This document shows positions 1 through 64,000 of a stretch of 64,000 bases of DNA, piece after piece. This DNA is from Brevibacillus brevis. GTDB taxonomy: Bacteria; Bacillota; Bacilli; Brevibacillales; Brevibacillaceae. Location of the stretch: positions 5,383,501 to 5,447,500 of the forward strand of contig NZ_CP134050.1 of NCBI RefSeq assembly GCF_031583145.1, written 5' to 3'. The position numbers and the translations under genes were made by a program. Below the pieces are notes generated by a model. That model saw only the letters and a list, made by a program, of their open reading frames with translations. It did no database searches and was not told the DNA's origin. Numbering within the stretch: the first letter of the stretch is position 1; the number at the start of each line of letters is the position of its first letter.

Positions 1-471
1 TCCCAAAAAATTGGCCGTATCCCGGTCTTCCGCCAGCACCCCGACCATCAGGGTGTCCCGGCTGTATCGCCTGCCGCCGACGGGTGCCTTGGCGACAATC
101 TGGTCAGCTTTCATCAATGCCACATAGGAATCCGAGCGAACTTCGGAGCCAGGCACGGTAATCGTGATTTGCTTGGCCGCCCCTTTCGCGATGGAGACGG
201 GTTGATAGTAGGCGACGGAGAACGTATTGTTGCCCATGTCTCCTGTCGCCACGATCAGATCCCCTTCCACATCCGCTCCGCTGTTCGTCATGGTCACCTG
301 TACCGGCACCATCCCCGAATCTTTGTACTCGCCGCCGATTCCCGCCGTGACGCCCAGTTGCACGCCTGCTTCCGCGCGGGCGCTGCCGACCTCTCCGAGA
401 GGTCCTCCCGTGAACAGCAGCAGGAGGGCACAGACGGCCATCAGCCACATTTTGAACATTACTGGTTTCAT
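1..471 (-). CDS. Secreted/membrane protein of unknown function (3' end outside the window)
   Basis: An open frame starts at ATG 469-471 and runs without stop off the left edge, giving 157 visible residues. An AGGAAG Shine-Dalgarno lies just upstream on the minus strand. The N-terminus has a short basic stretch and a hydrophobic core (MAVCALLLLFTGG) followed by a plausible signal-peptidase site near SARAEA. The rest is rich in Val, Gly and Thr and reads like a beta-sandwich (GVTAGIGGEYKDSG, VQVTMTNSGADVEG). Similar exported N-terminal beta domains occur in large uncharacterised Bacillota membrane proteins (family knowledge). No catalytic motif is visible in this part. Function unknown. Confidence 0.7.
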   Translation of the reverse strand, partial: MKPVMFKMWLMAVCALLLLFTGGPLGEVGSARAEAGVQLGVTAGIGGEYKDSGMVPVQVTMTNSGADVEGDLIVATGDMGNNTFSVAYYQPVSIAKGAAKQITITVPGSEVRSDSYVALMKADQIVAKAPVGGRRYSRDTLMVGVLAEDRDTANFLG

Positions 472-643
472 TCGCTTCCTACCCCCATGATCCGCTCTTC
501 TCCCCAAAAATTTGTCAATTTCATACATATATAGACGGTTCGATCGGGAAAAGGCTACATGAAATTTGGAAAATCCTTGTCTGTGGCTTGCGACTCATCT
601 GTATCGCCCCGGGTATTTACTTTTGCTTCGCGGCATGCTATTG

Positions 644-667
644 TTATTTCGATGATTGTAGAAATAA
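644..667. promoter_or_regulatory. Inverted repeat, likely operator 1 of the ArsR-like regulator
   Basis: TTATTTC (644-650) and GAAATAA (661-667) form a perfect 7-bp inverted repeat with a 10-nt spacer, ending about 30 nt before the regulator start. The same arm sequence and spacing recur at 991-1014, and a partial copy lies at 1064-1088. Confidence 0.6.
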
Positions 668-697
668 GGGATGACTACGCCAAAAAGGATGCTTGCG

Positions 698-979
698 ATG
701 AATGACGGAAACCTGGAAATGAATCAAGCCGTGAAGGTGCACAGAGCTTTGGGCGAGCAGACGCGATACAAAATTATTCGGATCCTGACGAAGGAAAGCA
801 ATCTGTGTCCGGCTGACCTCGAGAGACGGCTGGAATCGGTCGCCTTGTCGACGCTCTCGCATCATTTAAAGCAGCTGGCGGATAGCGGCCTCCTCGTTTC
901 CCAAAAAAAGGGGACTTATATTTATTACAGCCTGAATGAGGAAACGATCAAAAAATTTGCCCCCTATCTGCTTGATTAA
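698..979 (+). CDS. ArsR-family winged-helix transcriptional regulator
   Basis: 93-residue protein with a compact winged helix: LGEQTRYKIIRIL at the N-terminus, recognition helix around LSTLSHHLKQLADSGLL, and the wing SQKKGTYIYYSLN, the hallmark layout of ArsR/SmtB repressors. ATG 698 was chosen because AAAAAGGA lies 8 nt upstream; ATG 671 has no usable ribosome site. No CXC metal motif is seen, so a metal ligand cannot be assigned. Matching inverted repeats flank the gene, suggesting autoregulation and control of the MFS gene that follows at 1117. Confidence 0.85.
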   Translation: MNDGNLEMNQAVKVHRALGEQTRYKIIRILTKESNLCPADLERRLESVALSTLSHHLKQLADSGLLVSQKKGTYIYYSLNEETIKKFAPYLLD

Positions 980-990
980 ATTTTTCGCTT

Positions 991-1014
991 ATATTTCGAT
1001 ATAACTAGAAATAT
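991..1014. promoter_or_regulatory. Inverted repeat, likely operator 2 of the ArsR-like regulator
   Basis: ATATTTC (991-997) and GAAATAT (1008-1014) form a perfect 7-bp inverted repeat with a 10-nt spacer, between the regulator and the MFS gene. The TTTC-N10-GAAA core is shared with 644-667. Confidence 0.6.
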
Positions 1015-1063
1015 AAAATTCCTTCTTGTCATCCGCATCCTTTTACGCGTACCAGTAACCTTC

Positions 1064-1088
1064 TTATTTCTATGTTTTTAGAAACATA
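1064..1088. promoter_or_regulatory. Partial third operator copy
   Basis: TTATTTC (1064-1070) and GAAACATA (1081-1088) keep the TTTC-N10-GAAA core. An overlapping inverted repeat TATGTTT/AAACATA (1071-1077/1082-1088) is perfect. It ends about 30 nt before the MFS start. Confidence 0.45.
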
Positions 1089-1116
1089 AAATTAAATCAA
1101 GAAAGAGGTTGTCGCC

Positions 1117-2298
1117 ATGTCGCAAGTCTGGAAGGTCTATATTCTCGCTCTGGTCAGCTTTCTGGTAGGGACGTCCGAGTACATCATCTCGGGAATCCTG
1201 GACAAGATTGCAGACAGTCTCGCTATTTCCGTGGTCGCAGCCGGGCAGCTGATCACCGTCTTCTCCCTCGTGTACGGTCTCGGCACTCCCCTGTTGATCG
1301 CGTTGACGGTTCGCTGGGAACGCCGCAAGCTGCTTTTGTCAGCGCTTGGGCTGTTTGTCCTCGCAAACGGCCTCGCCTTCGCCCTACCCGGATACGGGCT
1401 GTTCCTCGGGGCTCGCGTATTGATGGCGCTCGGCGCGGGAGTCGTTGTCGTCACCGCACTGACCATTGCGGCCAAAATCGCTCCGCAAGGGAAGCAGGCC
1501 AGCGCGATTGCGACTGTCGTGATGGGCTTTACCGCATCGCTGATCGTCGGCGTTCCTTTGGGACGAATGATCGCCGCTGCCTATGACTGGAAAGCCGTCT
1601 TTGGCGGGATCGGTGCACTCGGCTTGCTGGCCATGCTGATTCTTTTCCTTTCCATTCCAAAAACGAAGGGAGATGCCCCTATTCCGCTGCGTCAACAGCT
1701 GTCGCTGCTCAGGCAACCCCGCATTGCCTTCTCTCTTCTCGTCACCTTCATGTGGCTGGGCGGTTATTCACTCGCTTACACCTATATCACCCCGTACCTG
1801 CTGTCTGTCGCAGGCATGAGCGAGGGCATGTTAAATTCGGCCTTGCTGGCATTTGGTATCGCGAGCTTGATCGGTTCCAAGCTGGGCGGCTACAGTGCGG
1901 ATCGCTGGGGCGTGTATCGCACGCTGACGTCCGGAATGGCCCTGCATATCGCCACACTGTTTTTGCTGACCTTGGCCGCTCACTCCACCGTCCTTGTCTT
2001 TTCTTTGTTAATCCTGTGGTCGTTCGCCGCCTGGTCTACCGGTCCGACTCAGCAGTACCATCTGGTCACTCTGGCGCCGGAATCATCCGGTATCATGCTC
2101 AGTCTGAACAGCTCCGTCATGCAGCTGTCCATGGCTGCCGGGGCAGGGCTCGGGGGGATTGTCGTAAACAGCGTGTCGCTGGCTTCCGTCACCTGGATCG
2201 GAGCACTCGGTGTCTTGATCGCAGCGGCCATCGTCTCCCGTTCGTACCGGCCTGCCAGCCCCCAAAGGGAAGGAGCGAGAGAAGTACGCCAGGCGTAA
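1117..2298 (+). CDS. MFS transporter (DHA1-like drug or metabolite efflux)
   Basis: 393-residue integral membrane protein with about 12 hydrophobic segments, the usual length of DHA1 major-facilitator exporters. Visible MFS features are the N-terminal helix VSFLVGTSEYIISGIL, a basic loop after TM2 (VRWERRKLL) and the central loop around SIPKTKGDAPIPL. ATG 1117 follows AAGAAAGAGG. The upstream ArsR-like regulator and the inverted repeats in between suggest an inducible efflux unit. Substrate cannot be told from sequence. A shared hairpin terminator follows at 2330. Confidence 0.85.
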   Translation: MSQVWKVYILALVSFLVGTSEYIISGILDKIADSLAISVVAAGQLITVFSLVYGLGTPLLIALTVRWERRKLLLSALGLFVLANGLAFALPGYGLFLGARVLMALGAGVVVVTALTIAAKIAPQGKQASAIATVVMGFTASLIVGVPLGRMIAAAYDWKAVFGGIGALGLLAMLILFLSIPKTKGDAPIPLRQQLSLLRQPRIAFSLLVTFMWLGGYSLAYTYITPYLLSVAGMSEGMLNSALLAFGIASLIGSKLGGYSADRWGVYRTLTSGMALHIATLFLLTLAAHSTVLVFSLLILWSFAAWSTGPTQQYHLVTLAPESSGIMLSLNSSVMQLSMAAGAGLGGIVVNSVSLASVTWIGALGVLIAAAIVSRSYRPASPQREGAREVRQA

Positions 2299-2329
2299 TT
2301 CCCTCGACCGTCGGAAAGTCAAAAGAACA

Positions 2330-2367
2330 AAAGCCTTGGCCTTGGCGATGCCGCCGGCTAAGGCTTT
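2330..2367. terminator. Bidirectional terminator between the MFS and DinB genes
   Basis: AAAGCCTT (2330-2337) pairs with AAGGCTTT (2360-2367), followed on the plus strand by TGTTTTGCTTTT. It lies between convergent genes. Confidence 0.7.
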
Positions 2368-2377
2368 GTTTTGCTTT

Positions 2378-2908
2378 TCAGCGCTGTCTTTTCAAAATCC
2401 CCAAATACGCCTGCCACGGACCGACATCATCCCTGTACCTTTCGGCCATGACCCGAACGATCTGCGCGATGTGCGTCAAATCGTGAACCACCCATGTAGA
2501 CACCAGCTCCCTCGCCTTTACGGAGCCGAATTCCGGATGGGAGCCCGTCCGTTCCAGGTGCGATTCCTTCGCAACCAGCTCGATGAGTCTGGCTATGTTT
2601 TGCGTGCGAATGGCTTTGAACTCCTCGAGCTTCGCTTCCAACGATCTTGCGTTTTCGGCCTTCAGGTGGGAATAGCGGTCAAACAGAGGAAACGGCTTGT
2701 TTTCGCCATCCCGAACAATCGTCTCCAGCCTGGGGATCCAGTTGTACTTCTCAGCCTCAATGAGATGCTCCACCACTTGGGTGGGGGTCCACGTACCCTC
2801 GCCTTCGTCGGATTGCAGCCAGCCCTCCGACAATCCTGCTAAAAACTGCGACAAGGTCTGCGGGGTGCGCTCGAGAACTTCCATTGCTTCGTTCAAGGTA
2901 AAATTCAT
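2378..2908 (-). CDS. DinB-family protein
   Basis: 176 residues, typical length for the DinB/YfiT four-helix-bundle family of putative metal-dependent enzymes. Candidate ligands are the His in [12 protein letters not shown] (about residue 48) and the pair in [10 protein letters not shown] (about residues 137-141), matching the three-His pattern of the family. [12 protein letters not shown] is the usual helix-2 motif. AAGGAG lies 8 nt upstream of the ATG. DinB-fold proteins include bacillithiol S-transferases and damage-inducible proteins of unknown substrate; nothing here distinguishes them. Confidence 0.88.
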
Positions 2909-3055
2909 AGCCCTGCTCCTTTTTCCGGATTCAACGCCAGGTCTTTCGCATCGATGTCATTTTCCCTATGATATTCGCCCCCGCAGCAAAGAATTTCCTT
3001 TTTGTGCTGCACATCCGCAGGTCGCTATTGCTATGACCCGTATTGAGGTCGCCCC

Positions 3056-4213
3056 TCATCCCGCCTCCGTCCGTTCCACCCTCTGCGCCAGCTTCCGCTT
3101 GGCAAATGCCAAAAACAAGAGGGCCGAAATCGCCACGGACACTGCGCATACCGTAAACAGCACGCCATATCCCGTATACTGGGAAACCCAGCCGAGGGCG
3201 ATCGAGCCTGCCCCGATGCCGAGGTCGAAGGCGGTCATAAACGACGCGGTCGCAACTCCTCTCTTTTCCGGCGGAGCCAGACGCAGGTTGGCCGCCTGGA
3301 GTGCCGGCTGGGCCGAGCCAAAGCCTAGTCCGTACAGAAGAGCCGCGACGATCACACCGAACAGTCCGTTCGCAAAGCTCAGGACGAGCAGCGACGCCAC
3401 CGTGAGGACGAGCGAGGGGACGATCACATTCGCTTCCCCGAGCCGGTCAGACAGCTTGCCGGCAAACGGCCTCGCCAACGTCAGAGCCAGGGCGTAGACG
3501 AGGAAAAAGGTGCCCGAGTTGATCTGGATGGATGCTGCGAACAGCGGCACAAAGGTCGTGATCCCGCCGTAGGCCACCGCCAGAAAGAACAGCGACACGG
3601 TCACCGGCCAAAGCGCCTTCTCGAAGATGCCCATTTTCTTCGCCCCGGCTTTTGGCGTGAACGGCGTTTTTGTCGCGAAGACGAGGATCAGAGCTGCTAC
3701 GGACAGAGCCGTCGCCAGCAAAAACAAACCGTGGAACGAGCTGTTTTGCAGCACCCATACCCCCAGCATCGGGCCGATCGCCATCGCGAGCGTCATCGCC
3801 ATGCCGAACCAGCCCATCCCTTCTCCTCTGCGCGTAGTCGGAATGATGTCGGTGACCGATGTGCTCACCGCTGTCGTGGAAAAGGCCCAGCTGGCCCCAT
3901 GCAGTACGCGAAGCGCCAGCATAACCGCGATGCTCCCTACCCAGTCGTACAGGTACATCGACACCGCAAAGAAAACCATTCCCCAAAGCATAAACGGCCG
4001 TCTGCCGTACCGATCGAGAAGTCCCCCGACAAACGGGCGAAAGACGACAGCCGTCAACGTAAATACCCCGGCCGCCAATCCCACGTGGGCATCGCTGCCG
4101 CCCAACTCCTTGATAAACAGCGGAAACGTGGGCAAAAGCAAATAAAATCCGGTAAACAAGATCAGCATACCGGCCATCATTTGAATAAATGTCTTGGTCC
4201 ACAGACGCTCCAA
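3056..4213 (-). CDS. MFS transporter, downstream of PadR regulator
   Basis: 385-residue, about 12-TM major-facilitator protein. The loop 2-3 signature GGLLDRYGRRPFMLWG is clear, and DIIPTTRRGEGMGWFG is typical of the DHA1 drug/sugar exporter group. Translation appears to start at TTG 4211-4213, preceded by GGAGGGG at good spacing; no better ATG exists nearby. The gene begins 51 nt after the padR-like gene on the same strand, so the two are probably co-transcribed and controlled by the PadR operator at 4865-4883. Substrate unknown. Confidence 0.85.
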   Translation of the reverse strand: MERLWTKTFIQMMAGMLILFTGFYLLLPTFPLFIKELGGSDAHVGLAAGVFTLTAVVFRPFVGGLLDRYGRRPFMLWGMVFFAVSMYLYDWVGSIAVMLALRVLHGASWAFSTTAVSTSVTDIIPTTRRGEGMGWFGMAMTLAMAIGPMLGVWVLQNSSFHGLFLLATALSVAALILVFATKTPFTPKAGAKKMGIFEKALWPVTVSLFFLAVAYGGITTFVPLFAASIQINSGTFFLVYALALTLARPFAGKLSDRLGEANVIVPSLVLTVASLLVLSFANGLFGVIVAALLYGLGFGSAQPALQAANLRLAPPEKRGVATASFMTAFDLGIGAGSIALGWVSQYTGYGVLFTVCAVSVAISALLFLAFAKRKLAQRVERTEAG

Positions 4214-4264
4214 GCGTCTCCCCTCCTTGCATGCCCTTCTTTTTTGGACGCGTCCGTTGCCGCT

Positions 4265-4816
4265 TTACTCCTCCAGCATGCGGACCCGCTGAATCTCTTC
4301 CTTGACCCACTGCATATCCGCCTCGCCCAGCCGCTTGCGATGGTCGAACACCCGCAGCAGTTGGACGCGCTGCTTTTCCGGCTCCGGCTTCACCGTGAGG
4401 AGATACCTCTCGAAGCTCGTTACGTGCTGATAGCTCTTCTCGAGCATTTGCAGGTACTGTTCCAGACAGGCCAGGCGCACGTCCTTGTCGACGTACGAAA
4501 AGTACACCATTTTGAAACGGAACAACAGCTCTGTTTCAGCAACCGCTTCCGTCCCCAGCGGCTTTTCCATGAGCTCATGAAATCGCCTACGTCCCGCCTC
4601 GGTAATCCCGTAAATTTTTCGTGTCCGTCCTCCTGCCGTTTCTTCTTCAATCCGCAGGTGGATCCACCCGGCCTCCGTCATGCGGGATAGGAGCGGATAC
4701 AAAGTGCCCGAGCTGATTTTCCGGACGAGCCCGACCGAGTTCGCCAGGATGTCTTGCAGCTGGTAGCCGTGCTTGTCTCCCGTCATCAGCTCCCCCAATA
4801 CAAACAATTCGTACAA
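4265..4816 (-). CDS. PadR-family transcriptional regulator
   Basis: Winged-helix N-terminus typical of PadR proteins (LYELFVLGELMTGDKHGYQL, then SSGTLYPLLSRMTEAGWI and the wing GGRTRKIYGITEAGRRRFHEL) plus a helical C-terminal dimerisation region, 183 residues. The start is probably TTG 4814-4816: GGGAGG lies 7 nt upstream and PadR proteins usually begin just before YELFVLG. The ATG further upstream (4891) would place the operator inside the coding region. The regulator precedes an MFS pump, the usual arrangement for PadR control of efflux. Confidence 0.85.
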   Translation of the reverse strand: MYELFVLGELMTGDKHGYQLQDILANSVGLVRKISSGTLYPLLSRMTEAGWIHLRIEEETAGGRTRKIYGITEAGRRRFHELMEKPLGTEAVAETELLFRFKMVYFSYVDKDVRLACLEQYLQMLEKSYQHVTSFERYLLTVKPEPEKQRVQLLRVFDHRKRLGEADMQWVKEEIQRVRMLEE

Positions 4817-4864
4817 TCCAGCGCCTCCCTTCCGCAGCTTATGTGTCGATACGATAGTTATAAT

Positions 4865-4883
4865 ATATGTCGCCACGACATAT
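4865..4883. promoter_or_regulatory. PadR operator (perfect inverted repeat)
   Basis: ATATGTCG (4865-4872) and CGACATAT (4876-4883) are perfect 8-bp arms separated by 3 nt. The ATGT-N-ACAT core is the known PadR-family operator type. It lies about 50 nt upstream of the padR-like TTG start, overlapping the AT-rich promoter region, consistent with autorepression. Confidence 0.75.
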
Positions 4884-4931
4884 TTTTCCACCGAAATTTT
4901 CCTTTTTCGTCCGATTTCCGCTCTTTTTCAC

Positions 4932-4999
4932 AAAAAAACACCGATTGCCACCCCGGAAGCTCACACAGACTCATTCTTCCGAAGGATATGGCAATCGGT
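4932..4999 (-). terminator. Terminator for the small gene at 5069-5299
   Basis: ACCGATTGCCA (4940-4950) pairs perfectly with TGGCAATCGGT (4989-4999). On the minus strand the stem is followed by GTGTTTTTTTG. Confidence 0.6.
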
Positions 5000-5068
5000 C
5001 CAAAAAAGACGCCAGCAAGAAGACGCTCTCTCGTTCAGCGCATGACTGCTAGGAGCTCCAGCCGCCCC

Positions 5069-5299
5069 TTACCTGAAGCGACGGCAGCATCCCGGCGGAC
5101 AGAACCTGCAATGATCCGGACACCGTCTTCCAAAAGATCGGAAACGCCTCCATTGGCTAGACTCCGGAGGACGTTGACCGTATCCCGGACGTTGACCGTA
5201 TCCCGGCCATTGCATTGAGGAATTGGAGGATGGGAAGGACACGGATTGATTGTACGTCGAAGACTGGGATGACGACCAATACGAACTTGGATAATACAT
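5069..5299 (-). CDS. Small Ser/Tyr-rich protein with Arg/Cys-rich tail, unknown
   Basis: 76 residues. ATG 5297-5299 is preceded by AGGAAAGAGG at 8 nt and the unit ends in its own terminator, which argues for a real gene. The N-terminus is Ser/Tyr/Gln-rich (MYYPSSYWSSSQSS), then comes a duplicated GYGQRP block encoded by an 18-bp tandem repeat, and the tail is rich in Arg and Cys (CPDHCRFCPPGCC). Such composition recalls small coat-like proteins of spore formers, but this is only a resemblance. A second frame in the 3' half is also open, so a frameshift in or near the repeat cannot be excluded. Confidence 0.45.
   Translation of the reverse strand: MYYPSSYWSSSQSSTYNQSVSFPSSNSSMQWPGYGQRPGYGQRPPESSQWRRFRSFGRRCPDHCRFCPPGCCRRFR
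5170..5205. repeat. 18-bp perfect tandem duplication
   Basis: The unit GACGTTGACCGTATCCCG occurs twice head to tail (5170-5187 and 5188-5205). It is a multiple of 3 and adds one GYGQRP block to the small protein at 5069-5299 without shifting frame. Confidence 0.9.
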
Positions 5300-5457
5300 G
5301 CTGTCGCCCTCTTTCCTGGTAATTTTGGATGACTATATGTGTATATGCAGGGGAGCATGTGTCCGCATAGACGAGTAACATTCCCAATAGGAAAATCAGG
5401 TAGCCACCTATGCCCGATCCTGACGTACCCCGTCGCCCCTTTCGCTCCGCACCTCGC

Positions 5458-5784
5458 TCATCCGTGGACGCCGCCTCCCAGATTCAGCAAGACGCATCCC
5501 CCGATGATGAGGCCGATCGCGATGACCTTCTTCACGGTAAATACGTCGTGGAAGACGAGAACGCCGATCACGGCCACGATGGCCGTCCCCAATCCCGACC
5601 AAATGGCATAAGCCGTTCCGACCTCCATCTCCTTCAGCGCGAGACTCAGCGAAGAAAAGCACAAAATGTATAGTACAAACATCGAGATCGTGGGAATCGG
5701 CTTGCTCAGCCCTTCAGACAGTTTCATCGATGTGGTGCCGGCCACCTCAAACACGATGGCCAGCAGCAAGTAAATCCAGCTCAT
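5458..5784 (-). CDS. SMR-family multidrug efflux protein (EmrE/SugE type)
   Basis: 108 residues with four hydrophobic helices, the family length. The essential membrane Glu is in TM1 (AIVFEVAGTTSMKLSEG, about residue 13), and the TM3 motif AYAIWSGLGTA is the canonical SMR signature. GGAGG lies 7 nt before the ATG. Acts in the inner membrane as a proton/cation antiporter dimer (family knowledge). Only one SMR gene is present here, so it is either a homodimer or its partner lies elsewhere. Confidence 0.9.
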   Translation of the reverse strand: MSWIYLLLAIVFEVAGTTSMKLSEGLSKPIPTISMFVLYILCFSSLSLALKEMEVGTAYAIWSGLGTAIVAVIGVLVFHDVFTVKKVIAIGLIIGGCVLLNLGGGVHG

Positions 5785-5912
5785 TACGAATCCTCCACTC
5801 CCTGTTTTCTGCCATTCTCTACGCGATGGCCTTTTTCGATTAGATCCAAACTCTTCCTATCCAACTATACACGGTTTCGTTATGATGATGAAAAAAAAGG
5901 GAGGAAATTCCG

Positions 5913-6521
5913 ATGACACTTTTCGAACCGGCGCCAAAACCTGTTCGCTTCCTGGAAGGGGAGCGCGTCTATTTGCGGCCCATCGGATTGGATGATACGG
6001 ACTGGTATTTCCGTTCGTTGTACAATCGCGAAGGCCGCCGCCTCACGGGCACGCAAAAGCACTATTCTCGCGAGCAAATCCAGCAGTACATCGAGGGAAA
6101 ATCGCAGGATTCCTCCAGCGTGCTGCTGCTCATCGCCAGACGGGACGACGACCGGGTGATCGGGGACATCCAGATCGGCACGATCGATACGTTCAACCGC
6201 AACGCCTTTCTCCGCATCGCCATCGACCAGCAGGAAAACCAGGGAAAAGGCTACGGCAGCGAAGCTATCCGTCTCATGCTGGACTACGGCTTCGGCATTC
6301 TCAATCTCCACCGGATCGAACTCAACGTCTTCGCGTACAACGAGCGGGCCATCCACACGTATGAAAAGCTCGGCTTTCAGCGCGAAGGCGTGCAGCGCCA
6401 AGCCCTCTACTACAACCACGCCTACCACGACTCGATCCTCATGTCGATGCTGGCGGAAGAATATCGGGCGAAATACCTCGGTTCCCGGCAAGAGGCGGGG
6501 ACAAAGACCACTGTGACGTAG
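5913..6521 (+). CDS. GNAT-family N-acetyltransferase (RimJ/RimL type)
   Basis: 202 residues. The acetyl-CoA binding motif A reads QQENQGKGYGSEAIRLML (about residues 108-125), followed by LNLHRIELNVFAYNERAIHTYEKLGF, the standard RimJ/RimL-type C-terminal half. GGGAGGAAATT precedes ATG 5913. The family acetylates protein N-termini, polyamines, antibiotics or cell-wall precursors; the sequence does not define the substrate. Confidence 0.88.
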   Translation: MTLFEPAPKPVRFLEGERVYLRPIGLDDTDWYFRSLYNREGRRLTGTQKHYSREQIQQYIEGKSQDSSSVLLLIARRDDDRVIGDIQIGTIDTFNRNAFLRIAIDQQENQGKGYGSEAIRLMLDYGFGILNLHRIELNVFAYNERAIHTYEKLGFQREGVQRQALYYNHAYHDSILMSMLAEEYRAKYLGSRQEAGTKTTVT

Positions 6522-6587
6522 CATCGGGACCTATATCCGTCCCATCGAGCGCATGTAGGTCGGAATGAAATCAATTCCTATCCGTAC

Positions 6588-6621
6588 AAAAAAGGAGCTG
6601 ATCCGATCCAGCTCCTTTTTT
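6588..6621 (-). terminator. Terminator of the mrfAB operon
   Basis: AAAAAAGGAGCTG (6588-6600) pairs perfectly with CAGCTCCTTTTTT (6609-6621) around an 8-nt loop; the mrfB stop codon overlaps its base. It can act in both directions. Confidence 0.8.
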
Positions 6622-7930
6622 ACAGCATTCCGCGTCCTTCTTCCTTTGCCTCCAGACGCGCCAAGCGCTTCTGGTACGCGAGCCCCTCCGCCTTGGAACG
6701 CTGGCGCAAAAGGCTCCCCCGCCGCTTCCACTGCTCATAGGCGAGACGGGTGTAGTGCAGCGCCTTTTCCCAGTCCTTGAACTGATGCTCGCACAGCTTT
6801 GCCGCCTCGATGTAGACTTCCTCCGGGACATGCCCGGACGCCCCCATGCAAGACTCCCACACCTGCAGAGCTCTTGCCCATTCCTTCCGCTTTTTGTACA
6901 AGTGCCCGACCGCCAGCTTCGCCCGCACGCTCCACGGGTGGTCGCTGCGCGCAACCGACATGTATGCCTGCATCGCCATCTGGCCATCTCCGAGCGCGTC
7001 ATACCAACGGGCGATTTCAAATCGTTCCTCGTGAGATACCTCTTCCCGCTCGTACTCCAGCAGCATCCGGGAAATGTGGATGTACAAGGTGATCAGCGAC
7101 AGCACGTCGATTTCGTTGTGCCGCAACACCCCTTCGATCACGTCCGGATCCTGGGAGTGAAGGAAGTCGAAATAGCGGATCGGGGCCAAATACCCCGGCA
7201 AATCGTCCTCCCGCCTGACATCCAGCTTTTCCTGCTCGATGATCGCCAGACGGCACGATTCCAGCTCGGCCTTCCACAATCTCCTCGCCCCGTGCAGCAA
7301 ATCCAGATGGCCAAAGGCCGGGAGCGCTTGCACCTGATCGCGGATCAGCGTATGCCGGGTGCGCACCTGCGGCCAGTCGAACGACTTGCCGTTGAAGGTA
7401 ACCAGATGGGACGACTGCTTGGCCTGTTCCAAAAAGGAATGATACAGCGTCACTTCCGCATGGGGAGCCGGCAAAAAATGCTGCCGGACGACCACTTCTT
7501 CCCCTTCGACGCGGCTGTACCCAAGCAGAAAGACGGTATTGCCCGCCCCGCCGGACAGTCCGGTCGTCTCCGTATCGAAAAACAGCAGGTCTTCCGCCCG
7601 CCTCCCCGCCGCAGACAGCGGATGCTCCCTGCCAAACGCCTCCCACGCCGCGATCGTCTCGTGCAGCTGGGAAAAGGTGTAGGCTCCGTGCCGTTGTCCG
7701 AGGGGAAATCGGACTTCACGGATCATGACGTGCTCATCCTCCCAGACGAACGGCCTCGCCTGCATGCTTTGCCACTTGTCGCTGAAAGGAATGTCGGGAT
7801 CGACGCGTTGACTGCCGGGTTTCTCCGCCTGATCAGCGGTCGTGGGGAGCTCAAGCGCAGGGTTCTTGTCCTTGTCCGGCTCCAGGGCGAGGTGCCCCTT
7901 CATCCGCTGCAGCTTGGACTTAAGAGACAT
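6620..7930 (-). CDS. mrfB: MrfB (YprB) DEDD-type exonuclease
   Basis: 436 residues. The N-terminal part holds the ribonuclease-H-like exonuclease motif LLFFDTETTGLSGGAGNTVF with the metal-binding DxE pair; HNEIDVLSL near residue 270 supplies further acidic residues. The C-terminal third is helical and TPR-like (AMQAYMSVARSD, ALQVWESCMG, ALHYTRLAYEQW). In Bacillus subtilis MrfA and MrfB act together in a UvrABC-independent repair route for mitomycin C damage (established knowledge). AAGGAGG precedes ATG 7930, and the gene overlaps the 3' end of mrfA by 11 nt, so coupled translation is likely. Confidence 0.88.
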   Translation of the reverse strand: MSLKSKLQRMKGHLALEPDKDKNPALELPTTADQAEKPGSQRVDPDIPFSDKWQSMQARPFVWEDEHVMIREVRFPLGQRHGAYTFSQLHETIAAWEAFGREHPLSAAGRRAEDLLFFDTETTGLSGGAGNTVFLLGYSRVEGEEVVVRQHFLPAPHAEVTLYHSFLEQAKQSSHLVTFNGKSFDWPQVRTRHTLIRDQVQALPAFGHLDLLHGARRLWKAELESCRLAIIEQEKLDVRREDDLPGYLAPIRYFDFLHSQDPDVIEGVLRHNEIDVLSLITLYIHISRMLLEYEREEVSHEERFEIARWYDALGDGQMAMQAYMSVARSDHPWSVRAKLAVGHLYKKRKEWARALQVWESCMGASGHVPEEVYIEAAKLCEHQFKDWEKALHYTRLAYEQWKRRGSLLRQRSKAEGLAYQKRLARLEAKEEGRGML

Positions 7931-10202
7931 ACGCGCTTCCTCCTTGGGCCACGCGCAGGAGTGTCATCGCCAGCTCCTTGCTGCCGTCATCGGTCGCTCC
8001 CACGCAAGACGGGCAGCCGGACTCGCACGGGCACGAGACGATCAGGCGCTCGGCCTGCGCGAGAATGGTCTCCATCTCTTTGTACACTTGCTCGGAAAGC
8101 CCGATCCCTCCCGGGTAACGATCGTACAAAAAGATCGTCGGCTGCTGGGAATGCACAGCCTTGCGCTGCGGGATGACGTGCAAGTCCATCGGATCGCACA
8201 TGACGAACAGGGGTGCTACGTGCTGAAGCACATGCGCCAGACCGACCAGCCCCCGCTCCACATCCTCCGTGCCGATTTCCTCCAGCAAGCTATCCGCGAA
8301 TCCGATCCAGGCGGCATTGGTGTGCAGCTCTTCCTCCGGCAAGTGAATCGGGCCGGACCCGATGTTTTCATGCGTCTCGAACTTGATTTTCTTGAAGATC
8401 GTCGCCATCGCGTGCACGGACACTTCCCCGTAGGCAAAAGCGCACAGCCCTTCGCTCCGGTACTGATCCTGCTCCAGCACCTTCAACTGGACTGCCAGAT
8501 TGGCATCCGTGTAGTAGTCGACCGCAACTTCCCGGACATACGCCTTCTTTTCCTCGTAGTCGAGCTTCTCTACCTGGTACTGCGTCCCTTGGTGCAGGTA
8601 GATCGCTTCCTCATGCAGCAGCGTCATCGAGCTGAATCGGTCCATTTCCCCGATGACCCGCTCGTTGCCTCGCTCACTGATGTCGATGATGACCACGTTT
8701 TCCTGCGAGGCGGACCGCAGGCTGATGTTGTGCGCCGGGAACGAGTCGTTCATCCAGAACCATTTTCCTTTGGAATGGTGCAGGACCTGCTCCTCCGTCA
8801 AAAACTCCAGAATCTCCACGATTTCCGCCCGTCCGAACAGATCTCCCTCCCGAAACGGCAGCTCGTAGGCGGCACACTTCAGATGATCGACGAGGATGAT
8901 CAGATTGTCCGGGTTGATCCGCGCCGTCTCCGGGCTGCGGTCAAAAAAGTACTCCGGGTGGGAAATGACGTACTGATCCAGCGGCGTGGAGCTGCCGACC
9001 ATAACGACGACCGACTCCCCCTGCCGCCTACCCGCCCGGCCCGCCTGCTGCCAGGTGCTGGCGACAGAGCCTGGGTAGCCGGTGATGACACAAGCCTGCA
9101 GCTGCCCGATGTCCACGCCCAGCTCCAGCGCATTTGTGCTGACGACCCCCATAATGTCGCCGTTGCGAAGTCCCCGCTCGATCTCTCTTCGCTGGCTGGG
9201 CAGATAGCCGCCGCGATACCCCTGGATCGTCTTGGGGCCGAGCTTCTTCTTAATGAGCTCTTGCAGGTATGTGAGCAAGATTTCCACGCGGACCCGGCTG
9301 CGGGCGAACAGGATCGTCTGGATGCCGTTCACGAGAAACTGCTCCGTGATGTCGCGCGCTTCCAGCGTGGCGCTGCGCCGGATATTCAGCTGGCGGTTGA
9401 CCACGGGCGGATTGTAGAACAGGAAGTGCTTGATGCCGGCAGGAGCGCCGTTGTTGTCCACCAGCTCCATCGGCTCTTCCGTCAGCTGCTCCGCCAGCTC
9501 TCTTGGATTGGCGATGGTAGCCGACGTGCAAATGAACTGGGGATGGCTGCCGTAAAAGGCGCAGATGCGCTTGAGGCGGCGGATGACGTTGGCCACGTGG
9601 CTGCCGAACACGCCGCGGTATGTATGCAGCTCGTCAATGACGACGTACTTCAGATGCTCGAAAAAGGAGACCCACTTGGTGTGGTGAGGCAAAATCGCGG
9701 AGTGCAGCATGTCCGGGTTGGTAATGACGATGTTCCCCGCCTTGCGCACCATCTGCCTGATGTTGGCCGGCGTGTCTCCGTCGTACGTCTCGGATTTGAT
9801 GGAAAGGCCCATTTCCGTAATGAGCTCGTGCAGCTCGCTCTTTTGATCCTGTGCCAGCGCTTTGGTCGGGAACAGGTAGAGAGCGCGGGCCTGCGGGTCT
9901 TCCGACAGGGTCTGGATGATCGGCAGGTGGTAGCACATGCTTTTCCCCGAAGCCGTCGGGGTCACCGCGACGATGTTCTTCCCGCCCCGCACATGGCGAA
10001 ACGAGGTCTCCTGGTGGGTATATAGGGAAGGAATGCCCCGCTTCTCGAGGGCTTCCCGGATGCGTTTATCCAATTCATTCGGAAAAGGAACCGTTTTGGC
10101 CTCGCGGGCAGGAATCGTTCGCCAGTGCGCGATATTGGCGGAAAACCGCTCGTCCTGACGAAAGCGATCCAGCAGCTCGGCCATGCTTTTTTTCATATTC
10201 AT
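7920..10202 (-). CDS. mrfA: MrfA (YprA) DEAD/DEAH-box DNA helicase
   Basis: 760 residues from ATG 10202 (GAAGGTGA at good spacing; a GTG lies 9 nt upstream). Helicase motif I is TPTASGKSMCYHLP, motif II is DELH (VIDELHTYRGVFG), and motif VI lies around QQAGRAGRRQG. The C-terminal domain ends with a four-cysteine cluster CPCESGCPSC near residue 727, as in the DUF1998/MrfA family that binds a metal. With MrfB it forms the mitomycin-C repair pair described in B. subtilis. The very long open frame on the opposite strand is a codon-bias shadow. Confidence 0.92.
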   Translation of the reverse strand: MNMKKSMAELLDRFRQDERFSANIAHWRTIPAREAKTVPFPNELDKRIREALEKRGIPSLYTHQETSFRHVRGGKNIVAVTPTASGKSMCYHLPIIQTLSEDPQARALYLFPTKALAQDQKSELHELITEMGLSIKSETYDGDTPANIRQMVRKAGNIVITNPDMLHSAILPHHTKWVSFFEHLKYVVIDELHTYRGVFGSHVANVIRRLKRICAFYGSHPQFICTSATIANPRELAEQLTEEPMELVDNNGAPAGIKHFLFYNPPVVNRQLNIRRSATLEARDITEQFLVNGIQTILFARSRVRVEILLTYLQELIKKKLGPKTIQGYRGGYLPSQRREIERGLRNGDIMGVVSTNALELGVDIGQLQACVITGYPGSVASTWQQAGRAGRRQGESVVVMVGSSTPLDQYVISHPEYFFDRSPETARINPDNLIILVDHLKCAAYELPFREGDLFGRAEIVEILEFLTEEQVLHHSKGKWFWMNDSFPAHNISLRSASQENVVIIDISERGNERVIGEMDRFSSMTLLHEEAIYLHQGTQYQVEKLDYEEKKAYVREVAVDYYTDANLAVQLKVLEQDQYRSEGLCAFAYGEVSVHAMATIFKKIKFETHENIGSGPIHLPEEELHTNAAWIGFADSLLEEIGTEDVERGLVGLAHVLQHVAPLFVMCDPMDLHVIPQRKAVHSQQPTIFLYDRYPGGIGLSEQVYKEMETILAQAERLIVSCPCESGCPSCVGATDDGSKELAMTLLRVAQGGSAYVS

Positions 10203-10293
10203 CGGCGTCACCTTCTTGCTATCATTTTACGAATGGATGTTCGCGATGTAAACGAATTGTTTTTTTCCAGCCCGCCGGTCACAGATATTTATT

Positions 10294-10323
10294 CTGGTTA
10301 AACCAGGATCCATTTTGTATAAT
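10294..10323 (+). promoter_or_regulatory. sulP promoter with palindrome at the -35 region
   Basis: TATAAT at 10318-10323 is a perfect -10. The -35 position at 17-nt spacing (TGGTTA, 10295-10300) falls inside the palindrome CTGGTT-A-AACCAG (10294-10306), so a regulator bound there would block or replace -35 contact. Confidence 0.5.
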
Positions 10324-10398
10324 AGAACACTGTATCTAACGGCCCCGACTTTTCTGAAAGGGGAAAGTCATCATTCTACGAAAAAGAGAGGTAACCCT

Positions 10399-11853
10399 TT
10401 GAACATTCAACAATTGAAAACGGATTGGTTCTCCCATGCACGCGGTGACGTATTGGCCGGAATGACTGTGGCCCTGGCTCTGATTCCCGAAGCGATCGCC
10501 TTCTCGATTATTGCCGGTGTCGATCCCATGGTCGGACTGTACGCTTCCTTCTGCATTGCTGTGACGATTGCCTTCGCTGGCGGAAGACCCGGAATGATTT
10601 CGGCAGCGACAGGAGCCATGGCTTTGCTGATGGTCAACCTCGTGAAGGAACACGGCCTGGAGTACCTGCTGGCAGCGACTTTGCTTACAGGTGTCATCCA
10701 GTTTCTTCTCGGCGTTTGCAAGATTGGCCGGTTCATGACCTTCGTTCCCCATTCGGTCGTGATCGGCTTTGTCAACGCCTTGGCGATTCTCATCTTCATG
10801 GCGCAGCTGCCGCACTTTGCAGGAGCATCCTGGGTGATGTACGCGATGGTGCTCGGTACGCTCGCGATCATTTACATTCTTCCGCGCTTTACGAAAGCGG
10901 TCCCGGCCGCACTGGTCGCCATCGTCGCGATGACCGCCATCGCCATTTTCGGCGGCCTTGATTTGCGCACGGTAGGCGACATGGGGCAGATCACGCGCAG
11001 CCTGCCGATGTTTCATGTGCCAGCGGTTCCTTTTACCTGGGAAACGCTGATGATTATTCTCCCGTACTCGTTCCCTCTGGCCCTGGTGGGAATTCTCGAA
11101 TCGCTGATGACAGCGTCGATCATCGATGAAATGACGGATACGCGCTCCGACAAGAATCGCGAGGTCAAAGGCCAAGGCATCGCCAACCTCGTCAACGGCT
11201 TCTTCGGAGGAATGGCTGGTTGCGCCATGATCGGCCAATCCGTCATCAACGTCAAATCCGGCGGCCGCGGCCGCTTGTCTACCCTCGTAGCCGGCGTCTT
11301 CCTTCTGTTCTTAATCATGGTGCTCGGGGACGTCGTCCAGCGGATTCCGATGGCCGCATTGGTGGGCGTGATGATCATGGTTTCCATCGGCACCTTCAAT
11401 TGGCAGTCGATCAAGGACCTGCGCAAGGTTCCCCTGAGCGACTCCCTCGTCATGATCGTGACGGTAGCGATTGTAGTCGCTACCCATGACTTGGCGAAAG
11501 GGGTCATCGCGGGCGTCATCCTGAGCGCCGTGATCTTCGGATGGAAAATGGCCCGCTTGAAGTCAACCGAATCGCTCACGTTGTCGGGAGCCAAGGTGTA
11601 CGCCATCTCCGGTCCGCTGTTCTTCGGAACCATGACGTACTTTATCGAGCAATTCCACTTCACGGAGGATCCGGAACAGATCGTCATCGACCTGAGCCGT
11701 TCCCACGTCTGGGATCATTCGGCAGTGGCTGCGATTTCCAAGGTCGTGTCCAAGTATCGGCAGCTCGGGAAGCACGTCTCCATCGAAGGGCTGAACAAAG
11801 AAAGCCAGTCGCTGGTCGACCGCATCGGCCTTTCGGTTCCTTCCGGTCATTAA
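10399..11853 (+). CDS. SulP-family anion transporter with STAS domain
   Basis: 484 residues from TTG 10399, preceded by GAGAGG; the open frame extends upstream but lacks a ribosome site there. The membrane part begins [29 protein letters not shown], the SulP signature, with about 10-12 helices. The cytoplasmic C-terminus ([22 protein letters not shown], about residues 415-440) is a STAS domain. Family members import sulfate, bicarbonate or dicarboxylates; substrate is unresolved. A monocistronic unit with its own promoter and terminator. Confidence 0.9.
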
Positions 11854-11893
11854 AAAGCTTGGGAAGCCAAGGAATTTGCGGGCGAAAGACAGG

Positions 11894-11935
11894 AAAAAGC
11901 ATTCTGCACACGTTTCTGTGTCGGAATGCTTTTTT
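11894..11935 (+). terminator. sulP terminator
   Basis: AAAAAGCATTC (11894-11904) pairs with GAATGCTTTTTT (11924-11935); an inner CACA/TGTG pair extends the stem. Confidence 0.8.
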
Positions 11936-12007
11936 CACATTTCTTCACGTTTTCCTAGGCACCATGATATTAGTCATTTGTTATAATGGAAGAGGGTGAT
12001 AGAAGCT

Positions 12008-12442
12008 ATGAACGACTTACTTCAACACGCTTTTCGTATCCGTGCTGCCATGAACAAAATGCAACGAGATATATCCATAGAGATGCAAAAACAATTCGGG
12101 ATGGATCTGACGAGGCCGCAATGCTATCTGCTGTCGCTGATCTCCAATGAAGAGCCGTGCAAGATCACGCATCTTGCCAAAAAGCTCGGAGTGCGCCCCA
12201 GCACCATTTCCACGATGATCAATCGTCTCGTCGATGACGGCTTCGTATCGCGGGAGTACGGCCACAACGACCGGCGCAACGTCCTGGTGTCCATCACGCT
12301 GCTCGGCAAAGAAGTGCTGAAGAAAGATGTCGAAAATTACGGCAAAGTGCTTCAGCAATTCATCGGTTCTTTGGAGTCCACCGAATTGGAAACGTTTACG
12401 CGAACCTTCGAAAAGATCGCTGCCATCCACGAAGCGAGATGA
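12008..12442 (+). CDS. MarR-family transcriptional regulator
   Basis: 144 residues with the MarR winged helix: TRPQCYLLSLI, recognition segment GVRPSTISTMINRLVDDGFV, wing REYGHNDRRNVLVSIT. ATG 12008 is preceded by GAGGGTGAT, a near-perfect anti-SD complement, at 7 nt; the GTG at 11996 sits on top of that site. A perfect -10 TATAAT lies at 11982-11987. No obvious target gene adjoins (SulP upstream is a separate unit; the alcohol dehydrogenase downstream is convergent), so targets are unknown. Confidence 0.87.
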   Translation: MNDLLQHAFRIRAAMNKMQRDISIEMQKQFGMDLTRPQCYLLSLISNEEPCKITHLAKKLGVRPSTISTMINRLVDDGFVSREYGHNDRRNVLVSITLLGKEVLKKDVENYGKVLQQFIGSLESTELETFTRTFEKIAAIHEAR

Positions 12443-12466
12443 CACACTCGGCCTCGCGGCAATGGA

Positions 12467-12515
12467 AAAGCCAGCCGGTACCGGAGCTGTCGCGGCGATC
12501 CGGCCGGTTGGCTTT
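12467..12515. terminator. Shared terminator between marR and alcohol dehydrogenase genes
   Basis: AAAGCCAGCCGG (12467-12478) pairs with CCGGTTGGCTTT (12504-12515) with one G-T wobble, between convergent genes. Confidence 0.55.
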
Positions 12516-12530
12516 GCGCTGGCTCTCCCC

Positions 12531-13691
12531 CTACGACTCGAACGCTTCCTCCAAAATGGACCGGTAATCCTCGGCGGTGATTGTGCGGACGTTGCTCGGT
12601 GTCGAGCCGTTTTTCATCGCCAGCTCCACGATCCGGGGAAAGTCTTCCCTGCGTACCCCAGGCAAATCTTTGAGCTTGGGAATATGCAGGCTCTCGGTGA
12701 GGGCACGGATGCCTTCGATCAGCTTGCTGATGGCCTGATCGTCCGAATCCGCATCGGCGGCAAAACCCATGTATCTGCCCAACCGGGCGTGCATCGGCTT
12801 GTTCTCCGCAGCGTTGAACTTCAATACATAGGGCAGAAATACCGAGTTGGCTACGCCATGCGGAGTATCGTACAGGCCCCCCAGCGCTTCGGCCAGACAA
12901 TGCACGGCCGCGACATCGGCAGACCCGAAGCACAGCCCCGCCAGCAGGCTCCCTTCGAGCATCGCGTGACGTGCTTCTTCATCCTGCCCGTTGGCGTAAG
13001 CGGCAGGCAAAGCGTCGACGATCGTGCGCATCGCTTGCGCCCCGAGAGCTTGGGAGATCGGATTGGTCACCTTGCAGGTGTAGCCCTCGATGGCGTGCAC
13101 CAAGGCATCCACCCCCGTGGCAGCCGTGACAGCGGGCGGCACGCTGTACGTCAGCGCCGGATCAAGCAGCGCCAGCGTCGGGCGCAAGGTCTCGTGCTTC
13201 AGCGTCATTTTGCGATGCGTCGACGACTCCGTAATTACGGCCGATCTCGTCACCTCCGAACCGGTCCCGGCTGTAGTCGGAATGCAGATGATCGGAGCAA
13301 TATTTTCGTATGGCAGCCGGCCGTCCGCATAATCGGTGGGCGTCCCGCCATTTGCTCCGCACAGGGCGATCGTTTTCCCCGTATCCATCGCGCTCCCGCC
13401 GCCGATTGCCACTACCGCGTCGGCCTTTGCCTCGCGATACAGTGAGGCCCCTTCCAAGCACTCTGTATCGCGCGGGTTTTGACTAAGCGCGTCAAAGAGC
13501 GTCACGCGAAAGCCCGCTTCCTCCAGCGCGGCGCGAATAGGGGCCACCAGTCCCGCACGAATGACCCCTGGATCGCTCACCAGCAGGACCGACTTTCCCA
13601 CGTGCAGAAAACGCAAGAGCTCCGGCAGCTCCTTCGACTTCCCTTTCCCCATCTCGATTCGTGTCTGGCAATGATAACGGTATGCTGGCAT
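12531..13691 (-). CDS. Iron-containing alcohol dehydrogenase
   Basis: 386 residues from ATG 13691 (GGGGGGAT upstream). The NAD(P)-binding GGGSAMDTGK motif is at about residues 90-99, followed by PTTAGTGSEVT and the metal-binding region GVDALVHAIEGYT, HCLAEALGG and DTPHGVAN with its histidines. Length is typical of the family (380-390). It oxidises or reduces alcohol/aldehyde substrates in the cytoplasm; the specific substrate is not predictable. The longer upstream extension in the same frame is not needed and lacks a ribosome site. Confidence 0.9.
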   Translation of the reverse strand: MPAYRYHCQTRIEMGKGKSKELPELLRFLHVGKSVLLVSDPGVIRAGLVAPIRAALEEAGFRVTLFDALSQNPRDTECLEGASLYREAKADAVVAIGGGSAMDTGKTIALCGANGGTPTDYADGRLPYENIAPIICIPTTAGTGSEVTRSAVITESSTHRKMTLKHETLRPTLALLDPALTYSVPPAVTAATGVDALVHAIEGYTCKVTNPISQALGAQAMRTIVDALPAAYANGQDEEARHAMLEGSLLAGLCFGSADVAAVHCLAEALGGLYDTPHGVANSVFLPYVLKFNAAENKPMHARLGRYMGFAADADSDDQAISKLIEGIRALTESLHIPKLKDLPGVRREDFPRIVELAMKNGSTPSNVRTITAEDYRSILEEAFES

Positions 13692-13836
13692 GCGTATCCC
13701 CCCTGATCTTACTTCCATCATACAGGCGTTGGACAAGCTGCACCAGATTTCTTGCAGAATAGCGGAAATATTTTTACTCCGTTTTGTAACATTCCTTTTT
13801 TTTCCACGTCGGAATGGGCAAAGGGGGTTTTTAGAG

Positions 13837-15393
13837 ATGAGAAACAGAATCAAAGCAGGTGCGATCTTCATTTTGACAGCGTCGTTGGTCGGGTGCAGCT
13901 CCGGCGGGCAGAGTCACCGGCCTGCCTCGAGCGAGCAAGCCGGAGGACAAAACCAGCTGGCGGCCCGTCCGGAAGCTGAGGCGAGCTATGCTGGTGCACC
14001 TTCAGGCAACAAGGCCGACGCCTTCGCTCTGAAAAGGCGTCCGGAGGCTGAGCCGCCCGGCGCAGGCGCCATGACCTTTCAGCATTACGGTACGAATCCG
14101 TTTATTTCCACCTCCGAAGACAACCTCTCCACTTTCGCGGCCGACGTCGACACCGGCTCTTACACGGTGACCCGCAGCTACATCCAGGATGGGGAGCTTC
14201 CCCCTGCGGATGCCGTCCGCGTGGAGGAATTCATCAATTACTTTCCCGCTGCCTATCCTCCCCCCGCTACCGGCACCTTTGGGATTCACGTAGACGGCGG
14301 CCCTTCTCCTTTCGGCCCTGGCTACCAGCTGGTGCGGATCGGGATCAAAGGAAAAGAAATCGTCCCGGAAAACAGGAAGGCCGCCCATCTCGTCTTTGTG
14401 ATCGATGTCTCCGGCTCCATGGACCAGGAAAATCGACTGGAGCTGGTCAAGAAGAGCTTGCGAGTCCTGGTCGATCAGCTCCAGCCGAGAGACACGGTCG
14501 GGATTGTCGTCTACGGATCGGAGGGACGCGTCGTCCTCGATCCTACCTCCGCCGAAAACAGGAGGGCCATCTTGTCGTCCATCGACGCGCTCCGGCCCGA
14601 GGGCTCCACCAATGCGGAGGAAGGCTTGCGGCTCGGTTACGAGATGGCGAACCGCTCGTTTGAACGTGGCGCCATCAACCGCGTCATCCTCTGTTCCGAC
14701 GGCGTAGCAAACGTCGGCGAGACGGACACGGAGGGCATTTTACGCTCCATCGAGGACTACGCCCGAAAGGACATCTACCTCAGCACGTTCGGATTCGGCA
14801 TGGGCAACTACAACGACGTGCTGATGGAACAGCTCGCGGACAAAGGCCAGGGACAATACTCGTACATCGACACGTTTTCCGAAGCGCGGCGGGTCTTTAC
14901 GGAAGCATTGACGGGCACCTTGCAAACGATCGCCCGCGATGTGAAAATCCAGGTGGAATTTGATCCGAAAGCGGTGGATCGCTACCGGCTGCTCGGCTAT
15001 GAAAACCGGGACGTGCGCGACGAGGATTTCCGAAATGACAAGACCGACGCCGGGGAAGTCGGCGCAGGCCACACGGTGACGGCTCTCTACGAGGTGAAGG
15101 TGAAGAACGAGGCAGCCTTGAAGCTGGGAGACGTGCGCATCCGCTACCATAACGCCTCCAACAATCAGGTAGAGGAAACGAGCCGGCCCGTGACGGTTCA
15201 CGCAAAGCTGTCCCCTGATTTGCAGTTTCTCGCTTCTGTCGCCGAGTTTGCGGAAATCCTGCGGGAAAGCGCCTGGGCCGAGGACGGTTCCTTGCGGGAT
15301 GTGCTGAAGCTGGCGGAAGCCTCCGCAGCGAGCGAAGAGCAACTGGAGTTCGTCCGGATGGTAAAGGATAGCCTCGCGATTCGCAGGCAGTAA
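13837..15393 (+). CDS. VWA-domain lipoprotein (YfbK family)
   Basis: 518 residues from ATG 13837 (AAGGGGG upstream). The N-terminus is a lipoprotein signal with lipobox LVGC (FILTASLVGCSSGG). A von Willebrand N-terminal region (NPFISTSEDNLSTFAADVDTG) precedes the VWA domain with a complete MIDAS (VIDVSGSMDQ; then GSTNAEEGL and SDGVANVG). The C-terminal part (ARDVKIQVEFDPKAV onward) matches the DUF3520-type tail of YfbK proteins. Probably membrane-anchored on the outer face. Function of the family is not established. Confidence 0.88.
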   Translation: MRNRIKAGAIFILTASLVGCSSGGQSHRPASSEQAGGQNQLAARPEAEASYAGAPSGNKADAFALKRRPEAEPPGAGAMTFQHYGTNPFISTSEDNLSTFAADVDTGSYTVTRSYIQDGELPPADAVRVEEFINYFPAAYPPPATGTFGIHVDGGPSPFGPGYQLVRIGIKGKEIVPENRKAAHLVFVIDVSGSMDQENRLELVKKSLRVLVDQLQPRDTVGIVVYGSEGRVVLDPTSAENRRAILSSIDALRPEGSTNAEEGLRLGYEMANRSFERGAINRVILCSDGVANVGETDTEGILRSIEDYARKDIYLSTFGFGMGNYNDVLMEQLADKGQGQYSYIDTFSEARRVFTEALTGTLQTIARDVKIQVEFDPKAVDRYRLLGYENRDVRDEDFRNDKTDAGEVGAGHTVTALYEVKVKNEAALKLGDVRIRYHNASNNQVEETSRPVTVHAKLSPDLQFLASVAEFAEILRESAWAEDGSLRDVLKLAEASAASEEQLEFVRMVKDSLAIRRQ

Positions 15394-15403
15394 GGAAACA
15401 AAG

Positions 15404-15439
15404 GCAGAACCTCCCTGTTTGGCCGCGGGGAGGTTCTGC
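15404..15439. terminator. Bidirectional terminator between the VWA gene and the efflux operon
   Basis: GCAGAACCTCCC (15404-15415) pairs perfectly with GGGAGGTTCTGC (15428-15439). The genes on both sides are convergent. Confidence 0.75.
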
Positions 15440-15449
15440 TTTGCGCGCA

Positions 15450-16595
15450 TTACAGGGTGACGACAGCGGTCATTCCCGAGCGCAGCTCACCGTTCTTGTT
15501 TTCCAGGACGACTTTGACCGTGAACATGTCTGTCCCCGCAGAGGCTTTGGGACTGATCCTCTCTACCTTGCCTGTCATGTGCTTGCGAGTCGCTTCTACG
15601 GTCACGTCCACCTCTTTTCCCTGCGCAAACCGCTCCAGGTCTTTTTCCGCCACGCCGATTACGACGTACACTTTTTCCGTATTGACGACCGTCATCGCGG
15701 CCACGCTCGGGGTGATCATCTCACCGGCATGGATATTCCTTGCGCTCACATACCCTTTGATCGGGCTTTTGACCGCCGCGTTTTTCAGCTGGTATTCGGC
15801 ATTGTCTACGGATGCCTGCGCCCGCTCGACATTGGCGGCCAACTGGGCGAGCTGCTCGGGCGTCGCGCCATTCTTGGCCTTGTCGTACATCGCCTTCATT
15901 TGCTCCACGCCCGCAGCCATTGCCCGCAGCGTCGGCTGTGTCGCCCCTTGCTTCGCCATCGCCAGCTCCTCCTGGCTTTTTCGGTATTGAGCCTCCGCCT
16001 GCGAATAGGCGGTTTCGGAATCCTCCCACGCCTGCTTGGAGATGGCACCTTGGCTGTACAGCGATTGCGTGCGTTCCTTTTTCGCGGCTGCCATCTCCCA
16101 GTTCGTCTTGGCAGACTCCAGCGCCGCTTCGAGCTGGGCCATTTCTTCGGGACGCTTGCCGTTCTTCACGTCTGCGTACTTTTGAGCGGCCTGCTGCCAT
16201 CCTGCCTGAGCGTAAAGCAAATCCTCCGTGCGTGCTCCTTTTTTCGCTTCCTCCCACTTCGCTTTGGCCAAAGCCAGATCGGCCTTGGCCATCCGCAGGC
16301 TCGCCGCCAGCTCTTCCGACTCCATGTCAAACAGCGGGGCTCCTGCTGCAATCGCATCTCCGGTATCGCCGTACACAGCTGCGACTCTGCCCGCAGTCTT
16401 GGCATAGATCGTCACTTCCTCGATCCCCTCCAGCTTTCCGGTAAACGTACGGGGTTGAGCCGTGTCCTCCGCCGCATGCTGTTGCCCCGGGCTCGCTGCG
16501 GCGGTCAAAGCCACCGGCTGTACCGACCCGCAGCCCGCAAGTATGATGAGCGCGGCCGCTCCCCAAAGCACGCCAAACCATTTCTGCCCTTTCAT
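15450..16595 (-). CDS. HlyD/RND-type membrane fusion lipoprotein (second adaptor)
   Basis: 381 residues. A lipoprotein signal ends in ILAGC near residue 22. The biotinyl-lipoyl-like half motifs (VAAVYGDTGDAIAAGAPLFDME and SPIKGYVSARNIHAGEMITP) flank a long alpha-helical hairpin rich in Ala, Glu, Gln and Lys (about residues 100-260), then the beta-barrel segment FTVKVVLENKNGELRSGM. This is the adaptor architecture used with RND or MacB-type pumps. It is the last gene of the three-gene operon that also encodes an EmrB-type pump and a shorter adaptor. Confidence 0.87.
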   Translation of the reverse strand: MKGQKWFGVLWGAAALIILAGCGSVQPVALTAAASPGQQHAAEDTAQPRTFTGKLEGIEEVTIYAKTAGRVAAVYGDTGDAIAAGAPLFDMESEELAASLRMAKADLALAKAKWEEAKKGARTEDLLYAQAGWQQAAQKYADVKNGKRPEEMAQLEAALESAKTNWEMAAAKKERTQSLYSQGAISKQAWEDSETAYSQAEAQYRKSQEELAMAKQGATQPTLRAMAAGVEQMKAMYDKAKNGATPEQLAQLAANVERAQASVDNAEYQLKNAAVKSPIKGYVSARNIHAGEMITPSVAAMTVVNTEKVYVVIGVAEKDLERFAQGKEVDVTVEATRKHMTGKVERISPKASAGTDMFTVKVVLENKNGELRSGMTAVVTL

Positions 16596-16619
16596 TTCCG
16601 TTCCACCTTTCTTTATCGA

Positions 16620-18182
16620 TTATTCCAGCATCGCCGGCTGTGTTTTCGGATCTGCCGAAGCTCCAAGCGCGGCTTTGTTTTCTTTCACGAGCAGCATGAC
16701 GGCGAGCGCCGCCAGCAGGACGAGCGCTGCTGCGAGCAAACTGTCCTGCAAAGCCTGAATCGCAGCGTATTTTTTGACCAGCTGTCCCATGAGCTGCAGG
16801 GCGGACGCCGCCGCCTCCTGTACGGACAGCCCTTTTGCGACGTACATTTGCTGCCACTGCTCCAAGGCAGCCGTGACCGGAGGATGCGTCGCGGTTACCT
16901 GCTCGCCGGCGTGAACCGCATGCTCCACGCCGCGCCGGGTAAACAGGCTGATCAGTCCGGCGATCCCGATGGAAGTCGCCACCTGCCTCGCAATATTGGT
17001 AATGACAGATGCCGCCGGGACTCGCGCGGGATCGCCGACAGCCAGCAGCGGTATTTGCATCGAGGTCATCAGGCACATTCCCAGACCTGCGCCGCGAATG
17101 GCAAGCAGCCATCGCAAGGTCGAGACGTTCGTATCCAGATCGACTTGCGATAAAAAGAAGCCCGGCACCGTGCAAAAAATGAGTCCGACCACGATCAGCG
17201 GCTTCAGTCCGACCCGCGCGGCGATCACACTGCAGATCGGCGTGACGATGCCCGAAGCAATCGCCTGCGGCAGCATCAGTAGACCGGTATCCATCGCCGT
17301 TTTGCCCAGCATGTTTTCCGAGTAGATCGGCAGCAAATAGATCACACCGAAATTGCCGACCATGATCATGCTGTTCACCAGAAGGCCCAACGTAAAATCC
17401 CGTTTGGCGAGCAGCCGGATGTCGACCAGCGGATGGCCTGTCGTCAGCTCCCGGAAGACGAACATGGTTCCGCTGACCAGCGCGGCAAGGAGCAAAGAGA
17501 CGATGAAAAAGGAATCCCAGCCTTTCTCCTCCCCTTTGGTTACCGCCAGCAAAAGGCTGACGAGAGCCGTTGCCGACCAGACGAAGCCGGCCAGGTCAAA
17601 CGGGTGGTCCTTTTTCACTTCCCCTTCCCGCAAAAAGCGCCAGACCAACAGCATCGCCACGATCCCGAACGGAATGTTGACCGTAAAAATGAACCGCCAA
17701 TCCAGGTGCTGCACGAAGTAGCCGCTCAGCGTCGGCCCGACAGCGGGAGCGACGAATACGGAGATGCCGAACACGCCCATCGCGGACCCCATCTTTTCGC
17801 GCGGCACCACGAGCTGAATCATCGACTGACCGATCGTCATCATCAGCCCGCCCCCTGCCGCCTGGATGATCCGCGCTGCGATCATGCTGCCGTTGCTCCA
17901 GGCCAGGCCGCAAAGGAGCGAGCCTACCGTAAACAGAAACAGGCTGGCGAGGTAGCTTTTCTTGATCCCGAACCGCACCCCGGCAAAGCCCGCGAGCGGT
18001 ATGACGGCCGCCATCGTCAGGGTGTAGCTGGTCACGACCCACTGTATTTCTTCCGTAGAGGCTCCAAACACATTCATCATCTCCGGGATCGCGACGTTGA
18101 CGATGCTGGTGTCCAGCACGGCCATGAACGTCCCCAGTACGATGGCAAACACGCCGGGCCAAAAGTTTTCCTGCGGCTTCAT
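16620..18182 (-). CDS. DHA2-family MFS multidrug transporter (EmrB type)
   Basis: 520 residues from ATG 18182 (AAGGA at 10 nt; an in-frame GTG lies 9 nt upstream). About 14 TM helices, as in DHA2 pumps. Characteristic motifs are GTFMAVLDTSIVNVAIPEM in TM1 (motif D1), the TM3-5 region QAAGGGLMMTIGQSMI and motif C around GPTLSGYFVQ. EmrB-type pumps partner with HlyD/EmrA adaptors, and here adaptors lie directly up- and downstream. Start of the gene is about 14 nt after the preceding adaptor stop. Confidence 0.9.
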   Translation of the reverse strand: MKPQENFWPGVFAIVLGTFMAVLDTSIVNVAIPEMMNVFGASTEEIQWVVTSYTLTMAAVIPLAGFAGVRFGIKKSYLASLFLFTVGSLLCGLAWSNGSMIAARIIQAAGGGLMMTIGQSMIQLVVPREKMGSAMGVFGISVFVAPAVGPTLSGYFVQHLDWRFIFTVNIPFGIVAMLLVWRFLREGEVKKDHPFDLAGFVWSATALVSLLLAVTKGEEKGWDSFFIVSLLLAALVSGTMFVFRELTTGHPLVDIRLLAKRDFTLGLLVNSMIMVGNFGVIYLLPIYSENMLGKTAMDTGLLMLPQAIASGIVTPICSVIAARVGLKPLIVVGLIFCTVPGFFLSQVDLDTNVSTLRWLLAIRGAGLGMCLMTSMQIPLLAVGDPARVPAASVITNIARQVATSIGIAGLISLFTRRGVEHAVHAGEQVTATHPPVTAALEQWQQMYVAKGLSVQEAAASALQLMGQLVKKYAAIQALQDSLLAAALVLLAALAVMLLVKENKAALGASADPKTQPAMLE

Positions 18183-18195
18183 TCCCCCCACATCC

Positions 18196-18852
18196 TTATC
18201 TCACGTGTATGGTGACCTCGGCATTCAGGCCGGGCTGGAAATCGTACGGCCCTTCCGTAAACGCAATCTTGATGGGAATGCGCTGGGTGACCTTGGTGAA
18301 GTTGCCCCCTGCGTTGGCTGGCGGCAGCAAGGAAAAGGTCGATTGGGTCGCCTCGCCGATTTTTGCGACCTTGCCGGCAAACGTGCGGCCGGGATACATG
18401 TCGAGGGCGATGTCGACGGGCTGCCCGATCTGGATGTAGCCGGCTTCCGTCTCCTCGACATTGGCCTGCACGTACAACTGCCGCTTATCGACCACCAGCG
18501 CGATCGGATTTCCGGCGCCGACCACTTCTCCCTCCTTGGCTGCCCGCTGCAAAATGACTCCGCTGATCGGCGAACGGATCGTGACGTTTTCCACCTGGAC
18601 GTTGCTCGCGACGTTGACCTGCTCCTGCTCTGCAACGATCTGCCCGCTCTCTACCTCGCTGCCCTCGTCGATTTCCACGCTCTTGAGCTTTCCTGCCACT
18701 TTCGGGGCGATCTTGTAAATGTCTCCCGTGACGATCGCATCCTCTGTCTTGACATAAAAATAGCCTTGGTACCCGTAGTACCCGACGACAGCTGCGACCA
18801 ACGCCCCTGCCGCAAGAAGGATGGCTTTCCGATCCAGTTTCCTTTTTTCCAT
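18196..18852 (-). CDS. HlyD/EmrA-family membrane fusion protein (first adaptor)
   Basis: 218 residues from ATG 18852 (AGGGA at 7 nt; an in-frame ATG at 18873 lacks a ribosome site). One N-terminal TM helix (AILLAAGALVAAVVGYYG) is followed by lipoyl-like halves (SVEIDEGSEVESGQIVAE; TIRSPISGVILQRAAKEG) with almost no helical hairpin, then the barrel domain. The short form without a long coiled coil suits a Gram-positive envelope. First gene of the efflux operon, directly downstream of two TetR-type operators. Confidence 0.87.
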   Translation of the reverse strand: MEKRKLDRKAILLAAGALVAAVVGYYGYQGYFYVKTEDAIVTGDIYKIAPKVAGKLKSVEIDEGSEVESGQIVAEQEQVNVASNVQVENVTIRSPISGVILQRAAKEGEVVGAGNPIALVVDKRQLYVQANVEETEAGYIQIGQPVDIALDMYPGRTFAGKVAKIGEATQSTFSLLPPANAGGNFTKVTQRIPIKIAFTEGPYDFQPGLNAEVTIHVR

Positions 18853-18875
18853 TCGTGCGTCCCTGCCTTTCATCT

Positions 18876-18902
18876 TTTACAGACCGACTGGCGGTTTGTT
18901 TT
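18876..18902. promoter_or_regulatory. TetR-type operator, proximal copy
   Basis: ACAGACCG (18879-18886) and CGGTTTGT (18892-18899) form an 8-bp inverted repeat with one mismatch and a 5-nt centre, matching the better copy at 18996-19022. It lies just upstream of the first adaptor gene. Confidence 0.65.
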
Positions 18903-18995
18903 CGTTCAAAAAATACGGAGCTTCTGCCAGCTCCTTTGATCCCCTTTTTCTGCGTGGCCATTTACCAAGAAAAGGCCATTCGCTCTGATTGTCAT

Positions 18996-19022
18996 TTTAC
19001 AAACCGGCAGTCGGTTTGTAAA
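18996..19022. promoter_or_regulatory. TetR-type operator, distal copy (perfect palindrome)
   Basis: Arms TTTACAAACCG (18996-19006) and CGGTTTGTAAA (19012-19022) are perfectly complementary over 11 bp around the centre GCAGT. The ACCG/CGGT core and 27-bp length are typical of TetR-family efflux operators. The two copies are 120 bp apart, centre to centre. Confidence 0.75.
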
Positions 19023-19037
19023 GGGTTATTTTTCCGT

Positions 19038-19640
19038 TCAGCCGGATTTGAAGTTTTGCCGCCATCGGATGATGAGATATGCGGCCAGAGCAACCGAGAC
19101 CGCAATCATCAGCGAGGTCAACCCGTAGTGGCGAATATACACGACGACCTTGAACCATTCTTTTTCCAGCGTTCTGCCCAAAAACAAAAAGGTGATGCTC
19201 CAGATCAGCGCTCCTGCGTATGCAAAGCCGGCAAATCGGCGGAATTCCATCGAAGCGATTCCGGCCAAATAGGCCGAAATATGGCGTACCCCGGGCAAAA
19301 AGTAACCGACCAGCAGCAAATACGGGCCGTACTTGGTAAACATCCTCTGGGTGGACTCGATCTTTTTCGGCGAGATGTGCAGGTACGGGCCCACTTTCAG
19401 GAGCAGCGGCAGCCCCCACTTCAATCCGATCCAATAGCTGATGGAAATGCCAGCCGAAGCGCCCAAAAAGGCACTGATCAGCGTGTACGGCATGTACAGA
19501 ACCCCGCGCGAAACCGCATACCCAGCATACGTCATCAACACTTCGTCGGGTATCGGGACCCCCACCACGCCAAGCGCCAGCGCAACAAAGATTCCTACGT
19601 ACCCGTATTTCATCAGAAAGATATCCAGATGTTGTTCCAC
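19038..19640 (-). CDS. DedA-family membrane protein
   Basis: 200 residues, start GTG 19638-19640 with GGGAGG upstream. The signature VPIPDEVLMTYAGYAVSRG lies in the first third and LPGVRHISAYLAGIASMEFRRF carries the conserved FxPGxR-like motif (YFLPGVRH). DedA proteins act as lipid-carrier transporters or flippases in the inner membrane and affect membrane homeostasis and antimicrobial peptide tolerance (family knowledge). It is upstream of, and on the same strand as, the efflux operon but is separated by the operator region. Confidence 0.88.
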   Translation of the reverse strand: MEQHLDIFLMKYGYVGIFVALALGVVGVPIPDEVLMTYAGYAVSRGVLYMPYTLISAFLGASAGISISYWIGLKWGLPLLLKVGPYLHISPKKIESTQRMFTKYGPYLLLVGYFLPGVRHISAYLAGIASMEFRRFAGFAYAGALIWSITFLFLGRTLEKEWFKVVVYIRHYGLTSLMIAVSVALAAYLIIRWRQNFKSG

Positions 19641-19794
19641 GGCTACCTCCCTCTCCTTGTCCTTCTACATCTTATTCTCTCCATGTTCCAAGACATGCTG
19701 GCTTTTTCTTTCTATTGTAAGAGAAAAAGAGAGGAGAATGCCAACCCCGTCCGCGGCGGCCTTCGACCCAAAGGCGCTTGTCCGGCTATTTCCG

Positions 19795-19837
19795 CAAAAA
19801 ACAGCCATCCCGCGGTATCGTCTACCGAAAGATGGCT
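19795..19837 (-). terminator. Terminator of the DUF2167 gene
   Basis: AGCCATC (19803-19809) pairs with GATGGCT (19831-19837). On the minus strand the stem is followed by GTTTTTTG. Confidence 0.6.
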
Positions 19838-19845
19838 ATCCTCAC

Positions 19846-20733
19846 TCAAGCCGACGGTTTTTCTTCGTCCGCTTCTTGATTTATTGCTGGCTGCTTTTTG
19901 CCGAAAAGCTTTTTCCCGAACTTCGCGATGGCCCCAATCAAGACGATAATCAGTACCCAGCCCTTTTTGGCAAAGGCCAGAATCAAGGCCAACAGCCCGA
20001 GCTTCTTGGCTGCGGCCAGACCCAATCCGCCGAGGATCAGTCCGGTCAGTCCGTATTCGGCCACCTTGTCTGTCTTCGCGTCAAAGTCGGTGTAGCGATG
20101 CCCTTCCTTTACCGTAAAGTTTTTCAGGATGTTCGTGCGCAGCGTTTGCTTGTCCTTTTCCAAATGCTCCTGGTCCGTCACCAAAATAAACGATACATAC
20201 CCGGTTCGCGTCAACACCTGAAGCTTGTAGTTCAAAAACTTCTCTTTCTGCGCCGTTTCCAGGAGCATCGAGTACTCGAGCTCATGGGTAGTCGCGTCAT
20301 ACACCGGCTTTACGTTCCAGCCGACCACGTGGAATCGGTCCTCTGGCTTCCTCTGCTCGTTGGCTTCTTCCGTCCCGTCTTTGTAGCTCTGGAGCAGCTC
20401 GTCCGCATCGATGTCATTTTGCTCATCGTCGCTGATGTGCCCGCTCTCGTCGTATTCCATGTACAGGAGCCATTCTTCCGCCTCGTCCTTTGGCATGACG
20501 CTCCCGATTTCCTTTTGTGTGGGAATCTCGCCCACTTGCCGCTCCATCTTGATCGTATCCTCTTTATTCAGGTAGACCATTTCTTGTGGAACCGTGAACA
20601 GAAATTTATTCTCCATTTCCACTTTCGTCCCGCTGTCCACCCAGTTGAGCTTGTCCTCTGCCCCAGCTGGAAGAAGCGTTCCGAAAGAGATCGTCATCCC
20701 CATGAGAATTGATAGCCATGCTCTTTTTTTCAT
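19846..20733 (-). CDS. DUF2167 membrane-anchored protein
   Basis: 295 residues with a signal peptide (MKKRAWLSILMGMTISFGTLLPAGAED). The extracytoplasmic part (LNWVDSGTKVEMENKF, IGSVMPKDEAEEWLLYMEYDESGHI, DRFHVVGWNVKPVYD) matches the DUF2167 family, and two hydrophobic segments near residues 228-270 anchor the C-terminus. Gram-positive members often sit in stress or envelope regulons, but no function is established. GAGGGG lies upstream of the ATG. Confidence 0.82.
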   Translation of the reverse strand: MKKRAWLSILMGMTISFGTLLPAGAEDKLNWVDSGTKVEMENKFLFTVPQEMVYLNKEDTIKMERQVGEIPTQKEIGSVMPKDEAEEWLLYMEYDESGHISDDEQNDIDADELLQSYKDGTEEANEQRKPEDRFHVVGWNVKPVYDATTHELEYSMLLETAQKEKFLNYKLQVLTRTGYVSFILVTDQEHLEKDKQTLRTNILKNFTVKEGHRYTDFDAKTDKVAEYGLTGLILGGLGLAAAKKLGLLALILAFAKKGWVLIIVLIGAIAKFGKKLFGKKQPAINQEADEEKPSA

Positions 20734-20860
20734 TTCTGTACCCCTCTATCCTTTTTTTCCTAGAACCACCTTATCTTACATGCAATAGTTTCCTCGTTCA
20801 AAATGAAAAGTAGAAAAATGAGAAAAAATGGTAATATTTAACCGGATATTTCTCTTTCAG

Positions 20861-20876
20861 CATGGTTTAAACCATG
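20861..20876. promoter_or_regulatory. 16-bp perfect palindrome upstream of the DUF1254 gene
   Basis: CATGGTTTAAACCATG is fully self-complementary and lies in the 268-bp divergent intergenic region (20734-21001). A -10-like GATAAT follows at 20905-20910. Likely a regulator site, but no regulator is adjacent. Confidence 0.45.
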
Positions 20877-21001
20877 ACCAATAACCTAGGTAAGTATTGT
20901 AAAGGATAATGGACGCTGCGTCCTTTCCGGTGGAATAAAAGCCTCTTCTCCGTGAACAATACGGGTGCACCCCATTTTTTCCGGATTGAGGGAGGAATTA
21001 T

Positions 21002-22408
21002 ATGAAACGATTCATCCGCTGTGCCATGCTGACCAGCTGTGTCCTGTCCCTCGCAACCCTTTCCCTGTTTCCCGTACACCCTTCGTCAGCGGCTTCGGAC
21101 CGGAATCCGCCGGCTATGCAGATCAGGCAGCTCGCCGAATCACGGGAGAAGCTGGCCTATTCGTTGGGAATACAGGCATACCTGTACGGCTATCCGCTCG
21201 TCGTCGTAGCGAAGACGAGGGGAGACATGACACGACGTCTTGCCCCGCTCGACGAGTTTGCCTATTCGGAGTCGCTGGCCTCTCCGGCTTTTCGCGAGAT
21301 CGTCACGCCCAACTCCGATACGCTCTACCTGAACGCATGGCTGGACTTGTCGCAATCGCCCGTCCTGCTCGAGGTGCCAAACGACCCGCAAAACCGCTAC
21401 TATACGGTGCAAATGCTGGATGCCTACACCAATACATTTCACAATGAGTCCAACCGCAGTACGCAGCAGCAGGCTCGGCAAAGCATCATCGTCGGTCCGG
21501 GCTGGAGCGGCCCGCTCCCGAAGCACCTCAAAAGAATAGACGCCCCGACCAACACCGTGTGGCTGGTGGGACGAGTAGAAGTAAAGGATAAGCAGGACCT
21601 CCCCGCGGCCCTCGCTTTTGAAAAGCAGATCCGGATCCATCCGCTCCTCCCGTCCAGGCTGGAGCGTTCGAAGCGTACTGCTCCTGCCGTACCTGCCGAC
21701 GCCCTCCAGTCGCTGTCCTTTTACCGCATCATGACGGACATGATCCGTCAAAACCCGCCGCCGGCATGCGACAATGTGCTGCTCCATCAGTTTGCGCTGG
21801 CAGGGATCGACGTACAAACCGGATTCGACCCCGCACGACTCGATCCGGCCACCCGCGTCGGCCTTCAGCGGGCCCTGCAGGATGGCCCCCGGATCGTGCA
21901 AAACGGATTTTTCCCCTATACGACGGTGAAAAACGGCTGGGGCTCTTTCTCTCCGATCGGCTCGTATGGAGACGACTTTCTGGCGCGCGCATTCATCGCG
22001 TACTCCGGGCTTGCCGCCAATGTCCCAGCGGAAGAGGCTTACTTCCGCGCACTCACGGACTCTGCGAACAAGCCCTTGTCCGGCGCCAAGAAGTATCTTC
22101 TGCACTTTGACCGGGACCAGATTCCCCGGACGACGGCGTTCTGGTCCATCAACGTCTACACCCCTGCGTCCTATTTGGCGCAGACGAAGGCGAACCGCTC
22201 TTCGGTGCGAAGCAATAACGGGACCCTGCAGCTGAACCCGGACGGCTCACTGGACATCGCCATTCAGCAGGAGCCTCCGAAGGATAAGCAAGTGAACTGG
22301 CTGCCGACCCCTTCAGGGGATTTCAATCTCGTCCTGCGCATATTCGCTCCGGAGCAGGGATCGCAGGGGCCGGGGTACAACTTGCCTCCTATTCAGGAGA
22401 GGCGATGA
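21002..22408 (+). CDS. Secreted DUF1254/DUF1214 protein
   Basis: 468 residues with a Sec signal peptide (MLTSCVLSLATLSLFPVHPSSAAS). The mature N-terminal half (LGIQAYLYGYPLVVVAKTRGD, VTPNSDTLYLNAWLDLS, YYTVQMLDAYTNTF) is DUF1254; the C-terminal half (FWSINVYTPASYLA, NNGTLQLNPDGSLDIAIQ, NFNLVLRIFAPEQ-like ending) is DUF1214. These two domains usually occur together in exported proteins of unknown function. GGAGG precedes ATG 21002. Monocistronic, closed by the terminator at 22571. Confidence 0.87.
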   Translation: MKRFIRCAMLTSCVLSLATLSLFPVHPSSAASDRNPPAMQIRQLAESREKLAYSLGIQAYLYGYPLVVVAKTRGDMTRRLAPLDEFAYSESLASPAFREIVTPNSDTLYLNAWLDLSQSPVLLEVPNDPQNRYYTVQMLDAYTNTFHNESNRSTQQQARQSIIVGPGWSGPLPKHLKRIDAPTNTVWLVGRVEVKDKQDLPAALAFEKQIRIHPLLPSRLERSKRTAPAVPADALQSLSFYRIMTDMIRQNPPPACDNVLLHQFALAGIDVQTGFDPARLDPATRVGLQRALQDGPRIVQNGFFPYTTVKNGWGSFSPIGSYGDDFLARAFIAYSGLAANVPAEEAYFRALTDSANKPLSGAKKYLLHFDRDQIPRTTAFWSINVYTPASYLAQTKANRSSVRSNNGTLQLNPDGSLDIAIQQEPPKDKQVNWLPTPSGDFNLVLRIFAPEQGSQGPGYNLPPIQERR

Positions 22409-22570
22409 CGTACACCTTGCCTCCTTAGTCGGGTGAGACGCCAGATAATCGGGGGATGGAATGAGCCATCGTCGAGAGAAGCACATTCCCGTCTTCGCTT
22501 CGTGCTTCGCCCTGCCAGAAGATGTGGAATGACAATGGAGAACCAATCTCCAATCTTCGAGACGAATACA

Positions 22571-22608
22571 AAAAACCCGTTCCCCTGTAAGAGGAACGGT
22601 TTTTTTTC
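22571..22608. terminator. Bidirectional terminator between the DUF1254 and sigma-factor genes
   Basis: CCGTTCC (22577-22583) pairs with GGAACGG (22593-22599), flanked by A-run 22571-22575 and T-run 22600-22607. Confidence 0.8.
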
Positions 22609-22624
22609 GCTTACCATACGATTT

Positions 22625-23533
22625 TCACAAAAACTGCAGCTTTTCCGGGTTGCGGACGAAGTACAGGCGGTCAGCCACTCCGTTATGGAACGCAAATAGC
22701 ACCACGGTTTCCGGCTTGCCGCCCTCCCGGAAAACGAGTCCGGTCTGCCCGTTCATGGAGACCAGCTCCGGCTGCAGATTCCTGTGCGCGTAAAACTTGC
22801 GCTGCAAGCCAACCAGGAATTGAGCGATGCGTTCGGCGGATAGGATCGGATGAAGGGCAGCCGACACTTTGCCCCCGCCATCGGTGAGCAGTACGGCGTC
22901 CTTATCGAGCAGAGACAGCAGGGTATCGACCTTGCATTCTTCCAGTGCGGACAGAAACTTGCCGAGCCATTCGGGACTGAGCTCCTTTTCCGATGTGGCG
23001 ATCGGGTCGTCCGGTTCGAGCCCCATTTTTCCCTTGGCCCGGCTGATGATCTTGCGGCAATTGGCCTCGCTTTTTCCGACCAGCTCCGCAATCTCGTGAT
23101 ACTCAAAACCGAATGCTTCCCGGAGGACAAAGACAGCTCGTTCCCCCGGCGACAGCTTCTCCAGCAGCACGAGCATCGCGTAAGACAGCAAGTCTTTCTG
23201 GAGCACGGATTCGTAGCTGTCGATATAAGTGGCAGCGACAGGCTCAGGGAGCCAAGGCCCGGTGTAGAGCTCCCGTTTTTTGCGAGCCGATTTCAGCAGA
23301 TCGAGGCAGCGGTTGGTCGTCATTTTGCACAAATACGCTTTTGGCTCCCCGACCTGATCCCAGGAGACATCATGCACCTTTAGGAACACGTCCTGGACGA
23401 CATCCTCCGCGTCGGCTGCCGAGCCAGTCATTTGATAAGCCAGACCGAAAAGCAGTCCTTTATACGTTTGGTATAAAGCCTCCACTCCAGGCTCACTTCC
23501 TCTTTTTGCAGAATCGGTAAAATTTGCCTTCAT
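22625..23533 (-). CDS. ECF41-type extracytoplasmic-function sigma factor
   Basis: 302 residues from ATG 23533. Regions sigma2 (ADAEDVVQDVFLKVHDVSW) and sigma4 (LSPGERAVFVLREAFGFEYHEIAELVG) are followed by a SnoaL-like C-terminal domain of about 120 residues. Three signatures reported for the ECF41 group are present: WLPEP in the sigma2-sigma4 linker (94-98), DGGGK (218-222) and NPEKL at the C-terminus (295-299). ECF41 factors have no anti-sigma factor; the C-terminal domain controls activity (established knowledge). The start ATGA overlaps the stop of the oxidoreductase gene, so translation is coupled. Confidence 0.88.
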   Translation of the reverse strand: MKANFTDSAKRGSEPGVEALYQTYKGLLFGLAYQMTGSAADAEDVVQDVFLKVHDVSWDQVGEPKAYLCKMTTNRCLDLLKSARKKRELYTGPWLPEPVAATYIDSYESVLQKDLLSYAMLVLLEKLSPGERAVFVLREAFGFEYHEIAELVGKSEANCRKIISRAKGKMGLEPDDPIATSEKELSPEWLGKFLSALEECKVDTLLSLLDKDAVLLTDGGGKVSAALHPILSAERIAQFLVGLQRKFYAHRNLQPELVSMNGQTGLVFREGGKPETVVLFAFHNGVADRLYFVRNPEKLQFL

Positions 23534-24702
23534 TTTACCATACTGGCAACATTCCAGGTGAATTCGCGGAGCTTCCACCCCAGCTTGCCTGTCAGAATGA
23601 TGTCCAACCCCCATTTTCTTGTCCAGACGATGCCGCGATTGGGGCCCAGGCCGATGCAGAAGAAATCCATGTAGCTCTGATGCAGAGGAGCAGGCGCCCC
23701 TTGCAAGTCAGCCAGCACGATCTGGGCGAGGCGAGTCGCCTGTCCCGTCGCTTCCTTGCAGGTCATTCTATCCGCTCGGCCAGTCGCCGGGTCCACGATT
23801 CGCGCGCAATCCCCGATACTGTATACGCCGCTCGTTCCGACCACCCTGTACGACGCGTCGACCTCTACCTGTCCTTGCGAGGTGAGAGGCAGGCCCATCC
23901 GGCGCAAGAGAGGATGGGGGGTTAGGCCGAGCGCCCATATGCACAGTCCGACAGGCAAGGTCTGCCCATTGGAAAGCGTAACAATCCCAGCCTTCTCGTG
24001 AAGCACCTTTTGCTTGTGCAGCACGGTGACACCCCCCTCGCCCAGCAGCTGCTCCAGCCGTCTCGCCATCTTGATCGGTCCTTCCGGGAACAGCCGGTCT
24101 TGGGCGTTTACCAGATACACGCTGACATCGTCCGGACGAATCCCTAGCTGTGCCGCCTCCGCTCGCATCGCATAGGCAAATTCGGCCGACATTTCGATCC
24201 CGCTGATGCCGGCACCGGCTACGGCCAGAGTCAGCAGGCGTTGCCGTTCCTCCCGATTTGGCTCCTCTACCGCCCTGCGCAGGTTTTCCTTCCAAAGAGC
24301 ACGAACCGTCTCCGCATCCCGCACGTTGGTCAACGAGATGCCTCCCTGCTCCGGAAGAGCCTGCCGCACTTTGCTCCCGACAGCAAGCACCAGGACGTCG
24401 TAGCTCAGCTCTTGCTCCATGCTTTCTTTGTCGATGTACAGCAGCGTTCGTTCGCTTGCTTTTACGGTTGTCACCATTCCCTGTACGAGCTCGACGCCTT
24501 CCGGGAACAGCTTTTCCAGCGGGACGGCGACATCCGTGTCGCTTACGGCCGGTTTGAACAGCAGCACTTTCCGCAGATGGTGCGGGTTTTGATCGATGAG
24601 AATCAGCCGAAGCTCCCGGCCGCCCACTATCTTCTTCAGTTCATGGACAGCGTGTATGCCAGCATGCCCTCCTCCGACCACCACACACGTGACGGGTTTC
24701 AT
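23530..24702 (-). CDS. NAD(P)/FAD-dependent oxidoreductase (type II NADH dehydrogenase-like)
   Basis: 390 residues from ATG 24702, with AAGGAG 8 nt upstream. Two Rossmann motifs: VVVGGGHAGIHAVHEL for FAD at the N-terminus and TLAVAGAGISGIEMSAEF for NAD(P)H near residue 155; SIGDCARIVDP is the C-terminal FAD motif. No long C-terminal membrane anchor is seen, though the end (LGWKLREFTWNVASMVK) is amphipathic. It is the first gene of the operon with the ECF41 sigma factor, whose usual targets are small redox enzymes, so it is the probable regulon member. Confidence 0.85.
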   Translation of the reverse strand: MKPVTCVVVGGGHAGIHAVHELKKIVGGRELRLILIDQNPHHLRKVLLFKPAVSDTDVAVPLEKLFPEGVELVQGMVTTVKASERTLLYIDKESMEQELSYDVLVLAVGSKVRQALPEQGGISLTNVRDAETVRALWKENLRRAVEEPNREERQRLLTLAVAGAGISGIEMSAEFAYAMRAEAAQLGIRPDDVSVYLVNAQDRLFPEGPIKMARRLEQLLGEGGVTVLHKQKVLHEKAGIVTLSNGQTLPVGLCIWALGLTPHPLLRRMGLPLTSQGQVEVDASYRVVGTSGVYSIGDCARIVDPATGRADRMTCKEATGQATRLAQIVLADLQGAPAPLHQSYMDFFCIGLGPNRGIVWTRKWGLDIILTGKLGWKLREFTWNVASMVK

Positions 24703-24733
24703 AGCCATCGCTCCTTTTTGGTGTTTCCCATAT

Positions 24734-24760
24734 AACGACGCAAGGCGCGATTTTGTGACA
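24734..24760 (-). promoter_or_regulatory. ECF41-like promoter of the oxidoreductase-sigma operon
   Basis: On the minus strand TGTCACA (24760-24754) is followed by CGTC after 13 nt (24740-24737) and by CGTT after 16 nt (24737-24734), about 30 nt before the oxidoreductase start. ECF41 promoters are reported as TGTCACA and CGTC. This predicts autoregulation. Confidence 0.6.
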
Positions 24761-24773
24761 TCCTGCACCGGAA

Positions 24774-24814
24774 GCAAAAAAAGCCCTGGCCTGATGGATG
24801 ATCAAGCCAGGGCT
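24774..24814 (-). terminator. opuA operon terminator
   Basis: AGCCCTGGC (24782-24790) pairs perfectly with GCCAGGGCT (24806-24814). On the minus strand it is followed by seven T (24780-24774). Confidence 0.85.
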
Positions 24815-24850
24815 GTTGAATTAGAGGTGGGAGTCATGCAATAAAGCCGT

Positions 24851-25774
24851 TTACTTCTTGAGGTCTTCAATCGAGTTGATGTTCATATAGGTCGGAACTG
24901 CCAGACCCAGCTTGGTGCCGTCCAGGTTTGGTCCGAGATCCTCGACGGTGGAGCCGAGTTTTTTATAGTAATCCGCATGGGTCGTAGGCAGCCATGCCGC
25001 TACCATACCGTCCACATCCCCGTTGGAGACGCCGATCCACATCGGACCTGCCTCCACCTGGCTCAGCTCTACCTGATACTGCAGCTTTTGCTCCAGGACG
25101 GTTTTGACTACATTCGTGCTGGCAATTTCCGAATCCCAGGCGACATAAGCCAGCGTCAGCTTTTTGCCTGGAGCGGGCTGAATGCCTTCTACCCATTTGT
25201 TTACGGTATCCTCGTTGTTTTTCACCCAGTCGGCAGCAGCCTCCTCAGGCTTTTTGCCGTCGGCGATGTCCAGCATGACTTTTTCCATGTCAGACGCCTT
25301 CCACTCGAACTTGTCGAGAAAAGCGTACGCGCTCGGCTGGTCCTCTTTCAAGCCTTTGCGGACGATCGTGTGGATCTGTTCATCCTTGCCGAATACGCCT
25401 TTCGGATCGTCCAGGTACTTCATTTCAAACTTCGAGAACATCCAGTGCGGCGTCCAGCCTGTGACGATGATCGGCTTCTTTTCTTTATAGGCTTGCGTCA
25501 AAGCTGCCGTCATCGCCGCGCTGGAGCCTTCCACCAGCTCCCAGTCGTCCAGGCCGTATTCCTTCATTGCGTTCTCGGCGGCCTTCATCAATCCGGCACC
25601 AGGGTCGATTCCGATGATTTTGTGGTCTACCTGCTCACCTACATTGCCACCGGCTACCTCGGTATTGCCGTTGGACGGCTGATTGTCCTGCGGCCCGCTG
25701 CTCGAGCACCCTGCCATCAGCATGCTGAGTCCCAATGCGACTGCGAGTCCTTTGAACATGGTTCGTTTTTTCAT
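24851..25774 (-). CDS. opuAC: Glycine betaine ABC transporter, substrate-binding lipoprotein
   Basis: 307 residues with a lipoprotein signal (LGLSMLMAGCSSSG, lipobox LMAGC). The body carries OpuAC-type motifs: IIGIDPGAGLMKAAENAM, VTGWTPHWMFSKFEMKYL with aromatic-cage tryptophans, and AGPMWIGVSNGDVDGMVAAWLPTTHADYY. It captures glycine betaine or proline betaine outside the membrane and passes it to the permease encoded just upstream. Last gene of the operon. AGGAGGGG precedes the ATG. Confidence 0.9.
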   Translation of the reverse strand: MKKRTMFKGLAVALGLSMLMAGCSSSGPQDNQPSNGNTEVAGGNVGEQVDHKIIGIDPGAGLMKAAENAMKEYGLDDWELVEGSSAAMTAALTQAYKEKKPIIVTGWTPHWMFSKFEMKYLDDPKGVFGKDEQIHTIVRKGLKEDQPSAYAFLDKFEWKASDMEKVMLDIADGKKPEEAAADWVKNNEDTVNKWVEGIQPAPGKKLTLAYVAWDSEIASTNVVKTVLEQKLQYQVELSQVEAGPMWIGVSNGDVDGMVAAWLPTTHADYYKKLGSTVEDLGPNLDGTKLGLAVPTYMNINSIEDLKK

Positions 25775-25785
25775 GAAAACCCCTC

Positions 25786-26625
25786 CTACGCTTTTTTTCT
25801 CTTTCCTACCCCTTGCGTGATGCGGTCCAGCAGAATCGCCATGATGACGATCGCGAGACCTGCCTCGAAGCCTTGGCCGATATTGATTTGCGTGACGGCG
25901 CGATAGACGTCCGCCCCCAGGCCCTTGGCCCCGATCATGGACGCGATCACTACCATGGACAAGGCCAGCATGATACTCTGGTTGACCCCTGCCATCATCG
26001 TAGTTTTGGCGATCGGGAGCTGTACCTTCGTCAGCTTTTGCCAGTAGGTGGATCCGAAAGCATCGGAAGCCTCGGTCAAATCGGCAGGGACCTGGCGAAT
26101 CCCCAAGTTGGTCAGGCGGATGGTCGGTGGCATCGCGAAAATGACGGATGCGATGACCCCTGGCACCTTCCCCAGTCCAAAGAAAAAGATGGCGGGAATC
26201 AAATAGACGAACGCCGGCATCGTCTGCATGAAATCAAGCAGCGGCGTGACGACCTTTTGGACCGAGTCGTTCTTGGCGCACCAGATCCCGACCGGAATCC
26301 CGACGACTACGGAAATCAAGGCCGCCGCGAGCACCAGCGAAAGAGTCTCCATGGAATGCTCCCAATAACCGAGATTTTGGATCAGGAGCAAACCGATGAA
26401 GGTAAACAAGGCCATCGTCCACTTGCCAGCGCGAAACGCCAGCAGCGCGATCAGTATGATGACCACCCAAAACGGCAATCCGGTCAGGATCGCATGAAAC
26501 AAGTCGACAATCCCGCCGATGACCGCGGAAATCACGTCAAAGACAATCCCCAAATGTTTATCCAGTCCGTCTACAATGGCTTCAATCCACTCATCCAAAG
26601 GCAGCTTCGGAAACAGTTGACTCAT
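25786..26625 (-). CDS. opuAB: Glycine betaine ABC transporter permease
   Basis: 279 residues, with about seven TM helices and the binding-protein-dependent permease domain; the EAA-loop region is IRQVPADLTEASDAFGSTYWQKLTKVQLP. Its N-terminal cytoplasmic segment (LPLDEWIEAIVDGLDKHLG) is typical of OpuAB/ProW. The start overlaps the ATPase stop by 4 nt (ATGA), showing tight coupling. Confidence 0.92.
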   Translation of the reverse strand: MSQLFPKLPLDEWIEAIVDGLDKHLGIVFDVISAVIGGIVDLFHAILTGLPFWVVIILIALLAFRAGKWTMALFTFIGLLLIQNLGYWEHSMETLSLVLAAALISVVVGIPVGIWCAKNDSVQKVVTPLLDFMQTMPAFVYLIPAIFFFGLGKVPGVIASVIFAMPPTIRLTNLGIRQVPADLTEASDAFGSTYWQKLTKVQLPIAKTTMMAGVNQSIMLALSMVVIASMIGAKGLGADVYRAVTQINIGQGFEAGLAIVIMAILLDRITQGVGKRKKA

Positions 26626-27848
26626 TGCGCGTTCACCTGCCCTTCCTCATCAGCCGGCACGGTGCTATCCGGCTTGACCTTGCCTGCAAGTCCGCCCAGC
26701 ACGGCGCCTTTGACGATCACGCCCAGCAAGCGGTCATGCTCGCCTGTGACGGCAACCGGAATGTCGGAAAACGCCACGAGGTCGAACAGCTCGTTCAAGA
26801 GCGTCTGCGGGCCGACTTTCGGTACTTCTGTGCGCAGTACATCTTCCAAAGCTTTGCCCGCCAGTTTGGCGTCATTGACGGCATCGGCGGTCAGTACGCC
26901 GAGCAGCGTCTTTTTCTTGTCGACGACGTACAGGCTGGAGACGCCGCGATCCCGCATCATTTGCAGGGCGACACGCGGCCCTTTGTCCAGTGTGATCGTC
27001 TCCGCCCGCTTCATGACGTGCTCCGCCGACAAGACCTTCGAGCGGTCTACGTCCTCTACGAATCTCTCTACGTACTCGTTGGCCGGATTGGTCATGATTT
27101 CTTCCGGGGTGCCGATCTGCACGATCGCCCCGTCCTTCATCAAGGCGATCCGATCGCCGATCTTCAGCGCTTCGTCCAGATCATGCGTAATAAAAATGAT
27201 GGTTCGCTGCATGGAGCTCTGCAATTCCAGCAGCTCATCCTGCATGTCTTTGCGGATGAGCGGATCGAGCGCGCTGAACGCTTCGTCCATCAGCAGCACA
27301 TCGGGATCGTTGGCCAGCGCGCGGGCCAGGCCGACACGCTGCTGCATTCCGCCGCTGAGCTGATCGGGATAGCTTTGCTCCCAGCCAGCGAGACCGACGA
27401 GCGCCAGCGATTCCTTCGCCTTCTGCTCGCGCTCGCTTTTCGGTATATTTTGAATTTCCAAGCCATACGCTGCATTCTCCAGGACGGTTCTGTGCGGGAA
27501 CAGGGCGAATTTCTGAAACACCATCCCCAGCTTCTTCCGTCTGACCTGCTGCAGCTGTTCCGCATTCATGCTGACGATATCCGTACCGTCAATGAGGATT
27601 CTGCCCTCCGTCGGCTCGATCAATCGGTTCAAGAGCCGGACCAGCGTGGATTTCCCGCTCCCCGACAGCCCCATGATGACAAAGATCTCGCCGGCGTGTA
27701 CCTCAAAGCTCGCCTGGTTCACACCCAGAGTCAGACCGGTTTCCTTTAAGATTTCCGACTTGGTCTTCCCCTGTTTGACGAAAGGCAGCGCGCGATGCGG
27801 CTGGCGTCCGAAGATTTTCGTCAAGTTTTCTACTTTGATTTTGGGCAT
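26622..27848 (-). CDS. opuAA: Glycine betaine ABC transporter ATPase with CBS domains
   Basis: 408 residues. Walker A GLSGSGKST at 60-68, signature LSGGMQQRVG and Walker B VLLMDEAFSALDP are intact. A tandem CBS pair follows (about 280-395; RGVSSLYVVDKKKTLLGVLTADAV and SDIPVAVTGEHDRLLGVI), which in OpuA senses ionic strength or c-di-AMP (family knowledge). GGAGGTGACCAT immediately precedes ATG 27848, a near-ideal ribosome site. First gene of the operon, divergent from the GbsR-type gene. Confidence 0.93.
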   Translation of the reverse strand: MPKIKVENLTKIFGRQPHRALPFVKQGKTKSEILKETGLTLGVNQASFEVHAGEIFVIMGLSGSGKSTLVRLLNRLIEPTEGRILIDGTDIVSMNAEQLQQVRRKKLGMVFQKFALFPHRTVLENAAYGLEIQNIPKSEREQKAKESLALVGLAGWEQSYPDQLSGGMQQRVGLARALANDPDVLLMDEAFSALDPLIRKDMQDELLELQSSMQRTIIFITHDLDEALKIGDRIALMKDGAIVQIGTPEEIMTNPANEYVERFVEDVDRSKVLSAEHVMKRAETITLDKGPRVALQMMRDRGVSSLYVVDKKKTLLGVLTADAVNDAKLAGKALEDVLRTEVPKVGPQTLLNELFDLVAFSDIPVAVTGEHDRLLGVIVKGAVLGGLAGKVKPDSTVPADEEGQVNAQ

Positions 27849-27993
27849 ATGGTCACCTCCAACTTTCTACCCGATTCCGGACGATGATTACCCTTCTCAT
27901 TGTATCGGTGCTGGATTTTTCCCTCAAATTGGCTGAGACTCGATAATCGGGCGTTTCGAGCGTTCAGAAAAAACTTTACGTACTTTTCTTACC

Positions 27994-28019
27994 GTATTCG
28001 CAGAATACCTCGTATATAC
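27994..28019. promoter_or_regulatory. Candidate GbsR operator in the opuA/gbsR divergent region
   Basis: GTATTC (27994-27999) and GAATAC (28003-28008) form a perfect inverted repeat with a 3-nt centre, followed by the 8-bp palindrome GTATATAC (28012-28019). They lie in the 260-bp region between the divergent operon and regulator, about 150 nt from opuAA and 90 nt from the regulator. Confidence 0.45.
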
Positions 28020-28108
28020 TGTACGATATCTTCATTTACTTTTCCCGGCCGGAAACGTACAATCTTAGTCAGGTAATATGAAAGACTAGAGGAGCTGCTT
28101 TTTTCAAA

Positions 28109-28657
28109 ATGGATACCACACAGGAACGAATCCTGGAAAAAGCTCAGGAACGCGTGATCGAGACCCTTGCCCGCAACATGGATTTATACGGCATTACCAT
28201 GTCCACTGGGCTGTTGTACGGCACGTTGCTGTTTCAGGACAAGTCAATGACGCTCGATGAAATGGGAGAAGCGCTGGGGATGAGCAAGACCAGCATGAGT
28301 ACCGGCGTTCGCACGTTGATGGACTTAAATATGGTAGAGAAGATATGGAAAAAGGGGACGCGAAAAGATCACTACGAGGTCAATCTGGACTGGTACCAGA
28401 ACTTCATTGATCTCTTTTCTGTCAAGTGGCGGCATGCCTGCGAGCAAAACGTCGTGAGCTTGAAGAAGTCGCTGCTGGAGCTCCGCGCCCTCCGAGAAAC
28501 GGAAGATATCACGGAACAAGATAGAGAACGGGTCGATCTCAGTATCGAGCGGATCGAAAATGGATTGGAGTACTACCATTGGCTGTCCCGCCTGATCGAC
28601 ACTTTTGAATCGCACGAGATTTTTCAATTTGTGCCAAAGAAAAAGCTGGAGTCGTAA
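28109..28657 (+). CDS. GbsR/OpcR-type choline or betaine responsive repressor
   Basis: 182 residues with a winged-helix N-terminus (MTLDEMGEALGMSKTSMSTGVRTLMDLNMVEKIW, then the wing KGTRKDHYEV) and a helical C-terminus. It resembles the Bacillus GbsR/OpcR regulators that govern betaine synthesis and choline or betaine uptake genes. Its divergent position next to opuA suggests it represses the opuA operon. The AGAGGAG site is 14 nt from the ATG, longer than usual. Confidence 0.85.
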   Translation: MDTTQERILEKAQERVIETLARNMDLYGITMSTGLLYGTLLFQDKSMTLDEMGEALGMSKTSMSTGVRTLMDLNMVEKIWKKGTRKDHYEVNLDWYQNFIDLFSVKWRHACEQNVVSLKKSLLELRALRETEDITEQDRERVDLSIERIENGLEYYHWLSRLIDTFESHEIFQFVPKKKLES

Positions 28658-28670
28658 ACCGCATAGAAGA

Positions 28671-28719
28671 AGGGCCTCACTTCCCCGCCGGATGCAGCGG
28701 GAACGAGGCCCTCTTTTTT
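28671..28719 (+). terminator. Terminator of the GbsR-type gene
   Basis: AGGGCCTC (28671-28678) pairs with GAGGCCCT (28705-28712), followed by seven or more T. Confidence 0.85.
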
Positions 28720-28816
28720 TGTATAAAAGTACCAGGCAATCATGGTACACTACGACTACAGGCTGCTGTTTAACGAAGCATCCCTGCACCTTGCATGGAG
28801 AAAGGGGTTGGCGTAG

Positions 28817-28894
28817 ATGAACACAAAAAAACTTCGGAATTCTCATAGATGGACGGTTGTGAACATGGAAAAAAAGGGGGAGCTGACCAGCTAG
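28817..28894 (+). CDS. Possible 25-residue small protein
   Basis: A 26-codon frame with ATG 28817 preceded by AAAGGGG at about 9 nt and ending in TAG 31 nt before the isochorismatase start. The peptide is basic (MNTKKLRNSHRWTVVNMEKK). It could be a leader peptide or a small protein; chance is not excluded. Confidence 0.3.
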   Translation: MNTKKLRNSHRWTVVNMEKKGELTS

Positions 28895-28918
28895 CCTCCC
28901 CCGCCAAGGAGGACGTAC

Positions 28919-29488
28919 ATGAATCGCAAGACAGCCTTGCTCGTGATCGACGCTCAGACAGGAATCATCGAGGGAATGTCCCATGATCCGGTTTATCAAA
29001 AAGAAGCATTACTGCAAACCATTCATTCTTTGGTTACCCAGGCCCGCAGCAGAAACATTCCGGTTTTGTACGTGCAGGATCTGGATGTCGCTCCCGAAGG
29101 AGACCCGGCCTTTGCCATTCATCCTTCTATCGCTCCCGCTCCTCACGAGCCGGTCTTCCGGAAGAAAGCGACGGATGCGTTTCACGGTACGGACCTGCAC
29201 GAACGACTGCAGGAGATTGGCATCGATCACCTCGTCATCGCCGGCTGCAAAACGGAATACTGCATCGACAGCGCCTGCCGGAGAGCGACGACCCTCGGTT
29301 ATGATGTCACGCTTGTCGGGGACGGCCATTCTACGAACGACAGCAGCGTGATGCCGGCCGAGAGCATCATCGCGCATCACAACCGCTGCCTGCACGGCCT
29401 CAGCAATCTCGAGCCGTTCGTCGTGGTTCGCACATCCGCGGAGGACGTGTTTGCTCCGATCCACGACTTCTATCGGACGCACGAATAA
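28919..29488 (+). CDS. Isochorismatase-family cysteine hydrolase
   Basis: 189 residues. The catalytic triad is visible: Asp in LLVIDAQTG (11), Lys in FRKKATDAF (about 82) and Cys in GCKTEYCIDSACR (about 117), preceded by the cis-peptide region VIAGCKTEY. The family includes nicotinamidases, isochorismatases and N-carbamoyl hydrolases; no diagnostic residues for one activity stand out. AAGGAGG precedes ATG 28919. Confidence 0.9.
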   Translation: MNRKTALLVIDAQTGIIEGMSHDPVYQKEALLQTIHSLVTQARSRNIPVLYVQDLDVAPEGDPAFAIHPSIAPAPHEPVFRKKATDAFHGTDLHERLQEIGIDHLVIAGCKTEYCIDSACRRATTLGYDVTLVGDGHSTNDSSVMPAESIIAHHNRCLHGLSNLEPFVVVRTSAEDVFAPIHDFYRTHE

Positions 29489-29491
29489 ATG

Positions 29492-29533
29492 AAAAAACGG
29501 GCGGGCCATCCAGCATGGCCGTGCCCGTTTTTT
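29492..29533. terminator. Bidirectional terminator between hydrolase and ywbE
   Basis: AAAAAACGGGC (29492-29502) pairs with GCCCGTTTTTT (29523-29533), between convergent genes. Confidence 0.85.
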
Positions 29534-29542
29534 CGTTGGCGG

Positions 29543-29746
29543 CTATTCGCCCTTTCCGATAATTTCCTGCACGCGGCCCACTTGCCCATCCGTCAGCCGC
29601 ACCTTGATTCCGTGCGGGTGTGTGGCAGAATTGGTCAAAATGTCCTTCACGATGCCGCGCGTCCGCTTGCCCGTACGCTGATCCTGCTTCAATACAATAT
29701 CGACCGTCAGCCCGGGCGCGATGTCTTTGCGGTTTTTCCCGTTCAT
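29543..29746 (-). CDS. ywbE: YwbE family protein
   Basis: 67 residues, family length. NGKNRKDIAPGLTVDIVLKQ, then RGIVKDILTNSATHPHGIKV and LTDGQVGRVQEI match the YwbE (DUF2196) family of small beta-barrel proteins of unknown function, possibly nucleic-acid binding. Monocistronic. Confidence 0.92.
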   Translation of the reverse strand: MNGKNRKDIAPGLTVDIVLKQDQRTGKRTRGIVKDILTNSATHPHGIKVRLTDGQVGRVQEIIGKGE

Positions 29747-29801
29747 GTCCGTAGATCCCCTTTCTGCTCTGCGCGTTGTTTTTCTTTCCTTGTCTCACCT
29801 G

Positions 29802-29810
29802 TGATATAAT
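29802..29810 (+). promoter_or_regulatory. Extended -10 promoter of the 29843 gene
   Basis: TGATATAAT fits the extended -10 form TGnTATAAT; the -35 region is poor. It lies 33 nt before the start codon. Confidence 0.55.
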
Positions 29811-29842
29811 CGACAAACAAATCCATCTCATCGGAGGAATTC

Positions 29843-30319
29843 ATGCTTACGTTTGAAGAAAAACTGGCCATTATCGAATCTTTCCCGGAGTTGACGCGCA
29901 ACGACGTCTCCCTGGGGCGGGTGAACTTCCATTTCGAAGGCAGCGTGCACGAAAAGAAGACGGTCGTGTACCACCTTCACCCCAATGGCAACGGTTTCGT
30001 TTACGGCGCGTATCTAAAAGGATATCGCAAGGACGACAAAGGATTCGTCAACATCCGCGAATTTTCGGCGGAAGAGCTGCGCACCATCATCGCGGCATCC
30101 ATCGACATGCTTTCCCACAAACGCGAGACCGCTCCCCAGGAGAAAGTCTCGGCCGAGCCGCAAAAGGAAACGTGGGTGGACAAGAAAAACGTGACCTTGC
30201 TGCTCGAGCAGGAGGATTCGCTGTGGAACGTCTATCACGGGCTGAACCTCGAAGCTTCCTTCGAATCGTACGTCGAGGCTGAAAACTACCTGAAAGAAGA
30301 AGGATTCTCCCGCCGCTAG
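29843..30319 (+). CDS. Conserved protein of unknown function
   Basis: 158 residues, start ATG 29843 with CGGAGGAATTC upstream. The N-terminal 90 residues look like a compact alpha/beta domain (LTFEEKLAIIESFPELTRNDVS, FHFEGSVHEKKTVVYHLHPNGNGFVYG); a Lys/Glu-rich linker follows, then a second small domain (VTLLLEQEDSLWNVYHGLNLEASFESYVEAENYL). No catalytic motif or membrane segment is visible. I do not recognise a function. Confidence 0.75.
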   Translation: MLTFEEKLAIIESFPELTRNDVSLGRVNFHFEGSVHEKKTVVYHLHPNGNGFVYGAYLKGYRKDDKGFVNIREFSAEELRTIIAASIDMLSHKRETAPQEKVSAEPQKETWVDKKNVTLLLEQEDSLWNVYHGLNLEASFESYVEAENYLKEEGFSRR

Positions 30320-30357
30320 TCCAAGGTGCGGTCCGCATCCTCCTCCCATCATAAGCA

Positions 30358-30393
30358 ACAGGCAGCGGCCAAGCAACCGCTGCCTGTTTTTTT
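30358..30393 (+). terminator. Terminator after 30319
   Basis: CAGGCAGCGG (30359-30368) pairs with CCGCTGCCTG (30377-30386), followed by seven T. Confidence 0.85.
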
Positions 30394-30575
30394 GTTTTCC
30401 CTGCGCATTCGGCTGAAATTCACTGAAAACTCCGTGTTATTCCCCAACGCGCCATGATTTTTCGTTATCGATTCCCGCATAGGACGATCAGAAAATCTTG
30501 GTATATTCATGGCCGTTCCATCACACATTAATAGAGGTTAAGGTCCGCACCATGCCCCGCAAAGGAGGAGTTCAT

Positions 30576-30779
30576 GTGTATTTCTCTAAAAAAGCAGTGG
30601 TTCCGGTCGAAGAAGAGGAAACAGATGTATGGATGTGCACAAGCGACAGCTGTACGTGCTGGATGAGAGATAACTTTTCCTTTGACAATAGCCCGAACTG
30701 CCCCTTTTGTCACTCCCCGATGGTGAAAGAAACGAAAGTCCTGCCGGTTTTGACCAACCACAGCAAACGCCATTCCTAA
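30576..30779 (+). CDS. ydjO: Cold-inducible protein YdjO-like zinc-ribbon protein
   Basis: 67 residues from GTG 30576, with GGAGG 7 nt upstream; the frame extends upstream to 30498 without a ribosome site. The pattern VWMCTSDSCTCWMRDNFSFD followed by CPFCHSPM is the YdjO family signature, with four or more cysteines likely forming a small zinc ribbon. B. subtilis YdjO is cold-inducible; molecular role unknown. Confidence 0.82.
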   Translation: MYFSKKAVVPVEEEETDVWMCTSDSCTCWMRDNFSFDNSPNCPFCHSPMVKETKVLPVLTNHSKRHS

Positions 30780-30804
30780 AAGCATAACTACTCTTTTTTT
30801 CTTG

Positions 30805-30833
30805 CGAGCGCTCCTTCTCTTCCCTACAATAAA
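30805..30833 (+). promoter_or_regulatory. SigA-type promoter of the 30869 gene
   Basis: TTGCGA (30805-30810) and TACAAT (30828-30833) are spaced by 17 nt, 35 nt before the start codon. Confidence 0.6.
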
Positions 30834-30868
30834 CACATGACCGTCCGATAGGGAGAGGAGTTTTGCCC

Positions 30869-31177
30869 ATGATGCGAAAAGAGATGGAAGACCAAGTGAT
30901 TCAGGCATACCAGCGCGACGAGGGCATGATGATTCTCGTATTCGCCCAATGGTGTGTCAACCATGGACTGGACCCGCACGAGCTCTATCGCCGTGCCTAT
31001 CCGGACCAAGGCACCAACCCCTTGCTGATCCAGATGGTGGAAAATACCGTCCCCAAAGAGGAATCCGAAGACATCCCTGACGAGACCCTGCTCGGCGTCC
31101 TGTCCCTCTATGGAAACGACGATTTGGCGTTCGTGGTCAGCGAAGAAATGGAACGGCTCAAACGGCAAAACGGTTAG
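30869..31177 (+). CDS. Small conserved protein of unknown function
   Basis: 102 residues from ATG 30869, GGAG 8 nt upstream (a TTG at 30863 is too close to it). Mainly alpha-helical and acidic: VIQAYQRDEGMMILVFAQWCVNHGLDPHELYRRAYP, then TLLGVLSLYGNDDLAFVVSEEMERL. No recognised domain. Own promoter and terminator make it a single-gene unit. Confidence 0.7.
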   Translation: MMRKEMEDQVIQAYQRDEGMMILVFAQWCVNHGLDPHELYRRAYPDQGTNPLLIQMVENTVPKEESEDIPDETLLGVLSLYGNDDLAFVVSEEMERLKRQNG

Positions 31178-31184
31178 CGAAGCA

Positions 31185-31211
31185 AAGTCACACGAGGGTG
31201 TGGCTTTTTTC
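31185..31211 (+). terminator. Terminator after 31177
   Basis: AAGTCACAC (31185-31193) pairs with GTGTGGCTT (31198-31206) with one wobble, followed by T-run. Confidence 0.7.
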
Positions 31212-31402
31212 TTTTGCCCTTTTTTGCAACTTCCATGTACAGGCAATCCGTCTAATGTTTACATGCCAAGTGAATCCCCCAATCAAATATAATTCTAAGA
31301 AACATTTCATATGATGGAGACCATTCCGCAGGGACAATCGGCCATTCGCAGTTTATTGTTTGCGTACGATCGCAAGTCGACAAAACATAAATGGAGAATG
31401 CT

Positions 31403-32437
31403 ATGTATACTGACACGAAAATGTTGAAGTCTCTTTTCTACATCCAACTGTTTTCCAGCTTTCTCGTCGTAGTCGGTCACTTCACCGCTTCTGCGATGTA
31501 TTTCAACGATCCTTTCTGGATTGTCGCCTTAAACCAGATCAGCCGATACGGTACGGTGCTGCTGACGATCGCGACCGGTTACCTGACCGCCTATTCGTTT
31601 GATAAAAAGCAACCGAGCTTCCGCGAGTTTTTTACCGGCAAGCTCATCTACATCGTCATCCCGTATCTGGTTTCAGGGGTTCTCTACCATTACCTGCTGA
31701 ACAACGTGATGCCCCACACGCTGCGGGACTTTGCCAACATCGTGCTCGGCAAAACGGGTGACCATCTGTACTTCGTGTTCATGATTTGCCAGTACTACGT
31801 GGTGGCTTATCTGCTTCGGAATGTCATCACCAAGCGCAATATTCTTTTTGTGATCTGGATATTGCTGGCGGTGCAGTACGTGTACATCCATTACATTCAC
31901 CAAGGCTGGCTGGGATTGACGACCCGGCATGTGCTGCCGACCTGGATTTTCACCCTGTACATGGGGCACCTGATTTACTGGTATCGGGAGTGGATTCTCT
32001 CCTTTTTGCGCAACAACCGCTCCATCCTGATGCTTGTGACAGGCGTCTCCACTGCGGCTGCGATCTTTTTTGTCGTTTCGAGCAAGCTTTACGTGGCGGT
32101 TCATCTGACATTTGTCTTCGCCACGCTGCTGTCCTTCCTGGTGCTCATGGTGTTTTTCCTGGAGCTGGTCGACCATGTGAACATCAAGTTCCGCAAAGGC
32201 CTGACCTACTTCATCTTCCTGTTCCACTCCGCGTTTCTCATCCTGTTCAAGGATGTGCTCTACGGGTGGTTCGGAGAAGTGTCATGGATTTTCCAAAACA
32301 CCTGGTACTCGCTGATTTACCTGGCAGCCATCTTTGCATGCAGTGCCCTCTTCTCCGTTCTGCTCGTCCGTCTGGTCAGATGGCTCGAGAAGGCATGGAG
32401 CAATATGGGGCGCGTTCGCAAGGAACGTCTGCAATAG
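31403..32437 (+). CDS. Acyltransferase-3-like integral membrane protein
   Basis: 344 residues from ATG 31403 (GGAG 6 nt upstream). About 10 TM helices. VVVGHFTASAMYF in TM1 carries the conserved His of the acyltransferase-3 (OafA/YrhL) family, and ATGYLTAYSFDKKQPSFREFFTGKLIYIVIPYL matches the following loop with its Arg/Lys-rich turn. Such proteins O-acylate cell-surface glycans or peptides. No neighbour indicates the substrate. Confidence 0.8.
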   Translation: MYTDTKMLKSLFYIQLFSSFLVVVGHFTASAMYFNDPFWIVALNQISRYGTVLLTIATGYLTAYSFDKKQPSFREFFTGKLIYIVIPYLVSGVLYHYLLNNVMPHTLRDFANIVLGKTGDHLYFVFMICQYYVVAYLLRNVITKRNILFVIWILLAVQYVYIHYIHQGWLGLTTRHVLPTWIFTLYMGHLIYWYREWILSFLRNNRSILMLVTGVSTAAAIFFVVSSKLYVAVHLTFVFATLLSFLVLMVFFLELVDHVNIKFRKGLTYFIFLFHSAFLILFKDVLYGWFGEVSWIFQNTWYSLIYLAAIFACSALFSVLLVRLVRWLEKAWSNMGRVRKERLQ

Positions 32438-32450
32438 GTTGACGGGAAGC

Positions 32451-32504
32451 AAAAAGGGGCTTTCCCCCACCGTTTTCACGGTATGGGAGAAAGCCCCTTA
32501 TTTT
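32451..32504. terminator. Shared terminator of acyltransferase and histidine kinase genes
   Basis: AAGGGGCTTTC (32454-32464) pairs with GAAAGCCCCTT (32489-32499), with an inner CCCACCG/CGGT-GGG stem. The kinase stop codon lies within it. Confidence 0.75.
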
Positions 32505-33612
32505 CGTGAGTACGCCCCAGTCCCGGGCTGAACTCCATGGTAAACGTAGTGTTCTCGTCCGAAGATTCGCACGTAAGCGTACCTGCATGCCTTTCGATGA
32601 TTTCTTTGCAGACGTACAGCCCAATGCCTGTCCCCAGCTCCTTGGTTGTGAAAAAGGGCTCAAAGATGACAGGCAGCAGATCCTCGGGGATGCGCCCTCC
32701 GTTGTTCGAAATGGAGATCTGGGTCGTATCCTCCGCCTGAACTACATCAATCGTGATCTGTTTGTGGCCCGCTTTGCGCTGCAGGGCATCCAGGGCGTTG
32801 GAAAGAATGTTGATGAGCACCTGCTTGATTTCATCCCGGTAACCGGTGACTTCGCTGGCGGGATTGATGCTGCACTGGATGTCAGCATTGACGTCGACGA
32901 TGTTCGGATAGAGGAAGGAAAGGATTTCTTCAAACAGCTGCTGAAGGTTAAAAACTTCTATGTTTCTTTGAATGGCCCCCTTTTTGGAGACCAGCAAAAA
33001 TTGCGAGACTCGGAAGTTCAATTGATGCAGTTCATTCATGATAATATCGACATACGGGAGGTTGGGATAATCCTCCGTCAGCAGCTTGGAAAAGCCGATA
33101 ATGGAGGTCAGCGGATTCCGAAACTCGTGTACGAAACTCGATGCCATCTGGCCCAAAATGGTCAACCGATCCTTGTGGGACCGCTCGATAAACAGTTCCT
33201 TTTCGGCCAGATCGTTGTTTTTCAGATCCGTATATTTGGATACGGCGTGAACCAGAAAAACGTCGAAGCATTCATTGATCTTGATGATCGCCGGAACGAG
33301 AGTAGACGGTTCAAAGGACCCGGTTTGCAGCAAGTCCAGAATCAGGCGGCGGCCCAGGCAGACATTGTAGACGAAATCGCCGATGTTGCTGTCGGCCTGA
33401 TTGCGTTCGCTCGCGACTTTATAGGCCAGCTGTCTGATGTCTTCGTGCGTCACCTGTGCCCGAAAGTACCCGATCACCATCCGGTACAGAGCTTGTCCAT
33501 TTAAAGGGATCACGTCCTTGAACTGATCGTGATCGGAAACGACAATCTGCTCTCGAAACGCCTGGACCATTTTTTCCTCGTGCTTATCCAAAAATGCTGT
33601 CAGCTCATCCAT
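32476..33612 (-). CDS. Soluble sensor histidine kinase
   Basis: 378 residues from ATG 33612. No TM helix. The N-terminal 130 residues are an all-helical sensor region. HisKA box SSFVHEFRNPLTSIIGFSKLL places the phospho-acceptor at His162; N-box is INILSNALDAL, G-boxes are around NNGGRIPEDLLPVIFEPFFTTK and GTGIGLYVC. The architecture resembles the cytoplasmic kinases that feed the sporulation phosphorelay in bacilli (inference). No response regulator is adjacent, making it an orphan kinase, which fits phosphorelay input. Confidence 0.88.
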   Translation of the reverse strand: MDELTAFLDKHEEKMVQAFREQIVVSDHDQFKDVIPLNGQALYRMVIGYFRAQVTHEDIRQLAYKVASERNQADSNIGDFVYNVCLGRRLILDLLQTGSFEPSTLVPAIIKINECFDVFLVHAVSKYTDLKNNDLAEKELFIERSHKDRLTILGQMASSFVHEFRNPLTSIIGFSKLLTEDYPNLPYVDIIMNELHQLNFRVSQFLLVSKKGAIQRNIEVFNLQQLFEEILSFLYPNIVDVNADIQCSINPASEVTGYRDEIKQVLINILSNALDALQRKAGHKQITIDVVQAEDTTQISISNNGGRIPEDLLPVIFEPFFTTKELGTGIGLYVCKEIIERHAGTLTCESSDENTTFTMEFSPGLGRTHENKGLSPIP

Positions 33613-33719
33613 CCGCACCTGTCCCCACTTACGCATGTACACGTATGTTATTTTTGCAAATATTATACTATACCGCAGGGGAGTTATTGTTTAAATATTT
33701 CGACTCATTTTTCTGCCCT

Positions 33720-34568
33720 TTATTCATCGACTCCATTGGATCGGCTGATTCGATTCTGCCGTAAGCTGCGCGGCCCCCATACCCCGTCGTTTAGCCATGG
33801 CTTCGCCAGAGAGCGCGCAGGCGGAATGATCCGTATTTCCAGTCGCGGACTAATCCCTTGCCTATCGATCCCTTCCATCCTTTCCCTGGCCCTCTTCACC
33901 CAGCCCCTGGCAGCAGGGCTCAAATAACCATGTGAACCCTCCAGTTTTTTGACCGCAGCGAGCAAGGCTTCTTGCTCCTCCTGATGCGCTTTGTCCGGCT
34001 GCCATCCGGTATCGGCCATCAGGATACTCAACAACTTACGCTTTTGTTCCAGGATGCGGAAAAGTTCATCGAGCTGCTGAAACATGCTATCCCCCAGCTG
34101 CTCGACTCCCTCCTTAAGCGGCTCGGACGAGACAGCTTGCGAAACCAGAGAAAGGACTCCCTCCCCCAGGGAGACCGCTGCCGCCAGCGCCTGTTGGCAT
34201 GCTTCGTACAGCAGCCGGGCCATGTCAAACGATTCCCAATCCTTGACTCTCGACTGTATAAACGGCAGCAGTCTCCGTATTCGAACAAGAGAGATCCAGT
34301 GTTTAAAAAGGATGGCATCCATTACTTGATTTACAATCTCGATCCCTGCTTGAATTTGTGTCAGCCTTTCTTCAAGCAGCTGCTTATCCGGCGACAGCAG
34401 TGCGAAACGCATCTGGCGTGACAGAGAATACGTCAACGCTGTCAGAGCGTTTTCCGCAGCAAGTCCGGACTCAGCCAAACGCTTGTATCCGTCATGAGGT
34501 GCTTTTCGCCCTCGCTGCCAGATCCAATCCCTTGCATCCCCATATAGCCCGGACCTGTCAGTTGTCAT
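33720..34568 (-). CDS. Helical protein of unknown function, coupled to 34558 gene
   Basis: 282 residues from ATG 34568, whose start overlaps the stop of the upstream gene by 11 nt, indicating coupled translation; the longer frame upstream would overlap that gene by 257 nt. Predicted largely alpha-helical (LAAENALTALTYSLSRQMRFALL, LLYEACQQALAAAVSLGEGVL, QLDELFRILEQKRKLLSIL). The C-terminus is basic and Pro/Arg-rich. No known domain recognised. Confidence 0.6.
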   Translation of the reverse strand: MTTDRSGLYGDARDWIWQRGRKAPHDGYKRLAESGLAAENALTALTYSLSRQMRFALLSPDKQLLEERLTQIQAGIEIVNQVMDAILFKHWISLVRIRRLLPFIQSRVKDWESFDMARLLYEACQQALAAAVSLGEGVLSLVSQAVSSEPLKEGVEQLGDSMFQQLDELFRILEQKRKLLSILMADTGWQPDKAHQEEQEALLAAVKKLEGSHGYLSPAARGWVKRARERMEGIDRQGISPRLEIRIIPPARSLAKPWLNDGVWGPRSLRQNRISRSNGVDE

Positions 34569-34932
34569 TTTCTTCTGTGGACTCAGCCACGTCCTCATTC
34601 TCGACGACTTTGTCCATTTCTTTGTACGGAGCGGGTTCCCTGCCTGCGCTGTTGCTTTCCAGCTCCAAAACATGATCCAATCGAAACTGAAGAAGGATTT
34701 GTTTGCTGACAATGCTGCGGAGCATCCGTTCGACACTCTGGTTGACACGGAGGAATTCCTCGAGGCTGACATCTTCTCTTTCCAGGAACCGCTGTATTTT
34801 TTCCCCCTCCGCATTCATGAGCTGAGACAAGCTCATTTCTTCCATGGCAATCGATGTTAACAGCAAATGAATGACTTCACTCCGTTCCAGCTTCATGAGA
34901 GGGGCAAGATCCGTTAAATCGGAAAGCGTCAT
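34558..34932 (-). CDS. Small spore-former protein with SIAxEE/NAEGEK motif
   Basis: 124 residues from ATG 34932 (GGAGGG about 9 nt upstream). The segment LLLTSIAMEEMSLSQLMNAEGEKIQRFL then LEEFLRVNQSVERMLRSIVSKQILLQFRL resembles a recurring domain in endospore formers (SIALEE...HIINAEGEK type), often next to exosporium or collagen-like genes. Acidic C-terminal tail. That link to spores is family recollection, not shown here. Forms a two-gene unit with 33720-34568. Confidence 0.65.
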   Translation of the reverse strand: MTLSDLTDLAPLMKLERSEVIHLLLTSIAMEEMSLSQLMNAEGEKIQRFLEREDVSLEEFLRVNQSVERMLRSIVSKQILLQFRLDHVLELESNSAGREPAPYKEMDKVVENEDVAESTEENDN

Positions 34933-35289
34933 CGCCACAACCCTCCATTTCCAGTATGTAGTCCACTCCACAGTCTGGAGTACGTTTCCAAAACTCTACC
35001 ACCATTCTATTTCCGGGAGCTGACCTTTATGTATGAGGTATTTCTTCTGTCTGCCACAGTGGTTCAGGCCGGTTGGCACGTACAAATGGAGCGAACGGTA
35101 CGGGGCCATTTTCGATCAGGTGCCTCATGAGGTGAGGGAAAGAGATGTTTGTGTCATATAAACTAACACATAACCAACAAGTTCACGTTTTTTCTATTCA
35201 AAAAATCAAATGTTGTAAATATATCCGCTATTCATGTAAGATTAAATAACATAAACATAACGTTATGAGATGGAGGAGGAATCAGTCGC
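34933..35289. other. 357-bp intergenic region upstream of the chemoreceptor gene
   Basis: No gene seen. The right half (35150-35280) is AT-rich and holds several promoter-like hexamers such as TTGTAA at 35213-35218 and TAAGAT 18 nt further on. No repeats or hairpins of note. Confidence 0.5.
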
Positions 35290-36690
35290 GTGGGGTTATT
35301 ACTGAAGATTGTCAATGCGTACAGAAATCCGGCTGCCCATGAATCGACGAATGGCCAGCTCATGACGGATGATATCGTGGTCGCCACGGACCGGCTGGAG
35401 TCGATTGTCGAGCGGATTTTCAACGAATCGGGGCGAATCGAGCAGGCCTCGGGCAACGTCCTGACGATGAGCGAAACGATCTTGCGCCACCAGACGGAAG
35501 CTGTGGACGGGGTCGAGGCTCTGAATCACTTCCTGCAGTCCGTGCGGCATCGGGCTGAGGATTCGTCGGCCCAGGCCAAGATCATGCGCGAGACCAATGC
35601 GTCTTTGGAGGAGGACTTGCGCCATGCGACTCAGGCATTGACCGACACCAGCGAGACATTCGCCAGCCTGACGGGCAGCACGCAGCGCACCTCTCAAGCG
35701 ATCTATTATCTGCTCGAACAGATGCAGCACATCGCCGAGATTCGGAACATGCTGAAAAACATGGTCGAGCAGACCAGCATGCTGGCCATGGACGCATCCA
35801 GCGAAGCGTCGCATGCGGGGGCGAACGGACAGACGTTTGCCGTCGCGGCCGGGAGCATCAAGGAGCTCGCAGACAGCGGCAAGCGCAGCCTGCTCGACAT
35901 CGACCTGCTCCTTCACAACATCCGGCAAGCCTCGCTGGAAGTGCTCGCCGTGTTGGACAAAAACCAGCAGCTGATTGCGTCAAACAAGGAAAAGCTGGAG
36001 GATAGCCATCGCTTTCTGAGCCAGGTGCAGGGACGATTTGACGTGCTGGAGCGCATCATTTCCGCCAACGAGGAGGCCTGCCTCGGACAGGTAGAGACGG
36101 TGCAAAAGATGGCCGGACAGCTGACCCAGCTCCTGAACAAATCGAAAGAAAGCACCCGGCTGGCAGCGGATGTGCAAACCATCTCCGCCGGCCAAAACAG
36201 CATCGTCAAACATTTGCTCGAGGCGAGCAAGCATCTCACGGATATTTCGGACGAATTTTCCGTCGTGGTCAAGCAGCGCAGCGAACACGTGGAGATCGTA
36301 GACAATCCCCAGTTCACCATCGATACGTTTGCCCAATGGAAAGGGACGATGGAAGCGTGGGCCGCGCAGGACGGCCTCTTGCAGTCGACGCCCGAAGAGC
36401 TGCAGGAATTGTTTCAAACATGGATCGAGAAAACGGCCGCCCTGGAGGCGGTCTGGCTCAACAACGCCGATGGCGATTTCCTGCACTCGCTTCCTCCCGC
36501 AGGCATTGTAAATGCCAAAAGGCGCCCCTGGTTTACCGGCGCCTTGCAGGATGGCTTCTACATTTCCGCTCCCTACCTCTCCGCGATTACCAAGAAGCCT
36601 TGCGTGACCATCTCCATCCGCGTCGCAGGCAAAGATGGCAGCCGCGGAGTGCTCGGCGCGGATATTCACTGCTTCGTTTCCGAAGAATGA
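35290..36690 (+). CDS. Soluble methyl-accepting-type chemoreceptor with C-terminal Cache-like domain
   Basis: 466 residues, GTG 35290 with GGAGGAGG 10 nt upstream. No TM helix. Residues about 30-330 are coiled coil with a diverged signalling tip: EQTSMLAMDASSEASHAGANGQTFAVAAGSIKELADSG corresponds to the canonical NLLALNAAIEAARAGE...FAVVA..IR.LA. Residues about 385-462 (VWLNNADGDFLHSLPP, KRRPWFTGALQDGFYISAPYLS, KKPCVTISIRV) match the core of a Cache/PDC ligand domain, here placed after the signalling domain and in the cytoplasm. Cache domains are normally extracytoplasmic and N-terminal. Confidence 0.82.
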   Translation: MGLLLKIVNAYRNPAAHESTNGQLMTDDIVVATDRLESIVERIFNESGRIEQASGNVLTMSETILRHQTEAVDGVEALNHFLQSVRHRAEDSSAQAKIMRETNASLEEDLRHATQALTDTSETFASLTGSTQRTSQAIYYLLEQMQHIAEIRNMLKNMVEQTSMLAMDASSEASHAGANGQTFAVAAGSIKELADSGKRSLLDIDLLLHNIRQASLEVLAVLDKNQQLIASNKEKLEDSHRFLSQVQGRFDVLERIISANEEACLGQVETVQKMAGQLTQLLNKSKESTRLAADVQTISAGQNSIVKHLLEASKHLTDISDEFSVVVKQRSEHVEIVDNPQFTIDTFAQWKGTMEAWAAQDGLLQSTPEELQELFQTWIEKTAALEAVWLNNADGDFLHSLPPAGIVNAKRRPWFTGALQDGFYISAPYLSAITKKPCVTISIRVAGKDGSRGVLGADIHCFVSEE

Positions 36691-36719
36691 CGGCCAGGCA
36701 GGCGGCCCGGTCGTCATTT
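36687..36719. terminator. Shared terminator between chemoreceptor and SDR genes
   Basis: ATGACGGCC (36687-36695) pairs with GGTCGTCAT (36709-36717), followed by T-run; genes are convergent. Confidence 0.65.
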
Positions 36720-36720
36720 T

Positions 36721-37623
36721 TCAGGACTCGACCATCGTACCGCCGTTTACATGAAGCACCTGTCCGGTCACATACCCGGAATCGTCGGACGCCAAATAGA
36801 CGTATGTAGGCGCCAGTTCAAACGGCTGCCCTGCCCTCTTCATCGGGGTTTCCGTCCCGAATTCCGACACCCGCTCCGCCGAGAAACTGGATACGATCAA
36901 CGGCGTCCAGATCGGACCAGGAGCCACCGCATTCACCCTGATTCCCTGCCCGACCAGATTGAGAGAAAGCGAACGGGTAAACGAGACGATCGCGCCCTTG
37001 GTCGAAGAGTAATCAATTAGCGTCTTTTCGCCTTGGTACGCCGTGACCGAAGCCGTGTTGATGATGGTGCATCCCGGCCGAAAGCACGGCAGCACCGCCT
37101 TTGTCATGTAAAAGAAGGAGAAGATGTTCGTGCGAAACGTATGCTCGAGCTGCTCGTTGGAAATGTCCAAAATGCTGTCCTGTGGATACTGGACGCCGCA
37201 ATTGTTGACGAGCACGTCGATTTTCCCAAAGTGAGCGAGGGTTTGTTCCACAACATACGTCGACGCGCGCGGATCCTGGAGATCGCAGGCAAGCGCCAGA
37301 CATCTTTGGCCCAACTGCTCCACCCGGCTCCGGGTCGCTTCCGCATCCACATGCTCATACAAGTAGACGATGACCACATCCGCCCCTTCCTTGGCAAACG
37401 CGATCGCCGTCGCCCTGCCGATCCCGCTGTCCCCTCCCGTGACAATCGCCACTTTTCCCCGCAGTTTGTTCGCGCCTGTGTACGAGGGATTTTCCGAGAT
37501 CGGCTGCGGCACCATAAGGTATTCGAGGCCCGGCTGGCGATCCTGATGCTGGGGCGGGAAGGACACCGGCGTTTCTTCGCATTTGGTGCGATACGCATAA
37601 TTCGGATAGACTGGATAATACAT
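36721..37623 (-). CDS. SDR-family oxidoreductase (YhdF/YhxC-like)
   Basis: 300 residues from ATG 37623. An N-terminal extension of about 45 residues (MYYPVYPNYAYRTKCEE, then PPQHQDRQPGLEYLM) precedes the Rossmann fold, as in the YhdF/YhxC/YgaD group. NAD(P) motif is VTGGDSGIGRATAIAF; active-site Ser in INTASVTAYQG and YxxxK in DYSSTKGAIV; VNAVAPGPIWTPL is the usual Asn-Pro-Gly region. Members are induced by stress or in spores; substrate unknown. An AGAGGAG lies 12 nt upstream. Confidence 0.9.
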   Translation of the reverse strand: MYYPVYPNYAYRTKCEETPVSFPPQHQDRQPGLEYLMVPQPISENPSYTGANKLRGKVAIVTGGDSGIGRATAIAFAKEGADVVIVYLYEHVDAEATRSRVEQLGQRCLALACDLQDPRASTYVVEQTLAHFGKIDVLVNNCGVQYPQDSILDISNEQLEHTFRTNIFSFFYMTKAVLPCFRPGCTIINTASVTAYQGEKTLIDYSSTKGAIVSFTRSLSLNLVGQGIRVNAVAPGPIWTPLIVSSFSAERVSEFGTETPMKRAGQPFELAPTYVYLASDDSGYVTGQVLHVNGGTMVES

Positions 37624-37671
37624 GGGACGTACGCTCTCCTCTCTAATCGGCAATGCTACCACCCAATGTAT

Positions 37672-37794
37672 TCACAGCCCCATATTCGTGACACCAGCCC
37701 AACTGGGCCAGACGAACTCATATATCATTCGCAATGGCTTCATCATTTCCGCACGTCTCTTCCCGCCGCACGTTGCAGCGCTGCTTGGCGGCAT
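37672..37794 (-). CDS. Possible 40-residue protein upstream of the SDR gene
   Basis: ATG 37794 has AGAGGAG 6 nt upstream and the frame ends 49 nt before the SDR start. Peptide: Cys/Lys/Arg N-terminal half (MPPSSAATCGGKRRAEMM) and a Trp-containing hydrophobic end (IYEFVWPSWAG). No homology recognised; may be a real small protein or leader. Confidence 0.35.
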   Translation of the reverse strand: MPPSSAATCGGKRRAEMMKPLRMIYEFVWPSWAGVTNMGL

Positions 37795-37896
37795 TGCTTG
37801 CTCCTCTAACCGGCACAGCCCTTCCCCGACATAGCTGATCTCGCTTTCCTTGATAGAACAATTTCCTTCCAATCAAACCGGGAATAGACCCTCCAG

Positions 37897-37972
37897 TTAT
37901 CCACAGATTGTTGAGAAATCTGTGCATAAGACTGTTGTTTCTGTGGGTATTCCCTTAATAAGCTGTGGATAT
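37897..37972. promoter_or_regulatory. DnaA-box-like cluster 1
   Basis: TTATCCACA (37897-37905) and TGTGCATAA (37921-37929) both fit the DnaA box TTATnCACA; TGTGGGTAT (37942) and TGTGGATAT (37964) are near matches. The first two also form an inverted repeat with 13-nt arms (one mismatch). Situated in the 366-bp region between the SDR start and the amidase stop, otherwise without a confident gene. Confidence 0.5.
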
Positions 37973-37989
37973 TATTCAATCAAAATTTT

Positions 37990-38850
37990 TTATCCGGAAC
38001 TTGGCGTTGTTTTCACCAGCCGGACGGTTCTGCTCTCCTGCTCCCACTCCACCTGCATATCCAGCAAGGCTGCCAGCTCTCTCGTCGCGCTGTATGCCGT
38101 CCCGTTTTCAATCGTCACAGGCAGCGCCTTTCCGTTCACCGTCACTTTCTTGGGTCCGGCGTCCCACTCCACTTTTCCCCCCGCCGCTTCCGCTACTGCG
38201 CGGACTGGCAGGTACGAAACGCCCGCCCGCAGACGGCCTTTTACGGGCAGCGTCACCTGAATATCACAGTTATCCACATCCACCTGTGATTTTTGTGCAT
38301 AACCTGTTAGTAAGCTGTGGACACCCTTTTTGAACTGTTCCCACGCTTCCGCCGCGTTTTGTCCCACGTACTTTTGCGCGTAGTCATCCGATGCGAAGAA
38401 GGCCGGGCAGTTTTTTCCCGTGATGTCATAGTGCCGCCAAAGCTTGTCCACCCCCCACCCGTACCGATGGAGAATATCTGCCGCAAGCTCCAGTGTGTTG
38501 CGGTACATCGCCCGGAAATCCCCGTCTGCATTGACGCACATCTCGATGCCGATCGTGCAGTTGTTCGGGTAGGAACTGAGCCGCTCCAGGGCAGCGGGCT
38601 TGTACGACTGGGCTCCGACGTGGTACCCCATTTCATTTTCCGGCAGGCAGCGCACGATCTGCTTGTCGCAGACGATGTAGTGCGCGCTGGCCACCGTGGT
38701 CGGGCGGTTGAAGTAGTTGCGGTTGGCGATGGCATTGGCGCCCTTGCCTTCATTGGCCGTCCAATGGATCACCAGTCCCCGGGGAGTGATCCGTGTCCCC
38801 GGTCTGGCGTTTGGATTGGTCAGGAGCATTTCCGTAATCTGCAAAGTCAT
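37990..38850 (-). CDS. N-acetylmuramoyl-L-alanine amidase (tailocin endolysin)
   Basis: 286 residues. Amidase_2 domain: GLVIHWTANEG and SAHYIVCDKQIVRCLPENEMGYHVG with Zn-binding histidines, GIEMCVNADGD with the catalytic Glu, and RHYDITGKNCPAFF with the third Zn ligand. A C-terminal copper-amine-oxidase-type stalk domain (about 205-280; VSYLPVRAVAEAAGGKVEWDAGPKKVTVNG) replaces the usual SH3 or LysM binding domain. It cleaves the peptide-glycan bond and would release tail particles after holin action. Start ATGA overlaps the holin stop. Confidence 0.92.
   Translation of the reverse strand: MTLQITEMLLTNPNARPGTRITPRGLVIHWTANEGKGANAIANRNYFNRPTTVASAHYIVCDKQIVRCLPENEMGYHVGAQSYKPAALERLSSYPNNCTIGIEMCVNADGDFRAMYRNTLELAADILHRYGWGVDKLWRHYDITGKNCPAFFASDDYAQKYVGQNAAEAWEQFKKGVHSLLTGYAQKSQVDVDNCDIQVTLPVKGRLRAGVSYLPVRAVAEAAGGKVEWDAGPKKVTVNGKALPVTIENGTAYSATRELAALLDMQVEWEQESRTVRLVKTTPSSG
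38270..38323. promoter_or_regulatory. DnaA-box-like cluster 2, inside the amidase gene
   Basis: TTATCCACA (38270-38278) and TGTGCATAA (38294-38302), start to start 24 nt, exactly as in cluster 1; TGTGGACA follows at 38316. Flanking words (CCACAGCTTA and TAA after it on the minus strand) are also shared with cluster 1. Confidence 0.45.
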
Positions 38851-39311
38851 TTCCCTTCTTTCTGCTTCATGGCCCGTTCGGTCTTGGCCTTGATCTCGGT
38901 CTCGACCAGATTGACGATCGCTTTCGGCACCGGCCAGCCCGCCCGATGCGCATTCGCCGTCAAACTGTTCCAGGTGTGATAAATGAGCCCGAATGTCACT
39001 CCGTAAAAAAGAAACCCCGGCGTCGCCATCACGCGGTCAAGCAGGTTGGCAAGCGCGGGAAGGGCCAGGAAAAACATCGTGCGCGGCAGACGGCTCAGTC
39101 CGTATTCGGACGAGTAGGTCTTGTCCTGCTTCTTGGCCGCCTGAATCCCCGTGACCCAATCCAGCGCCGTGCAAACCAACAGGACAACCAGAATGTCGGC
39201 GCGCCCGGTTCCGTAGAAGTAATGAAAAACGGGAGCGACGACCGCCCCCGTGGTCGCGGCCCACCCGTGCGCCGGTGTCACCGCGTGCTCTACGCTTTGC
39301 CAAAATTTCAT
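38847..39311 (-). CDS. Phage-type holin (holin_4 family)
   Basis: 154 residues with three to four hydrophobic segments (WAATTGAVVAPVFHYFYG, ILVVLLVCTALDWVTGIQAA, MFFLALPALANLLD, FLFYGVTFGLIYHTW) and the family motif LDWVTGIQAAKK. The charged tail ends KAKTERAMKQKEGK. AAGGGAG precedes ATG 39311. It forms the lysis pair with the overlapping amidase gene. Confidence 0.9.
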   Translation of the reverse strand: MKFWQSVEHAVTPAHGWAATTGAVVAPVFHYFYGTGRADILVVLLVCTALDWVTGIQAAKKQDKTYSSEYGLSRLPRTMFFLALPALANLLDRVMATPGFLFYGVTFGLIYHTWNSLTANAHRAGWPVPKAIVNLVETEIKAKTERAMKQKEGK

Positions 39312-39344
39312 GTGCTCATCTCCCTTCTCACCCCCTTGGGGTAA

Positions 39345-39373
39345 ATATGAAAAGCCTCGTTAGGAACGAGGCT
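39345..39373 (-). terminator. Hairpin terminator upstream of the holin gene
   Basis: AGCCTCGTT (39353-39361) pairs with AACGAGGCT (39365-39373). On the minus strand TTTTCATATTT follows. It would stop transcripts arriving from the IS1182 element before the lysis genes. Confidence 0.65.
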
Positions 39374-39412
39374 GGTTGTCAGTCTTGGTGTCATTTAGAT
39401 TGGACGCCTTTC

Positions 39413-40969
39413 TAGAAGTCCGGTGATTTAAGTCAGTTGTATCCGTCTCTTCGGCATGAAAAAAGAGGAAAACAACCCAACCAACGCCGAAATGAGCAGG
39501 TCCGACACCGCCTCCATCATCACGGATTTCGGTTTTGGACATGCCGAAATACCGGTTTGGGGTCGTTTCTTCTTAAACCGGCATAGTTTTTTCAGATTTT
39601 GAACGATTGCCGTGAGCAGTGCCTGCTCCTGCATGCAATCCAGGCCGCGGCTCCGCGCGCGACCCAGGCCATGCGCGACTTTGCTTTCGGCAAACACATG
39701 CTCGCACCGCGTCCGTAACTTTTGCAGATGACGGTAAGAACCCTTGAGCTGAATTTGTTTGGCTTTGTTGCGGATTTGGATTTCTCGGATTTTGGCCAGA
39801 CGCTTGCGTTGTTTCTTCGGATCGTTCGTTTGGCGTTTCCAAGTCGGTACATCTTCCAGTGCCAGGTTGCGAAGCGAAACCAGAGGAATAATCCCTTGCT
39901 CGAACAGCGCTTGCAGATAATCTGTCGTACCGTAGGCTTTATCGGCAGAAAGCGTGCGAATCCGGATTTGCGGATGGGCAAAACGGATCGCGGCCAGCTG
40001 TTGCAAGCTCGTCTCGCGTTCAGCCGTTCCGGACGCGATGCTCGCTTGCGTAGACAGAATGACGCCGGATTTGACATCCGTCACATGATGCACCAAATAC
40101 CGCAAATGCGCTTCCTGACCGTTGCTCTTTTTGTACAAGCGAGCATCCGGGTCCGTCACGCTGCGGTAGGTCTTGTTCGAGAACCTTTTGCCATGAAAAT
40201 CTTCATGTGTCGCTTCGTCTTCCAGACGCCGTTCTGTTCGCGTGGGCGGTGCGGGCGGCCGTCTGTCATCATCGGAATCAGCGGCGTCACCTTCGGGTTG
40301 CTCGTCTTGCCGGGCCATGCGAGCCAGGTAGTCTTCAATCGACTCCACAGGTGCCAGAGTGATTTCTTTCAAGCTGTGGATAGAAGCGTTGGCGCGTACT
40401 TGGGAACCGTCGACTCCCGCATCTACATCGGGTTGGACCAGTCCGGCGGCGATGCACTGATCGACGACATGTTTCATGAGCGTGTCGAAAATACCGTGTT
40501 TTCGCCACAATTTCCGGGTCTTCACCAAGGTCGTCCGATCCGGCAGGGACGGCCTGGATGGATCCGGGCGCAAGACGGATTCGAAATCCAGTCCGCAAAA
40601 CCACAAGTAGCCCCCATGCATGGGCAACAGTTGATACAATTCCCGTTCGGAATGGTTGAACAAATACGAAAGCAGCATGAGTCGAACCATCCGCTCCGGG
40701 TCAGCCGCCGGGCGTCCGGTACGTTCCGTATACAGCGGCGCCACCCAATCATGGACGATGGAAAAATCAAGCGCTTCGTTCAGTTGGCGCAAGATGTGCT
40801 TTTTCGGTACGAGTTCATCCATATCCACAAATTGGAACATCTGAGGCTGGATAGCCGATGACTTATAGGCTTTCATGTTCAATCACTCTTTCGATCATCG
40901 TGTTACGATATAAATTCGACAAACCCGTGATAAAGGCCTGCTTACGCGGACTTTTTCACCGGACTTCTA
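39413..40969 (-). mobile_element. IS1182-family insertion sequence
   Basis: 1557-bp element bounded by perfect 14-bp inverted repeats: TAGAAGTCCGGTGA (39413-39426) and its complement (40956-40969). It contains one intact transposase gene. No target-site duplication is obvious in the immediate flanks. It lies between the tail fibre genes and the lysis genes of the tailocin locus. Confidence 0.92.
39428..40876 (-). CDS. IS1182-family DDE transposase
   Basis: 482 residues from ATG 40876 (GAGTGAT upstream; a TTG lies 6 nt earlier). N-terminal IS1182-type region (VPKKHILRQLNEALDFSIVHDWVAPLYTERTGRP), then catalytic segments VDGSQVRANASIHS (first Asp), LSADKAYGTTDYLQALFEQGIIPLVSLR (second Asp) and RTRCEHVFAESKVAHGLGRARSRG (Glu region). 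No frameshift or stop, so it may be active. Confidence 0.92.
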   Translation of the reverse strand: MKAYKSSAIQPQMFQFVDMDELVPKKHILRQLNEALDFSIVHDWVAPLYTERTGRPAADPERMVRLMLLSYLFNHSERELYQLLPMHGGYLWFCGLDFESVLRPDPSRPSLPDRTTLVKTRKLWRKHGIFDTLMKHVVDQCIAAGLVQPDVDAGVDGSQVRANASIHSLKEITLAPVESIEDYLARMARQDEQPEGDAADSDDDRRPPAPPTRTERRLEDEATHEDFHGKRFSNKTYRSVTDPDARLYKKSNGQEAHLRYLVHHVTDVKSGVILSTQASIASGTAERETSLQQLAAIRFAHPQIRIRTLSADKAYGTTDYLQALFEQGIIPLVSLRNLALEDVPTWKRQTNDPKKQRKRLAKIREIQIRNKAKQIQLKGSYRHLQKLRTRCEHVFAESKVAHGLGRARSRGLDCMQEQALLTAIVQNLKKLCRFKKKRPQTGISACPKPKSVMMEAVSDLLISALVGLFSSFFMPKRRIQLT

Positions 40970-41163
40970 AATGTTGCGAGAAAAGGCGTTTACACTCACA
41001 GAGATGTCTTACTTGTCCCCAGTCAGCGTACCTCCGCATCGCTTTTTACCGCTGGTTGCCAACCAGCCGTACACCAACAAAGGCGTGATGAACTGCTACA
41101 ATTTGTGCTACATAGTCGCTGCATGACATCAACTCTTTTTAGATCGCGAGCCAAACTCCCAGA
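40970..41163. other. Short segment between IS1182 and the tail gene cluster
   Basis: No convincing gene. A 51-codon plus-strand frame (40972-41127) lacks a ribosome site. The base composition and lack of features suggest leftover phage sequence from before the insertion. Confidence 0.4.
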
Positions 41164-41280
41164 TTAAAGCATCGTGTTTTGAATATCGAGCCTTGCCTGC
41201 ACTTCCTCCCGGAGATTGGCCGGTACCTGATCAATGGTCCGGCGCCCGGCTATCACCAGATTGTAGTAAATCGTTGCCAT
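41164..41280 (-). CDS. CD1375-like small phage protein
   Basis: 38 residues: ATG 41278-41280, stop 41164-41166. Sequence features MATIYYNLVIAGRRTIDQVP then ANLREEVQARL match the short CD1375-type proteins found between fibre and holin genes in tail loci of Gram-positive phages (family recollection). Its ATG overlaps the preceding stop (TAATG), so it is translationally coupled. Confidence 0.75.
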   Translation of the reverse strand: MATIYYNLVIAGRRTIDQVPANLREEVQARLDIQNTML

Positions 41281-41471
41281 TATGCGGTTCCTCCGATCTG
41301 TTCTTTGAGGGCGAGCAGCTCTTCATAGACCTGGGCTGTGGCTTCCATGATGTTCAGCTTGTCTTCCTTCTCCGCAGCCAGCTCCCTTTCCAGCCGTGCG
41401 ATTTTCTGCTCCGGGGACTCTTGCTGTTCCTCCCGAATCACTGAGATCGGCGTACGGTCCTGAAATTTCAT
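41280..41471 (-). CDS. Small coiled-coil tail-locus protein
   Basis: 63 residues from ATG 41471, overlapping the fibre gene stop (TGATG). Strongly helical and charged (SPEQKIARLERELAAEKEDKLNIMEATAQVYEELLALKEQI), suggesting a coiled coil. Position corresponds to XkdW in PBSX. Possibly a fibre chaperone or assembly factor (inference). Confidence 0.75.
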   Translation of the reverse strand: MKFQDRTPISVIREEQQESPEQKIARLERELAAEKEDKLNIMEATAQVYEELLALKEQIGGTA

Positions 41472-44400
41472 CAATCGAATGCACCCCCGAATCCGTTCAA
41501 CTTCACACGCTCCGTTGCGGAGCCCTTCGCGATGACCACCCAGATGTTAATGGCCCAGTTTGTTGCTGTCTTCGTCGTGTTCGTGAACAAGTAGCCGCGG
41601 TTCGTTTTCACCGCGTTTGTCGCGTCCTCCCAGGTAGGGGAGGCGTCCAGGGCATTGTTGCATACCTTCACGCTCTCGATCGTCGCGCCTTCCGGGATAT
41701 ACCGCTCCAGCGTCACCAGCACCCGCTGTGGCATGCCATCCAGGACGAAGTGGGCTTGCACGTCCGGGTTGTCGAAGTTCAATACAAACTCGATGTGCGT
41801 CTCTGTTCGGGTGAAGGTGTAAACGCGTTCTGAATACGAGCCCGCGCTATCCGTTGCTCGGATCCTGATCTCATGCTGCACATTCAGGTCCAGCCGGATC
41901 CAGGCGTCATGATCGATCTGCACCACGTAGTTTTCACCGGCCGTTCCATCGAACGATCGGATCTGCTTCCCGTTCAGGTACTCCGTGAAAGTGAACGTGT
42001 TACCCTCGGGATCGACCGCTGAGTAATCCACGGTCGGCGGCTGCATAAATGTGCCAAGATCGCCATCCTGGCCGCTGATGGTCGGTGGCCGGTTCCAGAC
42101 GACACGGAACTTGCGAGTGACCTCTGGGCTCTTTCCGCTCTTGTTGTCCTCCGCCCAGATAGTGAGGGTATGGTCGGTATTCTCCAATAAGTCCCTGCCG
42201 GTGATGTCCGTGCTGCCGAGCCAGATCCGCTTATTCCGGTACGTGAGAGTCTGGTCAAAAGAAATAGGCGTCGAGCTCCCTTTTGAAACGCCGGAGGCTG
42301 CCGCCTGTGCTGCACCACTGTTCACTTTGTAGAAGACCGAAACAACGTCACCGACATCCTCTTCCGTGGCCGACCCTTGGAGGTCGAATGTCACGCCCTC
42401 GGTCAGGATCAGGCCGTCATTCGGAGACGTGACGGTGACGACTGGCTTCTTGTTGACGTTGATTGCCCCGTAATATTTGACCGCGCCGGTATCCTGGAAG
42501 AACGTCGGGGGGATCGTGAATTCTGTCTGGAATGTCGGATCGTACATGGATGCCGGGACTGTGCCTGCTGCGACAGTATAAGGACCCGACCATGAAGCGA
42601 ATTCGTCCGTGGACTCGATCCGCTTGATATTGCCGCCGTCCTCGTAGTGGATCGTCAGCTTTCCGTTTTTGTCACTGGTGATGCTTGCGTTCTGACCTTT
42701 GACCAGCTTTTTCGGAGTGGCGAGCCAGTCTGCGCCGGTCGTTGCGTTTGAGTAACGGATGTACGGATTTACCGTATCACTTGAATCCGTCCCATGCCAT
42801 ACAACGTGCAGCTTGCCGTTTGGCGTGCGGATTACCATAGGTGAGGATTGGTCGTAAGAACCGCCTTTGTAAATAGACTGCCAACTCCAATTTGCATTAA
42901 GATAGCTATTTCCTGTTGTTAGTGTGTTATCTCTTTTCAAGATAGTGATTGCTTTGTTTGTTCCAGTCTCCAGCCCTGTATTAAGGAAAGGTCTGTCTTG
43001 AGAAATAGCTATAACCGGAATCCCATTGAGAAAGTCAATGGAAGGGCTGACTGCAAAATTTGGGAAGGTGGAATTACTAAAAGTAGTGACTTGTTCCGCT
43101 GCACTCGGATTTCCTAATGTTCCGTCCGGCAAAATCGGGATAGAGCCAACGCGGAGGTTGAAGCCGTTCGGGTAGGTGCTGTTTTTCGTGTTGGCTGTCC
43201 ACCAAAGTTTTGTGCCGTCTGGAGTGATAGAAACTGAGACTGTTCCTAGGTTGTTTTGACCATTGTCGGCAATAACTCGGTTTGTTCCGAACACATTTCC
43301 TGTGGTCGTGGTTGCGTCGAATGCTCCTGCATAAACCGTAACACCCCCATAAGTCGAAGCCCAGTATACGTAGTTGCCTTTTGAAACGATGGAGAGTACA
43401 CCTACATCAGCAGATGCCGCTTGAATGTTGGCAAATTCTGTCCACGCTCTTCCATTGTCTATTGATCTGTAAAAAACAAATCTATCGGGATTCGATGCGG
43501 TATCACGAACCGCCCCCACAAACCACCCATTGCTCAACCGAACAGGAGGAGCCATGCGAGAAACGAGATACGCGGACGATACCACGTTTACAGGCGCGAG
43601 AATTTGGCCGTCTTTTTGCCGGATCGTAATGACGGGTGACGACTCCGCCCATTCGCCCGTTCCGTATGCGTCTTTTGCTCTGACTCGGTATTTCGCGCTC
43701 GTTGTGTCCGGCATCGAAGGAACAGGCGCAACAATTGGTGAGCGAGTGAAATTCGTACCCAAAGAAATCCACTTAGCGTCAACAGGGCTGTATATTTCCG
43801 CTTCGAACGTCATCGAATCGCCTTCGACATCTGTTGCGGTGAACGGAATTGAGATGTTGTCGCCTACCGTCAATGTCTGATTATCGGCAGGAGTTGAGAG
43901 TGTAAGAGTTGGTGGGGTGTTTAGGGACGTGATTACAACTAGGCCGTCTCCCTCTCTAACTCCAGGAGTCGTTGCTCCGCTATTGAGAGTTCCGATAAAT
44001 GAAGATCCTCCGCCCCCTGCTCCTCCGTTATAAGAAAGTGATGATGCACCTGCTCCACCGCCGTAGTACCCTCCGCCACCACCGCCGTAGTATAAAGTGG
44101 TATTACTGGTATTACTTCCGCCTTGACCTAAACTTCCACTTCCTCCAGAATAACTTCCACCAGTCCCTCCTGCACCACCAGCAGCTTGCGTCCCTCCAGC
44201 GCCTCCACCGATAGTACCATTGCCTAGCCCGTTAGATCCCGATAAACCTCCACCAGACCCTCCCGTACTACTTTCGTAACCACCTTGCCCCCCACCGCCG
44301 CCAGCGACAATAATTCGATTTGAAAGTGCTGTTCCTCCAATTCGAATGTCTGATGCACCGCCGCCGCTACTATTGGCTTCCCCCCCACCGTTCCAACCTG

Positions 44401-44647
44401 ATGTCAGCCCCGATTGCCTTTTACCTTTACCACCGACGTAAACACTTATTGTTTGTCCTGGAGTAAAAGTCAGCTCACCTGTAGCGTAACCTCCCTTGCC
44501 GCCAGCCGGACCCCCTCCTTGAGCTCCCCATGCTTCAATCTTGACTTTTCCTACCCCGGTAGGAACAACCCAGTTTTGCACAGAGCCTGTATATGAAAAA
44601 GTGTATGTTGTCCTTCCTTGTCCGTCCGTACCTATTACTGGCGCCAT
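41471..44647 (-). CDS. Glycine-rich tail fibre / receptor-binding protein
   Basis: 1058 residues, ATG 44647 with GGGAGGAG upstream. Residues about 10-240 are a glycine-rich domain (GKVKIEAWGAQGGGPAGGKGG, IIVAGGGGGQGG, many G-rich turns) opening with the FSYTGSVQNWVVPTGV edge strand typical of Gly-rich fibre heads. Next comes an Ig/cadherin-like domain (LNTPPTLTLSTPADNQTLTVGDNISI), then about 300 residues resembling a beta-propeller (repeated YWASTYGG, GTKLWWTANT, GKLHVVWHG, GKLTIHYEDGG), another Ig-like pair (KPVVTVTSPNDGLILTEG; RPPTISGQDGDLG) and a C-terminal beta domain. Best read as the host-recognition fibre. The DNA from about 42850 to 44650 is AT-richer than the 3' part. Confidence 0.85.
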   Translation of the reverse strand: MAPVIGTDGQGRTTYTFSYTGSVQNWVVPTGVGKVKIEAWGAQGGGPAGGKGGYATGELTFTPGQTISVYVGGKGKRQSGLTSGWNGGGEANSSGGGASDIRIGGTALSNRIIVAGGGGGQGGYESSTGGSGGGLSGSNGLGNGTIGGGAGGTQAAGGAGGTGGSYSGGSGSLGQGGSNTSNTTLYYGGGGGGYYGGGAGASSLSYNGGAGGGGSSFIGTLNSGATTPGVREGDGLVVITSLNTPPTLTLSTPADNQTLTVGDNISIPFTATDVEGDSMTFEAEIYSPVDAKWISLGTNFTRSPIVAPVPSMPDTTSAKYRVRAKDAYGTGEWAESSPVITIRQKDGQILAPVNVVSSAYLVSRMAPPVRLSNGWFVGAVRDTASNPDRFVFYRSIDNGRAWTEFANIQAASADVGVLSIVSKGNYVYWASTYGGVTVYAGAFDATTTTGNVFGTNRVIADNGQNNLGTVSVSITPDGTKLWWTANTKNSTYPNGFNLRVGSIPILPDGTLGNPSAAEQVTTFSNSTFPNFAVSPSIDFLNGIPVIAISQDRPFLNTGLETGTNKAITILKRDNTLTTGNSYLNANWSWQSIYKGGSYDQSSPMVIRTPNGKLHVVWHGTDSSDTVNPYIRYSNATTGADWLATPKKLVKGQNASITSDKNGKLTIHYEDGGNIKRIESTDEFASWSGPYTVAAGTVPASMYDPTFQTEFTIPPTFFQDTGAVKYYGAINVNKKPVVTVTSPNDGLILTEGVTFDLQGSATEEDVGDVVSVFYKVNSGAAQAAASGVSKGSSTPISFDQTLTYRNKRIWLGSTDITGRDLLENTDHTLTIWAEDNKSGKSPEVTRKFRVVWNRPPTISGQDGDLGTFMQPPTVDYSAVDPEGNTFTFTEYLNGKQIRSFDGTAGENYVVQIDHDAWIRLDLNVQHEIRIRATDSAGSYSERVYTFTRTETHIEFVLNFDNPDVQAHFVLDGMPQRVLVTLERYIPEGATIESVKVCNNALDASPTWEDATNAVKTNRGYLFTNTTKTATNWAINIWVVIAKGSATERVKLNGFGGAFD

Positions 44648-44709
44648 TATCTCGCTCCTCCCTTCCGTAAATGGCCGTTATCGGCAGGTTTCCTCTTTAG
44701 CCCAGCCAT
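44647..44709 (-). CDS. Possible 20-residue coupled ORF
   Basis: ATG 44709 overlaps the preceding stop (TGATG), and its stop overlaps the fibre gene ATG (TAATG). Basic peptide MAGLKRKPADNGHLRKGGAR. It contains the fibre gene ribosome site, so it may exist only as a coupling device, or be chance. Confidence 0.3.
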   Translation of the reverse strand: MAGLKRKPADNGHLRKGGAR

Positions 44710-44786
44710 CACTTGATCACCAGCCTTGCATTCGCCTGATCCAGCCATCCGGCCTCGATGATCAGGCCGGTCACAGATTTTCTCAT
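44709..44786 (-). CDS. Small 25-residue tail-locus protein
   Basis: ATG 44786 has GGAGGTG 9 nt upstream. Peptide MRKSVTGLIIEAGWLDQANA then RLVIK. Too short for family assignment, but the strong ribosome site and gapless position between fibre genes support expression. Confidence 0.45.
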   Translation of the reverse strand: MRKSVTGLIIEAGWLDQANARLVIK

Positions 44787-44792
44787 GTTGAC

Positions 44793-45065
44793 TTACACCT
44801 CCAGCCGACTCTGTGCCTCGTTGTAGTAACCCCGGATGACTTTGATCGAATCCAGAGTGGACAGGTCATCATTGAAATTATTCTTCGTAAACCCGTCGGG
44901 CAATGTGGCCTCCAGCGTGTTCACCCGCGTTTTCAGGTTCGATACGTCCGCAGTAAGGACGGAGATCTGAGCATGGGCGTCCGCGATACCTTTCTCCCAC
45001 CGGTTGATGTCTACTTCGGTAACCGGGTCGTCCATCTTCCAGTCCGTTTTTGCCTGGTAGCTCAT
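44793..45065 (-). CDS. Small fibre or baseplate coiled-coil protein
   Basis: 90 residues; ATG 45065 directly follows the preceding TAG. It starts MSYQAKTDWKMDDPVTEVDINRWEKGI, a motif common at the N-terminus of tail fibre/spike adaptors, followed by a heptad segment (AHAQISVLTADVSNLKTRVNTLEATL). Probably an adaptor of the fibre complex (inference). Confidence 0.75.
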   Translation of the reverse strand: MSYQAKTDWKMDDPVTEVDINRWEKGIADAHAQISVLTADVSNLKTRVNTLEATLPDGFTKNNFNDDLSTLDSIKVIRGYYNEAQSRLEV

Positions 45066-45383
45066 CTATTCCCCCCCTTTCACTTCAATGGCAAAGGTCA
45101 GATTTATGAACTGTGCACCATTGGTCTCAATAAAAACCGTCTTTTCAGCAACGACAGCGCCCGTATCTGTCAGCAGCTTCACGCTTGTGATCACCGGGAC
45201 GCTGTTTACATGCGGCGCGGTCACCTGCAGCGCAATGGCGTTCTCAACGCCGACTACGAGATTCGTAGAAATCGCGACCGCTGTAACCGGCACGGCCACC
45301 GAATTATTGATCAGGATATTACCTTTTTTGGCTCGTGCGATCAGGTCGTCTCGGATGATCTCTAGATATGCTTTATCGATCAT
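45066..45383 (-). CDS. Tail-locus protein, probable baseplate/fibre component
   Basis: 105 residues; ATG overlaps the preceding stop (ATGA). N-terminal helix (DKAYLEIIRDDLIARAKKG) then a beta-rich domain (VPVTAVAISTNLVVGVENAIALQVTAPHVNSVPVITSVKLL). Position equals the N-terminal part of XkdV-like fibre genes. No specific function recognised. Confidence 0.75.
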   Translation of the reverse strand: MIDKAYLEIIRDDLIARAKKGNILINNSVAVPVTAVAISTNLVVGVENAIALQVTAPHVNSVPVITSVKLLTDTGAVVAEKTVFIETNGAQFINLTFAIEVKGGE

Positions 45384-45952
45384 CTGACCAGCTCCTCATA
45401 TCGTTTGATTGGGGTCATGCCGACCCGGAACTCCCTGACAGTGTGGTACTCCTTTATGCCGATGACCATTACGTCCCGCAGCACGATCGTCTCCCGTGTG
45501 GTCGGCTCGAACGAGACGCCGTTGCAGTGAACTGGCCGGATCCGCTCCACAGCCTGCACCGCGTTTTTCGTGTCAAAGGTGTCTTCGACCGGGAACATGT
45601 ACTGAATCGTTTTCGAACCGAAGTCCTCGACCATCTGCACGTTTTTCAGTCGAGAAGAACTGATTCCGATCGCCCGCAGTACGCTGGGGGTAAACCCGAG
45701 GTACGCCCAGTGCTTCTGCTGGATGTTCTTTCGACGTTCCTCGATGCTGAAAAGCTGCTTTTTACCGAAGTAGATCCAATCCCAGACGTCCAGCCCCCAG
45801 GTTGCCGAGAGAGGGAAGAGCTGCTGCTCCAGGTCTGCGCGCTTTTCTGCGTGCGCATCGATGGCAGCCGTCGTGCCCTCGAAATGATAGTCCGCCACTT
45901 TGTTCTCATACCACTGAGGCGGAAGCATCTTTCGGTAACGCTCTGGAATCAT
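45380..45952 (-). CDS. DUF2313 (YmfQ/XkdU-like) tail protein
   Basis: 190 residues from ATG 45952, overlapping the baseplate J stop by 4 nt; the longer upstream frame is an artefact inside the baseplate gene. Motifs YRKMLPPQWYENKVADYH, DAHAEKRADLEQQLFPLSATWGLDVWD and the C-terminal FRVGMTPI fit the YmfQ/XkdU family that sits after gpJ in contractile tails, linking baseplate wedge and fibre. Confidence 0.88.
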   Translation of the reverse strand: MIPERYRKMLPPQWYENKVADYHFEGTTAAIDAHAEKRADLEQQLFPLSATWGLDVWDWIYFGKKQLFSIEERRKNIQQKHWAYLGFTPSVLRAIGISSSRLKNVQMVEDFGSKTIQYMFPVEDTFDTKNAVQAVERIRPVHCNGVSFEPTTRETIVLRDVMVIGIKEYHTVREFRVGMTPIKRYEELVR

Positions 45953-46764
45953 ACAGTCACCACCAGACTCAGGGAGGAAACCGCATCGGCCGGCACGGTC
46001 AGGTTTGCTTCTTCGCCGTTTAGGGTGAAATCCGCGAAATCCTCTACGCCGTCCACGAAAAAGAGCGTCCCGATCTGCTGGTACACGATCTGAGAACGCC
46101 CTTTCAAGTATGTCTGGATTTGCGCCGCGATCTGCTCCTGCACATTGTCCAGCACCGCATCCGCCCGCAAAACGAGGCGTACGGCGACGTTCACGGCGAA
46201 CATGTTGGCCGGGAATACCTTCAGGTCGTGTAAGGCCTTGCGTTTGTCCTCCAGCTTGGTACGCACAGTAGCGGCCAGTTCTGCCGAAGCGGGCTGCCCG
46301 TTCATATCCGTAATGTACACGTCGATGGAGAGATCGTGTCTCGCCTTCTCGATGGCGATCGCCCCGCCTACTCCGTCGACGTTCCGAGCCCACCTCTCGT
46401 AATCCTGACGGCGACCGTCGCCTTCTTCTGTTCGCGCGCGATCGATCAACCGCTGCCGGTAGGCGTCATCCGTCTCCCCTTCGTTCCGGGGAAGGCCAAA
46501 GAAAACGCCGTTCGCGTCCAGGAACTCGCCGTCTGCCCACGGGAGAAAGCGCTGAAGAAAGCCGTATTCCAGCAGCTGCTGCTGTTCGCTGATCTCCGCG
46601 GCGATCGGGTACTCGAAGTCGTAAAAGATCTCGCCTTCCTCCGTCGCAGGCGGGTTCTCCCCGCGCTGCTGCGCGAGAGCCGCCATCCTGTTTGCCATCC
46701 GCTGATAGATTTGATCCGGCGTCTCTCGCAAAATGGGCATGTCCGGTTTGTCTATCGTTGCCAT
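45949..46764 (-). CDS. Baseplate J-like wedge protein (XkdT)
   Basis: 271 residues. Motifs RETPDQIYQRMANRMAALAQ, the DGEFLDANGVFFGLPRNEGETDDAYRQRLIDRARTEEGDG region, and GDGRRQDYERWARNVDGVGGAIAIEKARHDLSIDVYI match the gpJ/XkdT baseplate wedge family (PF04865 type). Overlaps XkdS upstream by 13 nt. Confidence 0.92.
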   Translation of the reverse strand: MATIDKPDMPILRETPDQIYQRMANRMAALAQQRGENPPATEEGEIFYDFEYPIAAEISEQQQLLEYGFLQRFLPWADGEFLDANGVFFGLPRNEGETDDAYRQRLIDRARTEEGDGRRQDYERWARNVDGVGGAIAIEKARHDLSIDVYITDMNGQPASAELAATVRTKLEDKRKALHDLKVFPANMFAVNVAVRLVLRADAVLDNVQEQIAAQIQTYLKGRSQIVYQQIGTLFFVDGVEDFADFTLNGEEANLTVPADAVSSLSLVVTV

Positions 46765-47189
46765 GCGCTCACCTCCAATCTCGTAGAGCCTCTCGCTCCT
46801 TCGATTTCTACCTGAAACACGATTTTGTTGCCCGCAAACTTGATGTCGACCACCTCGGCGCGTTCGATTTCGCTGTGCGCTTCCAACGCTTCTTGCGCCT
46901 GGGCCTTGACGACCGCCAGGGGAATGCCGGAGCGCAGCCTGCCGAGGTTGGTCAAAAAGTCGACCCCGTACCGCTCCGAATAAATCGGGTAGCGAAAGCG
47001 GCGCGTGTGCAGGATTTTCTTCGCCGTCTCCTCGAGAAACTCCGGATACGACGCCGTGCGGACATATCGGCCGTCCGGTCCTTGCACGAGCTGCCGCGTC
47101 TCCCAGTCAAACTTGTACGTCCAGGGGATCGGGCCTTCCGTTTGCCCTGACAGCTGCTCTTCGCTCCCGCTCATTTCCGGAAACATCAT
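46752..47189 (-). CDS. DUF2634 (XkdS) baseplate protein
   Basis: 145 residues. TYKFDWETRQLVQGPDGRYVRT and RRFRYPIYSERYGVDFLTNLGR match the XkdS/DUF2634 (gp25-like) family of sheath-initiator baseplate subunits. Start overlaps the XkdR-like stop by 4 nt. Confidence 0.9.
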   Translation of the reverse strand: MMFPEMSGSEEQLSGQTEGPIPWTYKFDWETRQLVQGPDGRYVRTASYPEFLEETAKKILHTRRFRYPIYSERYGVDFLTNLGRLRSGIPLAVVKAQAQEALEAHSEIERAEVVDIKFAGNKIVFQVEIEGARGSTRLEVSAWQR

Positions 47190-47434
47190 TCCACCACCCC
47201 CAACAGAAGATACTGGTCGTTGCTGCAGCGAAGCACCGCTACCTTTTTCCCGACGTCTTCCAGTCGCAAATTGGCGCTCCGCAAGACCCCGAGCTCCTCG
47301 CGCTCCAGCGGCGCAGGGTCTTCGTCCAGCTTGACGGACAACGGGGACAGCGACAGCAGCCTGCCAAGCTCCCCTTGGGTATCGGTCAGCCCGGACTGGG
47401 CTTCCCTCCGTAATCTCGCAATGACGGAATACAT
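47186..47434 (-). CDS. DUF2577 (XkdR) tail protein
   Basis: 82 residues. SPLSVKLDEDPAPLEREELGVL and the terminal GKKVAVLRCSNDQYLLLGVV are typical of XkdR/DUF2577, a small OB-like beta protein next to the spike/hub gene. Position between XkdQ and XkdS confirms the assignment. Confidence 0.87.
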   Translation of the reverse strand: MYSVIARLRREAQSGLTDTQGELGRLLSLSPLSVKLDEDPAPLEREELGVLRSANLRLEDVGKKVAVLRCSNDQYLLLGVVE

Positions 47435-47436
47435 GC

Positions 47437-48390
47437 TTACGTCCTCCTCTCCAGTTGCAAATCCATCGTGTACCAGCCGCCCTTCCAGCGCGCCTGGCAG
47501 CTCGTGACGATCCAGTCGCTGATCGTCCGGTTGTCTTTCTCCAAGATTTTGATCATCCAGCCGGCCCGCAGGCGTGCGGCCTGTCCGTCGTCGTGACGCA
47601 CCGTAATCGAGCGCGTCCGCGGTATGCGCGACAGCTCGGACAGCTGCTTGGCTGCCAGCGAAGAAAGATTTGTCTCTTCGCCGGCATCGATGACCTTTTG
47701 CATGCGCCCGATGGTTTTGATCAGGCTGTCGTTTGCCTTCGACACGCTGCTCGCTACCTGATCATCCTTGTACCGCTCTACCGTCACGACCGTATACACT
47801 TCCTCGATGCTTTCCCCCGTGGAGCTGCTCTCCAGCATGCTCGCCTTGAACATCGGGATGACGCTGTTCCCGCCTTCGCGCACAACCGTCAATTTGTCGC
47901 GCTGGTACTGAACAAAGTAGCGCACCCCCGTTTTCTCATAGGCCTGCTCGGTCAGGGAAGTAAAGAGCGAAGCGTAGGACTGGGCCGGAAGCCTTTCCTT
48001 GGAGGAAAATCCGAACGGCGGACAGCTGAAACGAATCCCCGAAGCGCTGATGATGCGCCCCAGCTCGGTCCCGACATCGCCGTTGAGCTTGAGGCGGGAG
48101 ACCTCGTTCTTTTGCAAATACCACCCGAGCTCATAGGCGGTGCCTGTCACGTCGCCGGTTTTGTCGTCCCGGCTCATCTGAACGAGCGGTCCGTGAAAAA
48201 ACTGCTGCGCTTCCAACAGCTCGACTCCCGAAAAGAGCATGAAAAAACCCGCCGATTGCAGCGGCGGGGGTTCCTCGATGCGAACGTCGCACGTCTGGGC
48301 GAGCTGGCCCCGGGACGATGACCAAGAGAGCTCCAGCACGGCCGGTGTCAGATCGTAGCGGATATGCTCTTTGCCGTAAATGACTCGCAT
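47437..48390 (-). CDS. XkdQ-like baseplate hub protein (gpD family)
   Basis: 317 residues. RYDLTPAVLELSWSSSRGQLAQTCDVRI opens the first beta domain; GTAYELGWYLQKNEVSRLKLNGDVGTELGRIISASGI is typical of late-control gpD/XkdQ hubs; the tail ends with a DNA-free beta domain. The hub joins tube and baseplate and carries the central spike. GAGGTGATGG precedes ATG 48390. Confidence 0.88.
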   Translation of the reverse strand: MRVIYGKEHIRYDLTPAVLELSWSSSRGQLAQTCDVRIEEPPPLQSAGFFMLFSGVELLEAQQFFHGPLVQMSRDDKTGDVTGTAYELGWYLQKNEVSRLKLNGDVGTELGRIISASGIRFSCPPFGFSSKERLPAQSYASLFTSLTEQAYEKTGVRYFVQYQRDKLTVVREGGNSVIPMFKASMLESSSTGESIEEVYTVVTVERYKDDQVASSVSKANDSLIKTIGRMQKVIDAGEETNLSSLAAKQLSELSRIPRTRSITVRHDDGQAARLRAGWMIKILEKDNRTISDWIVTSCQARWKGGWYTMDLQLERRT

Positions 48391-48394
48391 TCCA

Positions 48395-48994
48395 TCACCT
48401 CATCCCGTGGGCGTGCTCCAGCTTTTCGCGGATCAAGTCACGCTTTTCCTTCTGCTGCTTGTCTCCGCCGGGAGAAGCGCTCGTCCCCTGCGGCGGGGAA
48501 GGCTTCCTGGCCTTCTTGCCGGTCGTGTTGGGACGCGCAGACTGCTGCTTGGCGATGACCGTCCCCGGACTCAACAGCTGCGTCTGGTTGCTCCAGCTGA
48601 CGAACTCGTCGCGGACAAACAGCGGCAGCTCGATGGTACCGTGAAAGTCGGCGTGCTTGCCGCTGAACTTGCCGTCGCACGGCCCGACGAGGACGTTCCA
48701 GGCGAGATCCAGCTCCTCGATCGTCAGCAGCACCTCGGAGCCGGTCAATCGATCCAGCCCGGCCAGCCAGGAGCGAGGCCCTTGGTAGCCCTGGACCTCG
48801 ATGTACGGCGCGAAAATGTCTCCCGGCAAAAAGAAATCGAAGGCGATCGATTTGGGGCGCCTTCCGGAAATCCGGTTCCCGGTCAGCAGCGTGATGGATG
48901 TCGTACTTTCCGTATCGTTCCCGTACCCGCGAAACTGGATTTCCCCAGGGGTAACGGGGAACGTCAGCCTGTATTTGCCTTGCATCCGGATCAT
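48395..48994 (-). CDS. XkdP-like tail protein without LysM domain
   Basis: 199 residues. KYRLTFPVTPGEIQFRGYGNDTESTTSITLLTGN then GRRPKSIAFDFFLPGDIFAPYIEV match XkdP-like proteins at this position. PBSX XkdP ends in a LysM peptidoglycan-binding domain; here the C-terminus is a Pro/Lys/Gln-rich linker and basic helix (KRDLIREKLEHAH) with no visible LysM. Start overlaps the tape-measure stop (ATGA). Confidence 0.85.
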   Translation of the reverse strand: MIRMQGKYRLTFPVTPGEIQFRGYGNDTESTTSITLLTGNRISGRRPKSIAFDFFLPGDIFAPYIEVQGYQGPRSWLAGLDRLTGSEVLLTIEELDLAWNVLVGPCDGKFSGKHADFHGTIELPLFVRDEFVSWSNQTQLLSPGTVIAKQQSARPNTTGKKARKPSPPQGTSASPGGDKQQKEKRDLIREKLEHAHGMR

Positions 48995-51363
48995 ACCGGC
49001 ACACCTCCTCTCGTTTCCAATGCGTCCAGGAGCGATTTCTCGATGATGCTCTTGATCTTTTGCGCGACGGACGGATCTCCGAGCATCTTCAGCATGGTCG
49101 GGATGTCCTGCAAGACCCCTTCCGCGTGCAGGGGAATCGTGATTTGCGGAATGGTGATGGAGACGGAGGACGGCTGTGCTCGTACAGCGGACGCAGGCGA
49201 GCTGCCCGGTACAGGAGGACCGCTCGGCATCGTTTGGCGAATCGCCTGACGCTCCTCCGCCTCAAGCGGCTTTCGCACCCCCGTAACCGGTGCTTCCGAG
49301 CCCCCCTGCCACCATGACTTGATTCCGTCAAAAGCTGCACTGCCGAGCATCGAGCCGCCGAATCCGCCGATCAGACCGCCGATGACACCGCCCGCAGCCG
49401 TACCGATGATCGGGACCACGGAGCCGATGGCCGCACCGGCCGCAGCTCCTGCCGCCGCTCCGCCCCAGCTGCCCAGCGCCTCGGCGCCGAGCTGCCCCGC
49501 TTTCTCCAGCTTGTTGTCGGACTGCAGCCATTCAGCCGCGCCCAATACCGTACCCAGCAACGGAACCTTCCGCAGCAGCGTTTTCGCTCCTTTGAGACCG
49601 GCACCCCCGGGAATGCCGGAATGGCTGCTGCCTCCAGGAGAAAATCCGCTAAATTGGCGGGATGCAAATCCATCGACTGTGTGCCCAGAACCTTTGCTTT
49701 CGGTATGAGCAGCTGCGCTCTTTCCGGCTCCCTGATCCTTGGCCATTTCTTTCGCGGTAGCCGATCTGGAATCTTTGGCGTTCGACTCGGAAAGGTCAGC
49801 AGCGGTTTGATGAGGACCTCCTGATTTACCGCCATCGGATTTTGCACCACCCGAATCGTGATCGGGAACGGTGCCCCCTGCTGGGCCTTGCCTCTTTCCT
49901 TGGAACAATTTTCGCGAGGCATCCCATAGGTCTCTGCCAAGCGGAACCATCTGTGCTGCTTTCGCCATGCCTATCACGATGGTGCCAGCAATGATAAGAT
50001 CATCAATGAAAGATTTCACTGAGACATTCGCCTCATTAAATGTGCGGATTAATGATGCCATGGCCTGTGAAATACCCTCATAAAAACCGGATGTATCCTT
50101 GGCAAAGAAAGCCGATGCCTCCATCACTTCCTGCTTGGCTTTCGCTTGCTCCACCATCTGATCATAATACGCATTTTCCCGAGTAGCCGCCTCGTAGGAC
50201 TTGTCGACCTCGTTCCCCACCTGAGTCCGCGTTTCCCCGGTCGCGATTTTCCCCGCCGTCTCCAAGAGGTGCGGGAACTGGGACCCCAGGTCTTTCCCAG
50301 CATTGCCTCCCAGGCTTTGCAGCACCTTTTGCTGAGCGGCTTTGTCCTGCATCGTAGCGATGGACATCATCAGTTTCCCGAGCGCGATTCGCTGCTCGTC
50401 CTGGTCGCCAGATGCCAGCGCTCCCGTAATTTTCGCCGCCTCTTCTTTTGCCAGGGAAGCGGATTTTGCTCCCTTGCCCTGCGATTCGTACTGCGTCTGG
50501 AGCAGCTTTGTGAGCTCCCCTTGGTCGGCGAACTTGAGCGTGCTCTCCCGCAGCGCACTAAACGCCTTGTCATCGTTCCAGATACCCAGTTTGCCGATCT
50601 CGCTGACCATCGTCGCCATTTTTTCGGGCGTGTCCAACAGCTTGCCGTTTTGGGCACTGAACTCGACGACGGCATCCACGAACTTGCCGTTCAAGTCTCC
50701 TGCGTGGTTGCTCATGTACTGAATCGAATTAGCCAGCCGCGCCGCATCATCAATCCCGGTGCTTTGCCGCAGGGCCGCCATCATTTTCAGGTGCTCCTCT
50801 GGCCCGTACTTCGTCGTGAGGCTCAGTTTGGTCGCCTGCTCCGCGTAGGCTTCCGCGTGCTTGGGATTCACCTGTTCACTTTTGGAAACAAGCGCCATCA
50901 CTTGCGATTTGTTCAAGTACGGATTCACGGTGGCCAAGCGACTGGTGAGCTCGTCGAAACGTCTCATTTCTTCATTGGTCTTTCCCTTGGCAGCATACAA
51001 TGCGCGCTCTCTGGCGGCTGCCTTCCCCTCATCCACAGTTGCACTCCAGGTGGTCCCCAGGGCTAACTTCGAAAGCTGCGAGCTAATACTCGTTACCTGT
51101 TGACTCACGGCTCCGAGTTTGTCCAGAAAGGTACCAAACCGCTCCATCCTCGATGGCATTTCTTGTCCGAGCTGATTCATCTCCTCGCGCATCTTTCGGA
51201 CCTGCAGCTGCATCTGCTCCATCCCGCTGGCGAACTCTCTGGTCATTTTCTGCATCGACCTTCCGGCTGTCCCCAGCGTGCCCGAGAATCTTCCCGCTTC
51301 CGCAGACAGCTTACGGACTTCCTTGCGTACAGCCTGGAGCTGGTCTTTTTCTGAAAAAAACAC
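48991..51363 (-). CDS. Tail tape-measure protein (XkdO-like)
   Basis: 790 residues from GTG 51361-51363, with GGGGGTGA 7 nt upstream; ATG 51393 in the same frame has no ribosome site. N-terminal coiled coils (LQAVRKEVRKLSAEAGRF, MQLQVRKMREEMNQL), then the phage minor-tail region, hydrophobic segments (about 480-500) and a Gly/Ala-rich hydrophobic stretch (WGGAAAGAAAGAAIGSVVPIIGTAAGGVIGGLIGG). Shorter than PBSX XkdO, so the particle tail should be shorter (length scales with tape-measure length; inference). Confidence 0.9.
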   Translation of the reverse strand: MFFSEKDQLQAVRKEVRKLSAEAGRFSGTLGTAGRSMQKMTREFASGMEQMQLQVRKMREEMNQLGQEMPSRMERFGTFLDKLGAVSQQVTSISSQLSKLALGTTWSATVDEGKAAARERALYAAKGKTNEEMRRFDELTSRLATVNPYLNKSQVMALVSKSEQVNPKHAEAYAEQATKLSLTTKYGPEEHLKMMAALRQSTGIDDAARLANSIQYMSNHAGDLNGKFVDAVVEFSAQNGKLLDTPEKMATMVSEIGKLGIWNDDKAFSALRESTLKFADQGELTKLLQTQYESQGKGAKSASLAKEEAAKITGALASGDQDEQRIALGKLMMSIATMQDKAAQQKVLQSLGGNAGKDLGSQFPHLLETAGKIATGETRTQVGNEVDKSYEAATRENAYYDQMVEQAKAKQEVMEASAFFAKDTSGFYEGISQAMASLIRTFNEANVSVKSFIDDLIIAGTIVIGMAKAAQMVPLGRDLWDASRKLFQGKRQGPAGGTVPDHDSGGAKSDGGKSGGPHQTAADLSESNAKDSRSATAKEMAKDQGAGKSAAAHTESKGSGHTVDGFASRQFSGFSPGGSSHSGIPGGAGLKGAKTLLRKVPLLGTVLGAAEWLQSDNKLEKAGQLGAEALGSWGGAAAGAAAGAAIGSVVPIIGTAAGGVIGGLIGGFGGSMLGSAAFDGIKSWWQGGSEAPVTGVRKPLEAEERQAIRQTMPSGPPVPGSSPASAVRAQPSSVSITIPQITIPLHAEGVLQDIPTMLKMLGDPSVAQKIKSIIEKSLLDALETRGGVPV

Positions 51364-51434
51364 GTCCCATTCACCCCCTGTCTTTCCAAACATAAATAGC
51401 GAAGCACAAGCCGGGTACCGGAAAAGCCAGAGGC

Positions 51435-51601
51435 TCAGCCTCTAGCGTTTTCCTCCTCCGATTCGATGATCTGGCACGCAAACAGGAACAGCTTTTGCTT
51501 GTACCGATCGACTTCGTACTCCAACAGATCCGACGGCAGCCCGCGGCCTTTCAAAAAGGCCCGGCAAAGATGCCAGGCTTCCCCGTCAGATCGGATCAGT
51601 T
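51435..51601 (-). CDS. -1 frameshift extension of the tail-assembly chaperone
   Basis: Reading shifts at A AAA AAC (51605-51599) from the XkdN frame into -1, adding 54 residues (LIRSDGEAWHLCRAFLKGRG ... ACQIIESEEENARG) and ending at TGA 51437-51435. This gives a fused product of about 180 residues. The extension has no start codon or ribosome site of its own, coding-like composition, and fills the only gap between XkdN and the tape measure, exactly where gpGT-type products lie in tailed phages. Confidence 0.82.
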
Positions 51602-51976
51602 TTTTGCTTCTTCGATGGCTTCCTCCTCAGACTGGCCGGCGTTGACCTGGCGGACGGCCTGAAGCAGCTGCGTGTAGCCTTCCGGGTTGTCGCGGAAAAT
51701 CTTCTCCACCAGCTCGTACTTGCTTCCGACCTTGTAGGCTTTTTTCAGCTCCTCCTGATTCCATGGAAAATCGTGCTCGGTCGCTTTCACCAGACGCGCG
51801 TCGTTGTACAGGAACCAATCGGTCTTGTCCCCCTTGTCCGCCATGCGCTCGCAGTCGCGCAGCTCGGACAGATTCAATTGGCGGACCTTCCACACATCCC
51901 CGTCGATGACGACCTCGATTTCTTTGCGCGGCGCTGGCTCCTGGGCCTTCGCCAAATATTTCTCCAGCTTGTTCAT
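51596..51976 (-). CDS. Tail assembly chaperone, short form (XkdN)
   Basis: 126 residues. Features: KLEKYLAKAQEPAPRKEIEVVIDGDVWKVRQLNLSELRDCERMADKGDKTDWFLYNDARLVKATEHDFPW, typical of XkdN/tail-chaperone proteins that coat the tape measure before tube polymerisation. AAGGGGG precedes ATG 51976. The 3' end carries the frameshift site. Confidence 0.9.
   Translation of the reverse strand: MNKLEKYLAKAQEPAPRKEIEVVIDGDVWKVRQLNLSELRDCERMADKGDKTDWFLYNDARLVKATEHDFPWNQEELKKAYKVGSKYELVEKIFRDNPEGYTQLLQAVRQVNAGQSEEEAIEEAKN
51599..51605 (-). promoter_or_regulatory. Programmed -1 frameshift site A AAA AAC
   Basis: Canonical slippery heptamer in the correct zero-frame phase, one codon before the XkdN stop (51596-51598). 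A hairpin GGCCTTT/AAAGGCC (51545-51551/51555-51561) lies about 38 nt downstream and could stimulate slippage. Confidence 0.82.
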
Positions 51977-51991
51977 TTCGCTTTTTCCCCC

Positions 51992-52444
51992 TTATTCGAT
52001 GTACGCAGGCAGTTCGTCCAAATAATCCGGCTTGTCGATGGAAATCCCTTTCAGGTCGTACGTCGCGTGGTCGGTTCCGTCCGCCTTGGCTTCCCACAGG
52101 GTGATCTCTTCCGGATTGAGCACGATGTTGGAAATGCGCACGCGCTCGGAGTTGCCGCCTTCCTTGTCCAGCGTCTCCCCGATCAGGAAAGGCAGCATCG
52201 GCGTCTTGCCGCTTGTCAGCTGCTCCACGCAGTAGTATTTGAGGGCCGCGTTGGTGGCCGTGATCTTGAGCGTGACCTCCACGTGCCAGTCGTTGACGGT
52301 CTGGATTTTTCCTTTTTGCAGACGATTCGTGTCGCCGTACTCCACCTTGAGGGTCATTTTCCCTTCCAGCGTCCCGTAGATCGGATCCCCGTTTTCGTCG
52401 TAAATTTGGCAGTTTTTCAGTTTGATATCGCGTGCAATCGCCAT
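51992..52444 (-). CDS. Tail tube protein (XkdM)
   Basis: 150 residues. MAIARDIKLKNCQIYDENGDPIYGTLEGKMTLKVEYG, IQTVNDWHVEVTLKITATN and FDLKGISIDKPDYLDELPAYIE-like end match XkdM-type inner tube proteins of contractile tails. ATG abuts the sheath gene stop (TAAATG). Forms the rigid tube that penetrates the target envelope. Confidence 0.9.
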   Translation of the reverse strand: MAIARDIKLKNCQIYDENGDPIYGTLEGKMTLKVEYGDTNRLQKGKIQTVNDWHVEVTLKITATNAALKYYCVEQLTSGKTPMLPFLIGETLDKEGGNSERVRISNIVLNPEEITLWEAKADGTDHATYDLKGISIDKPDYLDELPAYIE

Positions 52445-53782
52445 TTACAGCACCTCCCAGTCAATGTCAAAGTATTCGATGGCATCCAGCGGCTTGGCGG
52501 ACAGAAGGAAGCCCCTGCGGTCCCCTACACCGTTTTTGAGATCCGCAAACGTCCAACCCGAATCGATGGCGCCCTGCTGCTCGCGGACCGTCATGTAGGC
52601 ATGGACCGCCGAAACAAAGACAGCGCCGCCCAAATCGTTGTTGCTCAGCTTACCCTTGTACTTCTTGCCGACCTGGCTGATGTCGTTGACGATCTGATCG
52701 AGCGTCATGCTGACCCGGATTTTTCCGTAGTCCTCGCGTTCGCCGGTGCCCACGACGGCCAGCGTGTTGACGGCGCTCTCGATGATGTACACGCCGCCGT
52801 CTCGCGTCGCAATCAGGGTGCCAGTCCCGAGTGCGCGCAAAATCTCGGTGTGTCCCCAATCCTTCAGCGCTTTTTTCAATGGAACCACGACGGCTGTCAG
52901 CGACTCGTGCGCAGGCGTCGCCGCGATCATCCCGGCCACCCACGCTGCCCATTCCAGACTGCCGTACGTCTTGCCGTTGTTGTGCTCGCCCGCGATCGCG
53001 CAGTTCACCACATAACGTGCGTTTTGCGCGACGGAGCGCTCCACATGCTTGTCCATGTTGTCATCGTCGGCGCTTTTGCCCCCGATGACCAGCGTGCTCA
53101 GCTTTTTGTTCTGCGTCCGGCGGTCATTCATGAACTGCTTCGCCGCCGCTTGTACCGCCACATCGTCAAACGGGAGGTACATCGTGTCGAAGTCGGCACC
53201 GGATACAGCCGCAAACAGCTTCGTCGCGTCGGAAGCGCTCCATGCAGGGGCCCCGCTCGTGCCGCCGGCCAGCGCAATTTCCGGCATCAGGGAAATCGCC
53301 GCGTCGCCGAGTTTTTTCACGCGCACGTAAATGGATTGGTTCGTCTTCGCTGCCAGCTCGTCCGCATTGGCAAACGAGTACTTCTCGGTGCGAATCGGCC
53401 CTTGCACCTGCAGCTCCTTTTTGCCCGGCTCGGACGCCGAGGAAATGACGGCGATTTTCAGATCGTTGCCGCGCAGGCCCGGGTACAGCGCTTCGACCCG
53501 GAACGCGTCCGGCTGCTCGTAGGAGGCTGCTGCAGCCGCCCCGTTGGTCACCCGATAACCGAGGACGGTCGCGCCGCCCTCCGCCGCCAGCTCGATGGCG
53601 TCCACTTCCCCGAAGGTTTCCGCCAGACGCTCATCGTAGCTCGAGAGCCGCACCAGCGTATCCGGCGCTCCCCACTCCGCTTGATACGGCACCAGCACGA
53701 CACCGCTCTTCGCTTCTACGCGTTCTTTTGCTTTTGCAATCAATTCGACCGTGACTCCCGGTCTCTCCCGATGAATGGTCAT
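52445..53782 (-). CDS. Contractile tail sheath protein (XkdK)
   Basis: 445 residues from ATG 53782 (GGGAG upstream; the frame upstream lacks a ribosome site). Opening MTIHRERPGVTVELIAKAKERVEAKSGVVLVPYQAEWG and AESLTAVVVPLKKALKDWG-type core plus the C-terminal SMTLDQIVNDISQVGKKYKGKLSNNDLGG match phage_sheath_1/XkdK. Presence of a sheath makes this an R-type (contractile) particle, not F-type. Confidence 0.93.
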   Translation of the reverse strand: MTIHRERPGVTVELIAKAKERVEAKSGVVLVPYQAEWGAPDTLVRLSSYDERLAETFGEVDAIELAAEGGATVLGYRVTNGAAAAASYEQPDAFRVEALYPGLRGNDLKIAVISSASEPGKKELQVQGPIRTEKYSFANADELAAKTNQSIYVRVKKLGDAAISLMPEIALAGGTSGAPAWSASDATKLFAAVSGADFDTMYLPFDDVAVQAAAKQFMNDRRTQNKKLSTLVIGGKSADDDNMDKHVERSVAQNARYVVNCAIAGEHNNGKTYGSLEWAAWVAGMIAATPAHESLTAVVVPLKKALKDWGHTEILRALGTGTLIATRDGGVYIIESAVNTLAVVGTGEREDYGKIRVSMTLDQIVNDISQVGKKYKGKLSNNDLGGAVFVSAVHAYMTVREQQGAIDSGWTFADLKNGVGDRRGFLLSAKPLDAIEYFDIDWEVL

Positions 53783-53835
53783 TCGTTTCTCCCGCCTTTG
53801 TTTTTTCTTGGTTTTGTTTCGCCCCTGCCTCAACG

Positions 53836-53892
53836 AAAAAGAGCCCCTCGTCCTCAGACTGTCATCGTCCGAGTGTCCGCGGTGCTCTTTTT
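53836..53892 (-). terminator. Terminator-like hairpin between the XkdJ-like and sheath genes
   Basis: AAAAAGAGC (53836-53844) pairs with GCTCTTTTT (53884-53892) around about 39 nt; T-runs flank it on both strands. It would reduce read-through into the structural genes from upstream, or act as an attenuator. Confidence 0.6.
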
Positions 53893-53947
53893 GTGTTGGT
53901 CAGGACGTCAATCACGCGCACATACACTGACTTTCTGCCGCCGCTCT

Positions 53948-54406
53948 TCACGGCGCCTCCTGAATGTCAAACGCGTTCAGCTTTTCCCCGCTCTCCCGCG
54001 GAACGGGCACGTGGTACGTGAACCGGAACGTCATTTCCAGCCGGTCCTTCTTGTCACGCCAGATCCGAAAGGTAGCGCTGTCCACCTCGATGCAGATGTC
54101 CGCCGTCTTCCCCCGGTAGCTGTACTGCTTTTGGCGCAGCAGCTGCCGCAGCGGCTCAGCGGACAGCGGCTGGTAAATCCCCTCGCTAAGGGGAAACTGC
54201 AGGACGATGACAGCATCCGCCTCGACCTGGTAGGATGTCAGGCTGCTCTGCACCTCACCCGCGCCCTGCGTCGTCACAATGGCGACGGGCGCTTCGAACC
54301 GATGCTCAAGCCACTCCTGCATATTTGCCAATGTCGCCAGTCCCGGATACGCTTCCTCTACCAGGTCGACGACGACGGAGATTTCAGGCTCCATGCCGCT
54401 TTGCAC
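53948..54406 (-). CDS. XkdJ-like / tail terminator-type protein (DUF6838-like)
   Basis: 152 residues, GTG 54404-54406 with GGAG 8 nt upstream. ISVVVDLVEEAYPGLATLANMQEWLEHRFEAP, QFPLSEGIYQPLSAEPLRQLLRQKQYSYRGKTADICIEVD and MTFRFTYHVPVPRE fit the small protein preceding the sheath gene in PBSX-type loci (XkdJ), whose fold resembles tail terminators. It is the first phage-type gene; nothing of the head module lies upstream. Confidence 0.75.
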   Translation of the reverse strand: MQSGMEPEISVVVDLVEEAYPGLATLANMQEWLEHRFEAPVAIVTTQGAGEVQSSLTSYQVEADAVIVLQFPLSEGIYQPLSAEPLRQLLRQKQYSYRGKTADICIEVDSATFRIWRDKKDRLEMTFRFTYHVPVPRESGEKLNAFDIQEAP

Positions 54407-54780
54407 CTACCTTTCTCCAGTTCGGGAAGTCTTGACTTCACAGGCAACCACCTCCTTGCCAGTCTTGAGATTGGGTGTTGCGTGTAGCAGCGGTTGACTT
54501 GCATCCGCCGAGCAGGGAGCGAGTGGACTTTTGCCTTGAACTCGCAAATGGTTGTGGGCTTTCTGCCTTGGGTCCCTGCTCGCCGGAAGCTGCCGCCTAA
54601 CAGAAAGAGCCACCCGGTCTGCTCGGGCGGCTCTTTTCTTTTTGTCTCTTCTCTGTTTCTTTGTTTCGCTTGGCTTAAGTATAAACCGGATGGCGATTTC
54701 AGAGGGAAAATGGATGGGAGTGTCAGGTTGTGTAAAGGGTTGTCTGGGCATTCCTTCGTCTTTGTGCCGTTCCTTCCTTC
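54407..54780. other. 374-bp region between tailocin and EamA genes
   Basis: Contains the structured element 54509-54636 (listed separately), an inverted repeat GAAGTC-TT-GACTTC (54426-54439), and a -10-like TATACT on the minus strand near 54675-54680. A 27-codon minus frame from a GTG just after AAGGAGG (near 54450) overlaps the XkdJ-like start and is doubtful. No head genes. Confidence 0.5.
54509..54636. ncRNA. Candidate structured RNA element plus terminator hairpin
   Basis: CGAGCAGGGA (54509-54518) pairs perfectly with TCCCTGCTCG (54573-54582). Inside, GCGAGT (54519-54524) pairs with ACTCGC (54540-54545) and a further short hairpin follows, giving a three-way junction. On the plus strand a hairpin AAAGAGCC...GGCTCTTTT (about 54604-54636) with T-rich tail follows. 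Could be a small RNA, a 5' leader, or a repeat copy; no RNA family recognised. Confidence 0.35.
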
Positions 54781-55722
54781 TCAAAAACTCCCTGCCTGTT
54801 TCACCTTCCGAACGAGGCGTTGTTTCCCCCCGATCAAAACCATTCCGAGGACGACCAGCAGCCCTCCCGTCCATTGCTGCCATCCAGCTACCTCTCCCAA
54901 TACCGCGACAGACAGCAGCAAGGCTGTAAACGGCATCATGCCCGACAAAGCGGCAGCAGTGGATGCATCACATCTTTTGATCCCGGCGTACCAAAAAATG
55001 AAAGCGAGAGCCGTCACAAACGGTCCGTACCACACCAGTGCCAGCCATTCACTCCACCCGATGGCAGCCAGAGCGGATAAGGGATTCTCAAAAAGCGCCG
55101 GAACCACGCAGAGTATCAGAGCCAGAGCGGAGACAATCGCCGTTTGTGCAATCGGGTCAAGCGGTCCCGCAGATGAGCCTTCCGTTTGGACAGCGGCTCG
55201 GCGCGAAAAGATGTTGAACAGCGATTCGCTTATGGCGGCACAGAGCACCAGTGCATTCCCCCAAAGATGAGAGAAGGAGAAAGCATTCCCTGATTCAGGT
55301 GTAAGCAATCCCTGTATGAGCAGAACCCCGCCGACGGTACTGAGGATGCCAAGCGCCGCAGCGCGATTAACCGTCTCTTTCAATAGAAGCAAGGCGAGCA
55401 GAACGGTAACGGCCGGCGTTGCTCCCGTCAAGATTCCCGCTTCTCCGGCGCTTGTCCGGGAGAGGCCGAAAAGCAAAAACAGACGAAACAGAAAGACGCC
55501 AAACAGCGCCTGCACGCACAGGAAAATCCAGTCTCTGGCTGTGCAGCGCCGGATCGTCCGCACGAGCTCTCTTCCCCCGAGCGGCACCAAGCACACAAGT
55601 GCGAAAAGCAAGCTGACAGCTGAGATGGTGAATACCCCCATTTTGTCGTGAACGAACCGTGCCGCAATAACAGAGGAACCCGCAAGAGAAAACGCGCCAG
55701 CCAGGTACAGCATTCCTTTCAT
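54781..55722 (-). CDS. EamA/DMT-family transporter
   Basis: 313 residues from ATG 55722, with about 10 TM helices in two EamA repeats (AGAFSLAGSSVIAARFVHDKMG ... ; GNALVLCAAISESLFNIFSRRA ...). The second repeat ends GGLLVVLGMVLIGGKQ. An in-frame ATG at 55779 has no ribosome site. It is divergent from a MocR-type regulator, a common pairing in which the regulator controls the exporter. Substrate unknown; MocR pairing suggests an amino acid or vitamin B6 related compound (inference). Confidence 0.88.
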   Translation of the reverse strand: MKGMLYLAGAFSLAGSSVIAARFVHDKMGVFTISAVSLLFALVCLVPLGGRELVRTIRRCTARDWIFLCVQALFGVFLFRLFLLFGLSRTSAGEAGILTGATPAVTVLLALLLLKETVNRAAALGILSTVGGVLLIQGLLTPESGNAFSFSHLWGNALVLCAAISESLFNIFSRRAAVQTEGSSAGPLDPIAQTAIVSALALILCVVPALFENPLSALAAIGWSEWLALVWYGPFVTALAFIFWYAGIKRCDASTAAALSGMMPFTALLLSVAVLGEVAGWQQWTGGLLVVLGMVLIGGKQRLVRKVKQAGSF

Positions 55723-55798
55723 CCGTTCCAAGCGATCCACATCCTTCGCATACGATCCATGTGCAGGATCGAAAATCATGCTACAATCGTATTGAAAA

Positions 55799-55823
55799 AA
55801 CTGGTATGGAGAAAGTGCCAGTT
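55799..55823. promoter_or_regulatory. MocR operator in the divergent promoter
   Basis: AACTGG (55799-55804) and CCAGTT (55818-55823) are perfect 6-bp arms 13 nt apart; a further ACCAGT occurs at about 55842. It lies 36 nt before the MocR start. CTGGT-type half sites are known for several MocR regulators. Confidence 0.6.
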
Positions 55824-55858
55824 CAGCTTGAATTCATACAGACCAGTGGGAGGGCCAA

Positions 55859-57259
55859 ATGTGGGGGATTGAACTGCACAGGCAAAGCGAGGTTCCGTTG
55901 AAACGTCAGCTTTACCAAGAGCTGAGGGATCGGATTGTGAGCGGCAGGCTGGAAGCCGGAGAAGCGCTGCCTTCCACCCGCGAGCTGGCCGGCGAACTGA
56001 AGGTGTCCCGCAACACGGTGAACGAAGCCTACGAGATGCTGATCGCGGAAGGCTTTGTCCAAAGCCGCCAGGGAGCGGCGACGCGGGTGGCGGAAGGCGT
56101 ATTCCTGGAGAGAAAACCAAGCGAAGAGCTGCCAAAGCCCGAGAAAACCTCCGTTGCCCTGTTAGCCGATTTCCAGACCGGCCAGCCGGATTTGCGGAGA
56201 TTCCCGCGCTACCTGTGGCAGCAAACCGTACAAAAGGCCATGCAAGAAATGCCGCCGCACCTCTTTGGCTACACTGGACCTGCCGGACTGCCGAAACTTC
56301 GCGAGGAAATTGCCGCATGGCTTTTTCGCAGCAAGGGGCTTTCCGTCGATCCGGAGAACATCTTCATTACGTCCGGGGCCACCCATGCCCTGCATTTGGC
56401 GGCCGACTTGCTGTATGAGGAAGGAAAGGAGATTTTGGTCGAGGACCCTTGCAACCGCGGGATGTACCATACGTTTCTGCACAGAGGGTACCCGCTTTCC
56501 CCTATTCCGGCAGATGAGCACGGGCTGCGGACGGAATGCCTGAACGGAAAGCAGGCTTGCGCGGTCTACGTGACGCCCTCGCACCAATTTCCGCTCGGCG
56601 GGATTTTGCCCGCCAGCCGCCGCGCTGCCTTGATCCGCTATGCCAGGGAGACAAACTGCTACATAGTCGAAGACGATTACGACAGCGAATTCCGCTATTA
56701 CGGCGACCCGGTCGCCCCGCTGCATGCCCTGGATCCCGAGCGGGTCGTTTACGTCGGCACATTCAGCAAAGTGCTGTTCCCGGCGCTTCGCATCGGCTAT
56801 GTCATCCTCCCCGCCAAGCTGCACAAACGCTGGCGCCAGTTGCGCACTCACTCGGACGTCCAAAACCCGCCTTTTGAACAGGCGGCTTTGGCTGAGCTTT
56901 TGCATACTAGAAAGTTTGACAGACATATCGGGAAGATGAGAAAGCTGTACAAAGAGCGCCGCCAAGCTCTGCTCGACGCCCTGCGGGACAACTTTCAGGA
57001 CACATGGCGCTGCTGGGGAGACGCGGCGGGACTGCATCTTGCCGTGGAGTTTTTCGGGATGTCGTTTGACGAAGCGTTTGTGGAGACGTGCAAACGCAAC
57101 CGGATTCGCGTCACACCCGTGGAAGCCCATAGCATCCGCAAGGGAGAACACACCAATAAGCTGTTGTTTGGCTACGGCCATCTGGAGCCGGATGAGATAC
57201 GAAATGGGGTATTTTTGTTGCGGCGGTGTTTTGGGGAGCTATTGAGGGGGCCTAGATAG
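55859..57259 (+). CDS. MocR/PdxR-family regulator (GntR HTH fused to PLP aminotransferase domain)
   Basis: 466 residues, GGGAGG upstream of ATG 55859. N-terminal GntR winged helix (VPLKRQLYQELRDRIVSGRLEAGEALPSTRELAGELKVSRNTVNEAYEML), linker, then a fold-type-I aminotransferase domain: FGYTGPAGLPKLREEIA, VEDDYDSEFRY with the PLP-binding Asp, and YVGTFSKVLFPALRIGY with the PLP Lys. MocR proteins sense PLP or amino acids. Divergent operator suggests control of itself and the EamA gene. Confidence 0.92.
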   Translation: MWGIELHRQSEVPLKRQLYQELRDRIVSGRLEAGEALPSTRELAGELKVSRNTVNEAYEMLIAEGFVQSRQGAATRVAEGVFLERKPSEELPKPEKTSVALLADFQTGQPDLRRFPRYLWQQTVQKAMQEMPPHLFGYTGPAGLPKLREEIAAWLFRSKGLSVDPENIFITSGATHALHLAADLLYEEGKEILVEDPCNRGMYHTFLHRGYPLSPIPADEHGLRTECLNGKQACAVYVTPSHQFPLGGILPASRRAALIRYARETNCYIVEDDYDSEFRYYGDPVAPLHALDPERVVYVGTFSKVLFPALRIGYVILPAKLHKRWRQLRTHSDVQNPPFEQAALAELLHTRKFDRHIGKMRKLYKERRQALLDALRDNFQDTWRCWGDAAGLHLAVEFFGMSFDEAFVETCKRNRIRVTPVEAHSIRKGEHTNKLLFGYGHLEPDEIRNGVFLLRRCFGELLRGPR

Positions 57260-57382
57260 GGGGTAAGGGGTAAATCTAGAGAAGAGAACAGACTTCAGTT
57301 CTCCCTAAATCGCCCTTTACTCCTTACATTTATCTGGAAAATACGCTATCAGAACAAATGGGCGGATTTTTTTAAAATTTTA

Positions 57383-57520
57383 CAAGGGTTATGCTGCCTA
57401 TTTGGAGATAAGTCGGTTCATTCGGCACTGGGTGGGGTTATTTCTATTGCCCCCCTCTTTCGAGGTCGGACACAAGAAAAAAATACCCCAGACGAGTTGT
57501 TGATTACTCGCTTGGGGTAT
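57383..57520. repeat. Cassette-end repeat, copy A (with terminator)
   Basis: Related to 58213-58346: both run from ACrAGGGTTA through GGAGATAA, then TTCGGCACTGGGTGGGGT, to an ACGAGT/ACTCG hairpin. Only part of the sequence in between is conserved. Copy A follows the immunity-like gene at 57534 on the minus strand. Confidence 0.7.
57484..57520 (-). terminator. Cassette terminator 1
   Basis: ATACCCCAGACGAGT (57483-57497) pairs with ACTCGCTTGGGGTAT (57506-57520), T-run following on the minus strand. Shares core sequence and 8-nt loop with the two other cassette terminators. Confidence 0.8.
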
Positions 57521-57533
57521 GGAATAAGTTGCA

Positions 57534-57920
57534 CTACTTCAAAACAAACTCTTGATTTCCGATACTTACCTTCTCAGCTTCAATCAACAGAATTGAGTTC
57601 CAAATCTCAATGCATATATTTGGAGTTGCACAATACTGGGAAGCAAATTCATCTCCAATAATACGTATAGCCGTATCGCTGACAGTGTCAAACGAGACTA
57701 GGTCAAGAAACTCCCACTCTGAAAGAATTTTTCGTGTTTCTCCACAATCGTTAATCCAAACGAATGAGAGAACATTTTTGAAAACTACTTCAAACTTTTC
57801 CTCTGTTCCATCGTAATTTCTAACTACATCTAAATAAATCCTGTGCTGAAGCATGTCAACATTATAGTCATAGACTCTACAACCCCACAGCATCCCTATC
57901 ATATCTTCAAATTTTGACAA
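57534..57920 (-). CDS. Putative immunity protein, 5' end at a recombination seam
   Basis: 128 residues reading MSKFEDMIGMLWGCRVYDYN ... then IGDEFASQYCATPNICIEIWNSILLIEAEKV. Start is TTG 57918-57920 with no ribosome site, and the codon lies inside the seam word ACAAGGGTTA (57917-57926), so the original 5' end may be lost. Acidic, Trp/Ile-rich, single-domain: typical of polymorphic-toxin immunity proteins, possibly YxiG-like (weak). AT-rich compared with the chromosome. Confidence 0.55.
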   Translation of the reverse strand: MSKFEDMIGMLWGCRVYDYNVDMLQHRIYLDVVRNYDGTEEKFEVVFKNVLSFVWINDCGETRKILSEWEFLDLVSFDTVSDTAIRIIGDEFASQYCATPNICIEIWNSILLIEAEKVSIGNQEFVLK

Positions 57921-57939
57921 GGGTTAACACATCCTCACT

Positions 57940-58209
57940 CTATGGATTAATAAATCTCTCAATAATCCGTGAGATATCGTCAAATGAGTTTTCTGTAATG
58001 TTAATGTGCGTTGGCTTAATCTCATTTGAAAAATTCCCATTGATATCTACTGTTCCTTTTGAACCTATTGATAGCCTCCAATAATTATCATTATGTTTAC
58101 TTGGATTCATTACTCTAAGAGAAATAACATCCTGCTTGCCATTCAATGTAACAGGAATCTTAATAGCCCAGCCATCCCCTTCATATTTCAAAGAAACTTT
58201 GTATGGGTA
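57940..58209 (-). pseudogene. Truncated immunity-like fragment
   Basis: Open frame of 89 codons plus stop with no start codon or ribosome site except a doubtful TTG at 58191. Sequence: VSLKYEGDGWAIKIPVTLNG, then VISLRVMNPSKHNDNYWRLSIG and SFDDISRIIERFINP. A TAA (58210-58212) directly precedes it and the seam word ACGAGGGTTA (58213-58222) abuts it, so its 5' end appears removed by recombination. Confidence 0.6.
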
Positions 58210-58212
58210 TTA

Positions 58213-58346
58213 CGAGGGTTAAGTTGTCTTTTGGGAGATAAAGCGTTTTATTCGGCACTGGGTGGGGTCTATATTTATCGCCGCCCAATTGGACTTAATA
58301 GGCAAAAAGAAAACCCAGATGAGTAGTTGATTACTCGTCTGGGTTT
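58213..58346. repeat. Cassette-end repeat, copy B (with terminator)
   Basis: Second copy of the 57383-57520 repeat (GGAGATAA, then TTCGGCACTGGGTGGGGT). It follows the immunity gene at 58359 on the minus strand. Confidence 0.7.
58311..58346 (-). terminator. Cassette terminator 2
   Basis: AAACCCAGATGAGT (58311-58324) pairs with ACTCGTCTGGGTTT (58333-58346) with one G-T, 8-nt loop. Confidence 0.8.
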
Positions 58347-58358
58347 CCGTTGGTAACG

Positions 58359-58712
58359 CTATTCAGCTAAAAGAGCACATTCCCATTTTGTCATGTGGAC
58401 GTTGTAATAGTTAAAGAAATCAAGTAAATCTTGACAAAGTAATTTCAATTCGTCAATTTCTTTATCCTTTTTCTTGTATTTAATCTCAGCCTCAAAAGAT
58501 TTCTCAACGAATGAAAAGTTCTGTAACATAAAAGGTCTGATATCCTTATCATTCTTCGGAAATGTCCACGTGTCGATAATAGTAGGGAGATTTTCCCTAT
58601 CATATTCATCTAACTCGTTATCCAACTCTACGCTGATTTTAACTACTGTTCCTGTTTTTACAACAAATTCTGGAGAATTATAGATTTTTTCAATATCATC
58701 CCATTTGCTCAA
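58359..58712 (-). CDS. Putative immunity protein of the nuclease-type RHS toxin
   Basis: 117 residues, TTG start 58710-58712 with GGGGGGG about 5 nt upstream, 14 nt after the toxin stop. Highly charged: VVKISVELDNELDEYDRENLP, FEAEIKYKKKDKEIDELKLLCQDLLDFFNYYNVH. Position right behind a toxin C-terminus and ahead of a cassette terminator is the standard toxin-immunity order. No family recognised. Confidence 0.65.
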   Translation of the reverse strand: MSKWDDIEKIYNSPEFVVKTGTVVKISVELDNELDEYDRENLPTIIDTWTFPKNDKDIRPFMLQNFSFVEKSFEAEIKYKKKDKEIDELKLLCQDLLDFFNYYNVHMTKWECALLAE

Positions 58713-58726
58713 AGTAACCCCCCCCT

Positions 58727-59470
58727 TTAATATCCTGGCGATAAACGCTTACCCAAAGGTGTCATCTTAGCAAGCCCTTTAGCAATTACGATTGCCGCAC
58801 CAACAGTAGTCAATGCCTTTCTCGTACCATCATCGTTTTGGACATACATAGAATACCGTGCTTCCCCTTTGTTTATCTGGTCGAAAACAGTTATACCTGA
58901 GATTGTATTTAACTTCTTCCCTTCTATCAATCCTCCAATTTTTTTATATAATTCGAGTTGCGGTTTAGGGTCTTGTCCATTCAAAGGCTTAACTTCCCAT
59001 ACCTGATTTCCCAAGACAATATCGGCTTCATATTTCTTCTTCAGTAACCCGAAAAACTCTGTTTCGCCCGTTTCTAAACTTTTCTCTAACTCAGGCTGTA
59101 GACCAGTCATTTCATATAATTTTTTCGCTACGTTAATTTGTGCAATCTCATGGAACGGAGTATATAGAGACGTATGTTTTCCGTTTCCAAGGGCAGTATT
59201 TCCACCAAAAACCATCATTGATGCTTCCCAATCTGCAACGACACCTGAGTTATAGGTGGCTGAGATTAAATTAAGAGACCATACAGGCATATGACCACTT
59301 GGGTCAATAAACTTAAGTGGATTATTGTGCGTATAGATGTACCTATTCAAACTCAACGGATTATCCACTTGCCCTTTATACGTATCCTCCGAGATAAACC
59401 GAAGAAAACTAGTGACTCTACTCTTTGGAATAATCAGTGATTGCTTCAACTTTTTGACTAACTTTAGCAT
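58727..59470 (-). CDS. Orphan RHS toxin C-terminus with PD-(D/E)XK-like nuclease domain
   Basis: 247 residues. Residues 24-60 are the end of an RHS core (RFISEDTYKGQVDNPLSLNR, then NNPLKFIDPSGH). The variable toxin domain follows. YEADIVLGNQVWEVKP supplies Asp150, Glu159 and Lys161, a D-X8-E-X-K pattern fitting a PD-(D/E)XK nuclease (inference), followed by QLELYKKIGGLIEG. The first 23 residues are not RHS-like, so the cassette is an orphan cut from a larger RHS gene and may be silent. Confidence 0.75.
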   Translation of the reverse strand: MLKLVKKLKQSLIIPKSRVTSFLRFISEDTYKGQVDNPLSLNRYIYTHNNPLKFIDPSGHMPVWSLNLISATYNSGVVADWEASMMVFGGNTALGNGKHTSLYTPFHEIAQINVAKKLYEMTGLQPELEKSLETGETEFFGLLKKKYEADIVLGNQVWEVKPLNGQDPKPQLELYKKIGGLIEGKKLNTISGITVFDQINKGEARYSMYVQNDDGTRKALTTVGAAIVIAKGLAKMTPLGKRLSPGY

Positions 59471-59865
59471 CCCGACAACTATATCCTGCTGAGATTGTTC
59501 AATCCGCTCTACTGATTATTACAGTACCACTGAAAGCCTTTCTAACGTCTCAGTCCGAACCTTTTAAAATACCTTAATCTATTTCTTTCCGAACCTCAAA
59601 CAAACTCAGTGCACATCGACTATAATCTGGATATACTTTATAAAAAATACACCTCTTGAAGTTCATCGGCAAACCACCGGGTTATTCCAATGCTTACTTT
59701 AAGGGGTGCAATTTTAGACTGCATGTTTAATATATGTACATTATTCTTTCGTTGCTGCTACTTCTGGCAAAGATATTGCTACTGCTCTTTCGTTCACCCA
59801 TTTCATATCAAATTGCTGGGGTCTATCTTACTCTCCTTCATGGCAGTTACTAGAGAAATAAAGAA
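59471..59865. other. 395-bp AT-rich spacer between RHS cassettes
   Basis: No gene seen. AT-rich, with promoter-like words on the minus strand (TATAGT near 59620) that could serve the orphan toxin at 59470. Otherwise featureless. Confidence 0.4.
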
Positions 59866-59899
59866 ACCCCAGACGAGTTTTTGTTTACTCGTTTGGGGT
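59866..59899 (-). terminator. Cassette terminator 3
   Basis: ACCCCAGACGAGT (59866-59878) pairs with ACTCGTTTGGGGT (59887-59899), 8-nt loop; T-rich on the minus strand. Follows the immunity gene at 59911. Confidence 0.8.
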
Positions 59900-59910
59900 A
59901 AGGTGTGAAA

Positions 59911-60468
59911 TTATAGTAAGTTTGCTTCTTTGAACACGATTATCTCTTCGGTACTAAGATTTTGCAATTTTAGACCTGAAAGTGCGTTTTGATTGTCAAA
60001 TATACAACTTAATTGTTCATTTACTTCTACCACCGATGTACTCTCCATATTATCAAACAAACAATACAAGGAGTTATCTACTAGATGGAAGCTGAAATTT
60101 CCTTTTTCCTCATGATAGTATCCATGTTGCGCTTCTTTTTCATCAAAACTTATTAAAGGGAGTCCTTTTGGCTTTTGATGGTAATGAAACCGATCAGACC
60201 CTTGTACAACAGATTCACTAATAAAAAATCTGATTTCTTTCAAAACCCCACCATTAAGAACAAAATCGTCCCTTAAGTCCAACGATACAGTCAAAGGTTC
60301 AGCTTGACCATACAACCTCCATTGAAAGCCTCCCCTTAAGTAATAGGACTTCTCAGGTTCAGGTACATTTACTGTAATAGTAACAAGTACAAATTTATCT
60401 CCCATATATTCGATACTGCGTGAAAGAGATGTAAAACTACCAGTAGTAGACGAACAAAGTAACTTCAA
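59911..60468 (-). CDS. Putative immunity protein of the 60484 RHS toxin
   Basis: 185 residues from TTG 60468, with GGAGG 8 nt upstream (a TTG at 60483 overlaps that site). SIEYMGDKFVLVTITVNVPEPEKSYYLRGGFQWRLYG, then LISFDEKEAQHGYYHEEKGNFSFHLVDNSLYCLFDNM. Beta-rich, acidic. Starts 15 nt after the toxin stop and ends at cassette terminator 3. No family recognised. Confidence 0.65.
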   Translation of the reverse strand: MKLLCSSTTGSFTSLSRSIEYMGDKFVLVTITVNVPEPEKSYYLRGGFQWRLYGQAEPLTVSLDLRDDFVLNGGVLKEIRFFISESVVQGSDRFHYHQKPKGLPLISFDEKEAQHGYYHEEKGNFSFHLVDNSLYCLFDNMESTSVVEVNEQLSCIFDNQNALSGLKLQNLSTEEIIVFKEANLL

Positions 60469-60483
60469 AATACAATCCTCCAA

Positions 60484-61164
60484 TCACTTGAATAATGCAT
60501 GATAAATCACTGCCTCTTTCTCAGTAACATTGATTCCTATCTCCCATTGTCCTATATTCATAAATTTCCTCCCAGATTTAAGATTTGGTATTGTTTTCTC
60601 AACCGCAGTCCTAAAGCTAGTTAACATTGCTTGTTCAATCATCTGCTTGCTCTTCATGCTAAGATTTATTACTTCTGGGTTTTTCAACATGTAATCAACC
60701 ATATGCTTAGTTGCATTTGGATGTACCCATAGTTCATGTCCGCCTGCCTTTAGCCCATTTAGGACGAAAGATTTTGGAATGTTTGTGCCTGCAACTGCGG
60801 CTTGGGTAACCTTTATTGAATCCCAAACGGTTACCGTCGTTTTTCCTGCCGCCGCCGCTTTACCACCCCATAGGAATTTCGGTAATGGAGCGAATAATAG
60901 GAATGTATTAACCTCTAGTGCTACATCTTCCCTAGCACCTTCGACATGTTGATATACCCCAGTAATTACCCCATTTTCTTTGATAAAATCATTGTCATGC
61001 TTATAATCCGCTTCGAAACTACTGTTATTACTTTTGTTATTACAAGAACCTGCATGAGCATATTTGCCATCTTTCGATTCGCACCAATTCCCTGTTGGGT
61101 CAACATTATTAAGAGGGTTATTATGCACATACGTATACCGATTCAAACTCAGCGGATTATCCAC
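60484..61164 (-). CDS. Orphan RHS toxin C-terminus, unknown toxin domain
   Basis: 226 residues counted from GTG 61164. The RHS-core end (DNPLSLNRYTYVHNNPLNNVDPTGNW) leads into a short hydrophobic segment (VNTFLLFAPLPKFLWGGKAAAAGK) and the toxin domain (IPKSFVLNGLKAGGHELWVHPNATKHM ... MNIGQWEIGINVTEKEAVIYHALFK). The HELWVHPNATKHM stretch may hold active residues. The RHS core continues upstream in frame to 61199 but is interrupted by TAG where Glu is expected (RFIN-stop-DTYKG), so this is a decayed remnant. Confidence 0.65.
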   Translation of the reverse strand: MDNPLSLNRYTYVHNNPLNNVDPTGNWCESKDGKYAHAGSCNNKSNNSSFEADYKHDNDFIKENGVITGVYQHVEGAREDVALEVNTFLLFAPLPKFLWGGKAAAAGKTTVTVWDSIKVTQAAVAGTNIPKSFVLNGLKAGGHELWVHPNATKHMVDYMLKNPEVINLSMKSKQMIEQAMLTSFRTAVEKTIPNLKSGRKFMNIGQWEIGINVTEKEAVIYHALFK

Positions 61165-61200
61165 TTGCCCCTTATACGTATCCTAGTTAATAAACCGTTA
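61165..61200 (-). pseudogene. Remnant of RHS core with in-frame TAG
   Basis: Reads RFIN-TAG-DTYKGQ against RFISEDTYKGQ in the 58727-59470 cassette: a GAG to TAG change. Upstream of RFIN the homology stops and the IS110 element follows. Confidence 0.65.
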
Positions 61201-61248
61201 TTTGCCGAGAAAGAAGGCGGTAACTGCTTTCCAATTACCACCATTCTA

Positions 61249-62484
61249 TCATCCTGCTTGCTTCTCTGAAACGGTAGGCATCACGTACGCCGCCTTTGTC
61301 CTCATGAGATAGTGAATGACATTCACCAGTTTACGCATGATGCACACAATTGCCTGTTGTTTCGTTTTCCCCGCCGCCAGCTTCTGCTCATAGTACGAGT
61401 AGAAATATGGGTTACGTGGCTCTTTCTTTCCTCTCGTAACCGCTATCTGGCGAATGGCTATGCCCTTGATTATCTCGTGCAAGACGCGATTTCCCTGCTT
61501 GCTCTTATAGTTCCTCCCCTTCCCGCCCGAACCAGCAAAGACGGGGGCGATTCCTGCAAAACGAGCCAGTTTTTCGGGGGTGGAGAAGCGGTGAATGTCG
61601 CCAATCTCCGCTACTAACTCTGCCGCTGTTACAAGGTCTATCCCCGTCATTGTTTCAAGCTGAAAGCCTAGACCTGTCATCAATTCCTTGATTTCGCCCT
61701 CAACCTTTGCCATCTCGACCTGGTTAAAACGGATGTTTCGGACAAGGCATTGCACAATAAAGTCCCTCTTGTCTTGAAAGTCCCTTGTTGTGTCGCCGTC
61801 TTCTTTTATCAGCGCGAGAATTTGAGCAGCTTTCCCGTTGGATAGGCTGTAATTGCTCAATTTCCGCAAGTATTGCGCTAATTCCTCTTCGGTCACACCC
61901 GCCAAGTGACGTGGGGAAGGGTACTTCTTCCAAAACGAAAGAGCAGTCTTTCCATCTACCTGTGAAAAGAACTGCTTATAACTTGGATAGTGATAACTCA
62001 ATTGCTGATGTAACTTTTGATTGGTTGCGGATTGGTTTTTCACCAACGATCTCCGCTGAGTGACTAGCTGGCTCAGTGCCCAATACAAGTCCATGGGCTT
62101 GGCATCTGGCAACTTCTCTAACTCGTCTCGCAGTACCCGCGCTACACATTCAGCATCCCAGCTATCTGATTTCTATACCGTCACATGGCTTTTCCGCCTT
62201 GCAGTAGAAAGAACGGGATTCACTTCTTTTACCCAGCAGTTGCTTTCTGCCAAGAATACCGCTAACGCTCTGCCATTCCCGCCAATGTCTTCTAATCCAT
62301 AGACAGCTTTCATGCCTCTTTTCGTGTACTTCTTTACTTCCTGTAGAAGTTGCGGAAAGGCGGCGGGCTTGTTCAGGAATTGAATTTCGCCCAACTTCCT
62401 ATTCCGATCATCAATGATCACTGCCGTATGATGCTCTTTGTGCAGGTCAACTCCCACATAGATCATATTGTCTTGATATTCCAT
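61249..62484 (-). pseudogene. IS110-family transposase, broken by one TAG
   Basis: The N-terminal DEDD part (YVGVDLHKEHHTAVIID) starts at ATG 62484 behind GAGGAG. The frame is interrupted only by TAG 62173-62175 (VTV-stop-KSDSWDAEC, Gln expected), and then continues to 61249 with the transposase_20 part (MTGIDLVTAAELVAEIGDIHRFSTPEKLARFAGIAPVFAGSGGKGRN). No other lesion is visible. Without the stop it would be a 411-residue IS110 recombinase. Confidence 0.85.
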
Positions 62485-62640
62485 ATACAGACTCCTCTCC
62501 AGTATCGAATGGTTACTGATGAGCTAGAGTTTGCATCCTCCGATCAAGTAGACAAGCTACAAAGACACGTAAGCAAAAAATCTAACCCATGAGCAACCAT
62601 TCCATACCGCATGGTATTGAGACGGCTTTTATCAGTAAGG
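62485..62640 (-). ncRNA. Non-coding left end of IS110, candidate bridge RNA region
   Basis: The stretch upstream of the IS110 recombinase start has no gene. In IS110-group elements the left end encodes a bridge RNA that specifies donor and target DNA (established knowledge). The element boundary was not located, and no secondary structure was computed. Confidence 0.3.
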
Positions 62641-62686
62641 TTGCACCCTCAGTTCGAGCGGACAAGCCGCAAAGATACGCAAGCAA
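62531..62686. repeat. Imperfect direct repeat upstream of IS110
   Basis: TTGCATCCTCCGATCAAG (62531-62548) to AAGCAA (about 62576) recurs as TTGCACCCTCAGTTCGAG (62641-62658) to AAGCAA (about 62686). Shared words include GACAAGC, CAAAGA and AAGCAA in the same order; period 110 bp. Confidence 0.7.
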
Positions 62687-62914
62687 TCTCTTACTACCGT
62701 CTTTACTTGCTCTATACGAGATGAATTGCTCTCAGTTAAGTAACGAAAAGCTAGATTATGGGCTGATGTACTCCCTTGGCTTCGATCTGACCATAGCGAT
62801 ACATTCCTCTGTAAAAGCCCTCGCGGTCTAGGATGCGCTGTATTTTGCAACTCAAAAATGCAGAGTTTGGCGGCCAATTTATGCAGAACACTGCCAACAT
62901 CAATACAAAAGAAT
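62687..62914. other. Junction between IS110 and IS21 elements
   Basis: No gene supported. TGCAGAGTTTGGCGGCC (62861-62877) and TGCAGAACACTGCCAAC resemble internal/terminal repeats of IS21 ends and may mark the right-hand border of the IS21-family element on its istB side; exact end not determined. Confidence 0.35.

Positions 62915-64000
<1,086 letters not shown>

Follow-up and report, generated by a model that had tools for sequence, protein, structure and literature searches.

The locus studied here, in a 64,000-nucleotide window of Brevibacillus brevis DNA, raises the question of whether a contractile phage tail encoded without a head is a bacterial weapon or the residue of a prophage, and of how such a tail might be controlled. 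We think it very likely that this locus is a headless contractile-tail element maintained on the chromosome and resembling an R-type tailocin, under a predicted control leading from the SOS response through an activator to a promoter module. A contractile tail, a holin and an amidase are encoded on the minus strand at 37990-54394 and are transcribed from high to low coordinates (Table 1). The original prediction of a same-strand contractile-tail run was borne out by Pfam and PHROG matches from sheath to amidase. The XkdJ-to-xlyA content proposed for it held for the tail and lysis genes but not for the first gene, termed XkdJ-like, which has no match in Pfam, PHROG or NCBIfam, and the run also took in 39428-40882, which is not a tail gene but the DDE transposase of an overlooked insertion sequence (inverted repeats at 39413-39426 and 40956-40971). 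R-type tailocins and diffocins comprise a contractile tail, baseplate, fibre and lysis genes, with no head. The locus shares this gene content, sheath, tube (by a weak match), baseplate, tape measure and fibre being present together with the holin and amidase for release, before which the insertion sequence sits; it differs in that the set is of PBSX type and its control module is common to subtilase and Rhs genes. The long fibre has a glycine-rich N-terminal part and a Big_7 domain, and its conservation among relatives is patchy.

Table 1. Features of the tail locus and its control region, in window coordinates
Feature	Position	Strand	Basis or remark
Control module R1	54598..54750	-	module model E 1.7e-22; precedes tail operon
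R1 direct repeats, three of ~10 bp each	54717-54745	-	
R1 -10-like box	54677-54685	-	TTTATACTT
R1 conserved sequence	54665-54676	-	AAGCCAAGCGAA
R1 intrinsic terminator	54602-54635	-	
Structured leader element, long hairpin	54505..54586	-	fold of 54496-54590, -44.4 kcal/mol
"Neck" gene, first of operon	53948..54394	-	frame 53948-54406, ATG at 54394; named by position only
Terminator-like hairpin, neck/sheath gap	53836..53892	-	such a hairpin lies inside relatives' small ORF, lost here
Tail sheath, XkdK-like	52445..53782	-	PF04984; phrog_279 E 3e-68
Tail tube, XkdM-like	51992..52444	-	weak: phrog_365 E 8e-5; DUF2001 below cut-off
Tail assembly chaperone, XkdN-like	51596..51976	-	PF08890, phrog_389
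Tape measure, 800 aa	48991..51393	-	phrog_794 E 3e-10, among ten families
XkdP-like	48395..48994	-	phrog_380 E 2e-6
XkdQ-like (YQBQ)	47437..48390	-	PF24032, phrog_400
XkdR-like by position	47186..47434	-	phrog_579 E 5e-4
Sheath initiator, XkdS-like	46752..47189	-	PF10934
Baseplate J, XkdT-like	45949..46764	-	PF04865, phrog_6
Gp48/DUF2313-like, XkdU	45380..45952	-	PF10076 below its cut-off; phrog_521
Small tail-associated protein	45066..45383	-	phrog_6293
Small fibre-associated protein	44793..45065	-	phrog_12754, phrog_15651
Long fibre, 1058 aa	41471..44647	-	PF12810, PF17957
Small ORF 3' of fibre	41280..41471	-	resembling sequence in L041, L034 (by eye)
38-aa ORF, presumably XkdX-like	41164..41280	-	named by position
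Insertion sequence	39413..40971	-	between fibre and lysis genes; PF01609, PF05598
Terminator-like hairpin before holin	39350..39373	-	by eye
Holin	38847..39311	-	PF05105, phrog_199
N-acetylmuramoyl-L-alanine amidase	37990..38850	-	PF01510

The predicted absence of head genes was confirmed as far as the searches extend. No head gene was recognised within the window, and the three families searched genome-wide (Terminase_3, Phage_portal and TerL_ATPase) have no match in the own genome, which contains one sheath only, so that complementing head genes elsewhere in the genome, named in the original prediction as evidence against it, were not found by these families; in the B. subtilis control PF04466 and PF04860 match and PF03354 does not. 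Six head queries, drawn from four of the eight head-bearing loci, match in all eight of these and gave zero matches across 785 kb of partly overlapping stretches around the headless loci. In PBSX of Bacillus subtilis the tail genes between sheath and amidase follow the same order, and capsid, portal and terminase genes are present as well. That the locus is a PBSX-like element packaging host DNA in heads encoded elsewhere is very hard to credit: its gene order is that of PBSX and the genus has head-bearing prophages with a related tail, but the three portal and terminase families searched went unmatched in the own genome. The sheath-to-amidase order is alike, on the comparison in the available part of PMC9406221, whereas the capsid, portal and terminase, like the other head and packaging genes expected of such a defective prophage, were found neither by the three families genome-wide nor by the six head queries.

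The same cassette is present in 14 related genomes, again headless as the original prediction anticipated, with a sheath 79-83% identical (tblastn) and a tube 91-95% identical, and because it recurs headless in these genomes the pattern is not a matter of chance. In three gene-set trees the headless tails cluster as a single clade, from which the related tails of eight head-bearing prophages stay separate; the best explanation is that the tail has a common origin with the tails of Brevibacillus prophages. Among phage isolates 30 records match the sheath, with identities of 23-27% among the 20 matches listed. A short tape measure was ruled out as a tailocin mark, since the size ranges overlap (15 headless loci, 713-892 aa for the longest ORF between chaperone and XkdP; eight head-bearing loci, 602-1232 aa, six of them at 812-844).

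A decaying prophage remnant of no present function, in which head genes were lost and tail genes linger, would account for some of the features of these loci. The window's copy carries the insertion sequence and has lost, between neck and sheath, an ORF of 60-70 aa that is kept in 22/22 compared relatives; elsewhere the tail genes are absent behind regulator and module (G008, G009 at 5.49 Mb, G016, and G020 on C29), or degraded (G014), and the Q match is split in L046. We nevertheless consider decay unlikely: the remaining structural ORFs are open in the window's copy, all tblastn queries except fibre and tape measure are matched over most of their length in the 14 relatives, the headless tails form a single clade, and the regulator, LexA-type box and module have been retained. 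Because an insertion sequence precedes the lysis genes and the small ORF is lost, this particular copy may not be fully functional, and the insertion between fibre and holin may uncouple the lysis genes. The R-type-tailocin-like reading, which the original prediction had proposed, is well supported at the level of genes, since it fits the headless tail with its lysis genes, the lack of complementing heads among three families, the partly recurrent neighbourhood and the SOS-type box before the likely regulator.

A conserved control module stands before the tail operon and is new here. The leader element that follows it is matched in 12 of the 14 headless relatives (absent in L043 and L044), and an Rfam search of 53500-55000 returned three hits with E <= 5, of which the strongest scored 25.1 bits where the gathering score is 108. 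A likely activator gene, weakly ArpU/Ltr-like, lies 30 kb upstream of the tail module, outside the window, and at this distance control must act in trans. The weak assignment comes from the L046 regulator homologue (TIGR01637, E 4e-6, 27.1 bits, cut-off 43.1); the own regulator stretch has no family match. Among 26 genomes of the genus, 20 have regulator and module, one (G021) the regulator only, none the module only and five neither (Fisher p 9e-5, which does not count independent events because the species are related). Module absences are not proof, because each genome yielded some 700-1900 first-look candidates, of which only the best 124 were scored, or 82 in another scan. In 20/20 genomes the regulator is upstream of the nearest module on the same strand, at 83 nt to 7.2 kb, and in 13 of them at less than 600 nt. 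The module occurs in 24 of 66 viral-collection loci; each of these 24 also has regulator and neck, and no head gene was found in their short upstream DNA. A strict LexA-type box (GAAC-N4-GTTC) precedes the own regulator match by 76 nt; it occurs once upstream in 13 of the 14 headless relatives and, in the adjoining stretch, at -72 in the fourteenth (G019), the background being 0.31 per 10 kb. Such an arrangement suggests that upon DNA damage LexA would leave the box upstream of the activator gene, and that the activator would then bind the three direct repeats of the module and turn on the tail operon. The holin and amidase, last in the operon, would lyse the cell and release the putative tail particles, whose fibre would select the target to be killed, and the module-bearing subtilase and Rhs operon would be switched on together with the tail.

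In the own genome the module also precedes a subtilase gene and an Rhs operon. It stands before 8/8 subtilase homologues; for the G022 homologue it was found 1.3 kb upstream by direct look (E 2.2e-5), having been overlooked by the genome scan. It precedes three Rhs operons, the own copy and divergent copies in G023 and G006. The 673-aa gene preceding Rhs has homologues in 16/26 genomes, and the full module is found before 0/13 of the other long homologues, for which reason Rhs operons were rejected as a fixed part of the regulon; before the L206 homologue only the terminator is matched (E 0.003), and in G014 about 0.1 kb of contig precedes the homologue. When the 39 matches at E <= 1e-5 were sorted (best 124 candidates per genome scored), 16 preceded tail genes (one a remnant, one with a different ORF first), three lay at loci whose tail is lost, six preceded other genes within such islands (one in the G014 remnant), three preceded Rhs operons and four unlinked subtilases (G018:C13 by similarity only, not Pfam). 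Another four lay beside prophage-type genes (G024:C3 judged only from a divergent upstream regulator), one was degenerate (G012:C3, at the apparent Rhs site of G023 and G006) and two had no assigned target (G019:C20 and G024:C1). Five of nine weaker matches were assigned to prophages (G005:296846 and two in G002) or subtilases (G023:2054766 and G020:C48). The presence of one module on tail, Rhs and subtilase genes could also mean that the tail is an extracellular contractile injection system delivering an Rhs or subtilase effector rather than a puncturing tailocin, but the operon has phage-type lysis genes and no recognised effector-loading gene, the additional module-bearing genes form units of their own, and the starts of the own Rhs pair resemble those of secreted proteins (by eye), all of which makes this quite improbable.

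In phage lambda, the late promoter pR' is followed at once by the terminator tR', and the regulator gene Q lies upstream. The module has this layout, with its regulator upstream and, in 40 full-length matches, a terminator a few tens of nt past the -10 box; the likeness is one of layout, antitermination being hypothetical here. The module helix is 99.2% paired over all 40 distinct rows; covariation was not above shuffles in the first 17 sequences and was above them in a 41-match alignment, which was itself fitted to the model and contains one match that is partial and antisense. Further terminator-like hairpins occur inside the tail operon. In 15 operons we counted 72 sense and 26 antisense hairpins, and intragenic hairpins numbered 30 sense and 10 antisense within tail genes (128 kb), as against 17 sense and 38 antisense within other genes (218 kb). 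The sense-strand excess in tail operons is suggestive only, because the operons are related, positions are few and ORFs were called mechanically, so that wrong-strand ORFs may blur the control; the scan also overlooked three module terminators, those of the window, of L043 and of L046. We tentatively propose, as one possibility, that a domesticated phage late regulator under LexA runs a weapon regulon and also antiterminates, in the manner of Q, through the module and operon terminators. The hypothetical regulon would include the headless tail, lysis genes, secreted subtilases and, in a few genomes, an Rhs toxin, and antitermination would act at the promoter-proximal terminator.

It is, however, rather probable that the terminator works as an attenuator or insulator of the ordinary kind and that the activator merely stimulates initiation, as for Ltr proteins. 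According to the available part of PMC13123087, activators of this type work through direct repeats that lie immediately after the activator's own gene and ahead of a TATA box, and the module shares with Ltr/ArpU/Alt systems the order of activator gene, direct repeats and TATA box. It differs from those systems, as described there, in its immediate conserved terminator, in the LexA-type box before the activator and in its occurrence on unlinked genes; the position of the terminator in 40 matches, the unlinked targets and the additional hairpins inside the operon speak against plain initiation. If antitermination were confirmed, it would represent a Q-like mechanism in a Gram-positive tailocin.

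The original prediction regarded the host as one in which such systems are poorly described, which is partly so, but an inducible phage-tail-like bacteriocin has been published for B. laterosporus 1821L (XkdK A0A518VEB0), with mitomycin C induction, tail-like structures in electron microscopy and activity on Gram-positive strains (PMC9406221). Its sheath is listed there at 68.1% similarity to a B. brevis protein. The two share a contractile-tail locus with a related sheath within one genus. According to the available part of that paper, xtmB genes and an unnamed phage region are found at the locus of one strain; unlike what is seen here, the same part mentions neither a promoter module nor a LexA box nor linked genes. 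If our reading is true, a bacterium took a phage tail together with a phage late-gene switch and placed the switch under LexA, and the switch's promoter unit recruited further secreted proteins into the same response. The module can be scanned for, and therefore regulon members are predictable; both the probable bacterial weapon and the control it shares with other genes thus become testable.

The upstream limit of the locus was moved from its originally predicted place to the promoter module at 54598-54750. Fixed chromosomal position, which the original prediction made a point of comparison, is seen in part: the neighbourhood recurs in some respects but not throughout. The flanking EamA and MocR genes were rejected as members of the element, the relatives' stretches having no EamA match and one weak MocR match (L061). 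The SDR gene may yet belong to it: an SDR resembling it is found close to the locus in L046, L054 and L108.

The gene list on which the original prediction of a probable R-type tailocin (37990..54406) was based proved correct when we reannotated the minus-strand run gene by gene, except that it lacked a transposase. Behind a control module, the run contains a first gene that we name neck by its position only, followed by the sheath, tube, chaperone, tape measure and XkdP/Q/R-like proteins and then by the sheath initiator, baseplate J, a Gp48-like protein, fibre genes, an insertion sequence, holin and amidase. EamA ends just before the module, and further upstream are MocR, Rhs-type fragments and transposase pieces. 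The sequence supports the reading of the locus as a tailocin-like element, which is itself a known type of system.

Features of the tail locus, other parts of the genome and related loci; plain numbers are positions in the window (G000:C1:5383501-5447500 of the 6.23-Mb genome)
Feature	Position	Strand	Remark
Tail operon with module	54750 -> 37990	minus	
Transposase	39428-40882		
Leader hairpin element	54505-54586		long
Control module	54598-54750	minus	three direct repeats, -10 box, terminator
EamA end	54781		
Rhs-type fragments, small genes	57534-61164		one YxiG-like (PF24711)
Transposase-like pieces	61249-63996		IS110-type, IS21-type by eye; beside low-GC stretch
673-aa gene + Rhs protein (1839 aa)	69436-76999 (G000:C1:5452936-5460499)		right of window; behind module copy
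Own regulator	5467922-5468548 (genome)	minus	outside window, ~30 kb upstream of tail operon
Subtilase, 896 aa	G000:C1:5255817-5258504		180 kb from tail locus; directly behind third module copy (E 1e-7)
Tail-less locus	L111:4572-6758		papain-type cysteine protease gene
Prophage locus	L118:14739-18233		subtilase gene, module in front
Locus from other genus of family	L128:5695-9500		regulator, module, neck, sheath

Head genes of the same phage elsewhere in the genome, expressed together with the locus, had been named as evidence that would speak against a tailocin. The genome has a single sheath match and no match to Terminase_3, Phage_portal or TerL_ATPase, three portal/terminase families that represent only part of the known range of heads. 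With six head queries from two head types there was likewise no match in 785 kb around the headless loci (124 kb of our chromosome plus 39 stretches, partly overlapping), and the queries matched all eight head-bearing loci, four of which had supplied them.

All 15 named relative loci are from Brevibacillus. A sheath match is present in 21 of the 26 genomes of the genus; 19 of these, ours included, have it near full length at at least 69% identity, G014 has a remnant and G025 a distant match only. About 20 kb was compared from each of the 22 other near-full-length sheath loci. Fourteen of them, one per genome, lack head genes (L032-L044, L046) and have sheaths 79-83% identical to ours in tblastn; eight are head-bearing (L045, L047-L053, with a different head type in L049). 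The headless loci, window included, separate from the head-bearing ones in each of three FastTree gene-set trees, with supports of 0.874 for sheath, tube and chaperone, 0.733 and 0.994 for P-Q-R-S-T, and 0.596 and 0.999 for neck. The simplest reading of these trees would be one single headless lineage. A fixed chromosomal position had been proposed as a check. Homologues of the window's g32 and/or g31 lie 3′ of the amidase in 7 of the 12 headless relatives with available flank (G002, G005, G006, G007, G012, G019, G022) and were not seen in 4.4-12 kb of flank in G011, G017, G018, G023 and G024. The upstream flank varies: many loci have MetAP/Tag/DinB-like genes, and the window and L046 carry rhamnose-type genes (names from reading the sequences). 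The neighbourhood is therefore recurrent, but its fixity is not proven.

Upstream of neck, the window and the headless relatives share ~10-bp direct repeats, a -10-like box, CAAGCGAA and an intrinsic terminator. A model built from 17 sequences gave 48 matches at E <= 1e-3, in 20 of the 26 genus genomes. None of the eight head-bearing loci has a module at E <= 1 in its available DNA. Among 13 other genomes of the family, only G034 has one at E <= 1e-5; a regulator homologue stands directly in front of it, and homologues of neck and sheath follow. In L128 the four genes and elements stand in this same order with no head genes between them, and by eye there is an HTH-repressor-like ORF upstream. 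In an alignment of 40 distinct rows, itself fitted to the model, the 9-pair helix of the module is formed in 99.2% of cells, with 10 cells changed on both sides versus 2.0 in shuffles (0/500 as high). The 17 initial sequences alone showed no excess of such cells.

The regulator is a likely activator gene, and its resemblance to ArpU comes from a weak NCBIfam match to the L046 homologue; our copy was recognised as a homologue of the module-adjacent gene. Regulator and module occur together in 20 of the 26 genomes, the regulator alone in one (G021), the module alone in none and neither in five; behind the phage-type regulator of G021 there is only a terminator-like match (E 0.013). A strict GAAC-N4-GTTC, which we take to be a LexA box, lies 76 nt before our regulator match. 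It occurs once upstream of neck in 13 of the 14 headless relatives, in every case ~40 nt to 1.2 kb ahead of the regulator. In the fourteenth (G019) it is at -72 in an adjoining stretch, and four loci whose tails are lost or replaced have it at -38 to -76. The box was absent from 1.2-8.8 kb upstream of the prophage-type regulators L116, L117, L118, L122 and L123 and from the upstream DNA examined of L128. Mechanical ORF lists place an HTH_16-like gene upstream of the regulator in 8/14 headless relatives and a sigma-region-4-like gene in 5/14.

The modules of our genome precede the tail operon, the 673-aa gene with its Rhs protein, and the subtilase. The subtilase has eight genus matches at E <= 1e-40, itself included; the genome scan found the module 0-0.7 kb before the ORF in seven, and direct search found it 1.3 kb upstream in the eighth (G022). 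For the 673-aa gene and Rhs, the module precedes three copies (ours, G023 and G006), and no full module precedes 13 other long homologues of the 673-aa gene upstream of Rhs, which argues against Rhs as a fixed partner. Subtilases are thus firm members and Rhs an occasional one. Our Rhs gene is followed 3′ by a 139-aa ORF and a KptA/Tpt1-family gene (PF01885); the Rhs-type fragments in the window resemble, by eye, displaced Rhs ends and neighbours. The prophage subtilase of L118 lies between regulator and terminase-type genes.

Each of the 16 folded loci, the window among them, has a hairpin with a T-run between neck and sheath. Across 22 relatives (18 distinct) it has 16 double-changed cells versus 7.3 in shuffles (0/500 as high), a region where coding constraint also acts and a structure taken from one of the sequences. 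The ORF holding this hairpin is present in 22/22 relatives and lost in the window; this missing small ORF and the insertion sequence before the lysis genes raise doubt whether the window copy still works. By eye, holin too has a hairpin in front of it in the window, L041 and L034. Terminator-like hairpins within mechanically called ORFs number 30:10 sense to antisense in tail genes and 17:38 in other genes, which is suggestive only, as the operons are related. Such hairpins inside the operon raise the possibility of antitermination. In L032 and L034 the leader hairpin element additionally stands in front of other genes; it was not seen in L043 and L044.

Phage isolates gave distant sheaths only, among the matches listed. 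Relatives are encoded by 66 IMG/VR loci, 24 of which carry the module, all 24 with regulator and neck and none with a head gene within ~1.7-4.2 kb before the sheath; no head-bearing IMG/VR locus has a module in the 6 kb or less of DNA available ahead of the sheath. Published work describes an inducible phage-tail-like bacteriocin of B. laterosporus (Babar et al., PMC9406221) and its production (PMC11245835). Ltr proteins act via direct repeats that precede a TATA box (PMC13123087), and the module repeats here precede a -10-like box. In titles and abstract openings on Brevibacillus tailocins, PBSX, ArpU/Ltr regulators and antitermination, with subscription journals mostly outside, we recognised no description of the module or regulon. 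The control module, the regulator with its LexA-type box and the unlinked targets appear to be what is new and worth testing.

In G008, G009 (5.49 Mb), G016 and G020 (C29), the regulator, module and holin and/or amidase are kept and tail genes are absent behind the module; G014 has a degraded tail. These loci indicate that the tail is dispensable. The protease gene of L111 lies behind the module, before holin and amidase.
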